Positions 1 through 64,000 of a DNA stretch of 64,000 nucleotides are shown piece after piece. Below the pieces are notes generated by a model. The model worked only from the letters and a program-made list of their open reading frames with translations, was not told the origin of the DNA and made no database searches. The stretch lies in the NCBI GenBank assembly GCA_001692895.1, contig KV748211.1:1426001-1490000 (forward strand), written 5' to 3'. Position 1 is the stretch's first letter; each line of letters begins with the position of its first letter. Made by a program: the position numbers and the translations under genes. The DNA is from Cenococcum geophilum 1.58. Taxonomy: Eukaryota; Ascomycota; Dothideomycetes; Gloniales; Gloniaceae.

Positions 1-3000
1 ATAGAGAAGGAAACAGATCTAAGTAACTTAGCAACTACTTTTCTTAGATCCCCCTTAGGTGACTTATTCTTTAGCGATCCTTCTTTATTAATGCTACTTA
101 ACCTAATTTCTTCCGATACTCCTATACCTTTCCTATAGCATTCTTTAAATTCTCTAATAGCTCCTAGGTAGTCTTAGTGTAGCCTATCTACTTAACCTCG
201 TACTATATTTTATTGTTAGTGTCCTTATAATTAATAATCTTTAAAACTTACTATTTGTTTTCTTTCTATCCTTTATATATGTCTGCTTTATAGGCCAGTG
301 GCTTAATATTCCTGTATACTAGCTCTAGTATTACGATATACTGTATAGGGTAGATCTTTATTTTAGCTAGTAGGTTTAACTTAAATGTAACTAGTGAAAT
401 TCTTTATTTAATTTTAAAAGGTCCTAGTCTAATATAGTCTAACTTCTTACTTAGTTATCGACTCTTAAAGTTTTTATGTAGTAGCTATACTTTATCTCCC
501 TCCTTAAGATCTAGTCCCTTAGATCTCTTAGTATTATAGTACCTTTTTATTCTCTCTTATACTTTCTTTACTAATTCTATAAGGTCTGCATAAAGATTTA
601 TTAACGTCTTTATTCTTTCTTTAGCTGTACTACTCGTTTTCTTTATTTATTATAGTAATAATAATGTTCTTGGCTTATATCTATAATTTGCCTTAAATAG
701 TAATATGCCTATTCCTTCTTAAGGTGTTATATTGTATATAAACTGTATAACTAGTAATAGCGATACCTAATTGTTCTATACGTGATTAATATAGTATTTT
801 AGATACTGCTTTAGTGTCTAATTTAGTCTTTCCGTTTAACCGTCTATCTGTAGATAATATGCGGTAGAAGTTACTGCTTAAACTCCTTACTCCGCTAAGA
901 ATACTTCCTAGAATGCTACTACGAATCTTAGATCTCTATCCGATATAATCTTACTTAGTGCTCTATATCTTATAAACACTTCTTTAATATAGATTCTAGT
1001 AATATCTTCCGCTAAGATTTCTTCTATATATACTATAAAGTATCCCCACTTTATAAGCTTATCTACTATTACTAAGATCGCGTTATAATCTTGTCCGGTA
1101 ATAGGATCTCTTAACTTTAGTAACTTAATAATAAAGTCCTATAATATAACCTCTTATAGTTTCTCTAGTGTCTTAATAGGTTATAGCCCTCCGTATAGCT
1201 TATACCTTATTAATTTATTTCTTTAGCAATCTAGATATTCTCTTATAACTTTTTGCGCTAGTTTTTAGATTCTATTAATAATATACTCCTTTTAGAGTCT
1301 TAATACTAAGCCTGTGGCTCTATTATGTCCTTAAGTTAATCCCTTATAGAATTCTTTTATAAATTGTTCTGCTATGCTTCTTAGGATGTACTTTATTTCT
1401 TAGTTTTTGTATATATCCATCTATAGATCTTTTAGTTATGCTTCTAGAATTCTTTATACCTAAAAGCTTTTTAGTAACTTGTAAACTCTATCTAGTTCTT
1501 CTTAAGTTGCTATAATTTTTAAATAATTATACCTAATTAATCCGTCTATATCCTTTCGTAGTAAAGCCCCTAATGGCTTCTTATTATTTTGCAGTTTAGC
1601 TTTACGGCTTAAAGTATCTGCTTATATGTTATTTATGCCCTTAGTATATTAAATCTTAAAATAGTATTCTGCAAGTATCTCTGCCTATCTAACCTATCTT
1701 TAGTTAAGTTCCTTTATCATTAGGAATTCTATTAGGTTCTTATAATCTATTTTAACTATAAATAGTTTTTCTATGCCTTATAAGAATGCTCTTTATTTCT
1801 TTAATGCTGTAACTATACCTAATAACTCCTTGTTATAGATGTTATAGTTTAACTTTAATAGTGTTATCTTTTAACTGTAATATGCCACTAGGTGCTATCT
1901 ATCTTAATATTTCTATATAAAGTACGCCCCTAGTATATAGTCTAATGCATCCGTTTCTATAACCGTTTTTAGTCCTAGTTAATAGATCTTAAGAACTAGC
2001 TCCTAGGTAAACAACTCTTTAACTTTCTTAAAAAGTTCCTTTTGTTCCTCTCCCTATACCTATAGTTCTTCTTTCTTCGTTAACCACGTAAATGGCTTAA
2101 TACCCTTTAACTATTGCGCTATAAACCTTTTATAGTAATTGCAAAACCCTAAAAACAATCTTAACTACGTAACGTTCTCTAGTTCTTACCAATTTACTAT
2201 AGCCTTAATCTTCTTTAGATTTATACTAAGTTAGCCTAGTTTAATAATAAATCCAACGAAATTGGTCTTCCTTATAAAGAACTTGCATTTCTTAATTGCT
2301 ATTAGCATCTATTCTTCTTATAGTCTCTTTAAGACCTATTTAACGTATTCTCCGTATTCTTCCTTAGTTATTAAGTAGATAATAATGTCGTCGAGGTATA
2401 CTATAATAAATTTATCTAAGTATTCTCCTAATACGTTGTTAATACGCTTCTAGAACGTTACTAGTGCGTTTATAAGCCCAAATTGTATAACTAATGGTTT
2501 ATATAGTCCTTCCTTTGACCTAAAGGCTGCCTTCTATTTATCGCCTTCCTTAATTCTAATCTAATGGTACGCCCATCTTAGATCTATTTTTGTAAAGATT
2601 TGCGCATTATCTATCCTGTTTTAGATTTCGCTAATTAAGGGTAAAGGATACCTATTCTTTCTAGTAATGCTATTTAACTATCTATAGTTAATATACAGCC
2701 TTAGTTTACTATTCTTTTTTAGCATAAATAGTACTAGATAACCCGCTAATAACTATAATAGTCTAATATATCCCTTTTATAAGTTCTCTTAGATAAACTC
2801 TTTTAGTGCTTTACCTTCTTCTTCAGTAAGCTTATAGATTAGAAAGAACCTTAGACTTATTCTTAGTTCTAATTCTATTTTATAGTCCTATACTATATAC
2901 TCTAACAGCTTTTCACTTTCTAGTGACTATAGTTTCTTACTATACTTATGGTATCTCTTTGGTATATAGCTTAGCCCTTTTTCTATTTCTTTATAGGTCG

Positions 3001-6000
3001 CTTCTACTTAGTACTATACTAACTTGGCTTATTATCGTATCTTACGGCGTTAAGTATCTCTAATATTGACCTAACCTGTAACCCAATCAATTTTTAGATT
3101 ATATTCCTATAACTAAGGCATTTCTAGTACTGCCTTATTATTTCCTAATAGTAATATATCGAAAGACATCTTAATTTATCTCCCCTTAATAGTTAGCTAA
3201 ATAGGTCCTGTTTTAAGATTAATAATACCTCCTCTATAGGCTATCGGATCTCCTAAAATTGTTACTAATAGGTAAGGATATTCCTTCTGTCTGTGTAGTA
3301 ACCCTATTCTTCTAACTACTGCTAGCGAGATGTGGTTCCTTATTACTCCACTATCTATTAGTGCCTTAAATTGTTAATCTTGCCATTTAACTCGTAAATT
3401 TAGGTATTATCCTTAAATTCCTTTAAGGGTCTAAGGCTCTACTACTGGTTCCCTCTAGTCCTATAGGCCTCTGCTTTTCCTAACTATTAGCTATTAGATC
3501 CTGTTTGTACTTAGTCCTACTTAGGCCAATACTTAGTTCGCTTTTTATCTTTAATATACTATAGATAGGTGTTCTTTAGACATTCCCACCATTGCCGTCT
3601 ATCTAGGCATTCTTCCGTAAGGAATCTTCCTAGTTAAAGTATTAAGTCCCCTTATTTTTAAACTTCCACGGGGTGCCAATTATATATATACTTAGCGTTT
3701 CGGTACTTTACCTTATCCGTCATCTAATATATCCTTATTAGATACTTCCGATTTTTATCTTTTAGTGCTCTATGCATATTATACGCATTATCTACGCATG
3801 CTATCTACGATAGTATATAATATGCTTAGTGTCTTAGGTCAACTCTTAGTTCGTCTTTATTCTTAAGTTTAAACCGCTCTCGTATTAATCTAAGCGTTAT
3901 GACTTCGTTTATAGGTACTAAGATTCGTCTTTCGCTTCTCTAGTCCTCTAATTACTCCTCTAGATCTTTTAACGTTATAATTAAGGCTCCCTTAATATAA
4001 GTTATAGCCTTTTCTGTAATCGGGTGGTCTTAGACAACTTTTTCGTCTAGCTATATATAGAAATTTTCCTACTCGTCATTATATCGTTGCCTATACCACT
4101 TCTAGTACAGCTGCTTAAGTATATACGGCTCGTCCATAAGGAAATATCTCTTTATTACTACGTTGTAATAGCCTTTAGTATGTCGTTCCTTAAACCTAGT
4201 AGGAATCTCTAGATCCTCTTCTTACTCCAGTTTGGTAAGCTACTTAGCTCTTAGTATGCCTACTCTAGGCCTATTAGTGATCCTTTATACTAGCGCTCTG
4301 TCCCTTATATATCCCAATATACTAGATCTCTTATCTAGTTTCTGTTCTTGCTATAAGGTAATTCTTACTCTAAATTCCTCTATAGTTTCCTTTATATCGC
4401 GTCTTACGAGTAGATCCTTAAAGTCTCCTTACTTCTTAATCTTGGTATTAATTCTTTAATCTTTAGGCCGAACACTATATTCCCTTAGTAAGTCCTCTAG
4501 GTTTATATATTTATCTCCTAGCCTAACTGCTATTTATATTACAGATTCTCTAATTTATAAAGAAGCCTCTTACCTCTTACTTATAGGTGTCCTAATTCGC
4601 GCTCTAAATTCTTAGTCCCTTAGGTTCTTTAATCCTAAGCTTACTTCTAACTTAAGTTTAGCTCTTGCCTTAGTCCAACTAGGCGTCCGTAGTGTTCTTA
4701 TCTCGTCTTAAGAGTTTTAAATCTCACTTATCTCATCTTAAGAATCTTGTGCCTGTGGGAAACTCTATCCCAAGCTTATTCGTATATTTTTAAACTAAGC
4801 TACTACCCTACTCTATCGGTTTTTGTCCATTATAGGTCCTTAAGTATACCTTATTTTATCTTAAGAATTTTAGTCATCTCTTATCTCGTTATAAGAATCT
4901 TAAGCCTTTAGCCTTTTGCCTTTATTAAGTGCCGAAGTGGTTTACTATCCTACTTCTCTTACGTTTTATAAAGCGATAGACATTGTATCTAGTGGGGTTT
5001 TGATCCCTACTAATGTTCCCTATTCTATAGTGGAATTATCCTCTACCTTTGGTATAACATCTCCGAGGTCTACGTGCTCTTAGTAAGCCGCCTCTATCGC
5101 CTTATTATTATGGAATGTTTTGCCTGTATTAAATTTATCGTCCTTAATATCCGATCTATAAACTAGTTCATTAGTCCCTTTACATTCTATAGATTTTAGC
5201 TCCTATAGCCAATAGCTTACGCCATACTTAGCGTCTTTATAAATTAGTATATGTTATTATAATAGAACGCAAAACTTCTAATTAAACATTCCTTTATTCC
5301 TTATAGTATACTATCGTTTTTCTATACGCGTATATCTTCTACCGTTGGTCTAGTTCCCTTTATTATATAGTAACTCTAACTATCTTTATAATCCCTTACA
5401 AAGTAACCTTGTTTTCCGCAATTTATATAAGCTCCGTCTCTAAACTATTGACTTTACTATAGAGTCCGCCTAAACGTCTTCTGCTACTAAGATCCCTAGT
5501 TTAGCCTTTGCTCCTTAGTCCTATAATTACTAGATCCTTAACCTCTAGGTTTCTATAGTTTTTTACTCCATTTCTTATAGGCTTCTTTAGTGCCGCTTAG
5601 GTTTATTAGCTCTACGCTATACTATAGTTTCTAACTTAGCTTTAGTTGTTGCGTACTCTACGTCTTATATAACTATAAAACTCTATCCTAACCTCTCTTA
5701 GCTTGTTCCCTTTAGTAGATCCAATTATCAATCTTTATTACTTAATCTATTAGTTCCCTTAGGGTATCTATATCTTCCATTAGAATAATTACGTCCTAAA
5801 CTTTAGCCTTAAGTCCCTATTTATACTGTGCTATAAGCGCCCTATTATTCTACTTAACTTATATTACTAACGTCTGGAACTATGTTATGTACTTAATTAC
5901 TAAGGTTTGTTACGTAATGTCTTAGAGTTTTCTTTCCGCTATAGTTACTACCTTTAGGTCTCCGAATATTTGTATAAGTTGTTCTACGAATTTATTCTAG

Positions 6001-6903
6001 CTTAAGAATATAAACTATACCTCTTAGTTTGTAGTTGTTATTCCGTTTACCTAGATTTCCGTAAGGTAAGGCTTAAACTATTTAAGTGCTCTTCCTGTTA
6101 GGAACAATCCTACGTATGCTATTTAATCTATAGGTATTACTAGCTTAGCTCCCTCTTACGTAACCTTAAAGTGCATTTATATAAGGAATCCTTTAAGCTT
6201 TAATCTCTCTCCTAAGTACCTTTTAATTAATAGTAACTTAACCTTTGCTACGCCTATCCCGTTAATCCTATTTTCCAACATTATATTATTTTCTATTAAC
6301 TGGTTGACTATTTCTTGTAACTGTCTGACCGTTACAGGTTGCTGTAAGTTAGTGTCCGCTATACTGGTGTCGCCTTCTAACCTTAAAGTAGTTGCCGCTG
6401 TTAATAGCGTCGTGGTGGCTGCTTTTGGTGGCATATTATTTAACTTTCTATATTTAATACTGTAACTAGGTAGTAATTGTATAACGGAACCTAGTAGTAA
6501 GAACTACGATGGGCTCGTTAATAGGCTAGGTGTATAGGTAATGCAAATTAAAGTTAACAACGTAATAATAACTAGTGGAGTGGTTGCCTAATAGATTAAC
6601 TCTAATTATATTCTAAGAATTACTATAAGGAAGGAACTATCTAGGTAGGGACTAAGGGTCCTTAAATACACGACTATACTCCTATAAAATCCTTCTTATA
6701 CGTAATGTATGTGTGCTCTGTCTACTCTGTTACGGATTATATAGATCCTATAGATTATACAGATTACCCCACATAACCTTGGTTACCATTCCTTGTTATA
6801 TAGCTCTATCGGCTTCATCCTGGACCGTGCTTAAATTAACTAACCAGCTTCCTCCGACTCCTCTCCTAGTAGTCGTAACATTGTACTTAAAGCGTCCGTA
6901 ATA
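1..6903 (-). mobile_element. Ty3/gypsy LTR retrotransposon fossil E1 (gag-pol plus right-hand LTR; left end outside window)
   Basis: Minus-strand relic of a Ty3/gypsy element. Reading the reverse strand, a gag-like amino terminus lies at 6434-6177 (MPPKAATTTLL...). A reverse-transcriptase box of the form VYLDDIIIY lies near 2412-2385, and an integrase core segment ending in the DGQTERLN motif near 870-825. The order gag, RT, integrase is that of Ty3/gypsy. The interior is heavily RIP-mutated with many tens of breaks, so it is an old, dead copy. It is inserted inside element E2: homology between E2 and E3 resumes exactly at 6904. Its left part and 3' LTR lie before position 1. Confidence 0.85.
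6479..6903 (-). repeat. Probable 5' LTR of E1
   Basis: On the minus strand this begins TATTACGGACGC, consistent with a RIP-altered TGTTACGG start, and it ends in CCGTTATACA, giving short inverted ends. It lies between the gag start at 6434 and the E2 junction at 6904. The outer edge is fixed by comparison with E3; the inner edge is a judgement. The other LTR is outside the window, so the pair cannot be compared. Confidence 0.55.
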
Positions 6904-9900
6904 CGTAGTCTATTAAGGGTAGCAGTTTAGCCTAGTTATCCTAAAAGTAGTTAATAAAAGGCCAGAGCCTCTAGTCTAAGTATTAATTTATAATCTCCGT
7001 TTAACCGTCTATCTAGGGGTAATATGCTATAAAAAGCTTTAGCTTAATGCCTAGGATTTAGGTAAACTTATTCTAAAAGGCTAATATAAACTACGGCTTG
7101 TGGTTAGATATAATAGTATCTAATAGTCCGTAAATTTAGTAGACGTAGTAGATATATAATTAGGCCGCCTCTTTAGCATCAATATTCTTATAACAGGGAA
7201 TTAAAAACGGGCGTTTGCTAAAGCGGTTAACTAGGATTATAACCATATCATATCTATTATAGTCTAGAGGTAGTTTATAAAAGTTTATAGAGATATATTA
7301 CTAGGGGCGGTTAAGTATTAAGAGGGGTTTTAATAGTCCTAGGGTTTTATCTTATAGAATTATAGACCTATGGCAGTTATTGTAGTTCCGTATATAGCGG
7401 TCAATATCTATAATTATTCCGGGCTAGTAGTAGCGGTTGCTAATAATTCTGCAGGTCTTATTTTTTTTTAAGGTAGGCTATAGAGACCTAGGCATATACT
7501 TTGGTAATAAGCTAAGTCTGTAAGTTCTATTCCTCTATTACCACTAGCTATTCGCGGTGCTTAAGTAGTCCACTTTTAAGGGACTATGGGCTAGAAACAT
7601 TTCTTACCTTTTTACGGTACTTCTATAGAGAAGGGGCCGTACGGTTTGCCTATAGCAGTTTATTAATAAGGTCTAGTTCTATAGAGTTAATAGGGTATAT
7701 CTCGGCATCTAAAGAGTCTATATTTAGTTCTGCCTATATCTAAGAGTTAAGGTACTCTAGTCGTAGTAGCGCTTAGGTCTATAATAAGATCTTTATAGCT
7801 ATCTGGTCATTTATATCCTATTTACGCCTTATAAGAGCGTCCGCATAGTTAGTAGCGTCGGGCCTATATATAATTAGGAAGTTAAACTAAGATAGGGTGT
7901 CCGCCTAGCACGCCTATTAGGCCGTAAGGGCCTTTATTGTTATAAAATATTCTAAGGCCTTATAATTAGAAACTACCTAAATAGACTTAGGGGTGCCTTC
8001 TAGTTGGGCTCGCTAGTGCTAAAAGCTAAAGATAATAGCTAGCATTTCTTTATCGTAAATTAGGTAGTTTAGCTTAGCATCTACTATCGTCTTTAAATAA
8101 TAAGTAATAGGGTGCTATTCTTCGTCTATCTACTTTTAGGAGTAAACGCCAGCTATAACACTATCTAAGGTATCAGTTTCTAGCATTAAGGGCCGTTCTA
8201 GGTTAAAGTGGGCAAGTAAAGGAGCAGAGACTAGTCGTTTCTTAAGCTCGTTAAAGGCCTGCCTATATATAGTGTTAAAGTAAAAGGGCTGGTACTTGTA
8301 AGTAAGTAGGCTTAGTAGCTAGGTAATCCTACTATAGTTCTTAATAAAGCGTTAGTAGAAGTTATAGAACCCTAAGAATAACTACACCCCCTTTACGGTC
8401 CTTAGGGGTACCTATTAGTTAATTACAGCCGTCTTTTCTAGGTCTGCCTTAATCCCGTTTATACTAATAATAAACCCTAAGTATTTTATACGCTTAACAC
8501 TAAATTTTAACTTCTTAATATTGGCTTAGAGGCTAGCTTCCTAAAGCCGTTATAAGACTTTATAGACATACTCTTTATATTTTAGTTTATTTTTAGAGTA
8601 GATTATAATATTATCCAGGTATACTATATAGACGTTATTAAGGTAGTTAAATAGTATATTATTTATGTATCGTTAGTATATGGCCGGTCCGTTAGTTAGT
8701 CTAAAAGGTAGTACTTTATATTTATACGTTCTGTAACGGGTCTAAAATATAGTAAGATCTTCTAATTTAGGGTCTATCCTAATTTGGTAAAAAGCCTAGC
8801 GGATATTAAGCTTTATAAAGATCTTAGCTCTACTTATTCGGGCTAAAGTCTTATTAAGTAAAGGCAGTGGGTAGCGGTCTTTAAGGGTTAAATTATTAAG
8901 CTTATAGTAGTCGATACAGAAACAAAGTCCTCTATTTAGCTTTTTAGTAAAGAGAATAGGTAAGTTAAAAGGGGCTTAACTAGGCTTGATAAAGCCCTTA
9001 TCTAGGTTATTAATAAGATACTACTTTATAGCCTATAATTTGGCAGTAAATTGCTATCAGAGGGGGCTATAGCTAAGGGTAACTACCTTATCCGGCTTAA
9101 TTTTAATTTTATAGTTGTACGGTCGGTAAGGCGGGAGTATATTAGACGCTGCTTTAGAGAAGGTATCTTTAAATTTCTAGTATTAACGGGGCAGTTTCTA
9201 TTCTACTAGCTCCTCATTTATAAGCTTACCTTTCTCTTAAGCTAGGGCTTCTTTCTCTTTAATTATTTAATTAATTTCGTATAAGCTAGTTATAAAGGCA
9301 ACGGTATTAGGCTGAACTAGGTTTTGGTAGAATCCTATAGCGCTAATATAGCAGATATTAACTGGCGGGAGGTCTATAGGTTTCTTTACGGATATTCGTT
9401 GGGCCGTATTTTACGGTATAGGGTTTATAGTCTTCCTTAGCTTATATTCCATTTTCCATAAGTTGTTCTTCTAGTCTATTAGTTTAGTATATCGTCTAAT
9501 ATCCCTAGCCTTTTTTTATGGCTGCGTAGGCCTAAGTTCTCTATTAGGGACTTAGCTAGGCCACTACTAACTTCCTAAGTCTTTAGTACGGGTAGTATAA
9601 TATAGGCAGTCTAAGGGCGGTGTAGTATATAAATCCGTTACGGATTAAGCTATACTTCCTTCTTAAAAGCCTAGTCCCTACGCGTCGCATCAGCCTAGTA
9701 AACGGTGTTTATCTACAGCCGTATAAGATTTTCTATTATAATACTAATCTCTTTTATAAAGGAAGGCGTTAAGGGCATAGTTTTGGGCTAGATAAGCTGT
9801 CTATTCCGTACGTTAAGATATAAGCCTAAATAGGCTAGCTATTTTCTCCTTAAGATTATATTATGGCTTCCAAGGTCTATAATAAGGAAGGGGATGTTAT

Positions 9901-11380
9901 ACTACCTTCGTCCGTTAACGCGGAGGTAGATTCGCAAGATAGTTATAATAGGTGGTGTAACCGACTACCGGACCTTGCATATTGCCCTGTTTCACTAGCG
10001 TCAGCACTGACCTCGTATGTCTCGGATATGTTTGAAATGACTCATAGGCTTCGGAGTTAGGGGTCTACTTTCATGTATTTATACCACTTGATTTCCATAG
10101 ATTTACAATTAAGTTGCTCGTTTAATTTAATTTTTAGCCAATTAGCGCGTGCCTTAATTTAATAGAGGCCTTAGTTAATAGCTAGGCAATAGTCTATAAG
10201 TTCCTTTAACGTCTATACTGTAGTATAAGCTAGTAATACGGCCCGCTATAGGTCTAGGGTAAGCTTATTAAAAAGGTTTAGTAGTAGGTCTTCCTGGGGG
10301 ATCTAGGCCTATCCGGCTAGGTATAAAAAGCGGGTTTAGAAAGCTAAAAAGGTCTCCGTTGTTTTTATATTTAAGCTTTTATAGCTAAGGTAGGCGTTCT
10401 ATACTTTAAAAGGGTCTTTATAAATAGAAGATAAGTATTTAATTATTTCTTCTTTAGAGATAAAGGGGTCTGCTAAGTCTTTAGTATATTATGGGCGTAA
10501 ATGCGTCTAGGTATCTCCACTAGTACGGCCGAAAATATAGGCTATTCTAGCTCGGGCGTTAGGGAAGTAGTCTACATTAACTTTAAGCTTATCCTATAAT
10601 TAAAGCTTCTAATTATTAAATATAGGGTCGGTTCCGTCTATAAGTAGCGGGGGATCCATAACCTTTACCGACTGCTTTAGTGCTATATAGGTCTTAGTAG
10701 ATCTACTAAGGCACTAGAATAGGGCCTAAAGGACTATAGCAAGTCTTTAGTTATCTAATAATGACTTATTATTAGATATAGGGGTATCTCTAGCTTTAAG
10801 CAGCTCTCGCAGTTATTTAATTTTGGCATTAGCAGCCACAAGCTCCGCCTAGGGGGTTAAAACGTTAATTATTTCTTCGTCTAAAGTATTTAAGGGTCCT
10901 ACAGCTGCTTTACCTGCTACTGTGGTTCGTGGTATAGTGGTAGGGGTATTAGGTAATTCTAGGTAATTTCTTTAGGGGTTTTGGTCTATGCGTATTTTAT
11001 AAGTCCTTTCCTTAAGGTTCTATTCTTTTCTTTTAGGTCCTATCCTTGTGGTCCTAGTAATACCTTTAGGGTCCTATTCTATGTTCTTATAGATATATTT
11101 AAGTTCCTTCTTAGGAAGAAAGAGTAGAGAGAGCTTTAGATAATATTAGCGACTTAGTTAATTAAGATATAAGTACAGCAAAAGGGTCGCGTAAGCCTAT
11201 ACAATTGAATTGTCTATAAATGAGAATCTAAAGCTAGGGAAAGGAAAGGAGAAGAAGAGCAGCGCCGTTTAATGTTTTATAAGATCTTCGCGTCACGTAA
11301 TCGCAATATGCAGCAATCTGTGGCAACTTGCCGGTACGTAGTTCTACTAAGTTCTGCTAAGTTCTGCCAGTGCTATAATA
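6904..11380 (-). mobile_element. Ty3/gypsy LTR retrotransposon fossil E2 (interrupted by E1)
   Basis: Minus-strand gypsy relic of a different family from E1. Landmarks on the reverse strand are a degraded integrase core near 7025-6985, an RT box YLDNIIIYS near 8640-8595, a gag-like region at about 9.9-10.9 kb and an LTR at 11144-11380. Positions 6904-8290 align along their length with 35014-36400 in E3, so the two are members of one family. The left side stops abruptly at 6904 where E1 begins, so E1 landed within the integrase part of E2. Heavily RIPped with many breaks; old and dead. Confidence 0.85.
11144..11380 (-). repeat. LTR of E2 (same family as 33869-34105)
   Basis: A stretch of about 237 bp that repeats at 33869-34105 with mostly transition differences. 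On the plus strand it starts TATTAGCGACTTA and ends GTGCTATAATA. The other copy ends in ATAACA followed by a C-rich tract, that is, a polypurine tract on the minus strand. This defines the boundary well. Here it is the 5' (right-hand) LTR; the other LTR of E2 is outside the window. Confidence 0.8.
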
Positions 11381-11399
11381 CCTTCTACTTATCTAATTT

Positions 11400-12233
11400 A
11401 GGCTATATTATTAATAGTAGTATATTAGGCAGCGTAATACCCGTATAGCGGATTTTAAAGTAGCCTATCTATAAGGGGTATTCTACTATTAACCTTATAA
11501 ACTCTTACGGGAGAGAGTTTAAGTAATAGCCTACTATTTACTTTTAGTTTTACCTCCTAGTGCACCAAATCTAGTCCTTACTAACCCCCTTTAACTCCAC
11601 CGTCTTAGCGCTAGCGCTTCGCCTAATATACGTCTTTTTCTCTAAAAAGACACTAATATACTAAAAGGCCTTTACGACCTAATCTCGCTGTAAGTTATAT
11701 AAGAGGGCCGCCTCGCAATCCCTACTGCTCTTAATTAGGCGTATATTATACTATACTAAGCGCCTATTAAAGTCTGGGAATAGCTCCGTATTAAGATCCT
11801 AGCAGTATAGAAGATAAAAAGCTAGCCCGCTAAGTATATAAATAAGCGGCTTTCTATTCCGTAGGGCCCTAATAGTTTTAAGGCAGCCGTACTAGTTCTG
11901 CTTACCTATATATATAGTAAATATTAAGGGTATATAGCGCGTAGGGCCTTTACCCTTAAACTTAAAGGTAAATAGATCTAAGATCTTGGTAGAGCGTTTA
12001 TCGCCGCCGTAGGTAAGCATATAGTAGCCTAATAGGATATTAATAAGCGTGCGGAAGTAGCACTCTAGGGATAAGGCGGCGCCCCTAGCCTAGAGCTTAC
12101 AGCAGACGCTCTAGAACTCGTCCTTAGTATAGCTATTAAGAAGGGTGTCTCTGCCCGTATTAGCAAACTACTCTTTCTTACGCTATACGTCCCTCCGCTA
12201 TAGCGTCTTTAGGTACTCCCTAATGCTATCCTC
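11400..12233 (-). pseudogene. Crypton / NDC10_II-type (CBF3-subunit-like) relic, middle and C-terminal part
   Basis: The reverse strand reads as a recognisable protein with stop codons where glutamines are expected. Segments include FANTGRDTLLNSYTKDEF, LTYGGDKRSTKILDLFTFKF, GPTRYIPLIFT, IRALRNRKPLIYILSGLAFY, DFNRRLVQYNIRLIKSS and RRSASAKTVELKG. This is the pattern of the fungal NDC10_II / CBF3-subunit domain family, which is related to Crypton tyrosine-recombinase transposons. The stretch before RRSASAKT is where the family usually has an H-x-x-R; the His codon appears mutated to Tyr. The N terminus is missing: sequence breaks into a minisatellite at about 12240. E2's LTR sits about 20 bp past the other end. 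Family recognition is from memory of the motifs, not a search. Confidence 0.65.
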
Positions 12234-12245
12234 CCACGGAAACAG

Positions 12246-12470
12246 GTGGCATCAGCAAAATGTTTGTGCCTCCTGACAGTACTGACAGCTCCTGACAGCT
12301 CCTGTCAGGGCTGTCAGGAGCTCCAGGAGACACTCACACTCGGCATCCTGTCAGGAACCTGTCAGGAGGTCGCCCGGACCACCAGGACCACCAGGACCTC
12401 CAGGACCTCCAGGACCTCCAGGACCATCAGGACCATCAGGACCATCAGGACCATTAGGACCATCAGGACA
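12246..12470. repeat. CCTGACAGG-type palindromic minisatellite followed by a 9-bp tandem array
   Basis: 12270-12377 is built of short palindromic units of the form CCTGNCAGG. It then passes into about ten tandem 9-bp units (ACCACCAGG, ACCTCCAGG, ACCATCAGG) at 12378-12467. A plus-strand frame through it reads (RT[TSI])n and is a repeat artefact, not a gene. CA and TG dinucleotides are kept here, unlike in the neighbouring relics. The same CCTGNCAGG / GACGATCAGGAAAAT sequence recurs at 13681-13717 and 16238-16460. Confidence 0.85.
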
Positions 12471-12569
12471 ACAATAAAAATTCTAGATTTAAAAATAGGG
12501 TATATTAACACTCTAGTATTTACAGCTAGTCAAAAAATACAAAATTATTTTAATTATATACGATCTAAA

Positions 12570-13530
12570 TAATCCAATCTGCCTACCGCCTGTGTCTGTC
12601 ATAGGAGCTCTACGATCGCTCGGGCGTCGGGCGATCGACTGAGGAGCCTCTCGCGGAGGCTCCAAATCGTCGATTGGCGATGTTCCCGATGATCCGCCGG
12701 CCGTGTGCTGATTTCCTAACTAGGCCTAGTGCCTGCCTGCCTGCCTGCCTGCCTGTCCTACCTGTCCGAGCCTGCCTGTGCCTGCCTGTGCCTGCCTGTC
12801 GTGCCTACCTGTCTATGCCTACCTGTCTGTATCCGTAATTCGGGGGAGAGGTCGGCCCGATCGAAGGATCTGCTTGATTCGATTGCGATTAATTGTATTG
12901 ATTCGAATCGTTTTCTATGGGCGTTCGCTGGCTGTACGTTTGAACGGTGGTCGTCTGGGGTGCCTCATTCAGTAACAGGCTGATATCGAGGCTCTGGTTC
13001 GATTCGATTCGATCGATTGAATCGATCGTCCGGTTCTGGCGACGGTCCTCTCCTACCTGCCTGCCTACCTACCTGCCTACCTGCCTGCCTGCCTATGTCA
13101 GTATCTAATTCAATTCGGGGGAGGGGTCGGCCCGATTGAAGGCTCTAATTGATCCAGATCGTTCTCTATGGCCGTTCGCTAGCTGTACATTCGAACGGTG
13201 GTCGTCTAGGGGGCCTCCCTAGGAGGCCTTGATTCGATTCGGTGATGGGCCAATATCAAATTTGATCGATCGAATCGTTCGTGGTATTCGCTGGCTGGTT
13301 GTTCGAAAGGTCGTCGTCTAGTTCTGGTAACGGTCGTCGTCTAGTTCTGATAACGGTCGTCAGGTTCTGGCAACGGTCGTCTGGTGACGGTGACGGTCGT
13401 CTACTGGCTGCCGTTCTAGTGTTTCCTAAGGTAGGGAGGATGTAAGGAAGGGTAAAAAATAAGGTGGCTACAAAGGGGGTAACTTGGCAGGGCACGTGTA
13501 GGCTATCGGGAATATAGCGGGGACCCGATA
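12570..13530. repeat. Dispersed low-complexity repeat block (copy 1; partner at 38540-39260)
   Basis: It contains a (TGCC)n/(TACC)n tract at 12731-12830 and again at about 13050-13095, then sequence rich in GTCGTCTAG/TTCTGGTAACGGTCGT units up to about 13410. It ends with GGGAATATAGCGGGGACCCGATA at 13507-13530. The same succession (TGCC/TACC tract, CGGTCGTCTAGCTCTGG units, then the same closing sequence) appears at 38540-39255, so this is one dispersed composite repeat. Several small open frames fall within it on both strands, none with family motifs. Confidence 0.7.
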
Positions 13531-13579
13531 GCACTGTGTGTTCGCGCCTAATAGCACTATGTCGCGCCGCGCGCACCTA

Positions 13580-13680
13580 AGATGTCGCATTAGGGGGGGT
13601 GTCGCATTGGGGGGGTGTTGCTTGAGGGGTATGTGCATAGGTGTCGCTTTGGGGGGGGGGGGGAGGGTGTCGCTTAGGGT
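13580..13680. repeat. G-rich minisatellite (GTCGC-n-G runs)
   Basis: About four to five imperfect units of GTCGC followed by a run of 5-13 G (for example at 13601-13615 and 13645-13665). The purine-rich strand could form G-quadruplexes. Short open frames here are by-products of the repeat. Confidence 0.75.
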
Positions 13681-14056
13681 ATCCTGCCAGGAACCTGACA
13701 GGACGATCAGGAAAATAACGTAGCTGACCAGGAAGCGAGCCACCCCACGTAGCGAGCCACATACAGGTGATATTTGATCATTTATAATAAATCAAACAAC
13801 GAGCTTATATATATTCCAAATAGGCCAAATTGAAGCTTTTATACCACTATTTCGATTGTAATATTGCTTAAATAATTTATCTACGTTTTGGTGGTGATAG
13901 AGACCCGCGCGCCGACTAATCGCACGGGCGGACTACCATATTCCTGCGACGTCCCCTTCCAGATCAACGACCCATTGATCCACTTATTTGCAGGCTGCGG
14001 ATTACACCTAAATATATAAGAAAGGTGAGCCTAATCTTAATTATACTTACTAGGGT

Positions 14057-16119
14057 TTAGACGGCTCTGCTTAACGTAGCAACGTTAAGCTCTGGTAGAG
14101 TCGTTCCTTCCTTATACTCCCTTTAAGTTAACTTTTGCGCGGAGGCCTCCTGCTTCTATAGATCTTCAGATTTTAATTAATCGACGTCCTCCTAACTAAG
14201 GACTCTGCCCTTACTAAGCAGTCGCCTGCTTAACTTCTTATTAATGCAAAAGCTTTAATATTTCTTATTTTCTTCCCTTTAGATATAGGAGTTAGTCGCA
14301 AAGCCTATTAAAGCTTTAAAAAGCTTTTTAAGATATTGCCGAGTCGGAGTCTTAAGCAGGCCGTTAAGTCGTGTGGTCGTTAATTCATTAATTTAATTGT
14401 ATAGAGATTTAATTTCCCTTATAGTTCTTGGCGTCTTTAGAGTGCGTAAAGTAGTAGGTGTATTTAATTCCTCTTTATCCTGGCTTTTAGAAGGCTCCGT
14501 ATAGGTAAGAGTCTTTAAGACAGTAGTAGGATTATAAGGTAGAAGGCCTATAGCTTTTTAGGCGTTGCTAATTGTATCGGGGGTAAATGCCTATATGCGC
14601 GCCTTTGGGTAGAGCTTTAAAAAATATTCCTTATTAACGCCTAAGTAGCCATATTGACAGAAGTTATCTACTTACTTTCTATAGTAGTGAGAGAGTGGCC
14701 CAAAATAACCCACATCTAGTAGTTAGAGCTTATAAGTTAAATAAGGTGGTAAAGTAACTAGGATAATCTTATATATAAGCGCATACTTAACAAATTACTA
14801 GGTAAGGTGGCTTAAATAATTATCTATTAAAAGCAGGCGATATTGCTATATTTTACCGTCGGAATCTTCCATAAGGTATCTCGTATATTTATTATAATGT
14901 TTAATATAATATAGGCCTAAAGAGCTGTCTATCCACCCACTAGGGGAGGTAGCGTACGTATATCCGCGAAGGCCCTTATTTTGCTTAGTAATTTAATACT
15001 ATCCTTTTAGGTGGGTTTGCGCCTTCTAAATTAAGAAGGCGGGTAGTAGAGAGCCGTTAGCGTAAATTGTTTTAATAATAGATACTGACTTATAAGAGCC
15101 TGGCTGTATAACTGTTTGATTTTTTAACCTCTCCCTATACGTCTTACCCGACACGATTACCCGGGCTACCGCTGTAAGGCCTAGTATTACCCCCTTCTCG
15201 TTAAAGTTGCTAATAAATTTTAAATGCTTAACTTAATATCGCTTATAAATGGTATAAAAGAACGTAAACCAATTATATATAATTACTAGATTATCATTCT
15301 AAGCTCTTTAACAGTCGAGCTAACAACTTAATATAGTACTAAGACCGTGGCGTTAAACAAATCTCTACCCCTAATACTTGCCTACGGTTTAGCCATTTCC
15401 TAAAAGGGAATAAGCCATTTCTAAGAGCATATTAACCTTTAACGGAAGGCCCTAGGATTAACATTCATGGATCCATTTGATAATTTGCTGTTCTTGTAAA
15501 GGATGTAATAAACCTAGATGAGCTTCGTGTTGTAAAAGACGGCCAGCAAGACGATATCCAACGGTAGATCTGGGTGCTCCATGGGCGCTAGAGGCCTTGC
15601 AAATCGACAGCTCAACACCAGAAGAAAGATCTTGTAACGTATTCCACCATCGAGCCGGCAGAACTATCGAGCCGGCAAGTCCATTTCCCCACCAAAAATT
15701 ATAAAAATCACAATATAATATCTTAACAACCACTTAATAATAAATTCTAATAATTTAGATTTAGACTTTTATATACACTCTATAGCTTCTATTAAAGTTA
15801 TATAGTAAATAGTTTAGTAGTTTTTAAGATATAGTAATTTGGCTATATTTTGGCCCCCAAATTTTAATACCTTAAAAACTACTAAACTATTTACTATGCA
15901 ACTTTAATAGAAGCTGTAGAGTGTATATAAAAGTCTAAATCTAAATTATTAGAATTTATTATTAAGTGGTTGTTAAGAGATTATATTGTGATTTTTATAA
16001 TTTTTAATGGGGAAATGGACTTGCCGGCTCGATGGTTCTGCCGGCTCGATGGTGGAATACGTTATAATATTTTATATAGTAGTCTCGGCTTCGCGAGAGG
16101 GTAAGGATTGATTTGGCAT
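14057..16119 (-). pseudogene. Fot1-like DDE transposase, RIP-inactivated
   Basis: The start codon is at 16119-16117 (MPNQSLPSREAETTI...) and a stop codon lies at 14059-14057. Removing the MITE plus its TA copy leaves 1635 bp, exactly 545 codons, so the frame is preserved end to end. The N-terminal helix-turn-helix region reads SSGVELSICKASSAHGAPRS then TVGYRLAGRLL, as in the psq/CENP-B-type domain of Fot1 proteins. Towards the C terminus the DDE domain shows LLLIDNYLSHLT, IILVTLPPYLTYKL and DVGYFGPL, close to the family's DGHxSH, LPPHSTHxLQPLDVGVFxPLK. The length of 544 aa is normal. Many CAA/CAG codons have become TAA/TAG. The DGH-like site reads DNY, so a catalytic-region residue pair is altered as well. 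Confidence 0.88.
15637..16062. mobile_element. Near-palindromic MITE inside the Fot1-like transposase gene
   Basis: The two halves are inverted copies of each other for almost the whole 426 bp. The terminal inverted repeat begins ACGTATTCCACCATCGAGCC and contains a doubled ATCGAGCCGGCA unit. TA is duplicated at 15635-15636 and 16063-16064. It has no coding capacity. Both the ACGT start and the TA target match its host element, so it is likely a pogo/Fot1-mobilised MITE. Its arms remain well matched although AT-rich in the middle. On transcription it would fold into one long hairpin. Confidence 0.9.
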
Positions 16120-16237
16120 CGTGTAATATGCTAAGGCTTTTTGATTTTGGTGTAATTTGCTATGAAATTAAAAATGGTAGGAATATTCTTATATAGCTCG
16201 CTACGTGGGGTGGCTCGCTTCCTGGTCAGCTACGTTA

Positions 16238-16470
16238 CTAGTTTCCTGTCAGGAGCCTGTCAGGACGATTAGGAAATACTAGTTTCCTATTAGGACCTAA
16301 CAGGACGATCAGGAAAATTAAAGATCCTGGCAGGAGCCTATCAGGACGATTAGGAAAATCAAAATCCTGCCAGGAGCCTGCCAGGAGCCTGCCAGGAGCC
16401 TGTCAGGACGATTAGGACCTCCAGGAAAATCAAAATCCTGTCAGGAGGCCTCCAGGATCTTGGCACCCCA
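16238..16470. repeat. Right half of CCTGNCAGG minisatellite
   Basis: About eight units resembling CCTGTCAGGAGCCTGTCAGG or GACGATTAGGAAAAT, continuing the array whose left part ends at 13715. The Fot1-like insertion split it. The units contain perfect CCTGWCAGG palindromes. Confidence 0.8.
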
Positions 16471-17045
16471 ACAAAATGCTAATGGGCTATTTATTTTTAT
16501 TGCTTTCTATATCTAATAAAGGTCCGTTAAAGCGGTAATATAGCTATAAACTAACCACTATCCCTTTGTGTGGCAAGTTTTCTTGCACTTTTCGTATATG
16601 CACGCCTTATAAGCCAATCTAGAGGCTCTATACCGTCTAGAGCTTAGTGTTGAAGCCTCTGGTTAATGCGGTTGCTTAGCAGCAGGGGTGCTGGCGCTTC
16701 ATTGACGTCTTTAACGCTTGAATATTGCGGTAAATAGTAGCGACGTGGCTAGGAAGCTTATATGATATTTGGTGTAGTTAATTGAAAAGCTCCAATATTA
16801 TTTGCCGTCTATTTAGCCCTTAAATTGTTAGTAAAATATTGTCCTTATGCCACTTAGAAACGTTATACGTCTTTAGCTTTAAAGCCTTTAAGGCCTCTAA
16901 AGCCTCTAAAGGCACCTTATGCCTAGGAGTCCTATTTATAATCCTTCTAAGCGATGCAGTATACACATAATAACTTATTAGTAGTAGTTATATAGCCTTT
17001 AGAGGCTTTAGCAGCTATATAGTAGGCGGCGGTGCTAAGTAAGGA
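16471..17045 (-). other. Unclassified relic with a possible helix-turn-helix segment
   Basis: AT-rich RIPped sequence. On the minus strand a segment near 16880-16700 reads WHKDNILLTI then, after a stop, GLNRRQIILELFN and LPSHVATIYRNIQALKT, which resembles a DNA-binding helix-turn-helix of a transposase. No catalytic domain or ends were recognised. It could be the 5' flank of the piggyBac relic or a separate fragment. Confidence 0.3.
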
Positions 17046-17049
17046 TATT

Positions 17050-19325
17050 ATGGAGGCTTAGCTAAGCAGCTAAATAGAAAATATTAAGGATAAATTACGA
17101 GCCGTTTTTAAGCCCCGTGGCGAGACTGCTAAGGATAAGGTAGATAAGGTAGATAAGACTAAACTACTAGAGCTGTTAGCTGAAGAAGTTATAAGAATAG
17201 GCCTTCCTACTGTTCCTACTTTATAGGAGCCTATAGCCGCTATTCCTAAACTAGATCTTAAGGTTATTAACCTTCTAGATAAGTTAATATTCGCCGCTTA
17301 GCGTGTGTGACGGCTCGAACCATCGAACAAATGTCTCGACAGAGACTTGAACGAATGCTTGCAAGATCAAGCGAACGAATGCTGTATTACGAAGATATTA
17401 AGCTAAGGAGCAAGAGAAGGTGGTGAGGCCACGTCTATATACACACGCCAAGTCTTAAGCGAACCCCTGACTAGGTGACGCGCTCCAGCGCCGTCACAGC
17501 GTGCTAGTGAGCCTATTAGCGGTATTAACGCGGATATTAAATTTAATAACCTTCCTGATTAAAATGAGGATAGTAAGCGCTCTACTTACTATATACTAGC
17601 AAATTAAATTAGTATAGCGTCTAGTGGGTGTAAATCTAAATAGGACCTGCTAATTTAAGTATTTTTACTATTCTTTAGTATTAGTATATTTAAGAAGCTC
17701 GCGATTAATATAAACCTATATACAGCCTCTTAGAATACTAGCGGATATTACTAATTAGGATAATATGCGGGTAAATAATTACGGATATAGAAGGAGACCT
17801 CTACTAGTAAATTAATAATTTAGGTAGGGCTTATTATCTATATAGGCGTCTTTAAAGGCACTTAGGTTTAAGATCTTTAGGCTATAGATCCTAAATATCC
17901 TAGATACTTAATTAGCTTATTTATAGGCTAAAAAAGATAGGAGTAACTTAAGCGCTTTTTTTATATCTTATTACCTCCACCAGAGGGCGTTAAACGTTAA
18001 GTCTTTAAGAAAATTAAGCTATTAATAACTCCTTTAAGCGAGGCGTTAGAAAGTACGTTATACCTAAATCTATAGTTAGCTTTAATAAGATAATAGTAAG
18101 GTTTACTAGATAATTTATAGCTATAATTAAATTGCCTAGTAAGCTAGTATTTAAGGGCTTTAAGATAATAAGCCTTTATTAATATAGATATTACTATAGC
18201 TTTATATTTACCTTACCTAGCTACTTTTTTAGGCTTCCTCCTTAAACAGATTATTAAGATATTATTCTCTTAAATACCTCTAAATGCGTCCTCTACCTTA
18301 CCTAATAACTTCCTCTTTAGGCTCGTCGATTTTACCTATTTTTAGACAACTACTTTATAAATATTCTGTTGCTCTAGGTGCTTTAATAACTTAGAATTGC
18401 TATAGCTAGCATAGTTTAATTAAACTTAAAGGACTATCTAAAGGTGTATAAAAGGGCTAATAAAAGGAAGGAAAGGCTACCGTTTAACTTTATTATAGGA
18501 GTAGTTATTAACGTAGTTAATTCAGTGCTTTTAATTGTATAGCAGAATAAGAATTTAGTACGGTTTTTAATAATAGTTTACTTATATAGCAATAAGGATA
18601 TTAATAAAGTTAATTAGCATTAACCGTAAGTATATAAATTCTTCCTTAAGAAGCTAGTAGCTAATATTTAGGGTAATAATCTAATTAAGAAGTTAACGCT
18701 TCCTAGGCTTTCTATTGACTACAATAACTAAATAGGCGGCGTTAATATCCACAATTAACTTTAAAGCTACTATGCTACCTAAATCACCACTATATACATC
18801 TAGATACCCTTATTCTTCTAGGCGCTTAATATAGCTATAATTAACGCCTATATTATTAGCAAGAAGATCTTCTAGATATTAAGTAAGCCCTTCCTTTAAA
18901 CTTACCGCTGCTTCTATATACAATTAGTATAGAACCTCATTATTATAGGTAGATAGTAGATAGGCATAAATAAGCGAGATACTAAGCGCCTTCTTTATTT
19001 AAACTCCTTACTAAAATATAGGTAATATCAACCTGGTATTAGGCCTAGTTATAGAAATATTAGAATAAATTAAAAGACTACCTACGTTACTGCCAAAACC
19101 CCACTACCTGCGATTTAACGGTGTAAAACGCGAACTTATTACTGTATTAAAGGCTTTATAAAGAAGCATAGCTATAAGGGCTCACTAAGATGCTAAATAT
19201 ATAGATAGAAGGAGGTAAAGAAGCTTATAGCGAAGATAAGGCAAATAGTATATAAATGCGAGGTTTATAGGCTTCCTCTATACCTTTAGTACTTTAACAA
19301 CTTTCACTTAGCAGGCAATAATTAG
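17050..19325 (+). pseudogene. piggyBac-type transposase relic (DDE_Tnp_1_7)
   Basis: Plus-strand relic. After an N-terminal charged segment (KPRGETAKDKVDKVDK) come motifs typical of piggyBac transposases in the right order. They are GLIIYIGVFKGT near 17830 (family: GIxIYMGVHK), VRFTR then KGFKIISLY near 18095-18170 (family: RFTGRS, KPIKxGFKIxSL), FLDNYFINILLL near 18340 (family: FLDNYFTS), and IDYNNQIGGVNIHNQLQSYY near 18715-18770 with RIP stops at Q (family: DYNxxMGGVDxxDQLxxYY). A Cys-rich tail (YKCEVY...FNNFH) lies near 19250-19310. The aspartate of the GVD motif reads N. Frame shifts and many stops are present. TTAA-flanked ends were not found. A solo LTR interrupts the N-terminal third; the reading frame continues on both sides of it. 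Confidence 0.85.
17306..17498. mobile_element. Solo LTR, little mutated, 5-bp target duplication
   Basis: A 193-bp unit beginning TGTGACGGC and ending GCCGTCACA (TG...CA with a 9-bp inverted end), flanked by GCGTG at 17301-17305 and 17499-17503. A TATATA box-like sequence lies at about 17437. The structure is that of a solo LTR, of Ty1/copia or small Ty3 type. It keeps abundant CA/TG, while the piggyBac relic around it has almost none, so it arrived after the main RIP episode. It has no coding capacity. Confidence 0.85.
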
Positions 19326-20366
19326 GTAACTATTTTTAATTCTCTACTTCCTTAAGCCTCTAATATTAAGACTCTAAAGCTAATTAAGCCTTTACCGCAG
19401 CGTCTTTTTTAGCCTCCTTTAAGCCCTCCTCTACCGCCTCTAGTCGGGCCTCTATACTAAACAATCGCTAGTTAAACCGTTTAACTACCTATAATACCTA
19501 ACCCATCTTATTTAATATATATAACACGTCTTTCCTTATAACCTTAAGCTGTTCCTCTACTAGCTTATCTTTATTAACGTTAAGAACGCGTATAAAGTAT
19601 ATAGGCAGTAACACTTTAGGGGAGGACTCTAATAGAGGATTTTCCTATATAATTAGTAGCTAGTTAATGGAGGAAAGGTAGAAACGTACAACCGTGACGT
19701 TATATATTATAACTTTTTACTTAACTTCCTCAAAAATAATATATATTAGGTGTTTTGGTGGGGCTTGCTAATAAAATCGCGCTAGCTAGGGTGCCTGCAG
19801 TATGCTAACCTAAGTAAAAGCGCCAAAAGCGCCTAATACGAAAAGTGACTTCTGCCAGACGAAGGGATAAGAGCTACGTCTCCTTTTAGGGTACGTTAAT
19901 ATCGGCTTTACGGCTCTTCCCTTTTAAGGGCTAGCTTGCAACCTCCTTAATAAAGAAAAGAAGTAGCTTATCCTCTATCCCTTAACCCGTTAACTTGGGC
20001 ACGCAGGTTATCGATAAGAGCCCACCAATCAAATCAGTGGGATTCGGTAGCCGTGCTTAGGAATACACAATTCGGAGAGTGGCTAAGGCTTCGGGGGGGG
20101 GGGGTTTTCGCCGTTTTATTTGGGGGAATCTTACATTGAGTCTTCCGAACAAGATCTGCATTAAGTCTAGCGTGATTAGAAGGCATGGTGGTGGTGTATT
20201 TGATGGTTGAATTCTACGCGTTGTTCTGATTCTGGTGTTCGCGCACGGGCCTTCCCCTCTGCTCGCCCTAACGGGTCAAGGGATAACGGTATTACTATTA
20301 TAGTACTGCTTCTATTTATAGAAGGCCTAGGGCTAAATAACGCGTTAATTATAGGCCGTAATACTT
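19326..20366. other. Intergenic/repeat-derived, nothing recognised
   Basis: RIPped AT-rich sequence to about 19.8 kb, then a partly less-mutated segment with a G12-14 run near 20094-20106. A short plus-strand frame at 20207-20392 has no family features. No transposon ends or RNA genes seen. Confidence 0.4.
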
Positions 20367-20531
20367 TTAGAAGAGGGGGGGTATTACCTTAAACTCCTTC
20401 TGCTTTAGATCGTACGTTAAAGACATATTCTTAGGCCTTACGGCACGCATAAGGGCAAGGACATACTGCGCGTTAGCGCATAATTCGGCATTATTAGCGA
20501 TATTAATCTCTACGCGGTTAGTCAGCGCCAT
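20367..20531 (-). pseudogene. N-terminal fragment of a Crypton/NDC10_II-type protein
   Basis: A 54-codon frame starts at ATG 20531-20529: MALTNRVEINIANNAELC, ALMRAVRPKNMSLTYDLK and QKEFKVI. The segment RPKNMSLTYDLKQKEF matches the N-terminal signature (RPKNTxxAYDPKQKEFxxWC) of fungal NDC10/Crypton-like proteins, the family whose middle and C-terminal part is seen at 11400-12233. The frame breaks where the WC would follow. The fragment keeps more CG and CA than its neighbours. The two pieces need not come from the same copy. Confidence 0.5.
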
Positions 20532-20599
20532 CTTATATAGTAGGTATAATAGTAGACATACTGCCGCGATTAAGGATTAGGTAGGGAGGACTTTTTTAT

Positions 20600-21040
20600 A
20601 TACACTTGGGGCCCTAATGCCCCTAATTACCCTACGGTCGGGGTCGATTAGCGGCTCGATCAGCGGGTGGCCCTGGATACGCGAATCTCCTCAGCTTGGC
20701 GCTGGTGGCGCTGTGGAGATCCTCGAATCTGACCCAGGTGGCTGGCTGAACACGTGATTTTTCGGCTGACCGACGATCAGCCGGGCCTCTCATACTTATC
20801 TCAGTTGACTCAGACCCTGGAGAGAAAATCCACCTGCAAACTCCTGAGCCAATTAGCGGCCGGCACCGCCACACCTAAGCCAATTAGCGACTGGCGCCGC
20901 AGCTCATGTACGCCGCAGGCGTTAGTGCTTGCGCTAGCTTTAGCAGCCAATTACAGAGCGCCGAGGTGGATTCCTCACCGAGGGTCTGAGAGATTATGGG
21001 CGCCTTTTGTAAAGGCTGTACAGCCTCGCTAGTAGAAAAC
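20600..21040. other. GC-richer, weakly RIPped island
   Basis: Balanced base composition with abundant CA/TG, contrasting with sequence on either side. It contains an imperfect direct repeat: GCCAATTAGCGGCCGGCACC at about 20849 and GCCAATTAGCGACTGGCGCC at about 20879. Open frames occur on both strands (20632-20874 minus, 20754-21032 plus), but neither shows a known domain. It may be a recent insertion or a single-copy remnant. Confidence 0.4.
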
Positions 21041-21179
21041 AGTTCTATCGCCTTTAACGTTGTATATCGCCCCCTAATATAGCGCTGCTTAGCTCGCCAA
21101 TACCTCTATTCAAAAGCTCATCTCTTACTCTATATATTGCATCCGCGATAGAGCCCGGCCGTCCCCCTAATACCCCTAC

Positions 21180-21900
21180 AAACGTCCCTACAAACGTCTA
21201 CGAACGCCTGCACGAACGCCTGCACGAACGCCTGCACGAACGCCTGCACGAACGCCTATACAAAGCTCTGCTCTGCTCGGCTCGAAGCTCTGCTCGGCTC
21301 GAAGCTCTGCTCGAAGCTCTGCACAAGGCTCTGCACGAGGCTCTACTCAAAGCTCTATCGAAGCTCTGCTCGAAGCTCTGCACGACGCTCTGCTCGAGGC
21401 TCTACTCAAGGCTCTGCACGGAGCTCTGCTCAAAAGCTCTGCTTAAAAGCTCTACGCGAGGCTCTGCTCAAAGCTACTCGAAGCTTAGTACGGAGCTCCA
21501 AAGCTCTCCTAATATGCAGCACTAATATACTACGAGGAAGGCTCTATAATCGTCTACACAAACGGCTCTATAAACGTCTATACGATCAATCAACCAAACG
21601 CCCGTACGAACGGCTTTATGAACGTCCATACAGTTAATTAATCACACGAACGCCCGTACGAATGTCTGCACGTCTGCACGTCTGCACGTCTGCACGTCTG
21701 CAATCTATACGTCTACACGTCTGCGATCTACACGTCTACACGTCTACAATCTACACGTCTGCACGCCTGCACAAGGCTCTGCACAAGGCTCTGCACGAAG
21801 CTCCGCACGAAGCTCTGCACGGAGCTCTACTAAAGCCCTACACGAGGCTCTGCCCAAAGCTTACCCTGCTACGAAGCAGCCCCCGCAGCACGACGGAGGG
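21180..21900. repeat. Stop-free 12-bp minisatellite (GCTCTGCACGAA type)
   Basis: Long run of imperfect 12-bp units: CGCCTGCACGAA at 21203-21256, then GCTCTGCTCGAA/GCTCTGCACGAG at 21265-21480, CGTCTGCA/CGTCTACA at about 21660-21770, and GCTCTGCACGAAG again to 21860. Because 12 is a multiple of three, long open frames arise on both strands (for example RRSCRRSCRRS on minus at 21198-21383). They are not supported as genes. The same unit in a RIPped form (AAGCTCTATATA) makes up 39255-39720. Confidence 0.85.
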
Positions 21901-22263
21901 ATAGGATTTGCAAAGCAAATCTATACCTACTAGTTTAACTAGGTGAGCTGGTTATTATAGGATAGAAGAGGCACCTCTGTAAATTTAGAAGGAAATAGAG
22001 TAGTAGTGGTAGAGTACGGCCGTTGTTTCGATGCAGCTGGCAAAAAAAACCAGTTTCAAAAACATATCTTTAAACTTTAAGGCTGTATATCGCCCCCTAA
22101 TACAGTAGTTAGCTAATTATAATTATTATAATTAAATAAAAGAAGAGATTTTAATTTAAATGCATCGCGTACTAAGACTATAACTGGTATATTTACGCTG
22201 CTAGAGTTGCTTAAAGTTGGCATACGTTAAGAATCGCGCCCGGTTTACAGCAAACGCGCGCCT

Positions 22264-22443
22264 ATAATCTCTCAGACGCTTCGCAGAGGAATTTTGGGGC
22301 TACAGGGGGGCTAGGAGGTAGCGCGACGTTCTATTGGCTCAGGAGTTCGCAGGAGTTAGTGCGCGCCGCTAATTGGGCAGAGTGGGGCAGTGGCAAGAGA
22401 GTGGGACTATGCAACGCCACAAATTCCTCGGAGAAGCGGCTGA
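22264..22443. repeat. Short inverted-repeat element, possible MITE
   Basis: CTCAGACGCTTCGCAGAGGA at 22264 pairs with the reverse complement of TCCTCGGAGAAGCGGCTGAG ending at 22443, extending to about 34 bp with mismatches. Composition is GC-rich and not RIPped. No convincing target duplication was seen, so the identity as a transposon is uncertain. Confidence 0.4.
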
Positions 22444-22465
22444 GGCACCTGAGAGTGGTTACAAG

Positions 22466-23970
22466 TCGGCTAGACCACGCTAAAAGGTCGGCCTACCATA
22501 AGCGCTAATGCACAATCCCTGTACGGGGCAGCCCCAGCTCAAAATACTAAGTCGTATGGTGAGCCCAAATCGCTTATTCTACCACACAACTTACCTCCTA
22601 ATTAAAATTAATTATTATAAGTAACTAGTTATAACATATTTAGAACGTATTTAGAACGTATTTAGAATATATTTAGAATATATTTAATATATATTCTAAT
22701 TTAAATAATTTTTTTAAGCCTATAAAATAGTATCTTAGAGTTAAATATAGCTATAAAATTTAATTAAGTTTCTAATATATTTTAATCTAATTTTAGGTAC
22801 TTTTTAATTTAGTTTTAAATATATATAATCTAAAGTTCTTTTATTATATTTATAACTAAGAATTATTTAAACTCTTTAGGTACTAAATAAAAGTTATATT
22901 TATTATATTTATTTAAAAAGTATATATAAATAAGTTTATAATATTTAAATATAATATAAACTAGCTAAATATATATTCCTAAGCTAATAATATTAGTTCT
23001 TTAAATATAAAGGGCAAAAAATAATTTTTTTTAAAAATCCTTAAATTTTTTAATTTTTTTTTAAAAGATATAAGATCTAATATAAAGTAAGTAAATAGTA
23101 TAGTTTAAGTCAGCTAGACTATACTAAAAGGTTGGCCTACTATAAGCGCTAATATATAATCCCTATATAGGGTAGCCTTAACTTAAAATATAAAGTTATA
23201 TAGTTAACTAAGCCTAAATCGCTTATCCTACTATATAACTTACCTCTTAATTAAAATTAATTATTATAAATAACTAGCTAGAATATGTTTAGAATATGTT
23301 TAGAATATATTTAGAACATATTTAGAACATATTTAGAACATATTTAGAATATATTTAGAATATATTTAGAATATATTTACTATATATTTAGAATATATTT
23401 ACTATATATTTAGAATATATTTACTATATATTTAGAATATATTTAGAACATATTTAGAATATATTTAGAATATATTTACTATATATTCTAATTTAAAATA
23501 CTTCCTTTTAGTAATAATTAAAATTAAAAATTTTAAGCTATAAAATAGTATATTAGAGTTAAATATAGCTATAAAAGTAAATTAAGTTCCTAATATATTT
23601 TAATCTAATTTAAAATATATTCTAATTTAGTTCTAATCTAGTTCTAATCTAGTTCTAATCTAGTTCTAATTTAGTTTTAAATATATTCTAATCTATTTTT
23701 AAATATATATAATTTAAAGTTCCTTTTATTATATTTATAATTAAGAATTATTTAAGCTCTTTAGGTACTAAATAAAAGTTATATTTATTATATTAATTTA
23801 ATAAGTATAAATATATATTTTTAAGCTAATAATATTAATTCTTTTAAATATAAAGGGTAAAAATATTATAAATACCCTTAGAATTTATAATAGTTTTTAT
23901 AAAATATAAGATCTAATATAAAGAGAGTAAATAGCTTTTAATAAAAGTAAAATAGTTTTAATATATATTA
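22466..23970. repeat. Tandem duplication of an AT-rich unit (about 640 and 860 bp) with unequal RIP
   Basis: Copy 1 (about 22466-23106) and copy 2 (about 23107-23970) share order and sequence. Shared blocks are GTCGGCTAGACCACGCTAAA at 22466 versus GTCAGCTAGACTATACTAAA at 23107, the block near 22595 versus 23238, and AGGTACTAAATAAAAGTTAT near 22880 versus 23764. The differences are mainly C-to-T/G-to-A, with copy 2 more mutated. Copy 2 is longer because of an expanded 12-bp array. No coding content. Confidence 0.8.
23285..23490. repeat. 12-bp AT-rich tandem array (TATTTAGAATAT type)
   Basis: About 16-17 imperfect units such as TATTTAGAACAT, TATTTAGAATAT and TATTTACTATAT. A short version (about 4-5 units) sits at 22640-22700 in the first copy of the duplication. 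Confidence 0.85.
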
Positions 23971-24059
23971 TTATTATTAAAAGTAATAAAAGCTAGTATA
24001 TAATAATAAGTATATAAAATATGAAATATATTTATATTTAAGCCTTATTTAAAATCGAG

Positions 24060-25056
24060 ATCCGACCTATACTGTCCTATGGGGGTTCCTTTCCGTCTTA
24101 TCTTGACCGTACGGTCGAGCTGAGAGTGAGGATCTCGTCTGCTACTGATGCAGCGGCGTTACGTCGTGGCTAGAGGGCGCTTTCGAATGCGTCGTCCTTG
24201 ACGCCGTCAGAGCAGCAGAGTTTTCGCGGGTCTTGGCGCTCGTTAACAACAATATAAGGCAATTTATCAAGAACAGAGGAATGGTCTTAAAAACTACCCA
24301 ATATCTCTTTACCTAGGCACCGACCTAGGGCCATAAGCCAGCGCTTGCATTTGCTAGTGGAAGCGATCGGAATCTATAGGGACGATAGGGCACCTCTGTA
24401 CTTGTTCCGCTCTAAGACTGCAGAGCAGCGAGGGCATAGGAAAAATCTCAACACCATCAACCACATTTAGCGACGTTAATCCTCCTGTTCTGAGGCGACG
24501 TTAATCCTCCTATTCTAGGGCGACGTTAATCCTCCCTTCTTGCAAGAGCTAGGGGCCTATAGGTGGCAGGCTGGAACGGACTAATGGGATAGGCTGGAAC
24601 GGACTTAAATGCAGGTGTTGGTTAAGATGGGAGGACAACAAGTTTGGTTAGTAGGCGACTAAGGGACGGTAGCTGCGCGGCGTCGAGTTATTATGGGCCC
24701 ACGCCTGCAAGACACGGTCGGCCTGTCGACGTGAGAGCGTCACAGGTAACGCGAAGCAGCTGGCAACGGCTATAGGGCGTGGTATACAATAGCAGCGACA
24801 GACGACTCCAGGGATCTCACCCCTTTACTGGGCTCTGACCCCTAGTGGACCTGTCTTAGAGGAAGGATCAACACCTTATTAACGACACTGTCTGTATAGC
24901 CCAAAAGGACGGATGCGCGTGTCGGTCTATTTAGGCAGGGGCAGGCTATAAGGATAGGCTTATGGAGCAAATCAGGTGCACGCGGGTAGGAGCTGGCCTT
25001 GTCCACTAGCTGCTGCGTAACCGTGGCAAGGAACTGGGCAAGCAGTTTAGGCAAAC
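24060..25056 (+). other. Probable 5' part of the Tad-type LINE, frame not resolved
   Basis: GC-richer than its surroundings and joined without a visible border to the reverse-transcriptase relic that starts at 25057. No endonuclease or gag-like motif could be read with confidence in any frame. The minus-strand frame 25132-24842 has no family features and overlaps the LINE antisense; it was not called as a gene. Confidence 0.35.
24470..24544. repeat. Three tandem 25-bp units
   Basis: GCGACGTTAATCCTCCTGTT units start at 24470, 24495 and 24520 with exact 25-bp spacing. They lie in the GC-richer stretch ahead of the LINE reverse transcriptase. A multiple of 25 does not keep a reading frame, so they argue against coding at this point. 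Confidence 0.85.
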
Positions 25057-27611
25057 TTGCTGTGTATAGTAACTCTCGTAGCACTACAATGCATATGTAT
25101 TCTGGCCACAAACGACAACAATAAGAAGGCAAAGATCCTTATAGAAAGGTTCTTCCCCCAACCGGCTCCAGTAGACCTCAGTGATATTACGGGCGAAACA
25201 CCGGTGACTTGCCTGCGGGTCGACAGCGACATGACAACAGAGGAAATGGCTAGAACCATTAGCCGCCTTTTAAATAATATAGCACTAGGACTAGATGGGA
25301 TTCTAAATAAGGCCCTAAAAACCTATGGGCCACTTATAGCACCTTAGCTTGTAGATGTAGCTAGAGCATGCTTTGCTATAGGCTACTACCCGCGACTCGG
25401 AAGATCTATAACAACGGTTGTCCTACGAAAAGAAGGTAAAGCAGATTACTTAATCCCAGGAAGCTACCGCCCTATTGCCTTAGAAAACACCCTTAGTAAG
25501 ATCTTAGAAAGGGTAATAGCGGAACNNATAGNAGANANNGNAGANNAANANGCCCTACTACTATAAAGCTAAATAGGGGCAAGAAAGAACCGCTTAACAC
25601 TATTAGCACTTACGCTACTCGCTACTACTATTAAATCTGTATNGGCGATNNNAAAGGACTTNNTAGTATTAATGCTTAGCCTAGACATTAGTGGTGCCTA
25701 TAATAATATACCCCACGAGCGTCTCCTATATATCCTTAGGGTAAAGGGCTTCCTAGAATAGATTATATAATTTGTCTAAGGGTTTATAGGCTAGAAAGAA
25801 ACATTACTAGTCTTTAGCGGATACCAGAGCCCCCCTATTGTAGTTGCAACAGGAATACCATAAAGATTACCCCTCTCGCCTATACTCTTCCTTTTCTTTA
25901 TAAGTAACCTACTTGACTTCTTTAAGGAAGGGGTAACCTAGGGGATAGGCTTTATTAATAATACAAACCTAATTATATACGGGCCAATAGCCGCAGAGAA
26001 TTGCAGAACACTAGAGAAAGCCTATAATACTTATATAGAATAGGCAAAACGTTATAGAGTCTAATTCTTACTAGAGAAATACTAGCTAATCTATTTTATA
26101 AGAAAACGTAACTAATCTGTAGATCTCTAGCATATAATTTATATCTAAGGCTTTAGGGGTTAACTAGTTTAGGGCCTAAGGGTATTAGGAGTATAGGTAG
26201 ACAGTAAGCTCTATTGGAGCGTATATACGGCATAAGCGGCCTATAAAGGCTAAGTATAGTTTATTGCTTTATCTAGGATTGTTAACTCTATATAGGGTCT
26301 ATGCTTTTAGAGGTTACGCCTATTATATATAGCAGTTGTCCGGCTAACTATAATATATAGATCCAGTATTTAGGCCATTGGAGAAACTAAGAAGGGCCCC
26401 CCTAAATTACTTCTTAAACTACTTTAAAAGGTCTAGACAGCCTGCCTCTAGAGTATTATAGGCGGGTATAAGCAAACGGCTACAGTACTACTTAAGAAGA
26501 AATCTAATATTCCCCCCCTATAGTTATATATTAAAGCCGCTGTAATATAAAGGATATAAAATAAACGTAACTCTAATATTATAAAGTACATTAAGACACG
26601 CCTAAGTAAACTATAGAGGGACCCTAGGGTGCCCCGTAGGAGAACAAACTAATAACCCTAAAGTAGGGAAGAGATATTAGAGAAATAGGTAAAGAAAATA
26701 GAAGAAAAATGGTGCCGCTTTAGGGCCTAGGCCTATATAGAGGAGGAAGGGAGATGTATAAAAGGTTAGTAAAAATAATAGTAAGATAGAGAAAGGAGCT
26801 AAAGTAAAATACGTAAGAATGCTAGGAAACTATCTACTATAATATAATACTGGTTGGACTAACACTAGAGAAGTAAATGGGAGTTAAAGGTATAGAGGCT
26901 GACTTAGGTAAAATGAACCTAAGCTATAGCATAGTTAACGCTATAGGGGGTAAATATCTAAGGGCTTTAAAAAGGCCTAATAAAGGTAGAAAATATAATA
27001 GTAATACTCTTAAGAATAGGAATAATAGGACTAAAAGATTGGCTTTACTGGGTGGGTATCCTAGTAGGTAGCCCGAGATGTGAATATGGCTAGCTAAGAC
27101 AGACACTAAAATACGTAATACTGCTATGCCCCCTACGCACTAATTAAGAAATAATGCTCTTAGTAACTGGTATAGAGAACTATAATACACTGCTCTTAAT
27201 ATAAAAAGGCCTTAAGGCGGTTACCTAGTAGCTTATTAATTAAAATGTGTTAAATTAGTTCCGGGTTGTAAGGGAAATGGTAATAGAAGGTAAGGGGGCG
27301 AGCAGTAGGTGCCCCTTAGTAACTCTACAGTAGTAGAGTAATAGTTTATGATACTAGCGCGTCCGTAGGCTTGTTACGGCAGTAGTGGTTCCTAAGGAGG
27401 TTAAATAGTAAGGTAGTAGAGTACTATAGGCAACTTATAGGCGTTAAGTAGGCGAGTTCTAAAAGGCGGGGAGATAGATTACGGGGTTTTCTTATTTTTC
27501 TTAAATAGAGTTTTCTCCCTATATGTAAATAAGGAGTAGTCCGCGTGGGCCTAATAGGGATCCAAATTGGACGTTAAGCAATGAATTATTATTATTATTA
27601 TTATATATATA
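25057..27611 (+). mobile_element. Tad1-type LINE (non-LTR retrotransposon), ORF2 reverse transcriptase relic
   Basis: The plus strand shows the Tad-type pre-RT and RT order: FFPQPAPVDLSDITGETPV near 25150, ALGLDGILNKALK near 25280, GSYRPIALENTLSKILERVI near 25460, LSLDISGAYNNIPHERLLYI near 25680, GIP then PLSPILFLFF near 25855, INNTNLIIYGPIAAENCRTL near 25950, LLEKYLIYF-like near 26080 and LGVQVDSKLYWS near 26190. The active-site FVDD-type box reads FINN, so both aspartates are replaced, as RIP would do. A short (ATT)n tail at 27592-27611 probably marks the 3' end. Scattered N positions lie between 25526 and 25665. A target-site duplication was not found. Confidence 0.85.
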
Positions 27612-27955
27612 GATATATAGTTTTTAGTTATAATAAAGTAGGTTAAATTACTAAAATTATATTTAATAATAATTCTTAATATATTTTAATTATATATAGC
27701 TAAAATAGGTTTACAACTAGTTATAAATATATTCTAAACGTATTAGAAACATGTTTTAAATATATTAGAAAAAACTTATTATTTACCTTTATAGGATTTT
27801 GTTTTAGTTTAAATAGGCTTTATAAATAGCTTAAACTATTAAAATTACTATAAAATAAACTATAAATAGCTTATATAGCTCTTTAAGGTAATAATTATTA
27901 TATAAAAAATATTTTTATAATAGATTTAAGATAGATATATAAGAAAAGATAGGGT
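27612..27955. other. AT-rich spacer before the HET gene
   Basis: Very AT-rich, with (TA)n and ATATTCTAAACGTATTAGAA-like words related to the 22.5-23.9 kb duplication. The change to normal composition is sharp, at about 27950. No gene seen. Confidence 0.5.
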
Positions 27956-28120
27956 GGATGGTAGGGTCAGGTTGGGAGGGGAAGGGTGGGGTTTGGTGTG
28001 GCGGGCGGAGGTTTCGCCTATCGGGCCGACCTTTTAGCGTGGTCTGGCCGACCTGTACGCACGCACCTGAGATAATCTCATACCAACAACTATCTCTCCT
28101 GGCACACTGGATAATGGATA

Positions 28121-30157
28121 ATGCTGCCTCGGTGCGAAATAAGTATTTTTAATCTGCAGTACAGCAGTTCATCCTTCCCGTTCGCCCGACTTTGTCCCTT
28201 GCCCTTTTACGTCTCAAGAACCCTGACATATCAGTCGGTGTCCCGTGTTTCCAACGATCTCACCTCCACTTTTCGTTATCCACCTTTGAAGTTAGGACGA
28301 AAAACGTCTGCACAGCCGACAATCCGCTTACTTGAACTATTTCCCGGTCGCTCTATAGATCCCGTCCAATGCCAGCTCAAGCCGGTCTCCTTACTCGACA
28401 GCCCATCGTATGAGGCACTCTCTTACTGCTGGGGTGACCCTCGCGGTCAGCGTGCCATCACTTGCAATAACGAGAGGTTGAATGTCCCTAGGAATCTTGA
28501 GGAAGCTCTTCGCGGTCTTCGCCTCTCGGATAGAAAACGCACATTATGGGCGGACGCAGTGTGCATCAACCAATCCGATACGGCGGAGAAAGACAACCAA
28601 GTACGGCTCATGCGAACCGTATATGCGCAGGCAAGTAGGACTTTGATTTGGCTTGGCGAATTAAACGACAGACATGAGAAAGGAATCTCTGTCTTTGCGT
28701 CACTCTCTGTCAAGATCGGGCTGGTTGGCTGCCGTTGGCTCAACCGTGCACACAATATTCCGTCCATAACTATTCGCGACACTAGGACAGGGGTGAGCCG
28801 CACGTTGCCGCCATTCTCCAACGAAATTTACCTCAGTTTGATTCGCATGCTCCGTAGGCCGTGGTTCCAGCGAGCGTGGGTAGTCCAGGAAGTCGTTGTT
28901 TCCAACAAGCCAACAATACTATGGAACTTCGTGGAGTATGACTGGGGAGAACTGATTCGGGCCCTGCAAAATATGTGTGCTGTCAAATTTCCACTTGCTT
29001 TTATTTTCTCCTTACAACACATTGCGGCTATTGAGAGTGAGCGCCGTCGATACAAGTCCAGCAACATTGAACTCCTTGGACTGCTTCTCCGTCAGCAACG
29101 TTGCTCGGCCGCAGACCCGCGAGACAAAGTATTCTCGTTTTGTGGATTAGTCACAACTTCGCCCACACGCAGAGGAGTGCGAATCAGCTATAGAGAGGAC
29201 ACAGTGTCCATATACCGGAGAGTAGCCGTGAAGGCATTGCGAGACACCGAAACACTGGATCTCCTAAGTCGCCCACCCCTGCTTACAGCGCTGAAACTAC
29301 CGGGCCTCCCGTCCTGGGTGCCAGATTGGAGCATTTGCGCTAGCTCTAGCATGGCGTCGACATTTGGCATAGGGCCTAGGTCGCTCGCTGCCACAGAGGC
29401 AAGGTTCGGGCCCAAAACGCGGCCCAAGTTCGCTGCAGCAGGCAGTTCGCGTTATGTGCCTGATTATTCCTCGTCGCTTCACGAGTTGATTGTTGAAGGC
29501 TATGTCTTCGATACCATCACAGAAGTTGGACAAGTGTTTGAAGGTGTTGAATTGCCGAATGCTATCACTACTTTGATTAGTATTGGCAAAAGCTGGACCC
29601 AAACGCTTCGGACGTTCCTGAAGGCACGCATGGTCATCATCACCTGGCAGGAAATGATAAGAACGCATTCGAGTACGATATTACCCCCTGACCAGGCCCT
29701 GGACGACATCTTTTGGCAGACTGTTTGTGCAGGCGAGCTTTTTAAATCGACCAAAGTTGCTTCTGCGGCAGAATTTTGGAAACGTGCTACTCGCAATTCA
29801 GGATTTCGCGTGCAGGATATCCCGAGCTTCTTACACCCTATAGGCTTCGCCTACTGTTTTTTCCTTCTTATCTGGCATTTAACCTCTAATAAACCGTTCC
29901 TTGAATACGAATTACAAGGGCGTTTTATTCTCAATCGGAAAATGATCAGAACTGCCCAGGGTTACATTGGATTAGCTAGTGGCACAGCAAAAGTCGGAGA
30001 TCTGTTGTCTATTTGCAAAGGCTCTAGTGTGCCTCTAGCCTTGAGGCAATTTGAAAACTCTGGCCGATGGGAACTTGTTGGTGACGCTTATGTTCATGGC
30101 ATCATGCAAGGAGAGCTCTTCGAGGACAGCAAGTGTAGGAAGATAATTATTATCTAG
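28121..30157 (+). CDS. HET-domain (heterokaryon incompatibility) protein, apparently intact
   Basis: A 678-aa open frame, single exon, with normal codon use and CA/TG content. The HET domain (PF06985) occupies about residues 97-260: YEALSYCWG at 97-105, TLWADAVCINQ at 141-151, ASRTLIWLGE at 171-180 and RPWFQRAWVVQEV at 246-258. Later come DPRDKVFSFCGL at 332-343 and PSWVPDWS at 397-404. A C-terminal block (VGDLLSICKGSSVPLALRQF, then GDAYVHGIMQGE) is typical of full-length ascomycete HET proteins. Such proteins act in non-self recognition and programmed cell death after hyphal fusion; any specific partner is unknown. The first about 50 residues are unlike the family and rich in S/F. The real start could lie after a small upstream intron, but 28121 is the only in-frame ATG before the domain. 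It stands alone among dead repeats. Confidence 0.92.
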   Translation: MLPRCEISIFNLQYSSSSFPFARLCPLPFYVSRTLTYQSVSRVSNDLTSTFRYPPLKLGRKTSAQPTIRLLELFPGRSIDPVQCQLKPVSLLDSPSYEALSYCWGDPRGQRAITCNNERLNVPRNLEEALRGLRLSDRKRTLWADAVCINQSDTAEKDNQVRLMRTVYAQASRTLIWLGELNDRHEKGISVFASLSVKIGLVGCRWLNRAHNIPSITIRDTRTGVSRTLPPFSNEIYLSLIRMLRRPWFQRAWVVQEVVVSNKPTILWNFVEYDWGELIRALQNMCAVKFPLAFIFSLQHIAAIESERRRYKSSNIELLGLLLRQQRCSAADPRDKVFSFCGLVTTSPTRRGVRISYREDTVSIYRRVAVKALRDTETLDLLSRPPLLTALKLPGLPSWVPDWSICASSSMASTFGIGPRSLAATEARFGPKTRPKFAAAGSSRYVPDYSSSLHELIVEGYVFDTITEVGQVFEGVELPNAITTLISIGKSWTQTLRTFLKARMVIITWQEMIRTHSSTILPPDQALDDIFWQTVCAGELFKSTKVASAAEFWKRATRNSGFRVQDIPSFLHPIGFAYCFFLLIWHLTSNKPFLEYELQGRFILNRKMIRTAQGYIGLASGTAKVGDLLSICKGSSVPLALRQFENSGRWELVGDAYVHGIMQGELFEDSKCRKIIII

Positions 30158-30401
30158 GTATACAAAGGTATTTATGGTGTAACTAGCTGAACCTAAGTAT
30201 TGCCATAGGAATTCTACTTGAACTGAGAATATTTCAGCCCCGCCGCCAGCGTAGCAAATATCTAATGTTAGACCTTTTGGCCACTCCGAGCCTTTTTCCC
30301 ATTGAGTGCGCCTGCAAGACGCCCGCTCGTAGCCCGTTCACCCAAACTATTATGGTTCTTTTTACGTGGTTTCCCAATTATGTATAGTGTATTCTTGGCA
30401 C

Positions 30402-30407
30402 AATAAA
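30402..30407 (+). promoter_or_regulatory. Candidate polyadenylation signal of the HET gene
   Basis: AATAAA lies 245 bp after the HET stop codon, within unmutated sequence, shortly before composition turns AT-rich/RIPped at about 30430. Confidence 0.5.
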
Positions 30408-30439
30408 CTTTTATAGCAGCCGAGCCCTAAATAGATTAA

Positions 30440-30775
30440 CTAACTAACGCTTAGTACTATATCTAGTAGCTAAAAAGGTGCCTTAGGGCCTTTGGGCCTT
30501 AAGTATATAGTTTTTAAAGCCTATTAGAAGCAATTGGCTTAAGGAGCCTTACTAATTATATATAAGGGGACTTTATAAACAGGGGGCTATAAGACACGAT
30601 TATTGGAATAGATAGATTGTAGAGGAGATAAATCCTTAAGGAGGTAAGGCCTCTAGGATTATAGAGACTATATACTACGGGTACGTGCCTCTAGTATATA
30701 ACTGGCGACTATTTAAGAGGTATCCAGGGGTTGTCTTAAGGGCAACCTAAGGTAACCGCAATAATATCCCTTACA
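30440..30775 (-). repeat. LTR-like sequence with adjacent polypurine tract
   Basis: On the minus strand a tract AAGAAGGGGGGGGTAA lies directly before TGTAAGGGATATTATTGCGG at 30775. This is the arrangement of a polypurine tract followed by a 3' LTR, as in E3 at 34105. The left edge is not defined. The family is uncertain (copia or gypsy). Only a fossil. Confidence 0.5.
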
Positions 30776-31555
30776 TTACCCCCCCCTTCTTACAGTCGGC
30801 CCCTAATTATTATTACCTTATAGTAAAGGGAGATTATAAGGGCTTGTCCTAAAAGGGGTTTAGATAAATATCGGTATACCGCTATATATTGTCTATCTAT
30901 CTAACCCTTACTTTAAACTCCTAAAAACCCTTAATAAGGAAAAACATAACTAGAGAAAAGACGCGAGAATTACTGAAAGACCTATTAGAAGCCTACTGGA
31001 AGTATACTAGTAATTACCTAGGCTAACCTAAGGATTTTTATATAACTCTACTTCTAAAGCCTTTATACTAGTTTATAATTAATCATAACTATTATAGGTA
31101 ATTTAGTGTTTTTAATATAGCTCTGTAAAACCTTTTAGTATAGGATTTAACGTATAAGGCCTTAGCTTACCGGTGTCTTAAACTATTAAGATATAGTTTA
31201 TAATCCTTTTTTAGAATCCCCTACGTCACTAATATATTACTCCTATATTTACCCTTAGGCTATTAAATATAGTTAAGGTATTAATTAGTAAGTTAAAGAT
31301 ACTTATCTCTTAAGATTTAATATATATACTTTTAAATCTAGTAGTCCTATACTATATAGTTGGTATAGCTCTACTGCCTAGTAAATAGAAGGGATACTTT
31401 ATAATAGCACTTATAGCTATTATATAATTATTAAAAACGTTTATAACGTTATCCTTTAATACTATAGTATTATATAAGTATAATTTAACCTATATAAATC
31501 TTTAATTAATATCTTAATTGCTTTCCTCTAGCCGTGTAATTAGTTTTTATAAGTG
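30776..31555. other. RIPped internal sequence, unclassified
   Basis: Lies between the polypurine tract of the preceding LTR-like sequence and the start of E4. It is very AT-rich. No domain could be assigned on either strand. Probably the truncated interior of the LTR element on its left. Confidence 0.4.
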
Positions 31556-33868
31556 TTATAGGACACCCCCATAATACCTTACACACATCCACCTGTTTTC
31601 ACCGACTTAGCAACTAAAGACTAACAATAAGACGGCAATCTAACGGCAATCTACTATATTCTGCCATATTCTGCTATATTCTACTAAGTTCCACTAAATC
31701 CTGCTAAGTTCTGCCAGGGCCACTACCTAAGTCCTATTCTACTCCGTATACGCATTAATTAAGCAACTAAGTCCATAATATATACTCTTTCTTCCTAATT
31801 TCTACCTTCTTTCCTTATATAACGTCTTAATCTTATTACAAAGTTTAAATATATAGCTTAATGATATCTACTTTACTATATATTATTATCGCTTATACTT
31901 ACTCTGTAATACTATATTATATTAAACCTATACCCTATATTACCTGACTAGTATATAAAATAACCTAGAAGCCCATATATCTATAAAAGACCTATACGCT
32001 ATATTTACTAAATAAATAGAGACTCTATAACAGGCTTTTGCGGACACCCTTTCCTATTAAAAAGCCCGATATTATAAGTTAATTAAATCTCTTAAGAAAG
32101 AAATTAAAGAGATCTGCTGAAACCTACTATCTGCTATACTATCGCCCCCACTTACCCCTACTAGTATTAATCTATAAATACTAGGTAGAAAGAACGTGTC
32201 TAAAACTAGCTCCTTAACCCTAAATTTGCTAACTAGTACCCTTAAAAAAAGTTAATTAAACACCTCCCTAATCCTCTCGCCTATTTAGGTAAAAGGAATA
32301 AACTATACTTTTTCCTTAACTAATTTAAGAATAAGCTAAATAGTAATATTAATCGCTACTCTACTTCTAATAGCTAGTTATATTACGCTATAAACTACCT
32401 AATAAAAGACGCCGTAGAAACTATATACTTATTTTAGCCGAGCACTATAAAAGAACTAGTTACTATACTAGAAGCATTTTATAGCGACCCTAACTAAATT
32501 ACTATAGTATAAAGAAAATTAAATAAGATGATATAAGGCTTTAAGAGCTTTCTATTATACTTTACTAAATTCTACTACTATGCTAAAGAGACTAGATGGA
32601 ACGAACCCGCCTTAATTAATCGCCTAGTGGAGTTGCTAAACTTTAAACTAAAGGCTTCCCTTATAGGAGTTGAGCTACTAAATACCCTTACCGCCTATAC
32701 TAATATTATCAATAGCTTATATAACGATATACTACGCCTTACCCTAAAATATATATCTTAATACTCTGCCCCTTAGCCGCCTAGGACCCGCAAGGACCTA
32801 AACGCCATAGATATTAATGCTAGAACCCTCTCTTACGCCCTAAAAGGGTCTATTAAATATAAACGACGTATTAAATATAGCCTTTATTTTAAGTGTAGAA
32901 GCGACACTTATATCTTAAGTTACTGCTCTATCCCGCTACCCTAAATATATATATAAATAACTGGTATAGGTGGTATCTTATTATCTTAAATATATAAACG
33001 AATAACTAGTATAAGTAACTAATTACCTTAACTAAGCCCTATCTACTAACCCCAATCGTTATTCAGCTTTAACTCGTCTTTTAGTAAATACTACTTATAA
33101 GGATAAGGCTATAACTAATATGCTATAAGAACTCCGCCTTAATTGCCTTTAAAAGGAAGGTCCTAGAGCTAAATCGCTCTCTAAGACGGCTCTTCCTTAG
33201 GACCTTATTAAATACTTTAGATATTATAAACTCTAACTCTTAGAATTATAGCATAACTATTAACTATTATCTTTAATAGAATAGTTAATAGGCTAATACT
33301 TAAGTACTAATTAATATAGGACCTAGCGGCATAGGATTTATTAACAAGATCTTTATATAAGATAATAGTTTTACCTTAATCCACCTTAACTAGCATATTA
33401 ATATATTTAGATTTAATAGTAAATATACTATCTTAGGCTGTATTACCTATATAGTAGCCCTAAGACTCTAATACCTAAACTATAAAAAACTAATTAAGCT
33501 TTTTATTACTACCTTAGGTTATTTAGTAATCCTTAAATAACCTTAAATAAAGCTATATAAGGTAGTTATTAATTAAAATAACCTTAAGCTTTTATTTACT
33601 ACCCCGCGTTATAAGTAAGAATGCTCTATAATATACTGCCCTAACCCTAAACTAAAATCTAGGAAATCTACTAAGATTTACTAGCCTAAGATTTCTACCA
33701 ATATCCACCCCACGCTTAAGGAATCCACTAAATTCCACTAATATGAGAATTCCACCAGTATCCACCAAAAATCTAAATTTTTTACTAAGCCCTATAAATA
33801 GACCCTAAGCACTATACTATCCCGCGCTAAGTAAAAGCTTAAAATTACTATATAAAGATACTAGAAGG
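31556..33868 (+). mobile_element. LTR-retrotransposon fossil E4, gag portion
   Basis: Plus-strand relic. 31556-31850 resembles an LTR/leader with CTAAGTTCTGC-type repeats. 31950-32950 reads as a gag capsid-like region ending in a zinc-knuckle-like segment (YSLYFKCRSDTYILSYCSIP) near 32875-32935. A degraded stretch follows to the LTR of E3. No RT or integrase is present, so the element is cut off on the right. Many breaks; old. Confidence 0.65.
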
Positions 33869-34105
33869 TATTAGCGACTTAATTAATCGAGGTATAGATA
33901 TGGCAAAGGGGACGCGCAAGCCTATACGATTAGATTGTCTATAAACGAGAATCTAAAGCTAGGGAAAGGAAAGGAGAAGAAGAGCAGCGCCGTTCGGTAT
34001 TTTATAAGATCTTTACGTCACGTAGTCGCAATATGCGGCAATCTGTGGCAACTTGCCGGTGCGAAGTTCTACCAAGTTCTACTAAGTTCTGCTAGTGCTA
34101 TAACA
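33869..34105 (-). repeat. 3' LTR of E3
   Basis: 237-bp match to 11144-11380 with scattered transitions. It ends ATAACA followed by TTACCCCCCCC on the plus strand. The short plus-strand frame 33935-34150 is only this LTR read through, not a gene. Confidence 0.85.
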
Positions 34106-36450
34106 TTACCCCCCCCTCTAAAAAAGCCTGCCCTTAGGCTTTGTCGCTAAAAGTCTTAATAAGAGAATCTAACTAATTAGATAACTTTAACCGCCGGTTA
34201 AAGTTCCTAGATATCTTAATATCTTATATAACTAAGAAATTTCTAGGGCATTCTTGTCCTTATATTCTTTTAGTAGCTTATTATCTTCGTTATACTAGTA
34301 TTCTATTTATCTACTTATTTAGGTACTTTAGTGGTCTAGGTTTATTAGGGTAACAATTATAAAACTTTTAAAGCTTATAAGGATTACCTATAAAGTTCTA
34401 TATAGGGTACTAAGTGGGGTTTAGGTTATATCCTTTCTAACTAATATAATACTTTAACGTTCCCTTTACAAGTTTATAGGCTAGTATTTCTTTAATTTCC
34501 TATTTATTATCGCTATTAACTTAAATTAGTAGGGGAGGTTTATTCTTTTATCTAGGTAGTAGGTTATTTATAGCTTTCTATAGCTTATCCGGTAAGAAGA
34601 TAGGGTAAACTTTAATTAAGTCTAGGAGCTTAATCTTATACAAGTTACCTACTTTATTAAAAATCTTATATAGTCCTACTATTTTATAGTCTAGCTTATA
34701 GCTAGGCCGTTCTGTCTTTTAGTTCTTTATTATAACCTAGACTATATCGCCTATAGTAAAGTTAGGCTTACGCCTATACTTATTCGCCTACTATTATATT
34801 AATTTTTAGGCCTTTTTTAGGTTTATATAGGCTACTTTTTAAGCTTCTTCTAAGCGCTTAGCGTACTGCTAGGCTTCCTTATAAGATAGTTTTTCGCGTA
34901 TAGTTTAGGGCCCTTTTAGTCTTTCCTAGTCAAAGTTTATATAGGGTAAGTAACCCATTTCTAGTTAAATAGGGGCAAATCCAGTAGAGTTGTAAGGTAG
35001 GGTCGCTTGGGCGTAGTCTATTAAGGGTAATAGTTTAGCTTAGTTATCCTAAAAGTAGTTAATAAAAGGCTAAAGTCTCTAGTCCAAGTATTAATTTATA
35101 ATCTCCGTTTAACCGTTTATTTAGGGTAATATACTATAGAAAGCTTTAGCTTAATACCTAGGATTTAGGTAAACTTATTCCAAAAGGCTAATATAAACTA
35201 TGGCCCGCGGTTAGATATAATAGTATTTAATAGTCTATAAATTTAGTAGACGTAGTAGATATACAGTTAGGCTACCTCTTTAGCATTAATATTCTTATAA
35301 CAGGGAATTAAGAATAGGCGCTTACTAAAGCGATTAACTAGGATTATAACTATATTATATCCGTTACGGTCTAGAGGTAGTTTATAAAAATCTATAGAGA
35401 TATATTGCTAGGGGCGGTTAGGTATTAGGAGGGGTTTTAATAGTCCTAGGGTCTTATCTTATAAAATTATAGGCCTATAGTAGTTATTGCAGTTCCGTAT
35501 ATAGCGGTTAATATCTATAATTATTTTAGGCCAGTAGTAGCGGTTACTAATAATCCTACGGGTCTTATTTTTTTTAAGGTAGGCCGTAAAGACCTAGGCA
35601 TATGCTTTGGCAATAAGCTAAGTCCATAAGTTCTATTCCTCTACTACCACTAGCCGTTTACGGTGCTTAAGTAGTCCACTTTTAAGGGACCATAGGCTAG
35701 AAACGTTCTTTGCCTTTTCGCGGTACTCCTATAAAGAAGGGGCCGTATAGTTTACCTACAGTAGTTTATTAATAAGGTTTAGTTCCATAAAGTTAATAGG
35801 GCATATCTTAGCATCTAAAGAGTCTGTATTTAGTTCTACCTATATTTAGGAGTTAAGGTGCTCTAGTTATAGTAGCGCTTAGGTCTATAATAAGATCTTT
35901 ACGGCTGTCTAGTTATTTATATCCTATTTATACCTTATAAGAGCGTCTATACAGTTAGTAGCGCCTAGCCTATATATAATTAGGAAGTTAAACTAAGATA
36001 GGGTATCCGCCTAGCGCGCCTATTAAGCTATAAGGGCCTTTATTATTATAAAATATTCTAAGGCCTTATAATTGGAAACTACCTAGATAGACTTAGGGGT
36101 GCCTTTTAGTTAGGCTCGCTAGTGCTAAAAGCTAAAGATAATAGCTAGCATTTCTTTATTATAAATTGGGTAGTTTAGCTCAGCATCTATTATAGTCTTT
36201 AAATAGTAAGCAATAGGGTGCTATTCTCTATCTATCTACTTTTAGGAGTAAATGCTAGCTATAACACTATCTAAGGCATCGGTTTTTAGCATTAAGGGCC
36301 GTTCTGGGTCAAAGTAGGCGAGTAAGGGAGTAAAGACTAGTCGTTTCTTAAGCTCGTTAAAGGCCTACCTATATACGGTGTTAAAGTAAAAGGGCTAGTC
36401 CATTAGTCAGTCTAAAAGGCAGTACTTTATATTTATACGTTCTGTAATAG
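33869..36450 (-). mobile_element. Ty3/gypsy fossil E3 (same family as E2), 3' LTR plus partial pol
   Basis: Left LTR at 33869-34105, polypurine tract at 34106-34120 (on minus), then minus-strand integrase/chromodomain and RNase H/RT sequence. 35014-36400 aligns with 6904-8290 of E2. The relic ends near 36450 within the RT region, where unrelated sequence starts, so the 5' half is gone. RIPped throughout with many breaks. It preserves the about 0.9-kb 3' part (34106-35013) that E2 lacks inside this window. Confidence 0.85.
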
Positions 36451-36469
36451 GTCTAAAACTATTAGGCTA

Positions 36470-37120
36470 TAGAGACGCACTAGCCGTAACCAGCTTAGCG
36501 TAGGCGAGGCGTAGGCGAGGCGCCTACAAAACGTAGTCGCCCTGTATTAGAGAACAGCAGAATTTAGTTCTATAGTTCTACTCATTAAGAACCAGATACT
36601 CTTTATATCCCATTACTATTATTACGTTACTATATACCCTAAGGACCTTAGCGTCCTAATAGTACTAAATTCTCATCCCTTTTTAGAAGTAGTAGCCTAA
36701 TAATATAGCGGTCTGCAAAGGCCACGACTATATAGCGGCAACCCTCTGTTAAGAAGACGACCTATATTTATTAACTATATTACAGCCTATCGACCTAATG
36801 GCGAGACGCGGGCGTACTAGCGTAATGCGTACTACTAAGTCTGGGGATCGGCCCTAGGATGATATAGGTAAACCTATATCGTCCTAGACAGAACCGGAAG
36901 CTATAGGCGAAGGGGATATATAGGAAGAAATATAACGGCTAGAGAACGAGAAGCTATAACTCCTAGAGTAAAGAAAACTATACTTACTTAGGGAAGAGGT
37001 GGAAGTACTAAGACGGCGTTAACGCGGCAAGGTAACGTTAACTCCTATTCTTAACCCATCTTTATAACCTCAAATAATCCTATTAGAGTACTTACATCAG
37101 GAATTTTCTTTTTAGGCACG
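36470..37120 (+). mobile_element. LTR-element fossil, leader and gag-like N terminus
   Basis: An AT-rich leader is followed near 36792 by a plus-strand start MARRGRTSVMRTTKSGDRP and then a charged, coiled-coil-like stretch (RLENEKL, LLREEVEVLRRR). This is how gag proteins of many fungal Ty3 elements begin. It abuts the truncation point of E3. No pol sequence follows. Broken and short. Confidence 0.4.
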
Positions 37121-37311
37121 TTGTTGCAAATTGCGGCAATTTGCTGCAAACTGTGCGATTCGGGCAGTTGTATATGGTCGTTAGCGATTCGCGCAAACCG
37201 CGCGTTTTGCAACAAAATTACAGCATCTGCTAGTAAATTGCAGCAAAACGCTTAACTACCAAACTAATTCTAGCTTTTTGCTACCCTGTAAATAAATAGC
37301 GCGTAAACTAT

Positions 37312-37400
37312 ACAAATTATACAAACTGTACGAACTGTACAAACTATACAAACTGTACGAACTATATAAACTGTATAAACTGTACAAACTGTATAAATTA
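37312..37400. repeat. 10-bp tandem array (ACAAACTGTA type)
   Basis: About nine imperfect units such as ACAAACTGTA, CGAACTGTAC and ATAAACTGTA, directly before the MITE at 37416. Confidence 0.8.
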
Positions 37401-37415
37401 TAACTATATAAATTA

Positions 37416-38419
37416 AGGGCAGTGCTATTTGGACACCCCCTAATTGCTAGGTGGACACCCCCCTAAATTAGGTTTAGCGCCTACCTTAATAAGTTAGAAT
37501 ATTACGTACGTTTAACTTATTTGCATCTACATCACGAAAATTAAAGTGCGCGCCCGTCCAAATCAATACCGTATTTACCTTAACTTTGCATCTAAAAGCC
37601 TACAATTATAGAGCGTTACCATAGTTAGCTAATTGGCTCTATAACTAGCTCTATAATTACTAATCGCGTTAATAGATTTACTTATAAAGAGCGCTTAGTA
37701 TTTAAGTAAAATACTAGCTAGAGTCCTACCGGGCGTATACGTTAAAGGTAGCAGTACCTAAATTAGTTTACGTAATACTTTATAAAGCACTACGTAGTTT
37801 AATTAATTGCTCCCTTAGCGCGTTCCAGATTTAGACTTTACTACTTATACTATAACTAAAATTAAAACTTAAATTGTGGTGTTATAGTTATAGCGTATAC
37901 TTTGATTTTTGTAATATAGGCGCAAATAAGTTAAACGTATATAATATTCTAACCTATTAAGGCAGGCGCTAAACTAAATTTGGGGGGGGGTGTCTACTTA
38001 GTAATTGGGGGGTATCCACCTAGTAATTAGGGGGTGTCTAAATAGCACTGCCCTTATATAATATAATATTAATTTAGGTGCTGCCACCTCTGATATATAC
38101 GCCCGGTAGAACTCTAGCCAATATTTCGCTTAAATACTAAAGGCTCTCTATAAGTAAATCTATTAACGCGATTAGTAATTGTAGAGCTAGTTATAGAGCT
38201 AATTAGCTAACTATAGTAACGCTCTATAATTGCAGGCTTTTAGATACAAAGTTAAGGTAAATACGGTGTTAATTTAGACGGGCGCGCACTTTAATTTTCG
38301 CAATATAGATGCAAATAAGTCAAACGCACGTAATATTCTAACCTATTAAGGCAGGCGCTAAACCTAATTTAGGGGGGTGTCCACCTAGCAATTAGGGGGT
38401 GTCTAAATAGCACTGCCCT
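37416..38419. mobile_element. Long-TIR MITE (TA target) with a nested extra right end
   Basis: The ends are AGGGCAGTGCTATTTGGACA and its reverse complement, flanked by TA at 37414-37415 and 38420-38421. The inverted arms are about 350 bp each (37416-37765 and about 38068-38419). Between them lies about 300 bp that contains a second complete right terminus ending at 38054 and also followed by TA (38055-38056). The internal end is more RIPped than the outer one. No coding capacity; by target and TIR style it is Tc1/mariner-type. The order could reflect a nested insertion or aberrant duplication. Confidence 0.85.
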
Positions 38420-38539
38420 TATATAATAACCAAATTATTATATATTCCTATAGATTTCTATAATATACTTTTAAATATATTTATATTATAACTATATAAA
38501 ATATAGAGCTATCTACTTTAGGTATTAAGGGGGAAGCCT

Positions 38540-39255
38540 CTTATAGAGGCTCTAAATTATCTACCTACCTGCCTATTTGCCTATCTACCTACCTACCTGC
38601 CTACCTACCTACCTGCCTGCCTGCCTACCTGCCTACCTACTTACCTGCTTACCTGCCTGCCTGCCTACCTACCTGCCTGCCTACCTATCTATCTATCTAT
38701 CTATCTATCTATCTGTTTATCTGTTTAGTTATCTGTCTGTCTATACCTACCCATCTATACCTACCTATCTGTGCCTACCTGTCTATGTTACCTTAATTCG
38801 ATCGATTGATTAAATCGTTTATTGTATTCGCTGGCTAGTCGTTTAAACGGTTATTGTGTGGCTTTAGCAGCGGTCGTGTAGCTCTGGCGACGGTCGTCTG
38901 GCGATAACGACAGTCGCCTAGCTCTAACGGTTATCTAGCGACGGCGACGGTCGTCTAGCTCTGACGACGGTCGTCTGGCTCTAACGGTCGTCTAGCTCTG
39001 GCGACGGTTATCTGGCGACGGTTATCTAGCTCCGGCAACGGTCGTCTAGCACTGACAACAGTCGTCTAGCTCCGGCGATGGTCGTCTAGCTCTAGTAACG
39101 GTTATCTACTAGCTATCGTTCTGGTGTCTTCCTAGGTAGGGAGGATATAAGAAAGGGTAAAAAATAAGGTAGCTACCTAGGTGTATATAGGGGGTATACT
39201 TAGTAGAGGTATGTATAGAGGCTATTGGGAATATAGCGGGGACCCGATATAGAAC
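38540..39255. repeat. Dispersed low-complexity repeat block (copy 2)
   Basis: (CTAC/CTGC)n tetranucleotide tract at about 38563-38780, then CGGTCGTCTAGCTCTGGCGA units at about 38865-39110. It closes with GGGAATATAGCGGGGACCCGATA at about 39233-39255. It is collinear with 12570-13530 but more AT-mutated. Open frames inside (for example 38577-38813) are repeat artefacts. Confidence 0.75.
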
Positions 39256-39722
39256 TTCGCGTAGAGCCTTTATACGTAGAGCTTCGCGCAAAGCCTTATA
39301 CAGAGCCTTTATACGTAGAGCTTTATATAGAGCTTCGTGTAGAGCCTTATATAAAGCTTTATATAGAGCTTTATATAGAGCTTTATATAGAGCTTTATAT
39401 AGAGCTTTATACAGAGCTTTGTGCAGAGCTTTATGCAGAGCTTTATACAAAGCTTTATACAGAGCCTCTATACGCAGAGCTTTATATAGAGCCTTATATA
39501 GAGCCTCGCGTAGAGCCTTATATAAAGCTTTATATAGAGCTTCGTGTAAAGCTTTATATAGAGCCTTGTATAAAGCTGTATATAGAGTCTTATATAGAGC
39601 TTTATATAGAGCCTCATATAGAGCCTTATATAAACCCTAGTATAGAACCTTATATAAAGTTTTATATAGAGCTTTATATAGAGCTTTATATAGAGCTTCG
39701 TGTAGAGCTTTATATAAATCCA
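39256..39722. repeat. RIPped 12-bp minisatellite (AGAGCTTTATAT type)
   Basis: About 35 imperfect units of AGAGCTTTATAT/AGAGCCTTATAT. The minus strand reads (YKAL)n at 39450-39109 and the plus strand (RALYRALY)n at 39419-39640. It is the AT-mutated counterpart of the 21.2-21.9 kb array, whose unit is GCTCTGCACGAA. Not a gene. Confidence 0.85.
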
Positions 39723-40470
39723 TTTATAAAGCTATAAACATTTTGCCAAGCTACCCCTTAGAATCCACGTTTTTCTATAGCCCTTGCGGAAAACTAACCG
39801 TTTTATTTAGTAATTTATTTTCTTTTTTTAACCCCACCTCTCGTTCTTTTTAAAGTTCCGCGCCTCCATTAAAAACGCTATCTAGTTTTTTAACCTCGCC
39901 GCCTCTCTTTCTTGCTTGCTCCTCCCTTCTTTTCCTCCTCCCCCCTTAACCTCCGCGCAAGCGCTCCTAATTATACGCTCGTGCCGTACCGCCTTCTTCC
40001 TTCTACCTCCTCTATATTCTTAGCCCGCTGCAAAAATACAGGCCTGTCTTTCCTATACTACACTGCCCTTAACGCCCAGTTTAACCGCTGGGGGTCCTAT
40101 TTTAGGCCCCCCCTAAGATAGATAGAAATATATATATCCTTCGCCCGCCGTTCTACTACAGTCTTTAGCAGTCTTATCTCCTTCTCTATCCCCAACCTTA
40201 AATTCTAACTACTCCTTTTACTTATTCGCTATCGCGATTTCTAACTAATCGGCCCACCTACTATCCTTTTAATCCCTCCGTCCGCGTCTATCCCTCGCTA
40301 CTTCCATTCTTTTATGCCCTAAAGATAGCTTCCCTTTGGCAGCGATAGGCACTATATAATACAGTAACGGCTATTCTATAACGGTCTCTACATCCGTCCC
40401 TATATCCGTCCCTATATTCGTCCCTATATCCCTTATTAATCCGCGTCCGCTAAAGGAGGTAGATATAGGG
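39723..40470. other. Pyrimidine-rich spacer upstream of the DUF3435 relic
   Basis: C/T-rich on the plus strand (for example 39895-39950), possibly the promoter/5' leader region of the following relic. A 69-codon frame at 39912-40121 has no recognisable domain. Confidence 0.4.
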
Positions 40471-43400
40471 CCCTTTAAAGCTAAGCGCTGCTTTCCTAAT
40501 AACCTAGAGTCGCGGAGGTAGAGGGCCTTATTAGCCTTAAAATTATACGCCTTTTAGCCGCTAGATAACCGCCTAGTGATTATAGATATAACGGGCCACC
40601 GTCGCGATTATACTATAGTGGTCTAGAGATTATAAATAAGTATACCCTTGCCCATCCGTCCAACGTCTTCTACTACCCTTCCCTCCTCCGCCTCTCCTTT
40701 CGTTTTTAGCTACCTTCTTCTTACTAACCCACGCGCCTCTCTATACAGATTTATTAGGGATATCCTATAAGTAGACCTAAATAGTATCTAACTTAACCTG
40801 TGCCTTGCGTCTAAAACGGCTAAGGATTATTGCTAAGTATTCCTCTAGGCGTATATTAAGAACTTAAAGCGAAGATATTTAGTCCTTAGACCGTAAGAGT
40901 ATAAATATAAGCGGATGGTAAATACGGCTTCTTCTATTACGCATTTCTAGAGGGGGCTTATTACTTAAGCCAACTCTATAGTCCTACTAAAGAAAAGGCA
41001 GCAAGATTCTAAGAATAAGGCTCTTTAGAGACTAAAGTTTATTAACTACACTAAGCAACGTATATAAGGGCCAATATTTAAAATATCTAAGGTTAGTTAC
41101 ACTAACGAACCCTACGCCCCTCCTCCCTATCCCCCTTCCCCTTCCCTTTCCTCTTATTCCCCTCTATAGATCCTCTACATAGGTATATAAAAAGGTTAAA
41201 ATATCTATTCTAACCCCCCCCCTCTTAGTAAATCTATAATGGCCTTATAGATAAGCTTGGTCTTACAGTTAATTAAACCTTTAAAAAGGTTAAGGCGATA
41301 GCCAAAGATATTATTGTTATCCTTAATACGCTATAGGAGCGTGCTAGGGATATTAATTGCGAGCCTAACACCTAGCTCGCGTTTTACGCCATCCTCCTAA
41401 CGGCGGGTATTAGCGGCTTTAAACTAGCCTCTATAATGTGCCTTTTATACTAGTAAGTTAGTCTAGCAGTTATATAGGACCTAAATAACCAAACGAGGAC
41501 AAGGCTCGTTGTTATAATTGTAGTTAAAAAGAATAAGAAAAAGTAGGCTAGCTACAGCTCTAGAGCCAACGCGTAAGCCTAACCCTATCCTTACTCTATG
41601 TCTTTAGGAACTCCTCGCCCTACCCTAGTTACTTTCCCTTATTTACCTCCTTTATTCTAATAGGATATCCTTTTCTATTACCCTCGTCCTATATCTAAAT
41701 ATATATCTCACCAGCCTTATCGCCACGCGCGTGATTATAGATAACGCCTTTAAGCCTAGCTTTAAGTCCGTTAACGCGCTACTCCATTAACCCGCCCTTA
41801 AAGGAGTGGACTTCCTCCCGCTAAAGTAGAAGAAAGAGATACTAAACCAGCCTATTTTTCCACTCGCTTACTTAAGTTTTAACTATTTATAGCACTAAAC
41901 ATGCCTTATAGCCGGTTTCCGGGAGGACTTATACATTTACGCGCTATAGGTTAGCGCAGGAGCTAGACTTAATAGTAAGAGAATTTAAGGTAAATATATG
42001 TATATGCACATGCATATATTAAGCAGCGCATTTCCCTACTACTTTCCTTTTTAACTCCATAAATAGTAGGGATGGCTACTAACTTCTTTAAACCGCTAGG
42101 TATTCTCTCTAATATACTATATAACTATATTTTATTTAATACGACCTAAGTATTCTAAGGTAGCTATTAGACTAAATGCGTCCGCGAGGATCTTATAGGG
42201 TTAGCCTTTGGATCTATAGCCGGACGGAATAATGCCCTCTTTTAGCGCCTCCGTAATATATCCCTATAGAGGGATATAAATGCTCCTATTAGCCTAAGCG
42301 AGGAGGACTTATAGGAGTTTAAATAGCGTAAGGACGTATATAATCTTCGTGGAAGCCTAGAAGTGGCGAAGCGAGCAAAAGATTATAAGGTAGCGATAGC
42401 GCTTAATAGGTAGCTCCGCTATATTATTAAGATTTTATTATCTCTAAAAGTGCAGAAGAAGAGGGCGGAATACTTTAGTCGCGTTAATGGATTAAGAGCC
42501 CTAGGTTTACTAACTATAGGCATACCCGCCGTATAAACCACCAGATCCACTCCTAGTAAGGGCGCTTTAGGCAAAGGCGCTCTAAGGAGGCGCTCTCGCG
42601 ACGCGGTGGCTGCGGTTGCTTAGTTTCTACAAAGTTACACTTAGGATATTAATAAACACTAGCCCTTTAAATAGTATTCGGAACGGTTTATAAACCTACT
42701 TATTAGATACTTAACTCGCCGGCTAAAAACGGACCTGTCTTTAGATACAGAAACTTTAGAGCGTAAGGCAGATAATATAGGTTAGGCAATACGCGAAGAG
42801 GATAAAAAGGATAAAAAAAATAAAAAGGATAAAGCGGGTAACGCAGAGGGTAAGTAAGGTGCGTTTTTATCCTTAACTAAAACAAAGGGAACGAGGGGTT
42901 GTAAGGAATAGCCTAGGTGCCTTCTTAGCTATAGCGTCTATTGCCGCCGTAGCGAACTTATAAAGTATTATAAAAAGATTTATATTAAGAACGGGATATT
43001 TAAGCAGCCCTTTTAGTGCCCTAAATGCCGCCGCCTGGGGATAGAAAATTCTTAGATTAGCGGGGGCGAGTCTATATAGAGTAACTATGTTAAAATGGTT
43101 TATAATAAGATTTATACGCCTTATTTCCCCTCCTATTTAACCCTAGCTAAGGACCCGTTTAAGTATCTTATCTATTTTAGCTTCTTTCTTTCTAGGCAAG
43201 GTCTTATAAGGCATTTTAGACTAACCTATATCCAGAAAGAAAGCATATTTAAGCAGCCCTTCCTATATCCTAAATGCCGCCGCTAGAAAAAGGAGGACAT
43301 TTAGATTAACGGACTCTCCGCATAGCCTAGTCACATAGTATTAGTATATAGTAAGGTTCACGCGCCCGATTTTCCATTTAGTCCGTGCCATTCGCCCAGC

Positions 43401-43560
43401 TCGCCCTTAGACAACGGAACTTAGAAAATATTTAGTAGGAAGAAGCGAAAGAGGAATAAGGGCGACACCGGCGCCGGCGCCGGCGGCAGCTTAGCGGAAG
43501 TAATAATAGATATAATAACAGATACGGTAATAAATATAACAATATCTAGTACTTAAACTC
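40470..43560 (+). pseudogene. DUF3435 (tyrosine-recombinase-like) gene relic with two C2H2-like tail units
   Basis: Plus-strand relic. The first third has LNLCLASKTAKDYC near 40793 and FINYTKQRIQGPIFKISK near 41040-41085, as in the N-terminal part of DUF3435 proteins. Then IIDNAFKPSFKSVNALLH lies near 41730-41790, DLYIYALQVSAGARLN near 41920-41970 and GLAFGSIAGRNNALFQRLRN near 42195-42255. SLSEEDLQEFKQRKDVYNLR and LKVQKKRAEYFSRVNGLRAL follow. A likely intron starts at GTAAATATATG (about 41990). Two similar cysteine/histidine units end the protein, each with FKQPF and PKCRR, near 42950-43130 and 43170-43370. DUF3435 is the domain of Starship captains but also of other fungal proteins. RIP stops are frequent; the gene is dead. 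Confidence 0.8.
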
Positions 43561-44866
43561 TAGCGTCTTCCGCGGACTTTAATATTCTTCTAAGAATTAA
43601 TCCTCGCCTATTAATAGGTAAGGTAGAGGTAGAGAAACAGGAGAGAAAAATAAAAAGGCACGTACTGGCGCCTACCTTACCGTCTATATTAAGATAGTCC
43701 TACCGTATAAGTCCTTCGGCGTGGAGACTAAGCTTAGTTAGGACGGTTTAGCCCTAAGATACTAGGCAGTTAATATGTTATATAGCACTAAAATTAATCT
43801 AAACTAACACTACAAAATACTTTTAGCGGAAGCATTTCTCTAACGTTAAGTAAGGTAAACAGATTAAATGCAAAGTCTATAAAAACTATGCTCTTAGTAT
43901 ACACGGGACTATTTCCTAATCTATCCTTTAAAAGCTTGCTAGTAAGCTATTAAGGCTAGTAAAGAGCTTTTCCTTTAACTGGACACTAGTTATTATATTA
44001 ATCGGAGTTCGCGTAATAAGTAGCCTATATAAGCAAGATTTAAGGAGAATAAACTTACCTTAAATCGCAGTGAGCGGTTAAACCCGCAACGTATAGCGGC
44101 TATATTTAGGTATAGAAGCGGTAGTAAAACTTAATAGAGACGTTTTAAGACCTTATAGAGCCTCTTTAAATCCGCCCTGTTCGCGACCTATACTAATTAG
44201 CGCTAAAGCTTAAAGTAACGCCTAAGAGTCTAACAGGAACTAAATTTCATCCTTTCTTTAAAGATATAGCTATTATTTACATTCTTTATACTATTATATA
44301 GGCACTATAGTAGCAAAAGAGCTATTATATAAGACTTTAACGGAAGTAGCTAAAGAGATAACAATATTCTATTATGGCTTAAATACTATGCGCTTATGTA
44401 GCAAATATCTATATACTAAGATATATTTAGTTCGCTGGTATTAGCGCTATTATAACTATATATAGTTACCTATCCTATATATCTATTATGCTAGAGATAT
44501 ATTAGACGTATTAATTCGTTAATAGTAGTAATCATTCTCGCACTATTATAGGTATAATAAGTATGTAAGAGGATTTAAGTAGTAGAGAACAGTATAATAA
44601 GACACAATCTATATATATATAAAAAAGAAAAGTAATATAAATATAAAAGGGGTTTTTTTTAAGAGAAAACAAAAGAAAGTAACATTCTAGGTAACCTAGA
44701 CGGCTTAATAGATATAAGAAGATCAGCCTAGGGTTTGCTAGAAAGCTATACACACAATTTATAAAAATCCTATTTAGCTCTAGGTAATGGAAACTGGTTA
44801 ACACTAACAGAGGAGTAAGATAGTAATTAGAGGCTTAAACTAAGTAGGATAGAGAGGATCTAAAAC
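43561..44866. other. Unclassified RIPped sequence
   Basis: No family recognised on either strand. The 90-codon minus frame at 44804-44532 lies just downstream of the exchanger pseudogene and is a low-complexity F/L/Y/I-rich frame without support. Confidence 0.4.
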
Positions 44867-44940
44867 TTATTTTAGATAAAACCAGCTAGCAACTACAATA
44901 ATAGTATAGATTGCCATAATAAGAACGCCTTTAAGCCAGT

Positions 44941-44991
44941 CTATTTTAGTGTTAGTTAGAGTGGATTACCTATATAAAAAGAAAAACTTAC
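44941..44991 (-). other. Intron 3 of the exchanger pseudogene
   Basis: 51 bp, GTAAGT...AATAG, containing CTAAC. Removal gives NSKSNWLKGVLIMAIY, matching the family's C-terminal GKSNWLEGVLLMATY. Confidence 0.8.
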
Positions 44992-45684
44992 TAGATTTAC
45001 TATTTTAGATAAGATAGTTTACTAAGAGCATGGCAACAAACAAAACAGCTATTAGAAAGATATTAAAATAAAGCGTTATATAATCCTAGTTGATAATCTA
45101 ACCGAGTATAACAACGAAGGGAAGAACTAGAAGAGTAATTTGTATACTAGATCTAATAGCAACATTAATTACTAGACTTATCTCATCCTTATAAGCTACT
45201 GTGACCGCTATTATATACTTAGCAGCGTTCCTAATAATTAGGAGTAGGATAAGACCGACAAAAGTGGTAGAGATAGTGCCGCTTGCCGTAACATTACTAA
45301 TACTATTAACTATAAACTTAGGACAGAAGGCGACTAACGCGGTAAAGAATCTAAGGGTTATAATTGCACCCCAGATCGTCAATTTAGGCTCCTTAATCTC
45401 ATTATCTTCCTCTTCTACATTTAAATCCTGCATAAGCTGTTCTTAGTTTACTCCGCCTCTAAATATAGCCGCCGCTCTAGCGCTAATCTATACGATACCA
45501 CAGAGAGACATACCCTACTTAACTTAGGAGGATTTACACTTAGGAGCCCTTTAGCTTAGAGTATTATACATTTCGGTATATAACTTTAATTAAAATATAA
45601 GGTAGTAAACGTATATAATTAGGAGGATAACAGCTATTCCGCGGGAAAGCTCCCAATTAAGTATAGAGCTATTAGGGCTTATAG

Positions 45685-45733
45685 CTACATAGGTTAGTAT
45701 CTATTATAGGTCTAAAGCTGTTATTAAACTTAC
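45685..45733 (-). other. Intron 2 of the exchanger pseudogene
   Basis: 49 bp, GTAAGT...TGTAG, with a perfect ACTAAC branch site 7-12 bp before the end. Removal joins FHSTLL to ISPNSSILNWELSRG in frame. Confidence 0.8.
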
Positions 45734-45981
45734 TTAATAGCGTAGAGTGGAAGGCGGTTAAAATAATTAGACTACCAACGTACAAAGCTAGAAAACTGGC
45801 CGCAGTATCTACTACTGTTATATTAAAATATTGTTCTATCCGGTTAATACCTCTAAAGAAGAAGCATATGCTAAGGATAAGGAGTAAGTTTAAAAGTATA
45901 CTGCCGATTAAGGAAGTTTTGACAATAGTAATCTAGCCTTTAGTTAGGGCTAAAATAGAGACAATTAATTTAACAGCATTT

Positions 45982-46033
45982 CTGCGCTAAATATTAGATA
46001 ATATTAGGACAAATAAGAAGCGGAGAAATGTAC
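45982..46033 (-). other. Intron 1 of the exchanger pseudogene
   Basis: 52 bp, GTACAT...CGCAG, with a CTAAT branch-like site. Removing it joins NITF to RNAVKL in frame, at the place where the CAX motif (T-F-G-N-A-V-E-L) is expected. Confidence 0.75.
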
Positions 46034-46431
46034 CTAAAAGTTATATTTAAAAGACCACCTAATATATCACCGGCGCGGAGCGTAATCTCTTTAGTAGCGT
46101 AGCTAAGCATTATAGTAAGCGGAATAATGGCAATAAAGTTAATAATAAATATGGTAATACCGTTAGCGTAAAGATAATTAACTATAAAGCCAACGGGAAT
46201 AGTAAGAAGAAGTATATTTATCTATAAGCTAAATAAGACAGCACGAACCTAATCCTTAGTAGGTATCTTACGCTTTAAAGCTGCTTTCAGCCTTTTCTCC
46301 TTAGTTATTAGCCTAGGATATAAGGATCTTCGTAGGCCTATACTAGCCTCTTCGTTAGGTCGTTTATTATTAAACCCTATCTAGGCTGCTTAATAAGCTT
46401 TTAAGAGTGTTGCTAGATCTAAATATGCCAT

Positions 46432-48547
46432 TATAAGCACAGCTTTTAATTATTCCTAGAAAGAGCAGGATAGAGAAGGGCGATTTTATAGTTTAGAGGG
46501 TACCTACACATAGCAAAGACTAAGAAGTCCAATAGTACTCAGGCCAACACCGACGCCTCAAATCTATAATAGTGCGTTTAGCTTTTTTTTTTCAGTTAAT
46601 TTTATAAGCGAGGATCCAAAGCAAATTCCAAAATAGTTATTATAAAGGAGAGGAGGATTAACGTTAATAACTAGACAGAATGGCTAGTGAAAAAAGGAGA
46701 AGATAAAGTATTCTAATAGACGAATAATAAGTAAAAAGTAAACCAACTACTTATAGAAATGAGGACGCAGTAGAACGTATAAATAAGGGTATAAGTCTAT
46801 ATGCCTTTAAGTACCGGCTACCTACTATCTTAAATATAAGTCCTTCCTTAACGCAAGGCAGATTAATAGGAGTTGTTATACCGCCTGTATAAGGCGGAGC
46901 GCTTATAAAGGGCTTAGCTAGAATATTAATTAAACTATCTTATAACGCACTAATAGCTCCTTTACTACAGATGGGGAGTAAATATACGAGATTAACTGGC
47001 TAAGATAAGTCTACTGCTTAAGCAGTGTCTTGCTCCGTAAAGGGTGGGCGTTAAAAGTAAACTATATAATGCTACTCCTGCTAGGTAAGGCGTTATTAGA
47101 AGGTTATTATTGGCTTTTAGTTCTAGTTTATAACTTTATATAAACGCCTCTAAACCCTACACTATTGGGGCTATCTAAAAGCTAAGTTACCTGTTTACCT
47201 TATCTTGACCTTAGGCTAGGCTCGTTAGCTATTAATTTATTAAGGCGACAGAAAGTTACGTCGAGGCGTATAATAGGGCTTAAGTAAAGCCACGTAACTA
47301 AATAGGTATTGCTGTACGAAGCAACGCTTAACCAGCTACCTCTATATCGCCGTCTCAGAATAATTGGAAGAAAGGAGTTAATACTAGCCCTTGTTGTTTA
47401 ATATAACCCTCCTATAGAGGTATAGCAAGTAGGGTATAAACGGGGAAGGATTATGCTCTTGTTGTGGCTGTATTATAGTGCATTCGTAATACTGTACTAG
47501 TATCCCTAAGTTAGTAAATCGGCTTAACTTTTAAGGTATAGTTAAAGCAGAGCCTACTATTAGCTCTCCTATTAGCTAAGTGGTAAAGAGGAGCAGGATA
47601 TAAAAGGCCTCTATATCCTTTAACTAGACCTATATTAAGTACAGTATCCTTTAAGGAAATCCCTCCTTACTTTCTCGTAAAGACACTTAAACTATTAGCT
47701 ACCTTATCTCTTTAATAATAAGCGACTTAGAAGCCACGATAGAGGATACCATATTATATTAGATTAAGGTGCGCTCTAAACATTAAATCCTTTACGGGAT
47801 ACCGCTAATAGAGCTAGGATATACCGCTTATTTCTAATCCTAAGGGCTCTAATAAGGCCGTTAATATAGTAGGGCAGGTATGCGATAGTTGCTTCCCTAT
47901 AGTTTTATCTATTCGCTAGCTTACTAACATAAGTAGGATATCTAGTTAGTACTAGAACGTAAGAGTGATTTAGAGAACGACGAGGCCGATATAGAAGGAA
48001 CTGTAAGGAAATATTTACCCCGCACTAACGAGATAAAGAAGTCGTCTTAATATAGCCCGCTTGGTAACTCCTTCTAATAAAGCTTATCGACCCTAGCTTA
48101 CTCTATTAGGGGCAATAGAGAGACTAAGTAGCTTAGTTAATTAACTTAGCTATAGGCTCAGCTAACTTAAAGGGAAAGTTAGCAGCCTTAAAAAAAGCGA
48201 CTACTACATTGTGGGTTATCTAGGGAAGGTTAACAATCGGATCGACAGCTTAAGAAGTAACTAGGAAGAAATAGAAAATACTATTAGGCGGTTTTAAAAC
48301 GAAATCTATACTCTTAAGAGAGGTAGTAATAAAACTTCAGATTATGGAGGTAAATAGGTTATAAAGGCTAAAAACAAGATCACGGCATCTAAGAGAAAAA
48401 GGGCACGCTTAGTCTAAGGATGGAGAAGTCTATAGAATTAAGGAGGAAATTTATTAGCTTAAATAGTACGCTCTTTAGTTATTATATTGTTTGCTTATTA
48501 AAGGAAATTTATATATTAGATTTAAGCTAGAACTAGCCCTACCCTTT
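46432..48547 (-). other. Unclassified RIPped relic, possibly coding on the minus strand
   Basis: A minus-strand frame around 47480-46900 stays readable except for TAA/TAG codons (for example LYPTCYTSIGGLY, ILRRRYRGSWLSVASYSNTY, LVTWLYLSPIIRLDVTFCRL). It looks like a decayed protein gene, but no family was recognised. In RIPped DNA TGA is rare, so absence of TGA alone is weak evidence. Confidence 0.35.
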
Positions 48548-48559
48548 ATAGCGAGTGTT

Positions 48560-50730
48560 GTAAGACGTTCATCCAAACCTTCACCACACATGCAACCTTA
48601 CCAAAAGGTAGCGCCACACTCCAAAACTTACGCATACCCATCTTACCATCAAAAACAATCGATTTTCTAACTTTCAAGACCTAATTCCTACTGCCTAGCG
48701 AGCTAGAGGTGGATTTATTGGTCGTTTTACCCCCTTTTCCCAACAGAAAAATTTCTCTAAGGGTGGCCCTAGCTTATAAGCGAGGCACGGACAAGAACAC
48801 CAAAACTACTACCACTACCACTAATACCAAAACTACAAAATAGGGGCTAGTTTCTCTACTACCTCTTAGCCTAATCTCCCCAGAAATCTTCTAGTAGGAT
48901 TAGTAAGGAGAAAGGGTATAAGGATAGTAGGAAACCCCCCTATAAAATGCCGAAGCAAAAGCCTGGTAGGCCAAAAAAAAAACCTCCTTTAGAAATAAGT
49001 GATCATCAGTCTGATATATTCACCTTTTCTTTCCCCTCTTCTTCTTCTTCTAGCCTATTTAGGGCAGGAGAAAAAAGAGGACATCCTCAGTCTTCTCTTG
49101 AAAATGAAAACCAAAACCAAAACCAAAAACCTGCAAAAAAGATAACAAAATCGATGACTACTACGGATAGTATGCCTAGCATACCTTTCCCTCCCCTTTC
49201 TCTAAAACAACACCTACAAAAAGCTCTAGAAAGCCTAACTCAGGCCTATAAAGGGTAAGAAGAAGAAAAAGAAGAAAAAGAATAAGTTAAATAGCTAGAA
49301 GACTATACACGGAGTATCCTAGCAGGAGAAACCCCCTTTATACAAGGAAAAGAAAAGGCAAAAGATGTCCTACAAGGACTAGTAGAAGAAGTAAGAGCTT
49401 TCCGTAAGGAGGTAGCTCCTACGAAAGAAACTTACGTAGAGAGGCTAAAGAAAGCCTTACTTCTTCGTCCTCCCCACCCTCTCCTTATTATCATTACCAC
49501 CACCACCTTCTACCCCTTCTAGTAGGAGTTTTACTTCTACTAGAAGTAGGAAAAAGCAGCTATAAGAAAGAAAGCTAGTCCTAATTACAGACGAAAAGGA
49601 CCAACCTTTAGATACCTTCCTTTATACGGAAACAAAGTCAACCAACTATTTGCATCAAAACTGCAAGTAGAAAAGCTAGTACTAGCGTCTATAGCTAGAA
49701 ACTAAAGGAAAACAAAATATTCTCCTTACGACTACGGAAGAGTATAATGCGGATTTCCTAGTTAAATATAAGGAATCTGGTATAAACTGCTTTAACTTTT
49801 AAAGAGAACAAAAACTGGAACTATGGGTTCAAATTATAGCCATGGGGTTCCTACCCTACCTTCCTAGGAGAAGGGGCTTAAGCTTCTAAAAGAAGAAATT
49901 GAGACCTTTAATCCTATAAGGATACAAGGAACTAACCTAGATGGATCTTATCTAGTGTAAAAAGACACGATCTACAGACCAGGATTTGGCTCTATAGTTT
50001 TTACTATAGAGAGCGAAGAAAAAGACAAGAAATCCTTAAGCAAAAAGAGATATCAATTGCAGGTACAGCTACTAAGGTAGTAAAATACCTCGAAGTCTCT
50101 CCTACTACGCAGTGTACCGAGCTGCCAAAAAATTTGGCCATATAGGAGATAGTTGTGCTCTACTAGGGCCTGCAGATACTGTTGCGGCTGCATATTTATC
50201 TAAAGACCCATTCCTGTTCTACCTGTATAACAACAGGCAAGCCTTGCCAGCATACCCCACCTTCTTTGCATTAATTGGTAAAGAAAAACACTTTGCTAAT
50301 AGTAAAGACTGCGAGACTCTTAAAGGCTGCTAAACTAGTACGCGAAGAAGATTCTATGGAAGAATTAAAAACAGATAGGATTCTAGAAGGAGGCAACTCC
50401 TACTAGGCCTCTTAAAAAGATATTAGAGAGCAAAAGGATAGAAATAAATTGCAAAAGGACAGGGACAGGGGTTAGGATTTCTTACAGTTTTTCTTACCAT
50501 TTTCTCATTCCCTAGTAGTTGTAGTATCTTAGTATTTTACTAGGAAACTATAAACTCCTAATTTAGGGGTTTATAAACTACTAGGANATAGCTACTAGTA
50601 NATATTAAGCTGCCTAGAAAGGATTTATGTATATAGAACTATAGCGCTATAGCCTAAGGCTGCATGCGTAGTATTGTACGTAGTATAATACAATGGATAT
50701 AAAAAAAATAAAAAATAAAAAATAAAAAAA
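48560..50730 (+). mobile_element. Non-LTR retroposon (LINE-like, ORF1 only), 12-bp target duplication, A-rich tail
   Basis: The element lies between two copies of ATAGCGAGTGTT (48548-48559 and 50731-50742) and ends in an A-rich tail (about 50700-50730, AAAAAAT units). Variable-length target duplication plus a 3' A-tail are the marks of target-primed reverse transcription. It is 2171 bp. It holds a gag-like ORF1 region but no reverse transcriptase, so it depends on another element or is a truncated/non-autonomous type. It keeps far more CA/TG than its flanks, which implies late arrival. Two ambiguous bases occur at 50587 and 50601. Confidence 0.8.
48947..50430 (+). pseudogene. ORF1-like (gag-like) gene of the retroposon, lightly RIPped
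   Basis: Starts MPKQKPGRPKKKPPLEIS with an AT-hook-like GRPKKK, then a Ser/Asn/Gln-rich stretch and a coiled-coil-like region. The first frame is open for 103 codons to 49258. Downstream the same kind of sequence goes on with a few TAG/TAA codons where Gln is expected (LEDYTRSILAGETPFIQGKE, AKDVLQGLVEEVRAFRKEV). A later open piece (50112-50333) reads FGHIGDSCALLGPADTVAAA. No RNA-binding knuckle was identified with certainty. The general layout resembles ORF1 of fungal Tad-type LINEs; assignment is by context (target duplication and A-tail). Confidence 0.45.
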
Positions 50731-50742
50731 ATAGCGAGTGTT

Positions 50743-51063
50743 TGCCGCATTTAAATGCTTAATTAGCAATAAGTTAGCAAATCTAACTAAGCTTAACGTC
50801 TAAAGCGAGTAAAACCACGTTCCCCTATTATATATTTAAGTCTAGTTGCTCTTTACTAGCGTCTTCTTTACTAGTAGAGGATAGAATTTGTCTTTAAAAT
50901 AGAAGTTAGTTTGCGGAATAATAGAAAAAAATAAGGGTTTCTAGGTCTGGAGGCTATAAAGGCTAATCTATAGATATATAGATAACTAGATAATATCGAC
51001 CATTACGCCGCGCTATAATATATATATCCGCCTAGTAATGCCGCCATAATCTATCGGCTTTAT
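50743..51063. repeat. Left part of a duplicated segment (partner at 52525-52800)
   Basis: From about 50880 to 51063 this matches about 52525-52705 (for example GGCTAATCTATAGATATATA versus GGTTAATCTATAGATGTATA). The match then resumes at 52076 versus about 52713. The second copy lacks both MITEs, so it serves as an empty-site reference. No coding content recognised. Confidence 0.7.
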
Positions 51064-51066
51064 TTA

Positions 51067-51653
51067 GGCCTTATTTAGTAACTTTTTTCTACTTATAAGA
51101 TTCCACCGTTTTAATTACTAAAAATTCAAAATAGAACGAATAGGTTAAATAAATTGAATAGGTCAAAAATTAAACAGGTTTAGGCTTTCCGTTTAGTAGA
51201 TCAACCTATTTAAATAGCTTAGCAGCTGAAATTGAGGCTTAAAACGGCCGTTTTAACTTCATCGCGTTTACCGCGATTCTGCGGCCTAAAGTAGTATAGA
51301 GTGCGCGATTTCTAAGTCTTGGCCGCGAAATAGTTGTTAAATAGGTGAAAATTAAAAAGTACTTCTCTAGGTACTTTTTAACACCTGCCTAGCCGTTTCG
51401 ACGTTAATCTGGCTATCTATGCACTATTCTGCCCAATTTGTGAAGTCTTTAATCGTGTATATTAAGCACGTAATCGCGATTAACAATTCTACTAAATGAT
51501 AGACATCTACTAGTTTATTCTACACCCCTGCAAGGTATTAACTTATAGCGCTTATAATTGGAGCTATTTGGCGTTAAAGATTTAAACAGGTTGAATTTTA
51601 GTAGTTGAAACGGTGGAATCTTATAAGTAGAAAAAAAGTCACCAAATAAGGCC
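51067..51653. mobile_element. PIF/Harbinger-type (Tourist-like) MITE
   Basis: The terminal inverted repeats begin GGCCTTATTTAGTAAC on the left and GGCCTTATTTGGTGAC when the right end is read inward, and extend about 55 bp. A 3-bp TTA lies on both sides (51064-51066, 51654-51656). GGCC-starting TIRs with a TTA/TAA target are the mark of PIF/Harbinger and Tourist elements. It is 587 bp and non-coding. The left TIR is more RIPped than the right. Confidence 0.8.
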
Positions 51654-51656
51654 TTA

Positions 51657-52073
51657 GATGTCTGTCCCACCTTATATATAGTCCTACCTCGTGCATAGCA
51701 CTAAAATACGTCTTTTTAAAATACTTATATCTTAATAACCATAATAGCTATTTATATAAAATTGTAAATATAGCTTATCAAATAATAAGAAAAGCTTTTT
51801 ATAAAATAAAAATATAAAAATAATATAATTTATAGTAAAATATAAAAGAAAATCACTTTTATATAGGTTAAAAAATAAAATGTATTGTATAAAGTCTAAT
51901 TTTATAAAAATAATTTTATAAAAAGCTTTTCTTACTATTTAATAAACTATATTTAAAGTTTTATATAAATAGCTATTGTGGTTATTAAGATATAAGCATT
52001 TTAAAAAGACGTGTTTTGTATAATTTTAGTACTATGCACGAGGTAGGACCGTGCATAAGGTGGGATAGACTTC
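51657..52073. mobile_element. Near-palindromic MITE with TA target, abutting the Harbinger-type MITE
   Basis: The arms 51657-51805 and about 51912-52073 are inverted copies (left GATGTCTGTCCCACCTTATA; right ends ATAAGGTGGGATAGACTTC). TA lies at 51655-51656 and 52074-52075. 417 bp, no coding. It starts at the base right after the TTA of its neighbour, so the two insertions share target bases. Confidence 0.8.
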
Positions 52074-52524
52074 TAAGGTCACCAAATGCTTTCGAAAATT
52101 CTTATTTATGGCTCACTTCGACCTTAATTATACTTTCTGCTTTAAGGAATAAGAAATTTCTTATAAAGATTTTCGTAATTACGTTTATCTCTTTTAGCAT
52201 TTATTAAGAATTAAGGCGTTAATTAGGATTTCCTTAGCTTGGTATTGTGTTTCTATATAGTTGCTTTTATGTTAAGAATCTCTCGTTATTATCCGCACGT
52301 AAATAAACAAGTTCTTATATATTAGATTGAAGTTAGAGACTCGCTTATAGTAAGCAAGCTTAATAAGTCCTCTACCTTTGTATGCTTAATAGTGATAAGT
52401 CAGCTACCCTATAACTCGCTTAGTCCTTAAGGTCGTCACTTTATAGATATCTTAGAATTAACCTTTGTTGACCCATCCTCTTTAACCTAGTTAAAATGTG
52501 CTGGAGTTTTCTTAACTGGAATAG

Positions 52525-52800
52525 GATAGAACCTTTCCTTTAAAACAGTTAGTATATTCCGTATAATAATAGTAAGAAGAGGGCCTACTAGGTCTTATGG
52601 GTTTGGAGGCCATATAGGTTAATCTATAGATGTATAAATATAAAATTGACTATTGCGCCGTATAAGAATATAGCAATCTACGTTAAAGTATCGCTTTAAT
52701 CTATTGGCCTTTTCTAAGAAGGTCCCCTTTTGCTTTCAAAAGTTCTTATTTATAGCTCGCTTTAACCTTAATAGTGATCTTTGCTTTAGATATATAACTA
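52525..52800. repeat. Second copy of the duplicated segment, MITE-free
   Basis: Collinear with 50880-51063 plus 52076-52160. At the point where copy 1 carries two MITEs, this copy runs straight through (CTATTGGCCTTTTCTAAGAA at 52701-52720). Confidence 0.75.
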
Positions 52801-53886
52801 TAATAAATAATTAATGGCTTAGTAGCTCTTTGGTGTTTTTATAGGATAATTAGGGTGTAGGTTAACTCTGAATTTTATATTAATAAGGTGGGAATGTTAA
52901 GAATAAATATAGGATATATTCTAAGTTATAACTCTAAGAACTAAATCTTGTTCTAAGAACTGGGTCTAATTCTAAAGACTATATTTTAATTCTAAAGACC
53001 GTATCCCAATTCTATTTTTAGGAAACGGGCCTATTAACTGTTAGGAACGCTTGCTGGGCTAAATACACTAAACACGGCTAAAAAGGTAAACCTACTTATT
53101 TACGGGCGGTTAGTAATTCTGCCGCAACACTTTAGTAGTTAAGGTTTTAATGTTCTTAAAATCGCGTATAGGCCATATATATACAGCTAACGACGGTATA
53201 AGGGATAGTGTTAAGCTAAGCGGCTTAATAGTCTTAGGAGGGGTAAGTATAGGGCTATTTTTACCTTAGCTTAAATCGTAACCCGACCCTAAAGCTAAGC
53301 CCCGACCCTAGCCCTAGGAGACAGCTAATTAACTATTATAAAAAGGGCGCGATCCCAAAAACTGGATCTGGTTTTAAGAAACTAGATTCTAATTTTAGGG
53401 AACGGGTTGATTAACCGCTGTAAAAAGAGGTTAACTGTCTATATTTAGTATATTAGGTTTAGCTTGTTTTAGAACCAGCTACGTAATTATATATAGGCGC
53501 TTATATAATTAACCCTAGTTAACCCACTCTTGGGAGCCCTACTATATTAGAGCCTTATATATTACGGAATAAACTAAAACTAGTTATTATGGCTTAGTAT
53601 TTAACTAAGCCCTACGAAGCCTTAGTCTGAGCCACGTTAGGTTAGCTTAACTTTTCCATACCTAATTTTTAATCTTCTGTATTCGCTTCTACCTTGCTTC
53701 CTTCCTTATACTTTTCTCCCTAGTCATTTCCTTATTACAAGACGCGCTTAACGTATTCTTGGCCTCCCTATACTTATCTGCTATTATACCGTCCTTATAT
53801 GCTAGCCTCTTTAATCTCCCCTTCTTGCCTACCTACCTGCCTGCTACGCGGCCCTCCTAATATAGCTTTTAGCGCGTTCGCTTATA
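52801..53886. other. Unclassified spacer upstream of the FunK1 relic
   Basis: RIPped AT-rich sequence. Short repeated words such as TAATTCTAAAGAC at 52970-53000 and GAACGGG-type words recur. 53680-53880 is pyrimidine-rich on the plus strand, as expected near a fungal promoter. No gene recognised. Confidence 0.4.
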
Positions 53887-56358
53887 ATGGTAAATTTCTC
53901 TAAATTAGAGATAATTAAAATAAAGCCTATTGGGGAAGGACTAAATAACTTTCGCGATTTATTTAATTTAACTTATTAGGATTTAGGTATCCCTAGCTCT
54001 CTAGACTTGTTGTATTAGATAGGCAATAAAGGTATTTATTAATTTATTTAATAAGTCCCCTCTAACACATATAGGCTTAAAAATCTTATAGTTAACCTTA
54101 TCCTAGCATTATAAAACCTTCCTACTGTTTAATTACTGCTATCTAGCGCTAGCCGTGGCACTCTTTATAGCGACCTTCTCTGACTTAGCTCCTTGGTTAA
54201 TTCTAACGACTTTAATATTAAACGGTTTACTTCTTTTTTAAAAATAGTTCTTAATCGCGAATCAGATAAGGATATATAGAGTAATGCTATCGCTACCGCA
54301 ATAAAGTCTATACCTCCCCCCTAACTGCTGCCATTCTACGTTTAAACCCTATATTAATATAATATAAGTAGCTTCGCCAACTCGTCTAAACACAGGAAAT
54401 ATGTGGATAATGTTCTAAAGGAGGAGCTAGGCCCTCTTTACGTTGGGATTCCTAACTTATATAAAGTATTCTTTAGGGGAGTAGAAGGCCTTAGGGTGGT
54501 AAGCGCCGCCGTTTTTAAGAAATGTAAGGAAGGGGATAATCCGCTATACGCTAAGGGCGGCTAGTGTAACTGGCCTAAAAGCGTAGAGTAAGATAATGTC
54601 CTAAAGTGGTTTAATAACCTAATTGGATTATTTTTGGGCTTTGTAAAGGAGTATAGGTCCGCCCTAAAGATATAACAAAAGCTTGTTATATATACTAAGC
54701 AGCCCTTATAAGGGTCTGCGGCGAAGCGAAAGCTAAATATTAGTTTTATGGATAATCTAATAGCCGGCGAAAGCTCTTAATGCTATTAGTTGTATATACT
54801 TATACTAGGAGAGCTAAAGAGTAATCTAAACACCGATATACCCTTATAGGCATAGTTTGATTTAGGGAAATATATAAGAGAAGTCTTCGCCGCTTAGGAC
54901 ACTCGTCGCTTTATCTTAGGCTTTACCCTCTATAGATCTATTATATGGTTATAGGAGTATAACCAGGTAGAAGGCATTATATTATTATTATTTAATATTA
55001 ATAAAGACGGACTATAATTTACCTTAGCAATATTAGGATTTCTCTAGATAAATAAGAAGCAGCTTAGGTTTAACCCTACTATTCTAATATTAGACGGCAA
55101 ACGATATATTAAGGTCGTGCGCAACAGTTAGACTAAGTGTCTTATCCTTAACGAACTTATAAAGCGTATACGCTATATCGCTAGTTAAGCGACTACTTGC
55201 TAGAAAGCACACCGTAAAGGGATACTTAAGATACCCATTATTATTAAAGACTTGTGGTAGTACCTAGAGCGCAAGGAAGAGGGTAAACTGCTGCTTAAGG
55301 CAATGGAGAAAGGAGTGGTTAATATGGCCAGGTACTATTACCATAAGACTATTTATATAGGTGGATAAGATAATGACATCTTTAATATCCATAAGGGGCT
55401 AGATATTAAAAGAGCGACAAACTATAAGCCAGAAGGCTTAATAATGCCTCTAAGATCGGCCGTAGCGTAAATTAGTATAAGGAAAGGCCGCAGTTTTAGC
55501 AGAAAGAGGTCTTCTAGCTATAGCGCCCCATTACCGCCTAGTAAGCGCCTATATTTAACCTCTCTAACTAAGCGCTCTATCGTGCAGAATTGCGTATATT
55601 AACGCGTTATTACTAGTAACTATAGGAAACCTCTTTATAAGGCAAGCTCTTAGGCTGTAATGCTTGCTATATTAAAGGGTGGTATTAAAGGATACGAGTC
55701 TTTATATACGTAGGCTGGCATTATCTAATATAATATTTTAATAGGCAACCTTATAATGAACGAGGAAGATAATAATCCTTCTTAGCCGGCATTCTTAATT
55801 AACTTCAATCTCGCGATTAAAAAGAAGTAAGAAGGACCTTTGGGAGTACGGGGCAAGACCAGTATAAGAGCATTTATAGCTATAGGAGTGCTTCTAGGCA
55901 AGAAATACTCCTTTAGGCATAATCTGGAGTCGTTTTTCTAGGTGCTTTTCTGGATATGCGTACACTATAATAGGCTAGGTAAAGATATCGGTCTAACTAA
56001 GTTTAAGCGTTGAAACTATAAGAATACTACTAAGTTGGCTAAGTTAAAATTGGGGCTAGTAAATAGGGAAGGGCATTTTCTTAATTGTATAGCTAAGGTA
56101 TTTACACCTTACTACTAGCTACTAGTTCTATAGGTTAATAAGCTATAAAAGGTAGTTTTCCTAATAGACGGGAGGTGGGAGAAGGAAGATAGGGGGCTTT
56201 ATTTTTAGATAAAAGAGATTCTCTAGCAAGCATAGAAGGATTTAAAGGTGCTAGCAGAGTAGATAGAATAATATTTTATTATCTTATACTCTTCCACTAT
56301 ATAAGTAAAGTTTTGCTAAGATTCGGCCAGGGGCTTATAGCTAGCGGCTAGAGCATAA
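53887..56358 (+). pseudogene. FunK1-type fungal protein kinase, RIP-killed, frame intact
   Basis: From ATG at 53887 to TAA at 56356-56358 there are exactly 824 codons in one frame, interrupted by stops mostly at expected Gln/Trp codons. FunK1 (PF17667) kinases are large expanded families in fungi with unknown substrates. Matching stretches include FILGFTLYRSIIWL, FNINKDGLFTLAILGFL (with a stop), ILDGKRYIKVVRNS, NMARYYYHKTIYIGG, DIKRATNYKPEGLIMPLRS, APLPPSKRLYL, RVITSNYRKPLYKASS, LIGNLIMNEEDNNPS, PAFLINFNLAIK (the DFG-like site, family FLIDLDLAIK), RGKTSIRAFIAIGVLLGKKY and FFVLFWICVHYN (with a stop). Asp-to-Asn changes hit the metal-binding site. Length is normal for the family. The absence of any net indel suggests silencing by RIP alone. 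Confidence 0.88.
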
Positions 56359-57955
56359 ATAGTAATATTTGGTGAAACGCATATAAAATAGGGTAGGGTA
56401 AGTCGCCTAGGCTAAATAAACCTGGGAAAGTAGATAACCTAACCGCCTTATTGTAATAATGTGTCTTATTTTAACTATGGTATAGTTATAATTATAATTA
56501 TAATTGGCCTTTATAAGGTATAAATAACATTCCCTCCCCTACAGAGACGTTATTGTATATTAGTATCTCCATACTAGCTGGTCTACCTCCATAAAGGGCT
56601 CTTATGTTAATTTAAAAGTTAGGTGGCCTTTTAGCGAGTAGAATAGAGAAACTGTTTTCCCGATCCCTTTTCTGGTTTCGCGAATTCTAAATCCTAAAAC
56701 CGTAATTTAGGAAATAGGATTTAGATTTACAAATTATAAAATCGTGAATTGGGAAATAGAAAACTAATTTTGGAGATATAACCTTAACTTTAATAGCGCC
56801 AGCTAGGGGAGCGAGTAAAAGAAAGGCCCCTATTAAGCTAGATACCCGCAATAATATATAAAATAGGATAGGACAATATTTAAGTAATTTCTTTTACCGA
56901 ACAATTTGCTATGCTCTTTAAACTCCTTATTAAAGCTATTACTATTACTCTTCTTGTTTATATATTTATTATTTTATAGCTTAAAAGACTAAGAGAATAT
57001 ATATATTATCGTCTATATCCGCGGATATTCTCTAGGACCTTTCTATTATATAGGACAAAACACTCCTCTAGAGATAATCTATCTTCTATAGGACCGTCCA
57101 AGACGTAACCTTCTTGGTTAAGCGCGAGAGCTAGCCTATAACTTCCGTTACTGGCTTTATAGGGGCTATAATACTTGTGACCATCGGCCGTTAAATAGGG
57201 GACATTTGCCTGCTTACGACGATAATCTAAAAAATAGTCCTCTAACGCCCCTAAATAAGGAGGACTGCCTAGACCTTATATTTAAGGATAAAGATAAGCG
57301 CTCCTATCTTCCTAAGTACAAGGGTTAAGGTTAAGTCTTTTAGGGACGTTAACGGTAAGTAGGTAATATACGTAAACCTTTTATACTTTACTAATACAAT
57401 AATAGTTAGCTTTAAGTAATATTAGTAACGGTCTATAAGCATTTTATTACTCTTATACTTTAGTTAAAGTATTTTTAGTTACAGAATCGCACTATTAGAT
57501 GTTTTTGTGTCTATATAGGATACTTTAATAGAACTATTAAGAGATGCCTTTATAGACTTGCCTACGTGTCTCTTTAAGTATATTTTACTAATAAATAGTT
57601 AGGGTTTCTTCTAATAGTGAATTCCACGGAAAGAGCGTAGGGTAACTCTTGTTAGATATGCCTTATTTTTAAAAGAACTAAAATAAATACGACTTTATAT
57701 TGCCTAACCAACGGATTTACCCTCCTATTTTGGTAAAACGGCTATTACGCTAAGGACTATGCTGAGATTTTCTTCTATATCCTAACTATTAGCTAACGCT
57801 GCCTTTTAGTTAATTACTTATGTGAAAACTATATGTTAGCGAAACTGTTTTAGATGGCCTTTTAAGCTCCGCCCAATATATATTTACGCCACGTATAAAA
57901 ATAGCCTTTAAATATTACGGACCGAAGATTTATTTTAAGTTACGGTAATACTACT
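56359..57955. other. Unclassified RIPped sequence
   Basis: No domain recognised on either strand; AT-rich with repeated TTAGGAAATAGGATTTAG-like words at about 56690-56760. It may contain decayed exons of a neighbour. Confidence 0.4.
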
Positions 57956-58535
57956 TAATTAATTTAATTCTTTCTTAAATAGCGTATATAAGCTAAAACC
58001 CTTACTATAGGAGGAGTACGAGCCCTAAGCTCTATAAGGAATTTAAGAACATCAGCTATACCTAAGATAATACTTATACTACTCGCCGCTATACGCCTAT
58101 GCTAGCTTAGTGCGTTAATATTAGCACCTACCTTAATAAGTAGCCGAAGCATATCTATATATCCGTTGTTGGCCATATAATGCAGTGGTGTATTAGCGCC
58201 TTAATTAAACAGGCTTATATCCTAAAAGTCCCTCCCTAGATCCCTGATCTAATTAGCGGAGATATCCATGCCCTTGTCAATAAGAAGTTGAACAGCGTCT
58301 ATAAATCCCCGTTTAGTAGTAAAATGTAATAGCGTAAAGCCGGAAATATTACGCTCCGAGATATCTACTTCCGCCTTAAGCAGTAGCTTTATTAAAATGG
58401 TTTTTCCTTACCCCGCTAGGAGGTGTAATAATGTATTTCCGTAAGGATCTCTTAGGTAGATATCGACCTTTTTTTTTTTAGTAAGGATTTAAAAGTAAAT
58501 GCGCGGTTATAAATAGCAGCCCATTCCAAAACTAA
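57955..58535 (-). pseudogene. Ankyrin-repeat protein relic
   Basis: The minus strand shows consecutive ankyrin repeats. They include DPYGNTLLHLLAG and KTILIKLLLKAEVDISERNI near 58455-58360, SGFTLLHFTTKRGFIDAVQL and LIDKGMDISAN near 58345-58255, and GANTPLHYMANNGYIDMLRL and LIKVGANINALS near 58200-58110. A further degenerate repeat reads IAASSISIILGIADVLKFLI near 58085-58025. The TPLH and LLL...GA(D/N)(I/V)N signatures are clear. Stops fall at Gln-type codons. The N-terminal part, which in such proteins would carry an effector or F-box domain, was not recognised upstream of 58535. Ankyrin repeats mediate protein binding; the partner is unknown. Confidence 0.8.
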
Positions 58536-59989
58536 CCCCCTTTTTCTTTCTCTATAGTAGAGTGTAATATTACTAAGTCTAGTCGTTAGACAGCCAGAGA
58601 GCTTATAGGTATACGTAAGAGCGATAAGATAAAGCTTGCTTATTAGAGCTGTATATAGATAATTCGCCGACTAACTAAGTAAGCTTAAACTCGCTGGATT
58701 AAGATAATTTATAACTATAAAGAGGAGTTTTAAAGGAAGGTTGACTAGATAAAGGGCCACTATAGCTGTAGAAGCGATTGTTACCGGGCTATTAACCTAG
58801 TAAGAGGGTTGACTTAACTTAATTAACCTTATAAGGAGGGGTGTAAGCAGAGGTAGATATAGTAAAAAATCTTAGAGGCAGAAAATAAAGAAAGTTTAAG
58901 AGGGCCATAGTTATATAAGAAGGTTAACACTAGAGCATTTATACGGAATCCTAAGCACTACCTCTAATAGTGTATTAATTCTCCTATATTTAAGGTGTAG
59001 TTCTATAGAGTCTAGATTTTAATTTTTCCGATCTGGTATATACTAAACTGGATTCCAAATTCGTTTTCTAGAAAAACGACTTTAGAATCTAGATTTTAAT
59101 TTACGCCAATACAAATTTATTCTTTGGAAAAATCAACCTTTAGTTTTAAGGGACATAATAGATCCTTTAATTAAACTATAATAATTGCCCTAGCTATATT
59201 TTCTACAAACTTATTTTTAGGAACCTAAAACTTAAGTATTTAGGCAAATTTATTAAAGGAATAAGAGGTAGGAATAGTTAGGGTTACCAGAAGTTTAAAC
59301 GGAATTCTATATTAAGTAATATAATAATATATATATTTTTTACTTTACGGTTAAATCACTTCCGTAAATGCAAATCTAGTTATTATAAGCATTAGTCCAT
59401 TTAATACTATTCTAGCTATTTCTACCGTTTGCGTTTTAATAGAATGCTTAAAAGAGGCCTCTTTAGTGCTTAATAATCAATATAGCTAAATGGGGCATCT
59501 AGACCTTAAATTATTACTAACTGCTAAAGTGTCTTTGGAAGCCCACTAATTACCCTTAGCTTGCTTATAATCCCTCTAATTAATATATACACCTCCTCGT
59601 CTATACTTTCTATAGTAAAGTATATACGCCGTCTAAATAATGGGACGCCCTTTAGTATAGACTCTATATAAGCCACCAGCCGCCTAAAGATAAGGAAGAA
59701 GGAAGAGGTCCCAATAAGGGTATAATAAAGGTTCTCTCTACCTTAATAATTAAGAGTTAAACGGTAAAATATAGTCCCTTAATACTGGAAGTTACCATTA
59801 ACGAAATAAGGTACGTTATTAAGCTTAAGGTAGAAAATAGAAGTATAGATCGAATCCTTTACTAGGGTTACTTATATACTGGACGTAATAGAATTATATA
59901 CCAATTATTTAAAATCCTTAAGTAAAGATAAATCATTAATGTTTAGCTCCGGACCGTTAAAAAATGCATTAAGACGATAGTATTGGCTA
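58536..59989. other. Unclassified, including the probable tail of the patatin relic
   Basis: The minus strand at 59620-59480 reads FTIESIDEEVYILI then RGIISKLRVISGLPKTL, continuing the sense of the patatin relic at 60-61.3 kb, so this may be its C-terminal part. The rest has no recognisable domain. Confidence 0.4.
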
Positions 59990-61300
59990 CGCGCTTCCAT
60001 CAGCACGCTATTATAGAACTTTTTCTATTTTCTTTCTTTATCTAAATTGGCTATAAATGCCTAGACTAGGCGCAAAATACATCAATCTATAACTAGGGAT
60101 TATACTCCTACCTTATATTCGTAAGTAGAAGAAGTGCTAATCTCTAGAGAGAGTATAAAATCCAGTTAGCCCTTATTTAGCTAGAGAAATTAGCATTCCT
60201 AAAAAGCAACAAAATAAGGATTATTATACCTAAGGCTACTATCTTGGTAAGTACCTAGGTTGTTAAGTACTTTAGGCTTAAAATACTATAGAGCCGCAGA
60301 TATGCAGGAAGCACTTTCCCGGCGCAGTTAGTAGGAAACTTAAGTTAGGAAGGTAGGCTCTAGAGACTTATGCTTTACTAATTAATACGTTATACTCTAG
60401 TCGCTAAGCCCGAATAAGTTAGTACCCTTAAGTTAATATTAGTAAAATCGGATAAATAAATATCTCTAACCTATATACCGCACTCCCGAGGTCTTTATCC
60501 TCTATTATAGTTTAATATTAAATAAGGCATAGTTAGTCGCGCAGTCGTTATTATCACCGCAACCTTTATGTTATTCTTTAGTGGATTAAATATTTTAAGA
60601 GAAATACTCAGACTCTATTGGAACGCGCTCTTAATAGTAGATGAATTATACTAATAGTCTCTAACAAGAGCGCTAATAAGTCTTTGAAATCTTCTTATTA
60701 AGGAAAGGCGTCCTTTTTAATCTTGTGGAAAAGTCTTTCTAATAAGCTCCTTAAATTAACGGAGAGACTCTTGGAGATCGTATAGCATAAAGTATATTTT
60801 AATACTAATTAGGCCGCCTTAAAAGTATATTAGGAGATAAATTATCTAACTAGCAACTAATATGTACTAACTAAGGTCCCATAGATATAGTCGAAATAAT
60901 CCTAGAGTGGGCAACCAAAATGCTGAACTTGTTGCTTAATGTAATTAAGGAAAGTAAGAGGTATAACGCTATAAATACCGCCTCTATCTATATAAAGAAC
61001 ACAAGCGCTAGCTATAGGTAGAATGAATTAGAAGCTAGATATTTTCTAGGGTACCCTATAAAGTAAGTAAGAAGAAATAATAAACGTGTGCTTTTCCGAC
61101 TTCGGTTTTTAACTAAAGGTCTTAATGCATACATTATAGACCATATGGCCGCAGTTAAAGACCTTTTTAGGCATCCTTATTAGACAGTAAAAGCAAGATT
61201 TATGGCTCTTAAACAGTGCGAATTGTGGCTAAAAGGACTTAAGTCGTTAATAATATATAAGTGAGGCACTCTCTATAGCGGGCTGTGATACTACTTTTAT
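59990..61300 (-). pseudogene. Patatin-like phospholipase relic with an upstream zinc-binding-like segment
   Basis: The minus strand reads CGHMVYNVCIKTF near 61155-61115, a Cys/His arrangement seen just upstream of patatin domains in some fungal proteins. Then comes ASACVLYIDRGGIYSVIPLT near 61015-60960 (family VLSIDGGGxRGVIPL), followed by FGCPLQDYFDYIYGT near 60915-60875 (family FGCPLxDFFDFVxGTSxGG). Further on, KVAVIITTARLTMPYLILNY then NRG lies near 60570-60500. The oxyanion-hole DGGG reads DRGG, and the GxSxG serine motif is not readable. Patatin domains hydrolyse membrane lipids and act as effectors in some fungal NLR-type cell-death proteins. No nucleotide-binding domain was recognised here. 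The N terminus and C terminus are not delimited. Confidence 0.72.
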
Positions 61301-63096
61301 AAATAAGGCTTCCATTTCCTCTTAAATAGCCAAAATGAATTTTTGTTGTATATCTTTATAGATAGTGTAATTATAAATCGCGTTTTTGTAAGCGTTTATA
61401 AAAAGCGCATTAAAAATAAGCGATAGGAGGAAATCTACGCCAATTAGCTAAATAGTTGATTGGTATATTATATAACTCTTATAATAAGATCCTAGCGTAT
61501 AACTTACTAGTAGTAAAGCAGAAGCAGTTAAAGGTACTATAAAATGCCATAGCTATGCCTAGCTTGGCATTTTACGGATTAATTCTTATAGATACTTTTG
61601 GAATTCTTATATAGTAAATCCTTAAGGACGAGATAACTAAATAAAATAGAAAGATAACTTATCTAAGTAAAATTTGTCTATTATAATTATAAAAAGCGCT
61701 TTAATATAGCGTATATTAAAGAGAAATCTATTATATTGGCGGGCCTACACAGCCTCTATGGAGGCTAAAAGAAGGCATTTACGTAATATAGAGGAACAAA
61801 CACTGCGATTCCATTTCTAATTCAATCTAAGGACTTAAATGCTATGGAAATGGGCACCCAAGTCTTTTTTAATATTGTCTTCTTGTTTGTATTCCTTAAC
61901 ACTTTTTATAACTATTCTTATATTAGTCTAGAGCTTAGCTTCCGTAATAAACGGGTTAAATATAGTAGATAAAGTGTTAAGAACTATAAGTATATAAGGA
62001 AGAGTAGATTAAAGGAGGCTATATAGTAGAGGCTTAGTAGCCTAGCATGCTAAATACTTTAATACACTATAAAGCCCGCCTAGGTCCGAAGCAAAGTAAT
62101 ATATAACGTTTAAAAAGGAGCAAGGACGTAAGCAGAAAGAGAATTTATAATTTCTTTCGCCGAGCGATAGCCTAATTTCAACCATTTAATCTATCTTACT
62201 ATTTTGTACCCGTTCTATAGGCTAGGTACAGAATTTAATAAACTATAATTATAGATCTTAGAGTTAATATATATTAACAGGCTGTTATCTTTTTATATCT
62301 TTAAGTTACTTTAAAGGTAGACCTAATAGTGGGAGTTTATTAAAGATGGATCGTTTTTCTCACCGAGGATTTGCCTAAGGAGCTTAGATTTAGTTTATCT
62401 GCTAATTAGCGTAATAAAGGAAGGAGTTATATTAGGCTTTAACAAAAGAGACCTAAAAGCATAATGATAAACTCTTAACACACTTTTACTCCTTATGTAG
62501 GTGATCCTTATCTAGGGTAGGTCGTTTATACTTAGGCGGAAAGAGATATAACTAGTACTGGCTTAACCTCTACTATTTAGCAGGGACTAACGGCTGTTTA
62601 TATTTCCAAAGTGGGCCTATTATATTATAATCTTAGCGTTTAGTTGCAAATTATATATAAACGCCAGATCCGAACATCCTAATTATAAAATCTAAAATCT
62701 AGATTTCGGAATCTGGAATCTAGCTTAGCGTGGGCCGGATTGGAAAAATAAAATGCGCGGTTTAATATTTTAACCGTGCTTAGGAAACCAAATCGCAACT
62801 CTAGAGTTTAATTTTTTTAGAAAGTGGTAGCTCCGGGTATTCTCTTTTTAAGCAAGAATATAGCGTTTTAGTGCCCTATATAAGGAGTAGGTATAAAGAA
62901 GGGATTTATACGCGCTATTTTTATATTATCTATGCGAGCTTATAGGATTCCCACTTCGCGCTTTATATCTTTAGAGCTCTTTACCTATTAATAATTACTA
63001 CTACTTTAAAGCTCCTATATAGATTTCCACTTTAGCAGTAAGTATTCTCGCCGCTTAAGTATAACTACTTACTGTGCTAATAAATAGTTATAGAGA
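61301..63096. other. Unclassified RIPped sequence between patatin and F-box relics
   Basis: No convincing motif on either strand. It may hold the decayed 5' part of the patatin gene up to about 62.3 kb. A promoter region for the rightward F-box gene would lie at the right end. Confidence 0.4.
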
Positions 63097-63846
63097 ATGT
63101 TGCTGCCTGATCTGCTATATAAAATATTATTATTAATAGCTAAGAACCTATAAGTGGAGGGATATATTAACGCTTTCGCCTAGATAAATAACCGCCTTTA
63201 TAGTATTCTAAATCCCTACCTTTATCGCTATAATGTCGAACGGGAGGATAGTATGGCACTAATATAGGCTGCGAAATGAGGACAAGATATAACTGCTTAA
63301 AAATCTCTTAAAGCCGCCAAAATTAGAGTGGTAACTTAATATCGATACTACGGGCGTGCGGATTTATTATAGGCAGTAAGGAACGGATATAAATTAGTAG
63401 TACGGCTGTTAATTAAAAGTAGACTTAGTAGTTTTAACCCAGAGGGCCTTTTATATAAGCTGTTATACGCTATAAGGTTTAGGCAAACAGCAGTAGTATA
63501 GCTACTCTTAGAAAGCGTTAATGTGAACTATAAGTAGGAAAACGGCTAGATACCGCTATTACTAGCTGTAAAAAGGGGGTATAAAAATATGGTTTAACTG
63601 CTTCTAGAATATAAAAATGTTTATATTAATATAAAAGACTGTATTGGTCGGATACTACTATTATAGGCTATTAATTATAAGCATAATATAGTAGTATAAC
63701 TTTTAGTTAAGTATAGGGGTGTTAATATTAACTTAAAGGACTCCTTAGGTAGAACGCTATTATCTATAGCTAAAGTATATAGGGACGCTACAATAGTCCA
63801 ACTGCTTTTAGAGTGCGAAAGTAATAGTCTAAAATCTATAGACTAG
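63097..63846 (+). pseudogene. F-box / ankyrin-repeat protein, RIP-killed, frame intact
   Basis: ATG at 63097 to TAG at 63844-63846 gives exactly 250 codons in one frame. The N terminus reads MLLPDLLYKILLLIAKNL, then FAQINNRLYSILNPYLYRYN with one stop. This is the F-box-like pattern (LPxELLLLIAExL...INALxxTNRRLYxLLNPYLYRHN) that precedes ankyrin repeats in many ascomycete proteins. Ankyrin repeats follow: ADLLQAVRNGYKLVVRLLIK, AIRFRQTAVVQLLLESVNVN, PLLLAVKRGYKNMVQLLLEY and INLKDSLGRTLLSIAKVYRD (Q marks TAA/TAG positions). The final stop may be premature or native. F-box proteins recruit targets to SCF ubiquitin ligase; the target is unknown. Confidence 0.82.
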
Positions 63847-64000
63847 TGTAATGGTGTAAGTAGTCCTTTAATTCAATGTTAAAGGATAGGTAAAGATTAA
63901 CCTAGAGGTAGTCTAACTCTAGTATATAGATTAATTAGTAGGTTAATAGTTCTTAATAATATAGTAGATATAAAATTCTATAGATTAGCTAACTCTTCTT
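63847..64000. other. Window end, nothing recognised
   Basis: AT-rich RIPped sequence after the F-box/ankyrin relic; too short to assign. Confidence 0.4.

What the first reader, a model, noticed from the sequence alone, without database searches (positions are those of the whole stretch)
40470..63846. Possible decayed Starship-like giant element: DUF3435 gene facing a run of RIP-killed cargo-type genes
A DUF3435 relic points rightward at 40.5-43.6 kb. The following 20 kb hold dead copies of non-transposon genes: a Ca2+/H+ exchanger, a FunK1 kinase, ankyrin, patatin-like and F-box/ankyrin proteins. In Starships the captain is a DUF3435 tyrosine recombinase at the 5' end, read inward, and patatin-like and NLR/HET-type genes are known accessory cargo. 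Against this: DUF3435 genes with C2H2-like tails also occur outside Starships, no terminal or target sequence was seen, and multi-copy host gene families also get RIPped.
Basis: partly seen in the sequence, partly recalled or inferred. Interest (0 to 1): 0.75.

Follow-up and report, generated by a model that had tools for sequence, protein, structure and literature searches.

The report
Mutation-killed recombinase gene beside dead genes
A stretch of what looks like fungal DNA holds a dead recombinase gene of the kind that moves giant jumping elements, followed by a run of equally dead ordinary genes; it may be a ruined giant element, but no ends of one could be found.

Summary
The observation largely holds. 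A DUF3435 relic on + matches PF11917 (E 8.5e-6, 25.4 bits, cut-off 25.8); the match lies in 41.39-41.98 kb, and the rest of 40.5-43.6 kb is by-eye reading. To its right lie dead copies of a Na/Ca exchanger (4.3e-12), a FunK1 kinase (5.3e-75), two ankyrin genes and a patatin-like gene (PDB patatin E 2.6e-4). The F-box and zinc-finger tail are by eye only. The decay is RIP-type.

New here: genes and spacers in 44-64 kb are equally RIPped (composite index 1.03 and 1.10; 1.01 for five spacers alone), while at the intact HET gene the signal fades within about 300-450 bases. So the block was probably repeated along its length, not hit gene by gene. That fits a giant element or a segmental duplication.

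Not shown: Starship boundary, terminal repeats, empty site or captain family. The block runs off the window, no own genome or relative was reachable, and in papers DUF3435 genes are more often solo than in a called Starship. The Starship reading stays possible (about 0.4), not established. RIP-hit Starships are already described, so interest is moderate.

The parts
38550..39740 (.). Tandem-repeat arrays just left of the DUF3435 relic; similar arrays lie at 12.7-13.5 kb and 21.2-21.9 kb. Not shown to belong to the element.
40470..43600 (+). DUF3435 tyrosine recombinase relic (captain-type gene), RIP-killed; only 41.39-41.98 kb is supported by a Pfam match, the limits and the C2H2-like tail are by eye
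44830..46240 (-). dead cation/Ca2+ exchanger gene (Na_Ca_ex)
   Evidence: 44869-45298, E 4.3e-12; 45750-45929, E 0.001; 46020-46199, no hit; the limits are read by eye
48200..50735 (+). possible LINE-like relic with A-rich tail, by-eye reading only, no Pfam support
   Evidence: no retroelement hit (48875-49258)
51650..52080 (.). small element with about 56-base inverted terminal repeats (MITE-like)
53750..56300 (+). dead FunK1-type fungal protein kinase gene
   Evidence: PF17667 E 5.3e-75 in 54301-56250; the limits are by eye
57900..58620 (-). dead ankyrin-repeat gene
   Evidence: E 1.6e-18 in 57960-58599
59480..61800 (-). dead patatin-like gene
   Evidence: PDB 1oxw E 2.6e-4 in 60851-61045; the rest is by eye
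62950..64000 (+). dead ankyrin gene, F-box by eye only, runs off the window
   Evidence: E 1.2e-25 in 63250-63999; no F-box hit

Best explanation
The 40.4-64 kb stretch is the 5' part of a large unit that once existed in more than one copy and was then killed along its length by RIP. Its leftmost recognised gene is a DUF3435 tyrosine recombinase, reading inward, and most of the rest is accessory-type genes. The likeliest such unit is a Starship-type element: its recombinase would have cut and moved the whole block, a second copy would have triggered RIP, and RIP would have killed both recombinase and cargo. Shown: the gene identities with hits, their order and orientation, and uniform RIP. Inferred: past duplication as a unit. 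Not shown: mobility, ends, target site.
For: DUF3435 identity. Inward orientation with five non-transposon relics downstream. Transposon domains left of 40.4 kb against no Pfam transposase, RT or integrase hit in 78 fragments covering most of 43.5-64 kb. Genes (8055 bases, CRI 1.03) and spacers (8098 bases, CRI 1.10) equally RIPped; five spacers without the unassigned 46240-48200 stretch give 1.01 over 6137 bases. In 44-64 kb 80 of 80 windows of 250 bases have CRI above 0 and 78 of 80 above 0.5; at the HET island the RIP signal fades within about 300-450 bases, so long spacers are hard to explain by leakage. RIP-hit Starships, captain included, are on record (PMC12257634, passages).
Against: No terminal repeats found. 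No RIP or composition step at 40.4 kb. The right end is outside the window. No relative, strain or own genome could be compared. An accessory-type gene (HET, intact) also lies left of the relic. Spacers may hold unrecognised repeats, which would also be RIPped. In Verticillium 21% of captain-like genes lay in Starships called by Starfish, and most transposons in Starship regions there showed no RIP signature (PMC12289983, passages). Patatin-like genes were absent from the Starships of Gaeumannomyces (PMC12134995, passages). A segmental duplication would give the same RIP pattern.
Confidence: 0.4

Rival explanations
1. A solo DUF3435 relic happens to lie in an accessory, perhaps subtelomeric, compartment that was copied as a segment; the duplicated segment was RIPped. 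The recombinase did not move the neighbouring genes.
For: DUF3435 genes are more usually solo and captains do not form one clade (PMC12134995, passages). The left side holds many transposon relics and repeats. No element ends found.
Against: Order and orientation (recombinase first and inward, then non-transposon genes) are what a Starship predicts. Weak evidence, since no control count of such arrangements could be made.
Confidence: 0.35
2. Each dead gene belongs to a multi-copy family (FunK1, ankyrin, patatin, exchanger, DUF3435) and was RIPped on its own because of relatives elsewhere; the block was never a unit.
For: The families named are often multi-copy in fungi (recalled, no call). RIP acts on duplicated DNA (recalled).
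Against: Spacers are as strongly RIPped as genes, while the signal fades over a short distance at the intact HET gene. How far the repeats beside HET reach is not known, so the leakage distance is only an estimate.
Confidence: 0.2

Closest known systems
Starship giant transposons of Pezizomycotina (captain with DUF3435, PF11917)
   Same: DUF3435 gene reading inward, non-transposon genes including a patatin-like one downstream; a RIP-hit captain and a RIP-hit Starship copy are described (PMC12257634, passages)
   Different: no ends, direct repeats, empty site, mobility or captain family shown; the length in the window (about 23.5 kb) would be a lower bound
Solo DUF3435 tyrosine recombinase genes
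   Same: a DUF3435 gene without a detectable element around it, as in published surveys (passages)
   Different: here followed by a run of accessory-type gene relics that share its decay
Crypton-type tyrosine recombinase elements (NDC10_II domain; the link Crypton - NDC10_II is recalled)
   Same: also tyrosine recombinases (recalled); a relic with NDC10_II lies at about 11.4-12.0 kb in this window
   Different: another domain family; the relic at 40.5 kb matches PF11917 and gave no NDC10_II hit

Membership tests
Starship | captain gene with DUF3435 domain | tested here: met
   PF11917 E 8.5e-6 for the joined pieces, 25.4 bits, just under the curated cut-off 25.8, model 31-210 of 418; a relic, not functional
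[quoted passage not shown]
   orientation fits, but no 5' end was found, so 'first gene' cannot be stated
Starship | flanking short direct repeats (2-12 bp in 19 of 20 high-confidence elements, PMC12153272, passages) | tested here: inconclusive
   longest direct match between 39740-40470 and 43600-64000 is 13 bases, 19 of 30 shuffles reach it; a purine/pyrimidine-coded match of 40 is reached by 0 of 30, but it pairs low-complexity stretches only 50% alike in bases; nothing left of 39740 was tested this way and the right end is outside the window
Starship | terminal inverted repeats (18 of 20, same paper and call) | tested here: inconclusive
   longest inverted match 12 bases, 27 of 30 shuffles reach it; purine/pyrimidine-coded match 31, 2 of 30 reach it, at the same pyrimidine-rich stretch
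Starship | empty insertion site in a relative | not testable with these tools
   no own genome held; pattern scans of viral and prokaryote contigs gave 0 hits
Starship | captain falls in a named captain family | not testable with these tools
   no captain reference set on hand; captains and solo genes are intermixed in trees (PMC12134995, passages)
Starship | cargo of non-transposon genes, size 15 kb or more | tested here: inconclusive
   five non-transposon relics over about 19 kb, but that they belong to one element is not shown

The most novel reading that the evidence does not exclude
An undescribed Starship, killed along its whole length by RIP after it had been present in two or more copies, with exchanger, FunK1 kinase, ankyrin and patatin-like cargo and repeat arrays before the captain; its equal decay in genes and spacers would be a way to recognise fossil Starships after their ends are lost.
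Probability: 0.3. Interest if true: 0.5.

Novelty: new member of a known kind. Interest (0 to 1): 0.38.

Why it matters
The Starfish tool needs an empty site to call a Starship and cannot identify fragmented ones (PMC12153272 and PMC12289983, passages), so old, RIP-killed elements may be undercounted (inference). A block whose spacers and genes are equally RIPped next to a DUF3435 relic gives a concrete, checkable candidate for such a fossil. If it is a solo relic instead, it shows how easily RIPped accessory DNA mimics one.

Tried and rejected
Whole-frame Pfam scans with X at stops (five frames) and long pieces (protein 10, protein 10) gave no DUF3435 hit; short or joined pieces were needed. 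The HAM1_C hit falls in the 12-base tandem array and is taken as chance; Collagen as low complexity. Adeno_E4, TSSC4, NQR2_RnfD_RnfE, Sugarporin_N and Integrase_Zn are weak and taken as chance. A purine/pyrimidine-coded self-comparison showed no second copy of the DUF3435 stretch in the window. PDB search of the recombinase reading gave two weak, unrelated hits, E 0.19 and 0.25; plasmid tblastn none; pattern scans none. No tRNA and no Rfam match at gathering scores, so no hint of such a target site. Counts of TTAC, CCCTA and similar words near the left edge are uninformative. BLASTP between the two ankyrin pieces gave only repeat-level similarity.

Coverage: the fragment scans of the left side (72 + and 72 - fragments) left out 21.0-24.0 and 28.1-30.16 kb; 20.6-22.2 kb on - was searched later (nothing), the + strand at 21.0-24.0 kb was not. 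The scan of the right side (78 fragments) left out the + strand at 54.0-56.0 and 63.4-64 kb and the - strand at 57.9-58.6 and 61.1-61.3 kb, searched in one frame each; the - strand of 40.5-43.5 kb was not searched by Pfam.

Full report
What is there. The window looks like filamentous ascomycete DNA (inferred from the gene families and the RIP pattern); no own genome is held. Most of it carries the RIP signature: CpA and TpG depleted, TpA raised, CpG mostly not depleted. Of 160 windows of 250 bases in 1-40 kb, 140 have a composite RIP index above 0 and 133 above 0.5; in 44-64 kb it is 80 of 80 and 78 of 80. Seven of 64 windows of 1 kb have an index under 0.5: those starting at 12001, 13001, 16001, 20001, 24001, 28001 and 29001. 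The last two hold an intact HET-domain gene, 28115-30157 (E 4.6e-33).

The recombinase relic. Six-frame reading of 40.3-44.0 kb shows DUF3435-like sequence on + in pieces. Isolated, one piece hits PF11917 at E 9.1e-4. Three pieces joined with X at stops give E 8.5e-6 and 25.4 bits, slightly under the curated cut-off of 25.8. The match (query 53-245, model 31-210 of 418) falls in the first two pieces, 41.39-41.98 kb; the third piece, the tail to 43.6 kb and the start at 40.5 kb are by-eye readings without a Pfam hit. A GT..AG intron of 77 bases (41990-42066) is one way to join the second and third pieces. Of 754 codons in the frames read 39 are stops, 29 TAG, 10 TAA and no TGA, with 3 CAA, 5 CAG and 0 TGG left; the intact HET gene has 11 CAA, 14 CAG and 17 TGG in 680 codons. 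This is RIP decay rather than random decay.

The neighbours on the right. Pfam identifies a Na/Ca exchanger, a FunK1 kinase and two ankyrin genes. The patatin-like gene has no Pfam hit, but a 65-residue piece matches PDB patatin 1oxw at E 2.6e-4. The F-box was seen by eye and not confirmed. A possible LINE relic with an A-rich tail at 48.2-50.7 kb is by eye only (no such hit). It keeps more RIP-substrate dinucleotides (0.71 against 0.44-0.61 in the other parts), although its composite index, 1.04, is like theirs; a later insertion is possible but not shown. A MITE-like element sits at 51.65-52.08 kb.

The neighbours on the left. Pfam scans of 72 + and 72 - fragments found reverse transcriptase, RNase H and integrase domains of retroelements, a reverse transcriptase on + (read by eye as LINE-type), DDE_1 with HTH_Tnp_Tc5, DDE_Tnp_1_7 and NDC10_II. 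Between a retroelement RNase H at about 36.1-36.4 kb and the recombinase lie a 1-kb element with 359-base inverted arms (37407-38428) and tandem arrays (38.55-39.74 kb). So the gene content changes near 40 kb from mainly transposons, with the HET gene among them, to a recombinase plus accessory-type genes, but RIP and base composition do not.

Was the block a unit? This is the test that separates the explanations best with one window. If each gene had been RIPped only because its family is multi-copy, the spacers should be less affected. They are not: genes 1.03 and spacers 1.10 (8055 and 8098 bases), or 1.01 for five spacers when the unassigned 46.2-48.2 kb stretch is left out (6137 bases). 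Leakage does not explain it easily, since RIP fades within about 300-450 bases at both sides of the HET gene. The block was therefore probably repeated along its length. Caveats: the gene limits are partly by eye, spacers may contain unrecognised repeats, and the exact edges of the repeats beside the HET gene are not known.

Is it a Starship? By the published description, a Starship has a DUF3435 captain as first gene and mostly has direct repeats and terminal inverted repeats (PMC12257634 and PMC12153272, passages). The gene is there, and the orientation fits. The ends were not found: direct and inverted matches between 39740-40470 and 43600-64000 do not exceed shuffles at the base level. A purine/pyrimidine-coded direct match of 40 exceeds all 30 shuffles, but it joins two low-complexity stretches (39913 and 49017) that are only 50% alike in bases. 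Because short repeats cannot be told from chance without an empty site, and because the right end is outside the window, this is inconclusive rather than negative. A captain tree would not settle it either, since captains and solo genes are intermixed (PMC12134995, passages). In Verticillium 21% of captain-like genes lay in Starships called by Starfish; the authors say that the rest could point to unidentified ones, and they report that most transposons in Starship regions there lack a RIP signature (PMC12289983, passages). Patatin-like genes are listed as common Starship cargo but were absent in Gaeumannomyces (PMC12134995, passages).

Verdict. Observation largely confirmed (two of its details, F-box and zinc-finger tail, not confirmed); Starship interpretation partly supported and open. 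I put a Starship-type unit at about 0.4, a duplicated accessory segment with a solo relic at 0.35, and gene-by-gene RIP at 0.2. RIP-hit Starships are already in print (PMC12257634), so even the favoured reading is a new member of a known kind.

Noticed in passing
28115-30157 +: Intact HET-domain gene (680 codons, Pfam E 4.6e-33) in a non-RIPped island between RIPped DNA; the RIP signal fades within about 300-450 bases of it.
   Followed up: partly
about 11.4-12.0 kb, - strand: Relic with NDC10_II domain (E 4e-17, 2.5e-24), probably Crypton-type (recalled), so a second, different tyrosine-recombinase-like gene lies about 28 kb left of the DUF3435 relic.
   Followed up: partly
12.7-13.5, 21.2-21.9 and 38.55-39.74 kb: Related tandem-repeat arrays; parts of the 12-base array at 39.25-39.74 kb are identical in purine/pyrimidine code to parts of the array at 21.3-21.8 kb, so it may be its RIPped form. 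What element they belong to is unknown.
   Followed up: partly
13714-16239: Pogo/Tc5-type element on - (DDE_1 E 1.4e-12) with about 50-base inverted ends, itself holding a 217-base inverted repeat.
   Followed up: partly
6903-8293 and 35011-36399: Two copies of a retroelement piece, 89-91% alike in bases and over 99% in purine/pyrimidine code, so nearly all differences are transitions, as RIP predicts.
   Followed up: no
37407-38428: 1-kb element with 359-base inverted arms, 91% complementary, TA on both sides by eye.
   Followed up: no
25526-25663 and 50587, 50601: 19 undetermined bases: 17 inside the LINE-type reverse transcriptase reading and 2 near 50.6 kb, perhaps an assembly or masking trace.
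   Followed up: no
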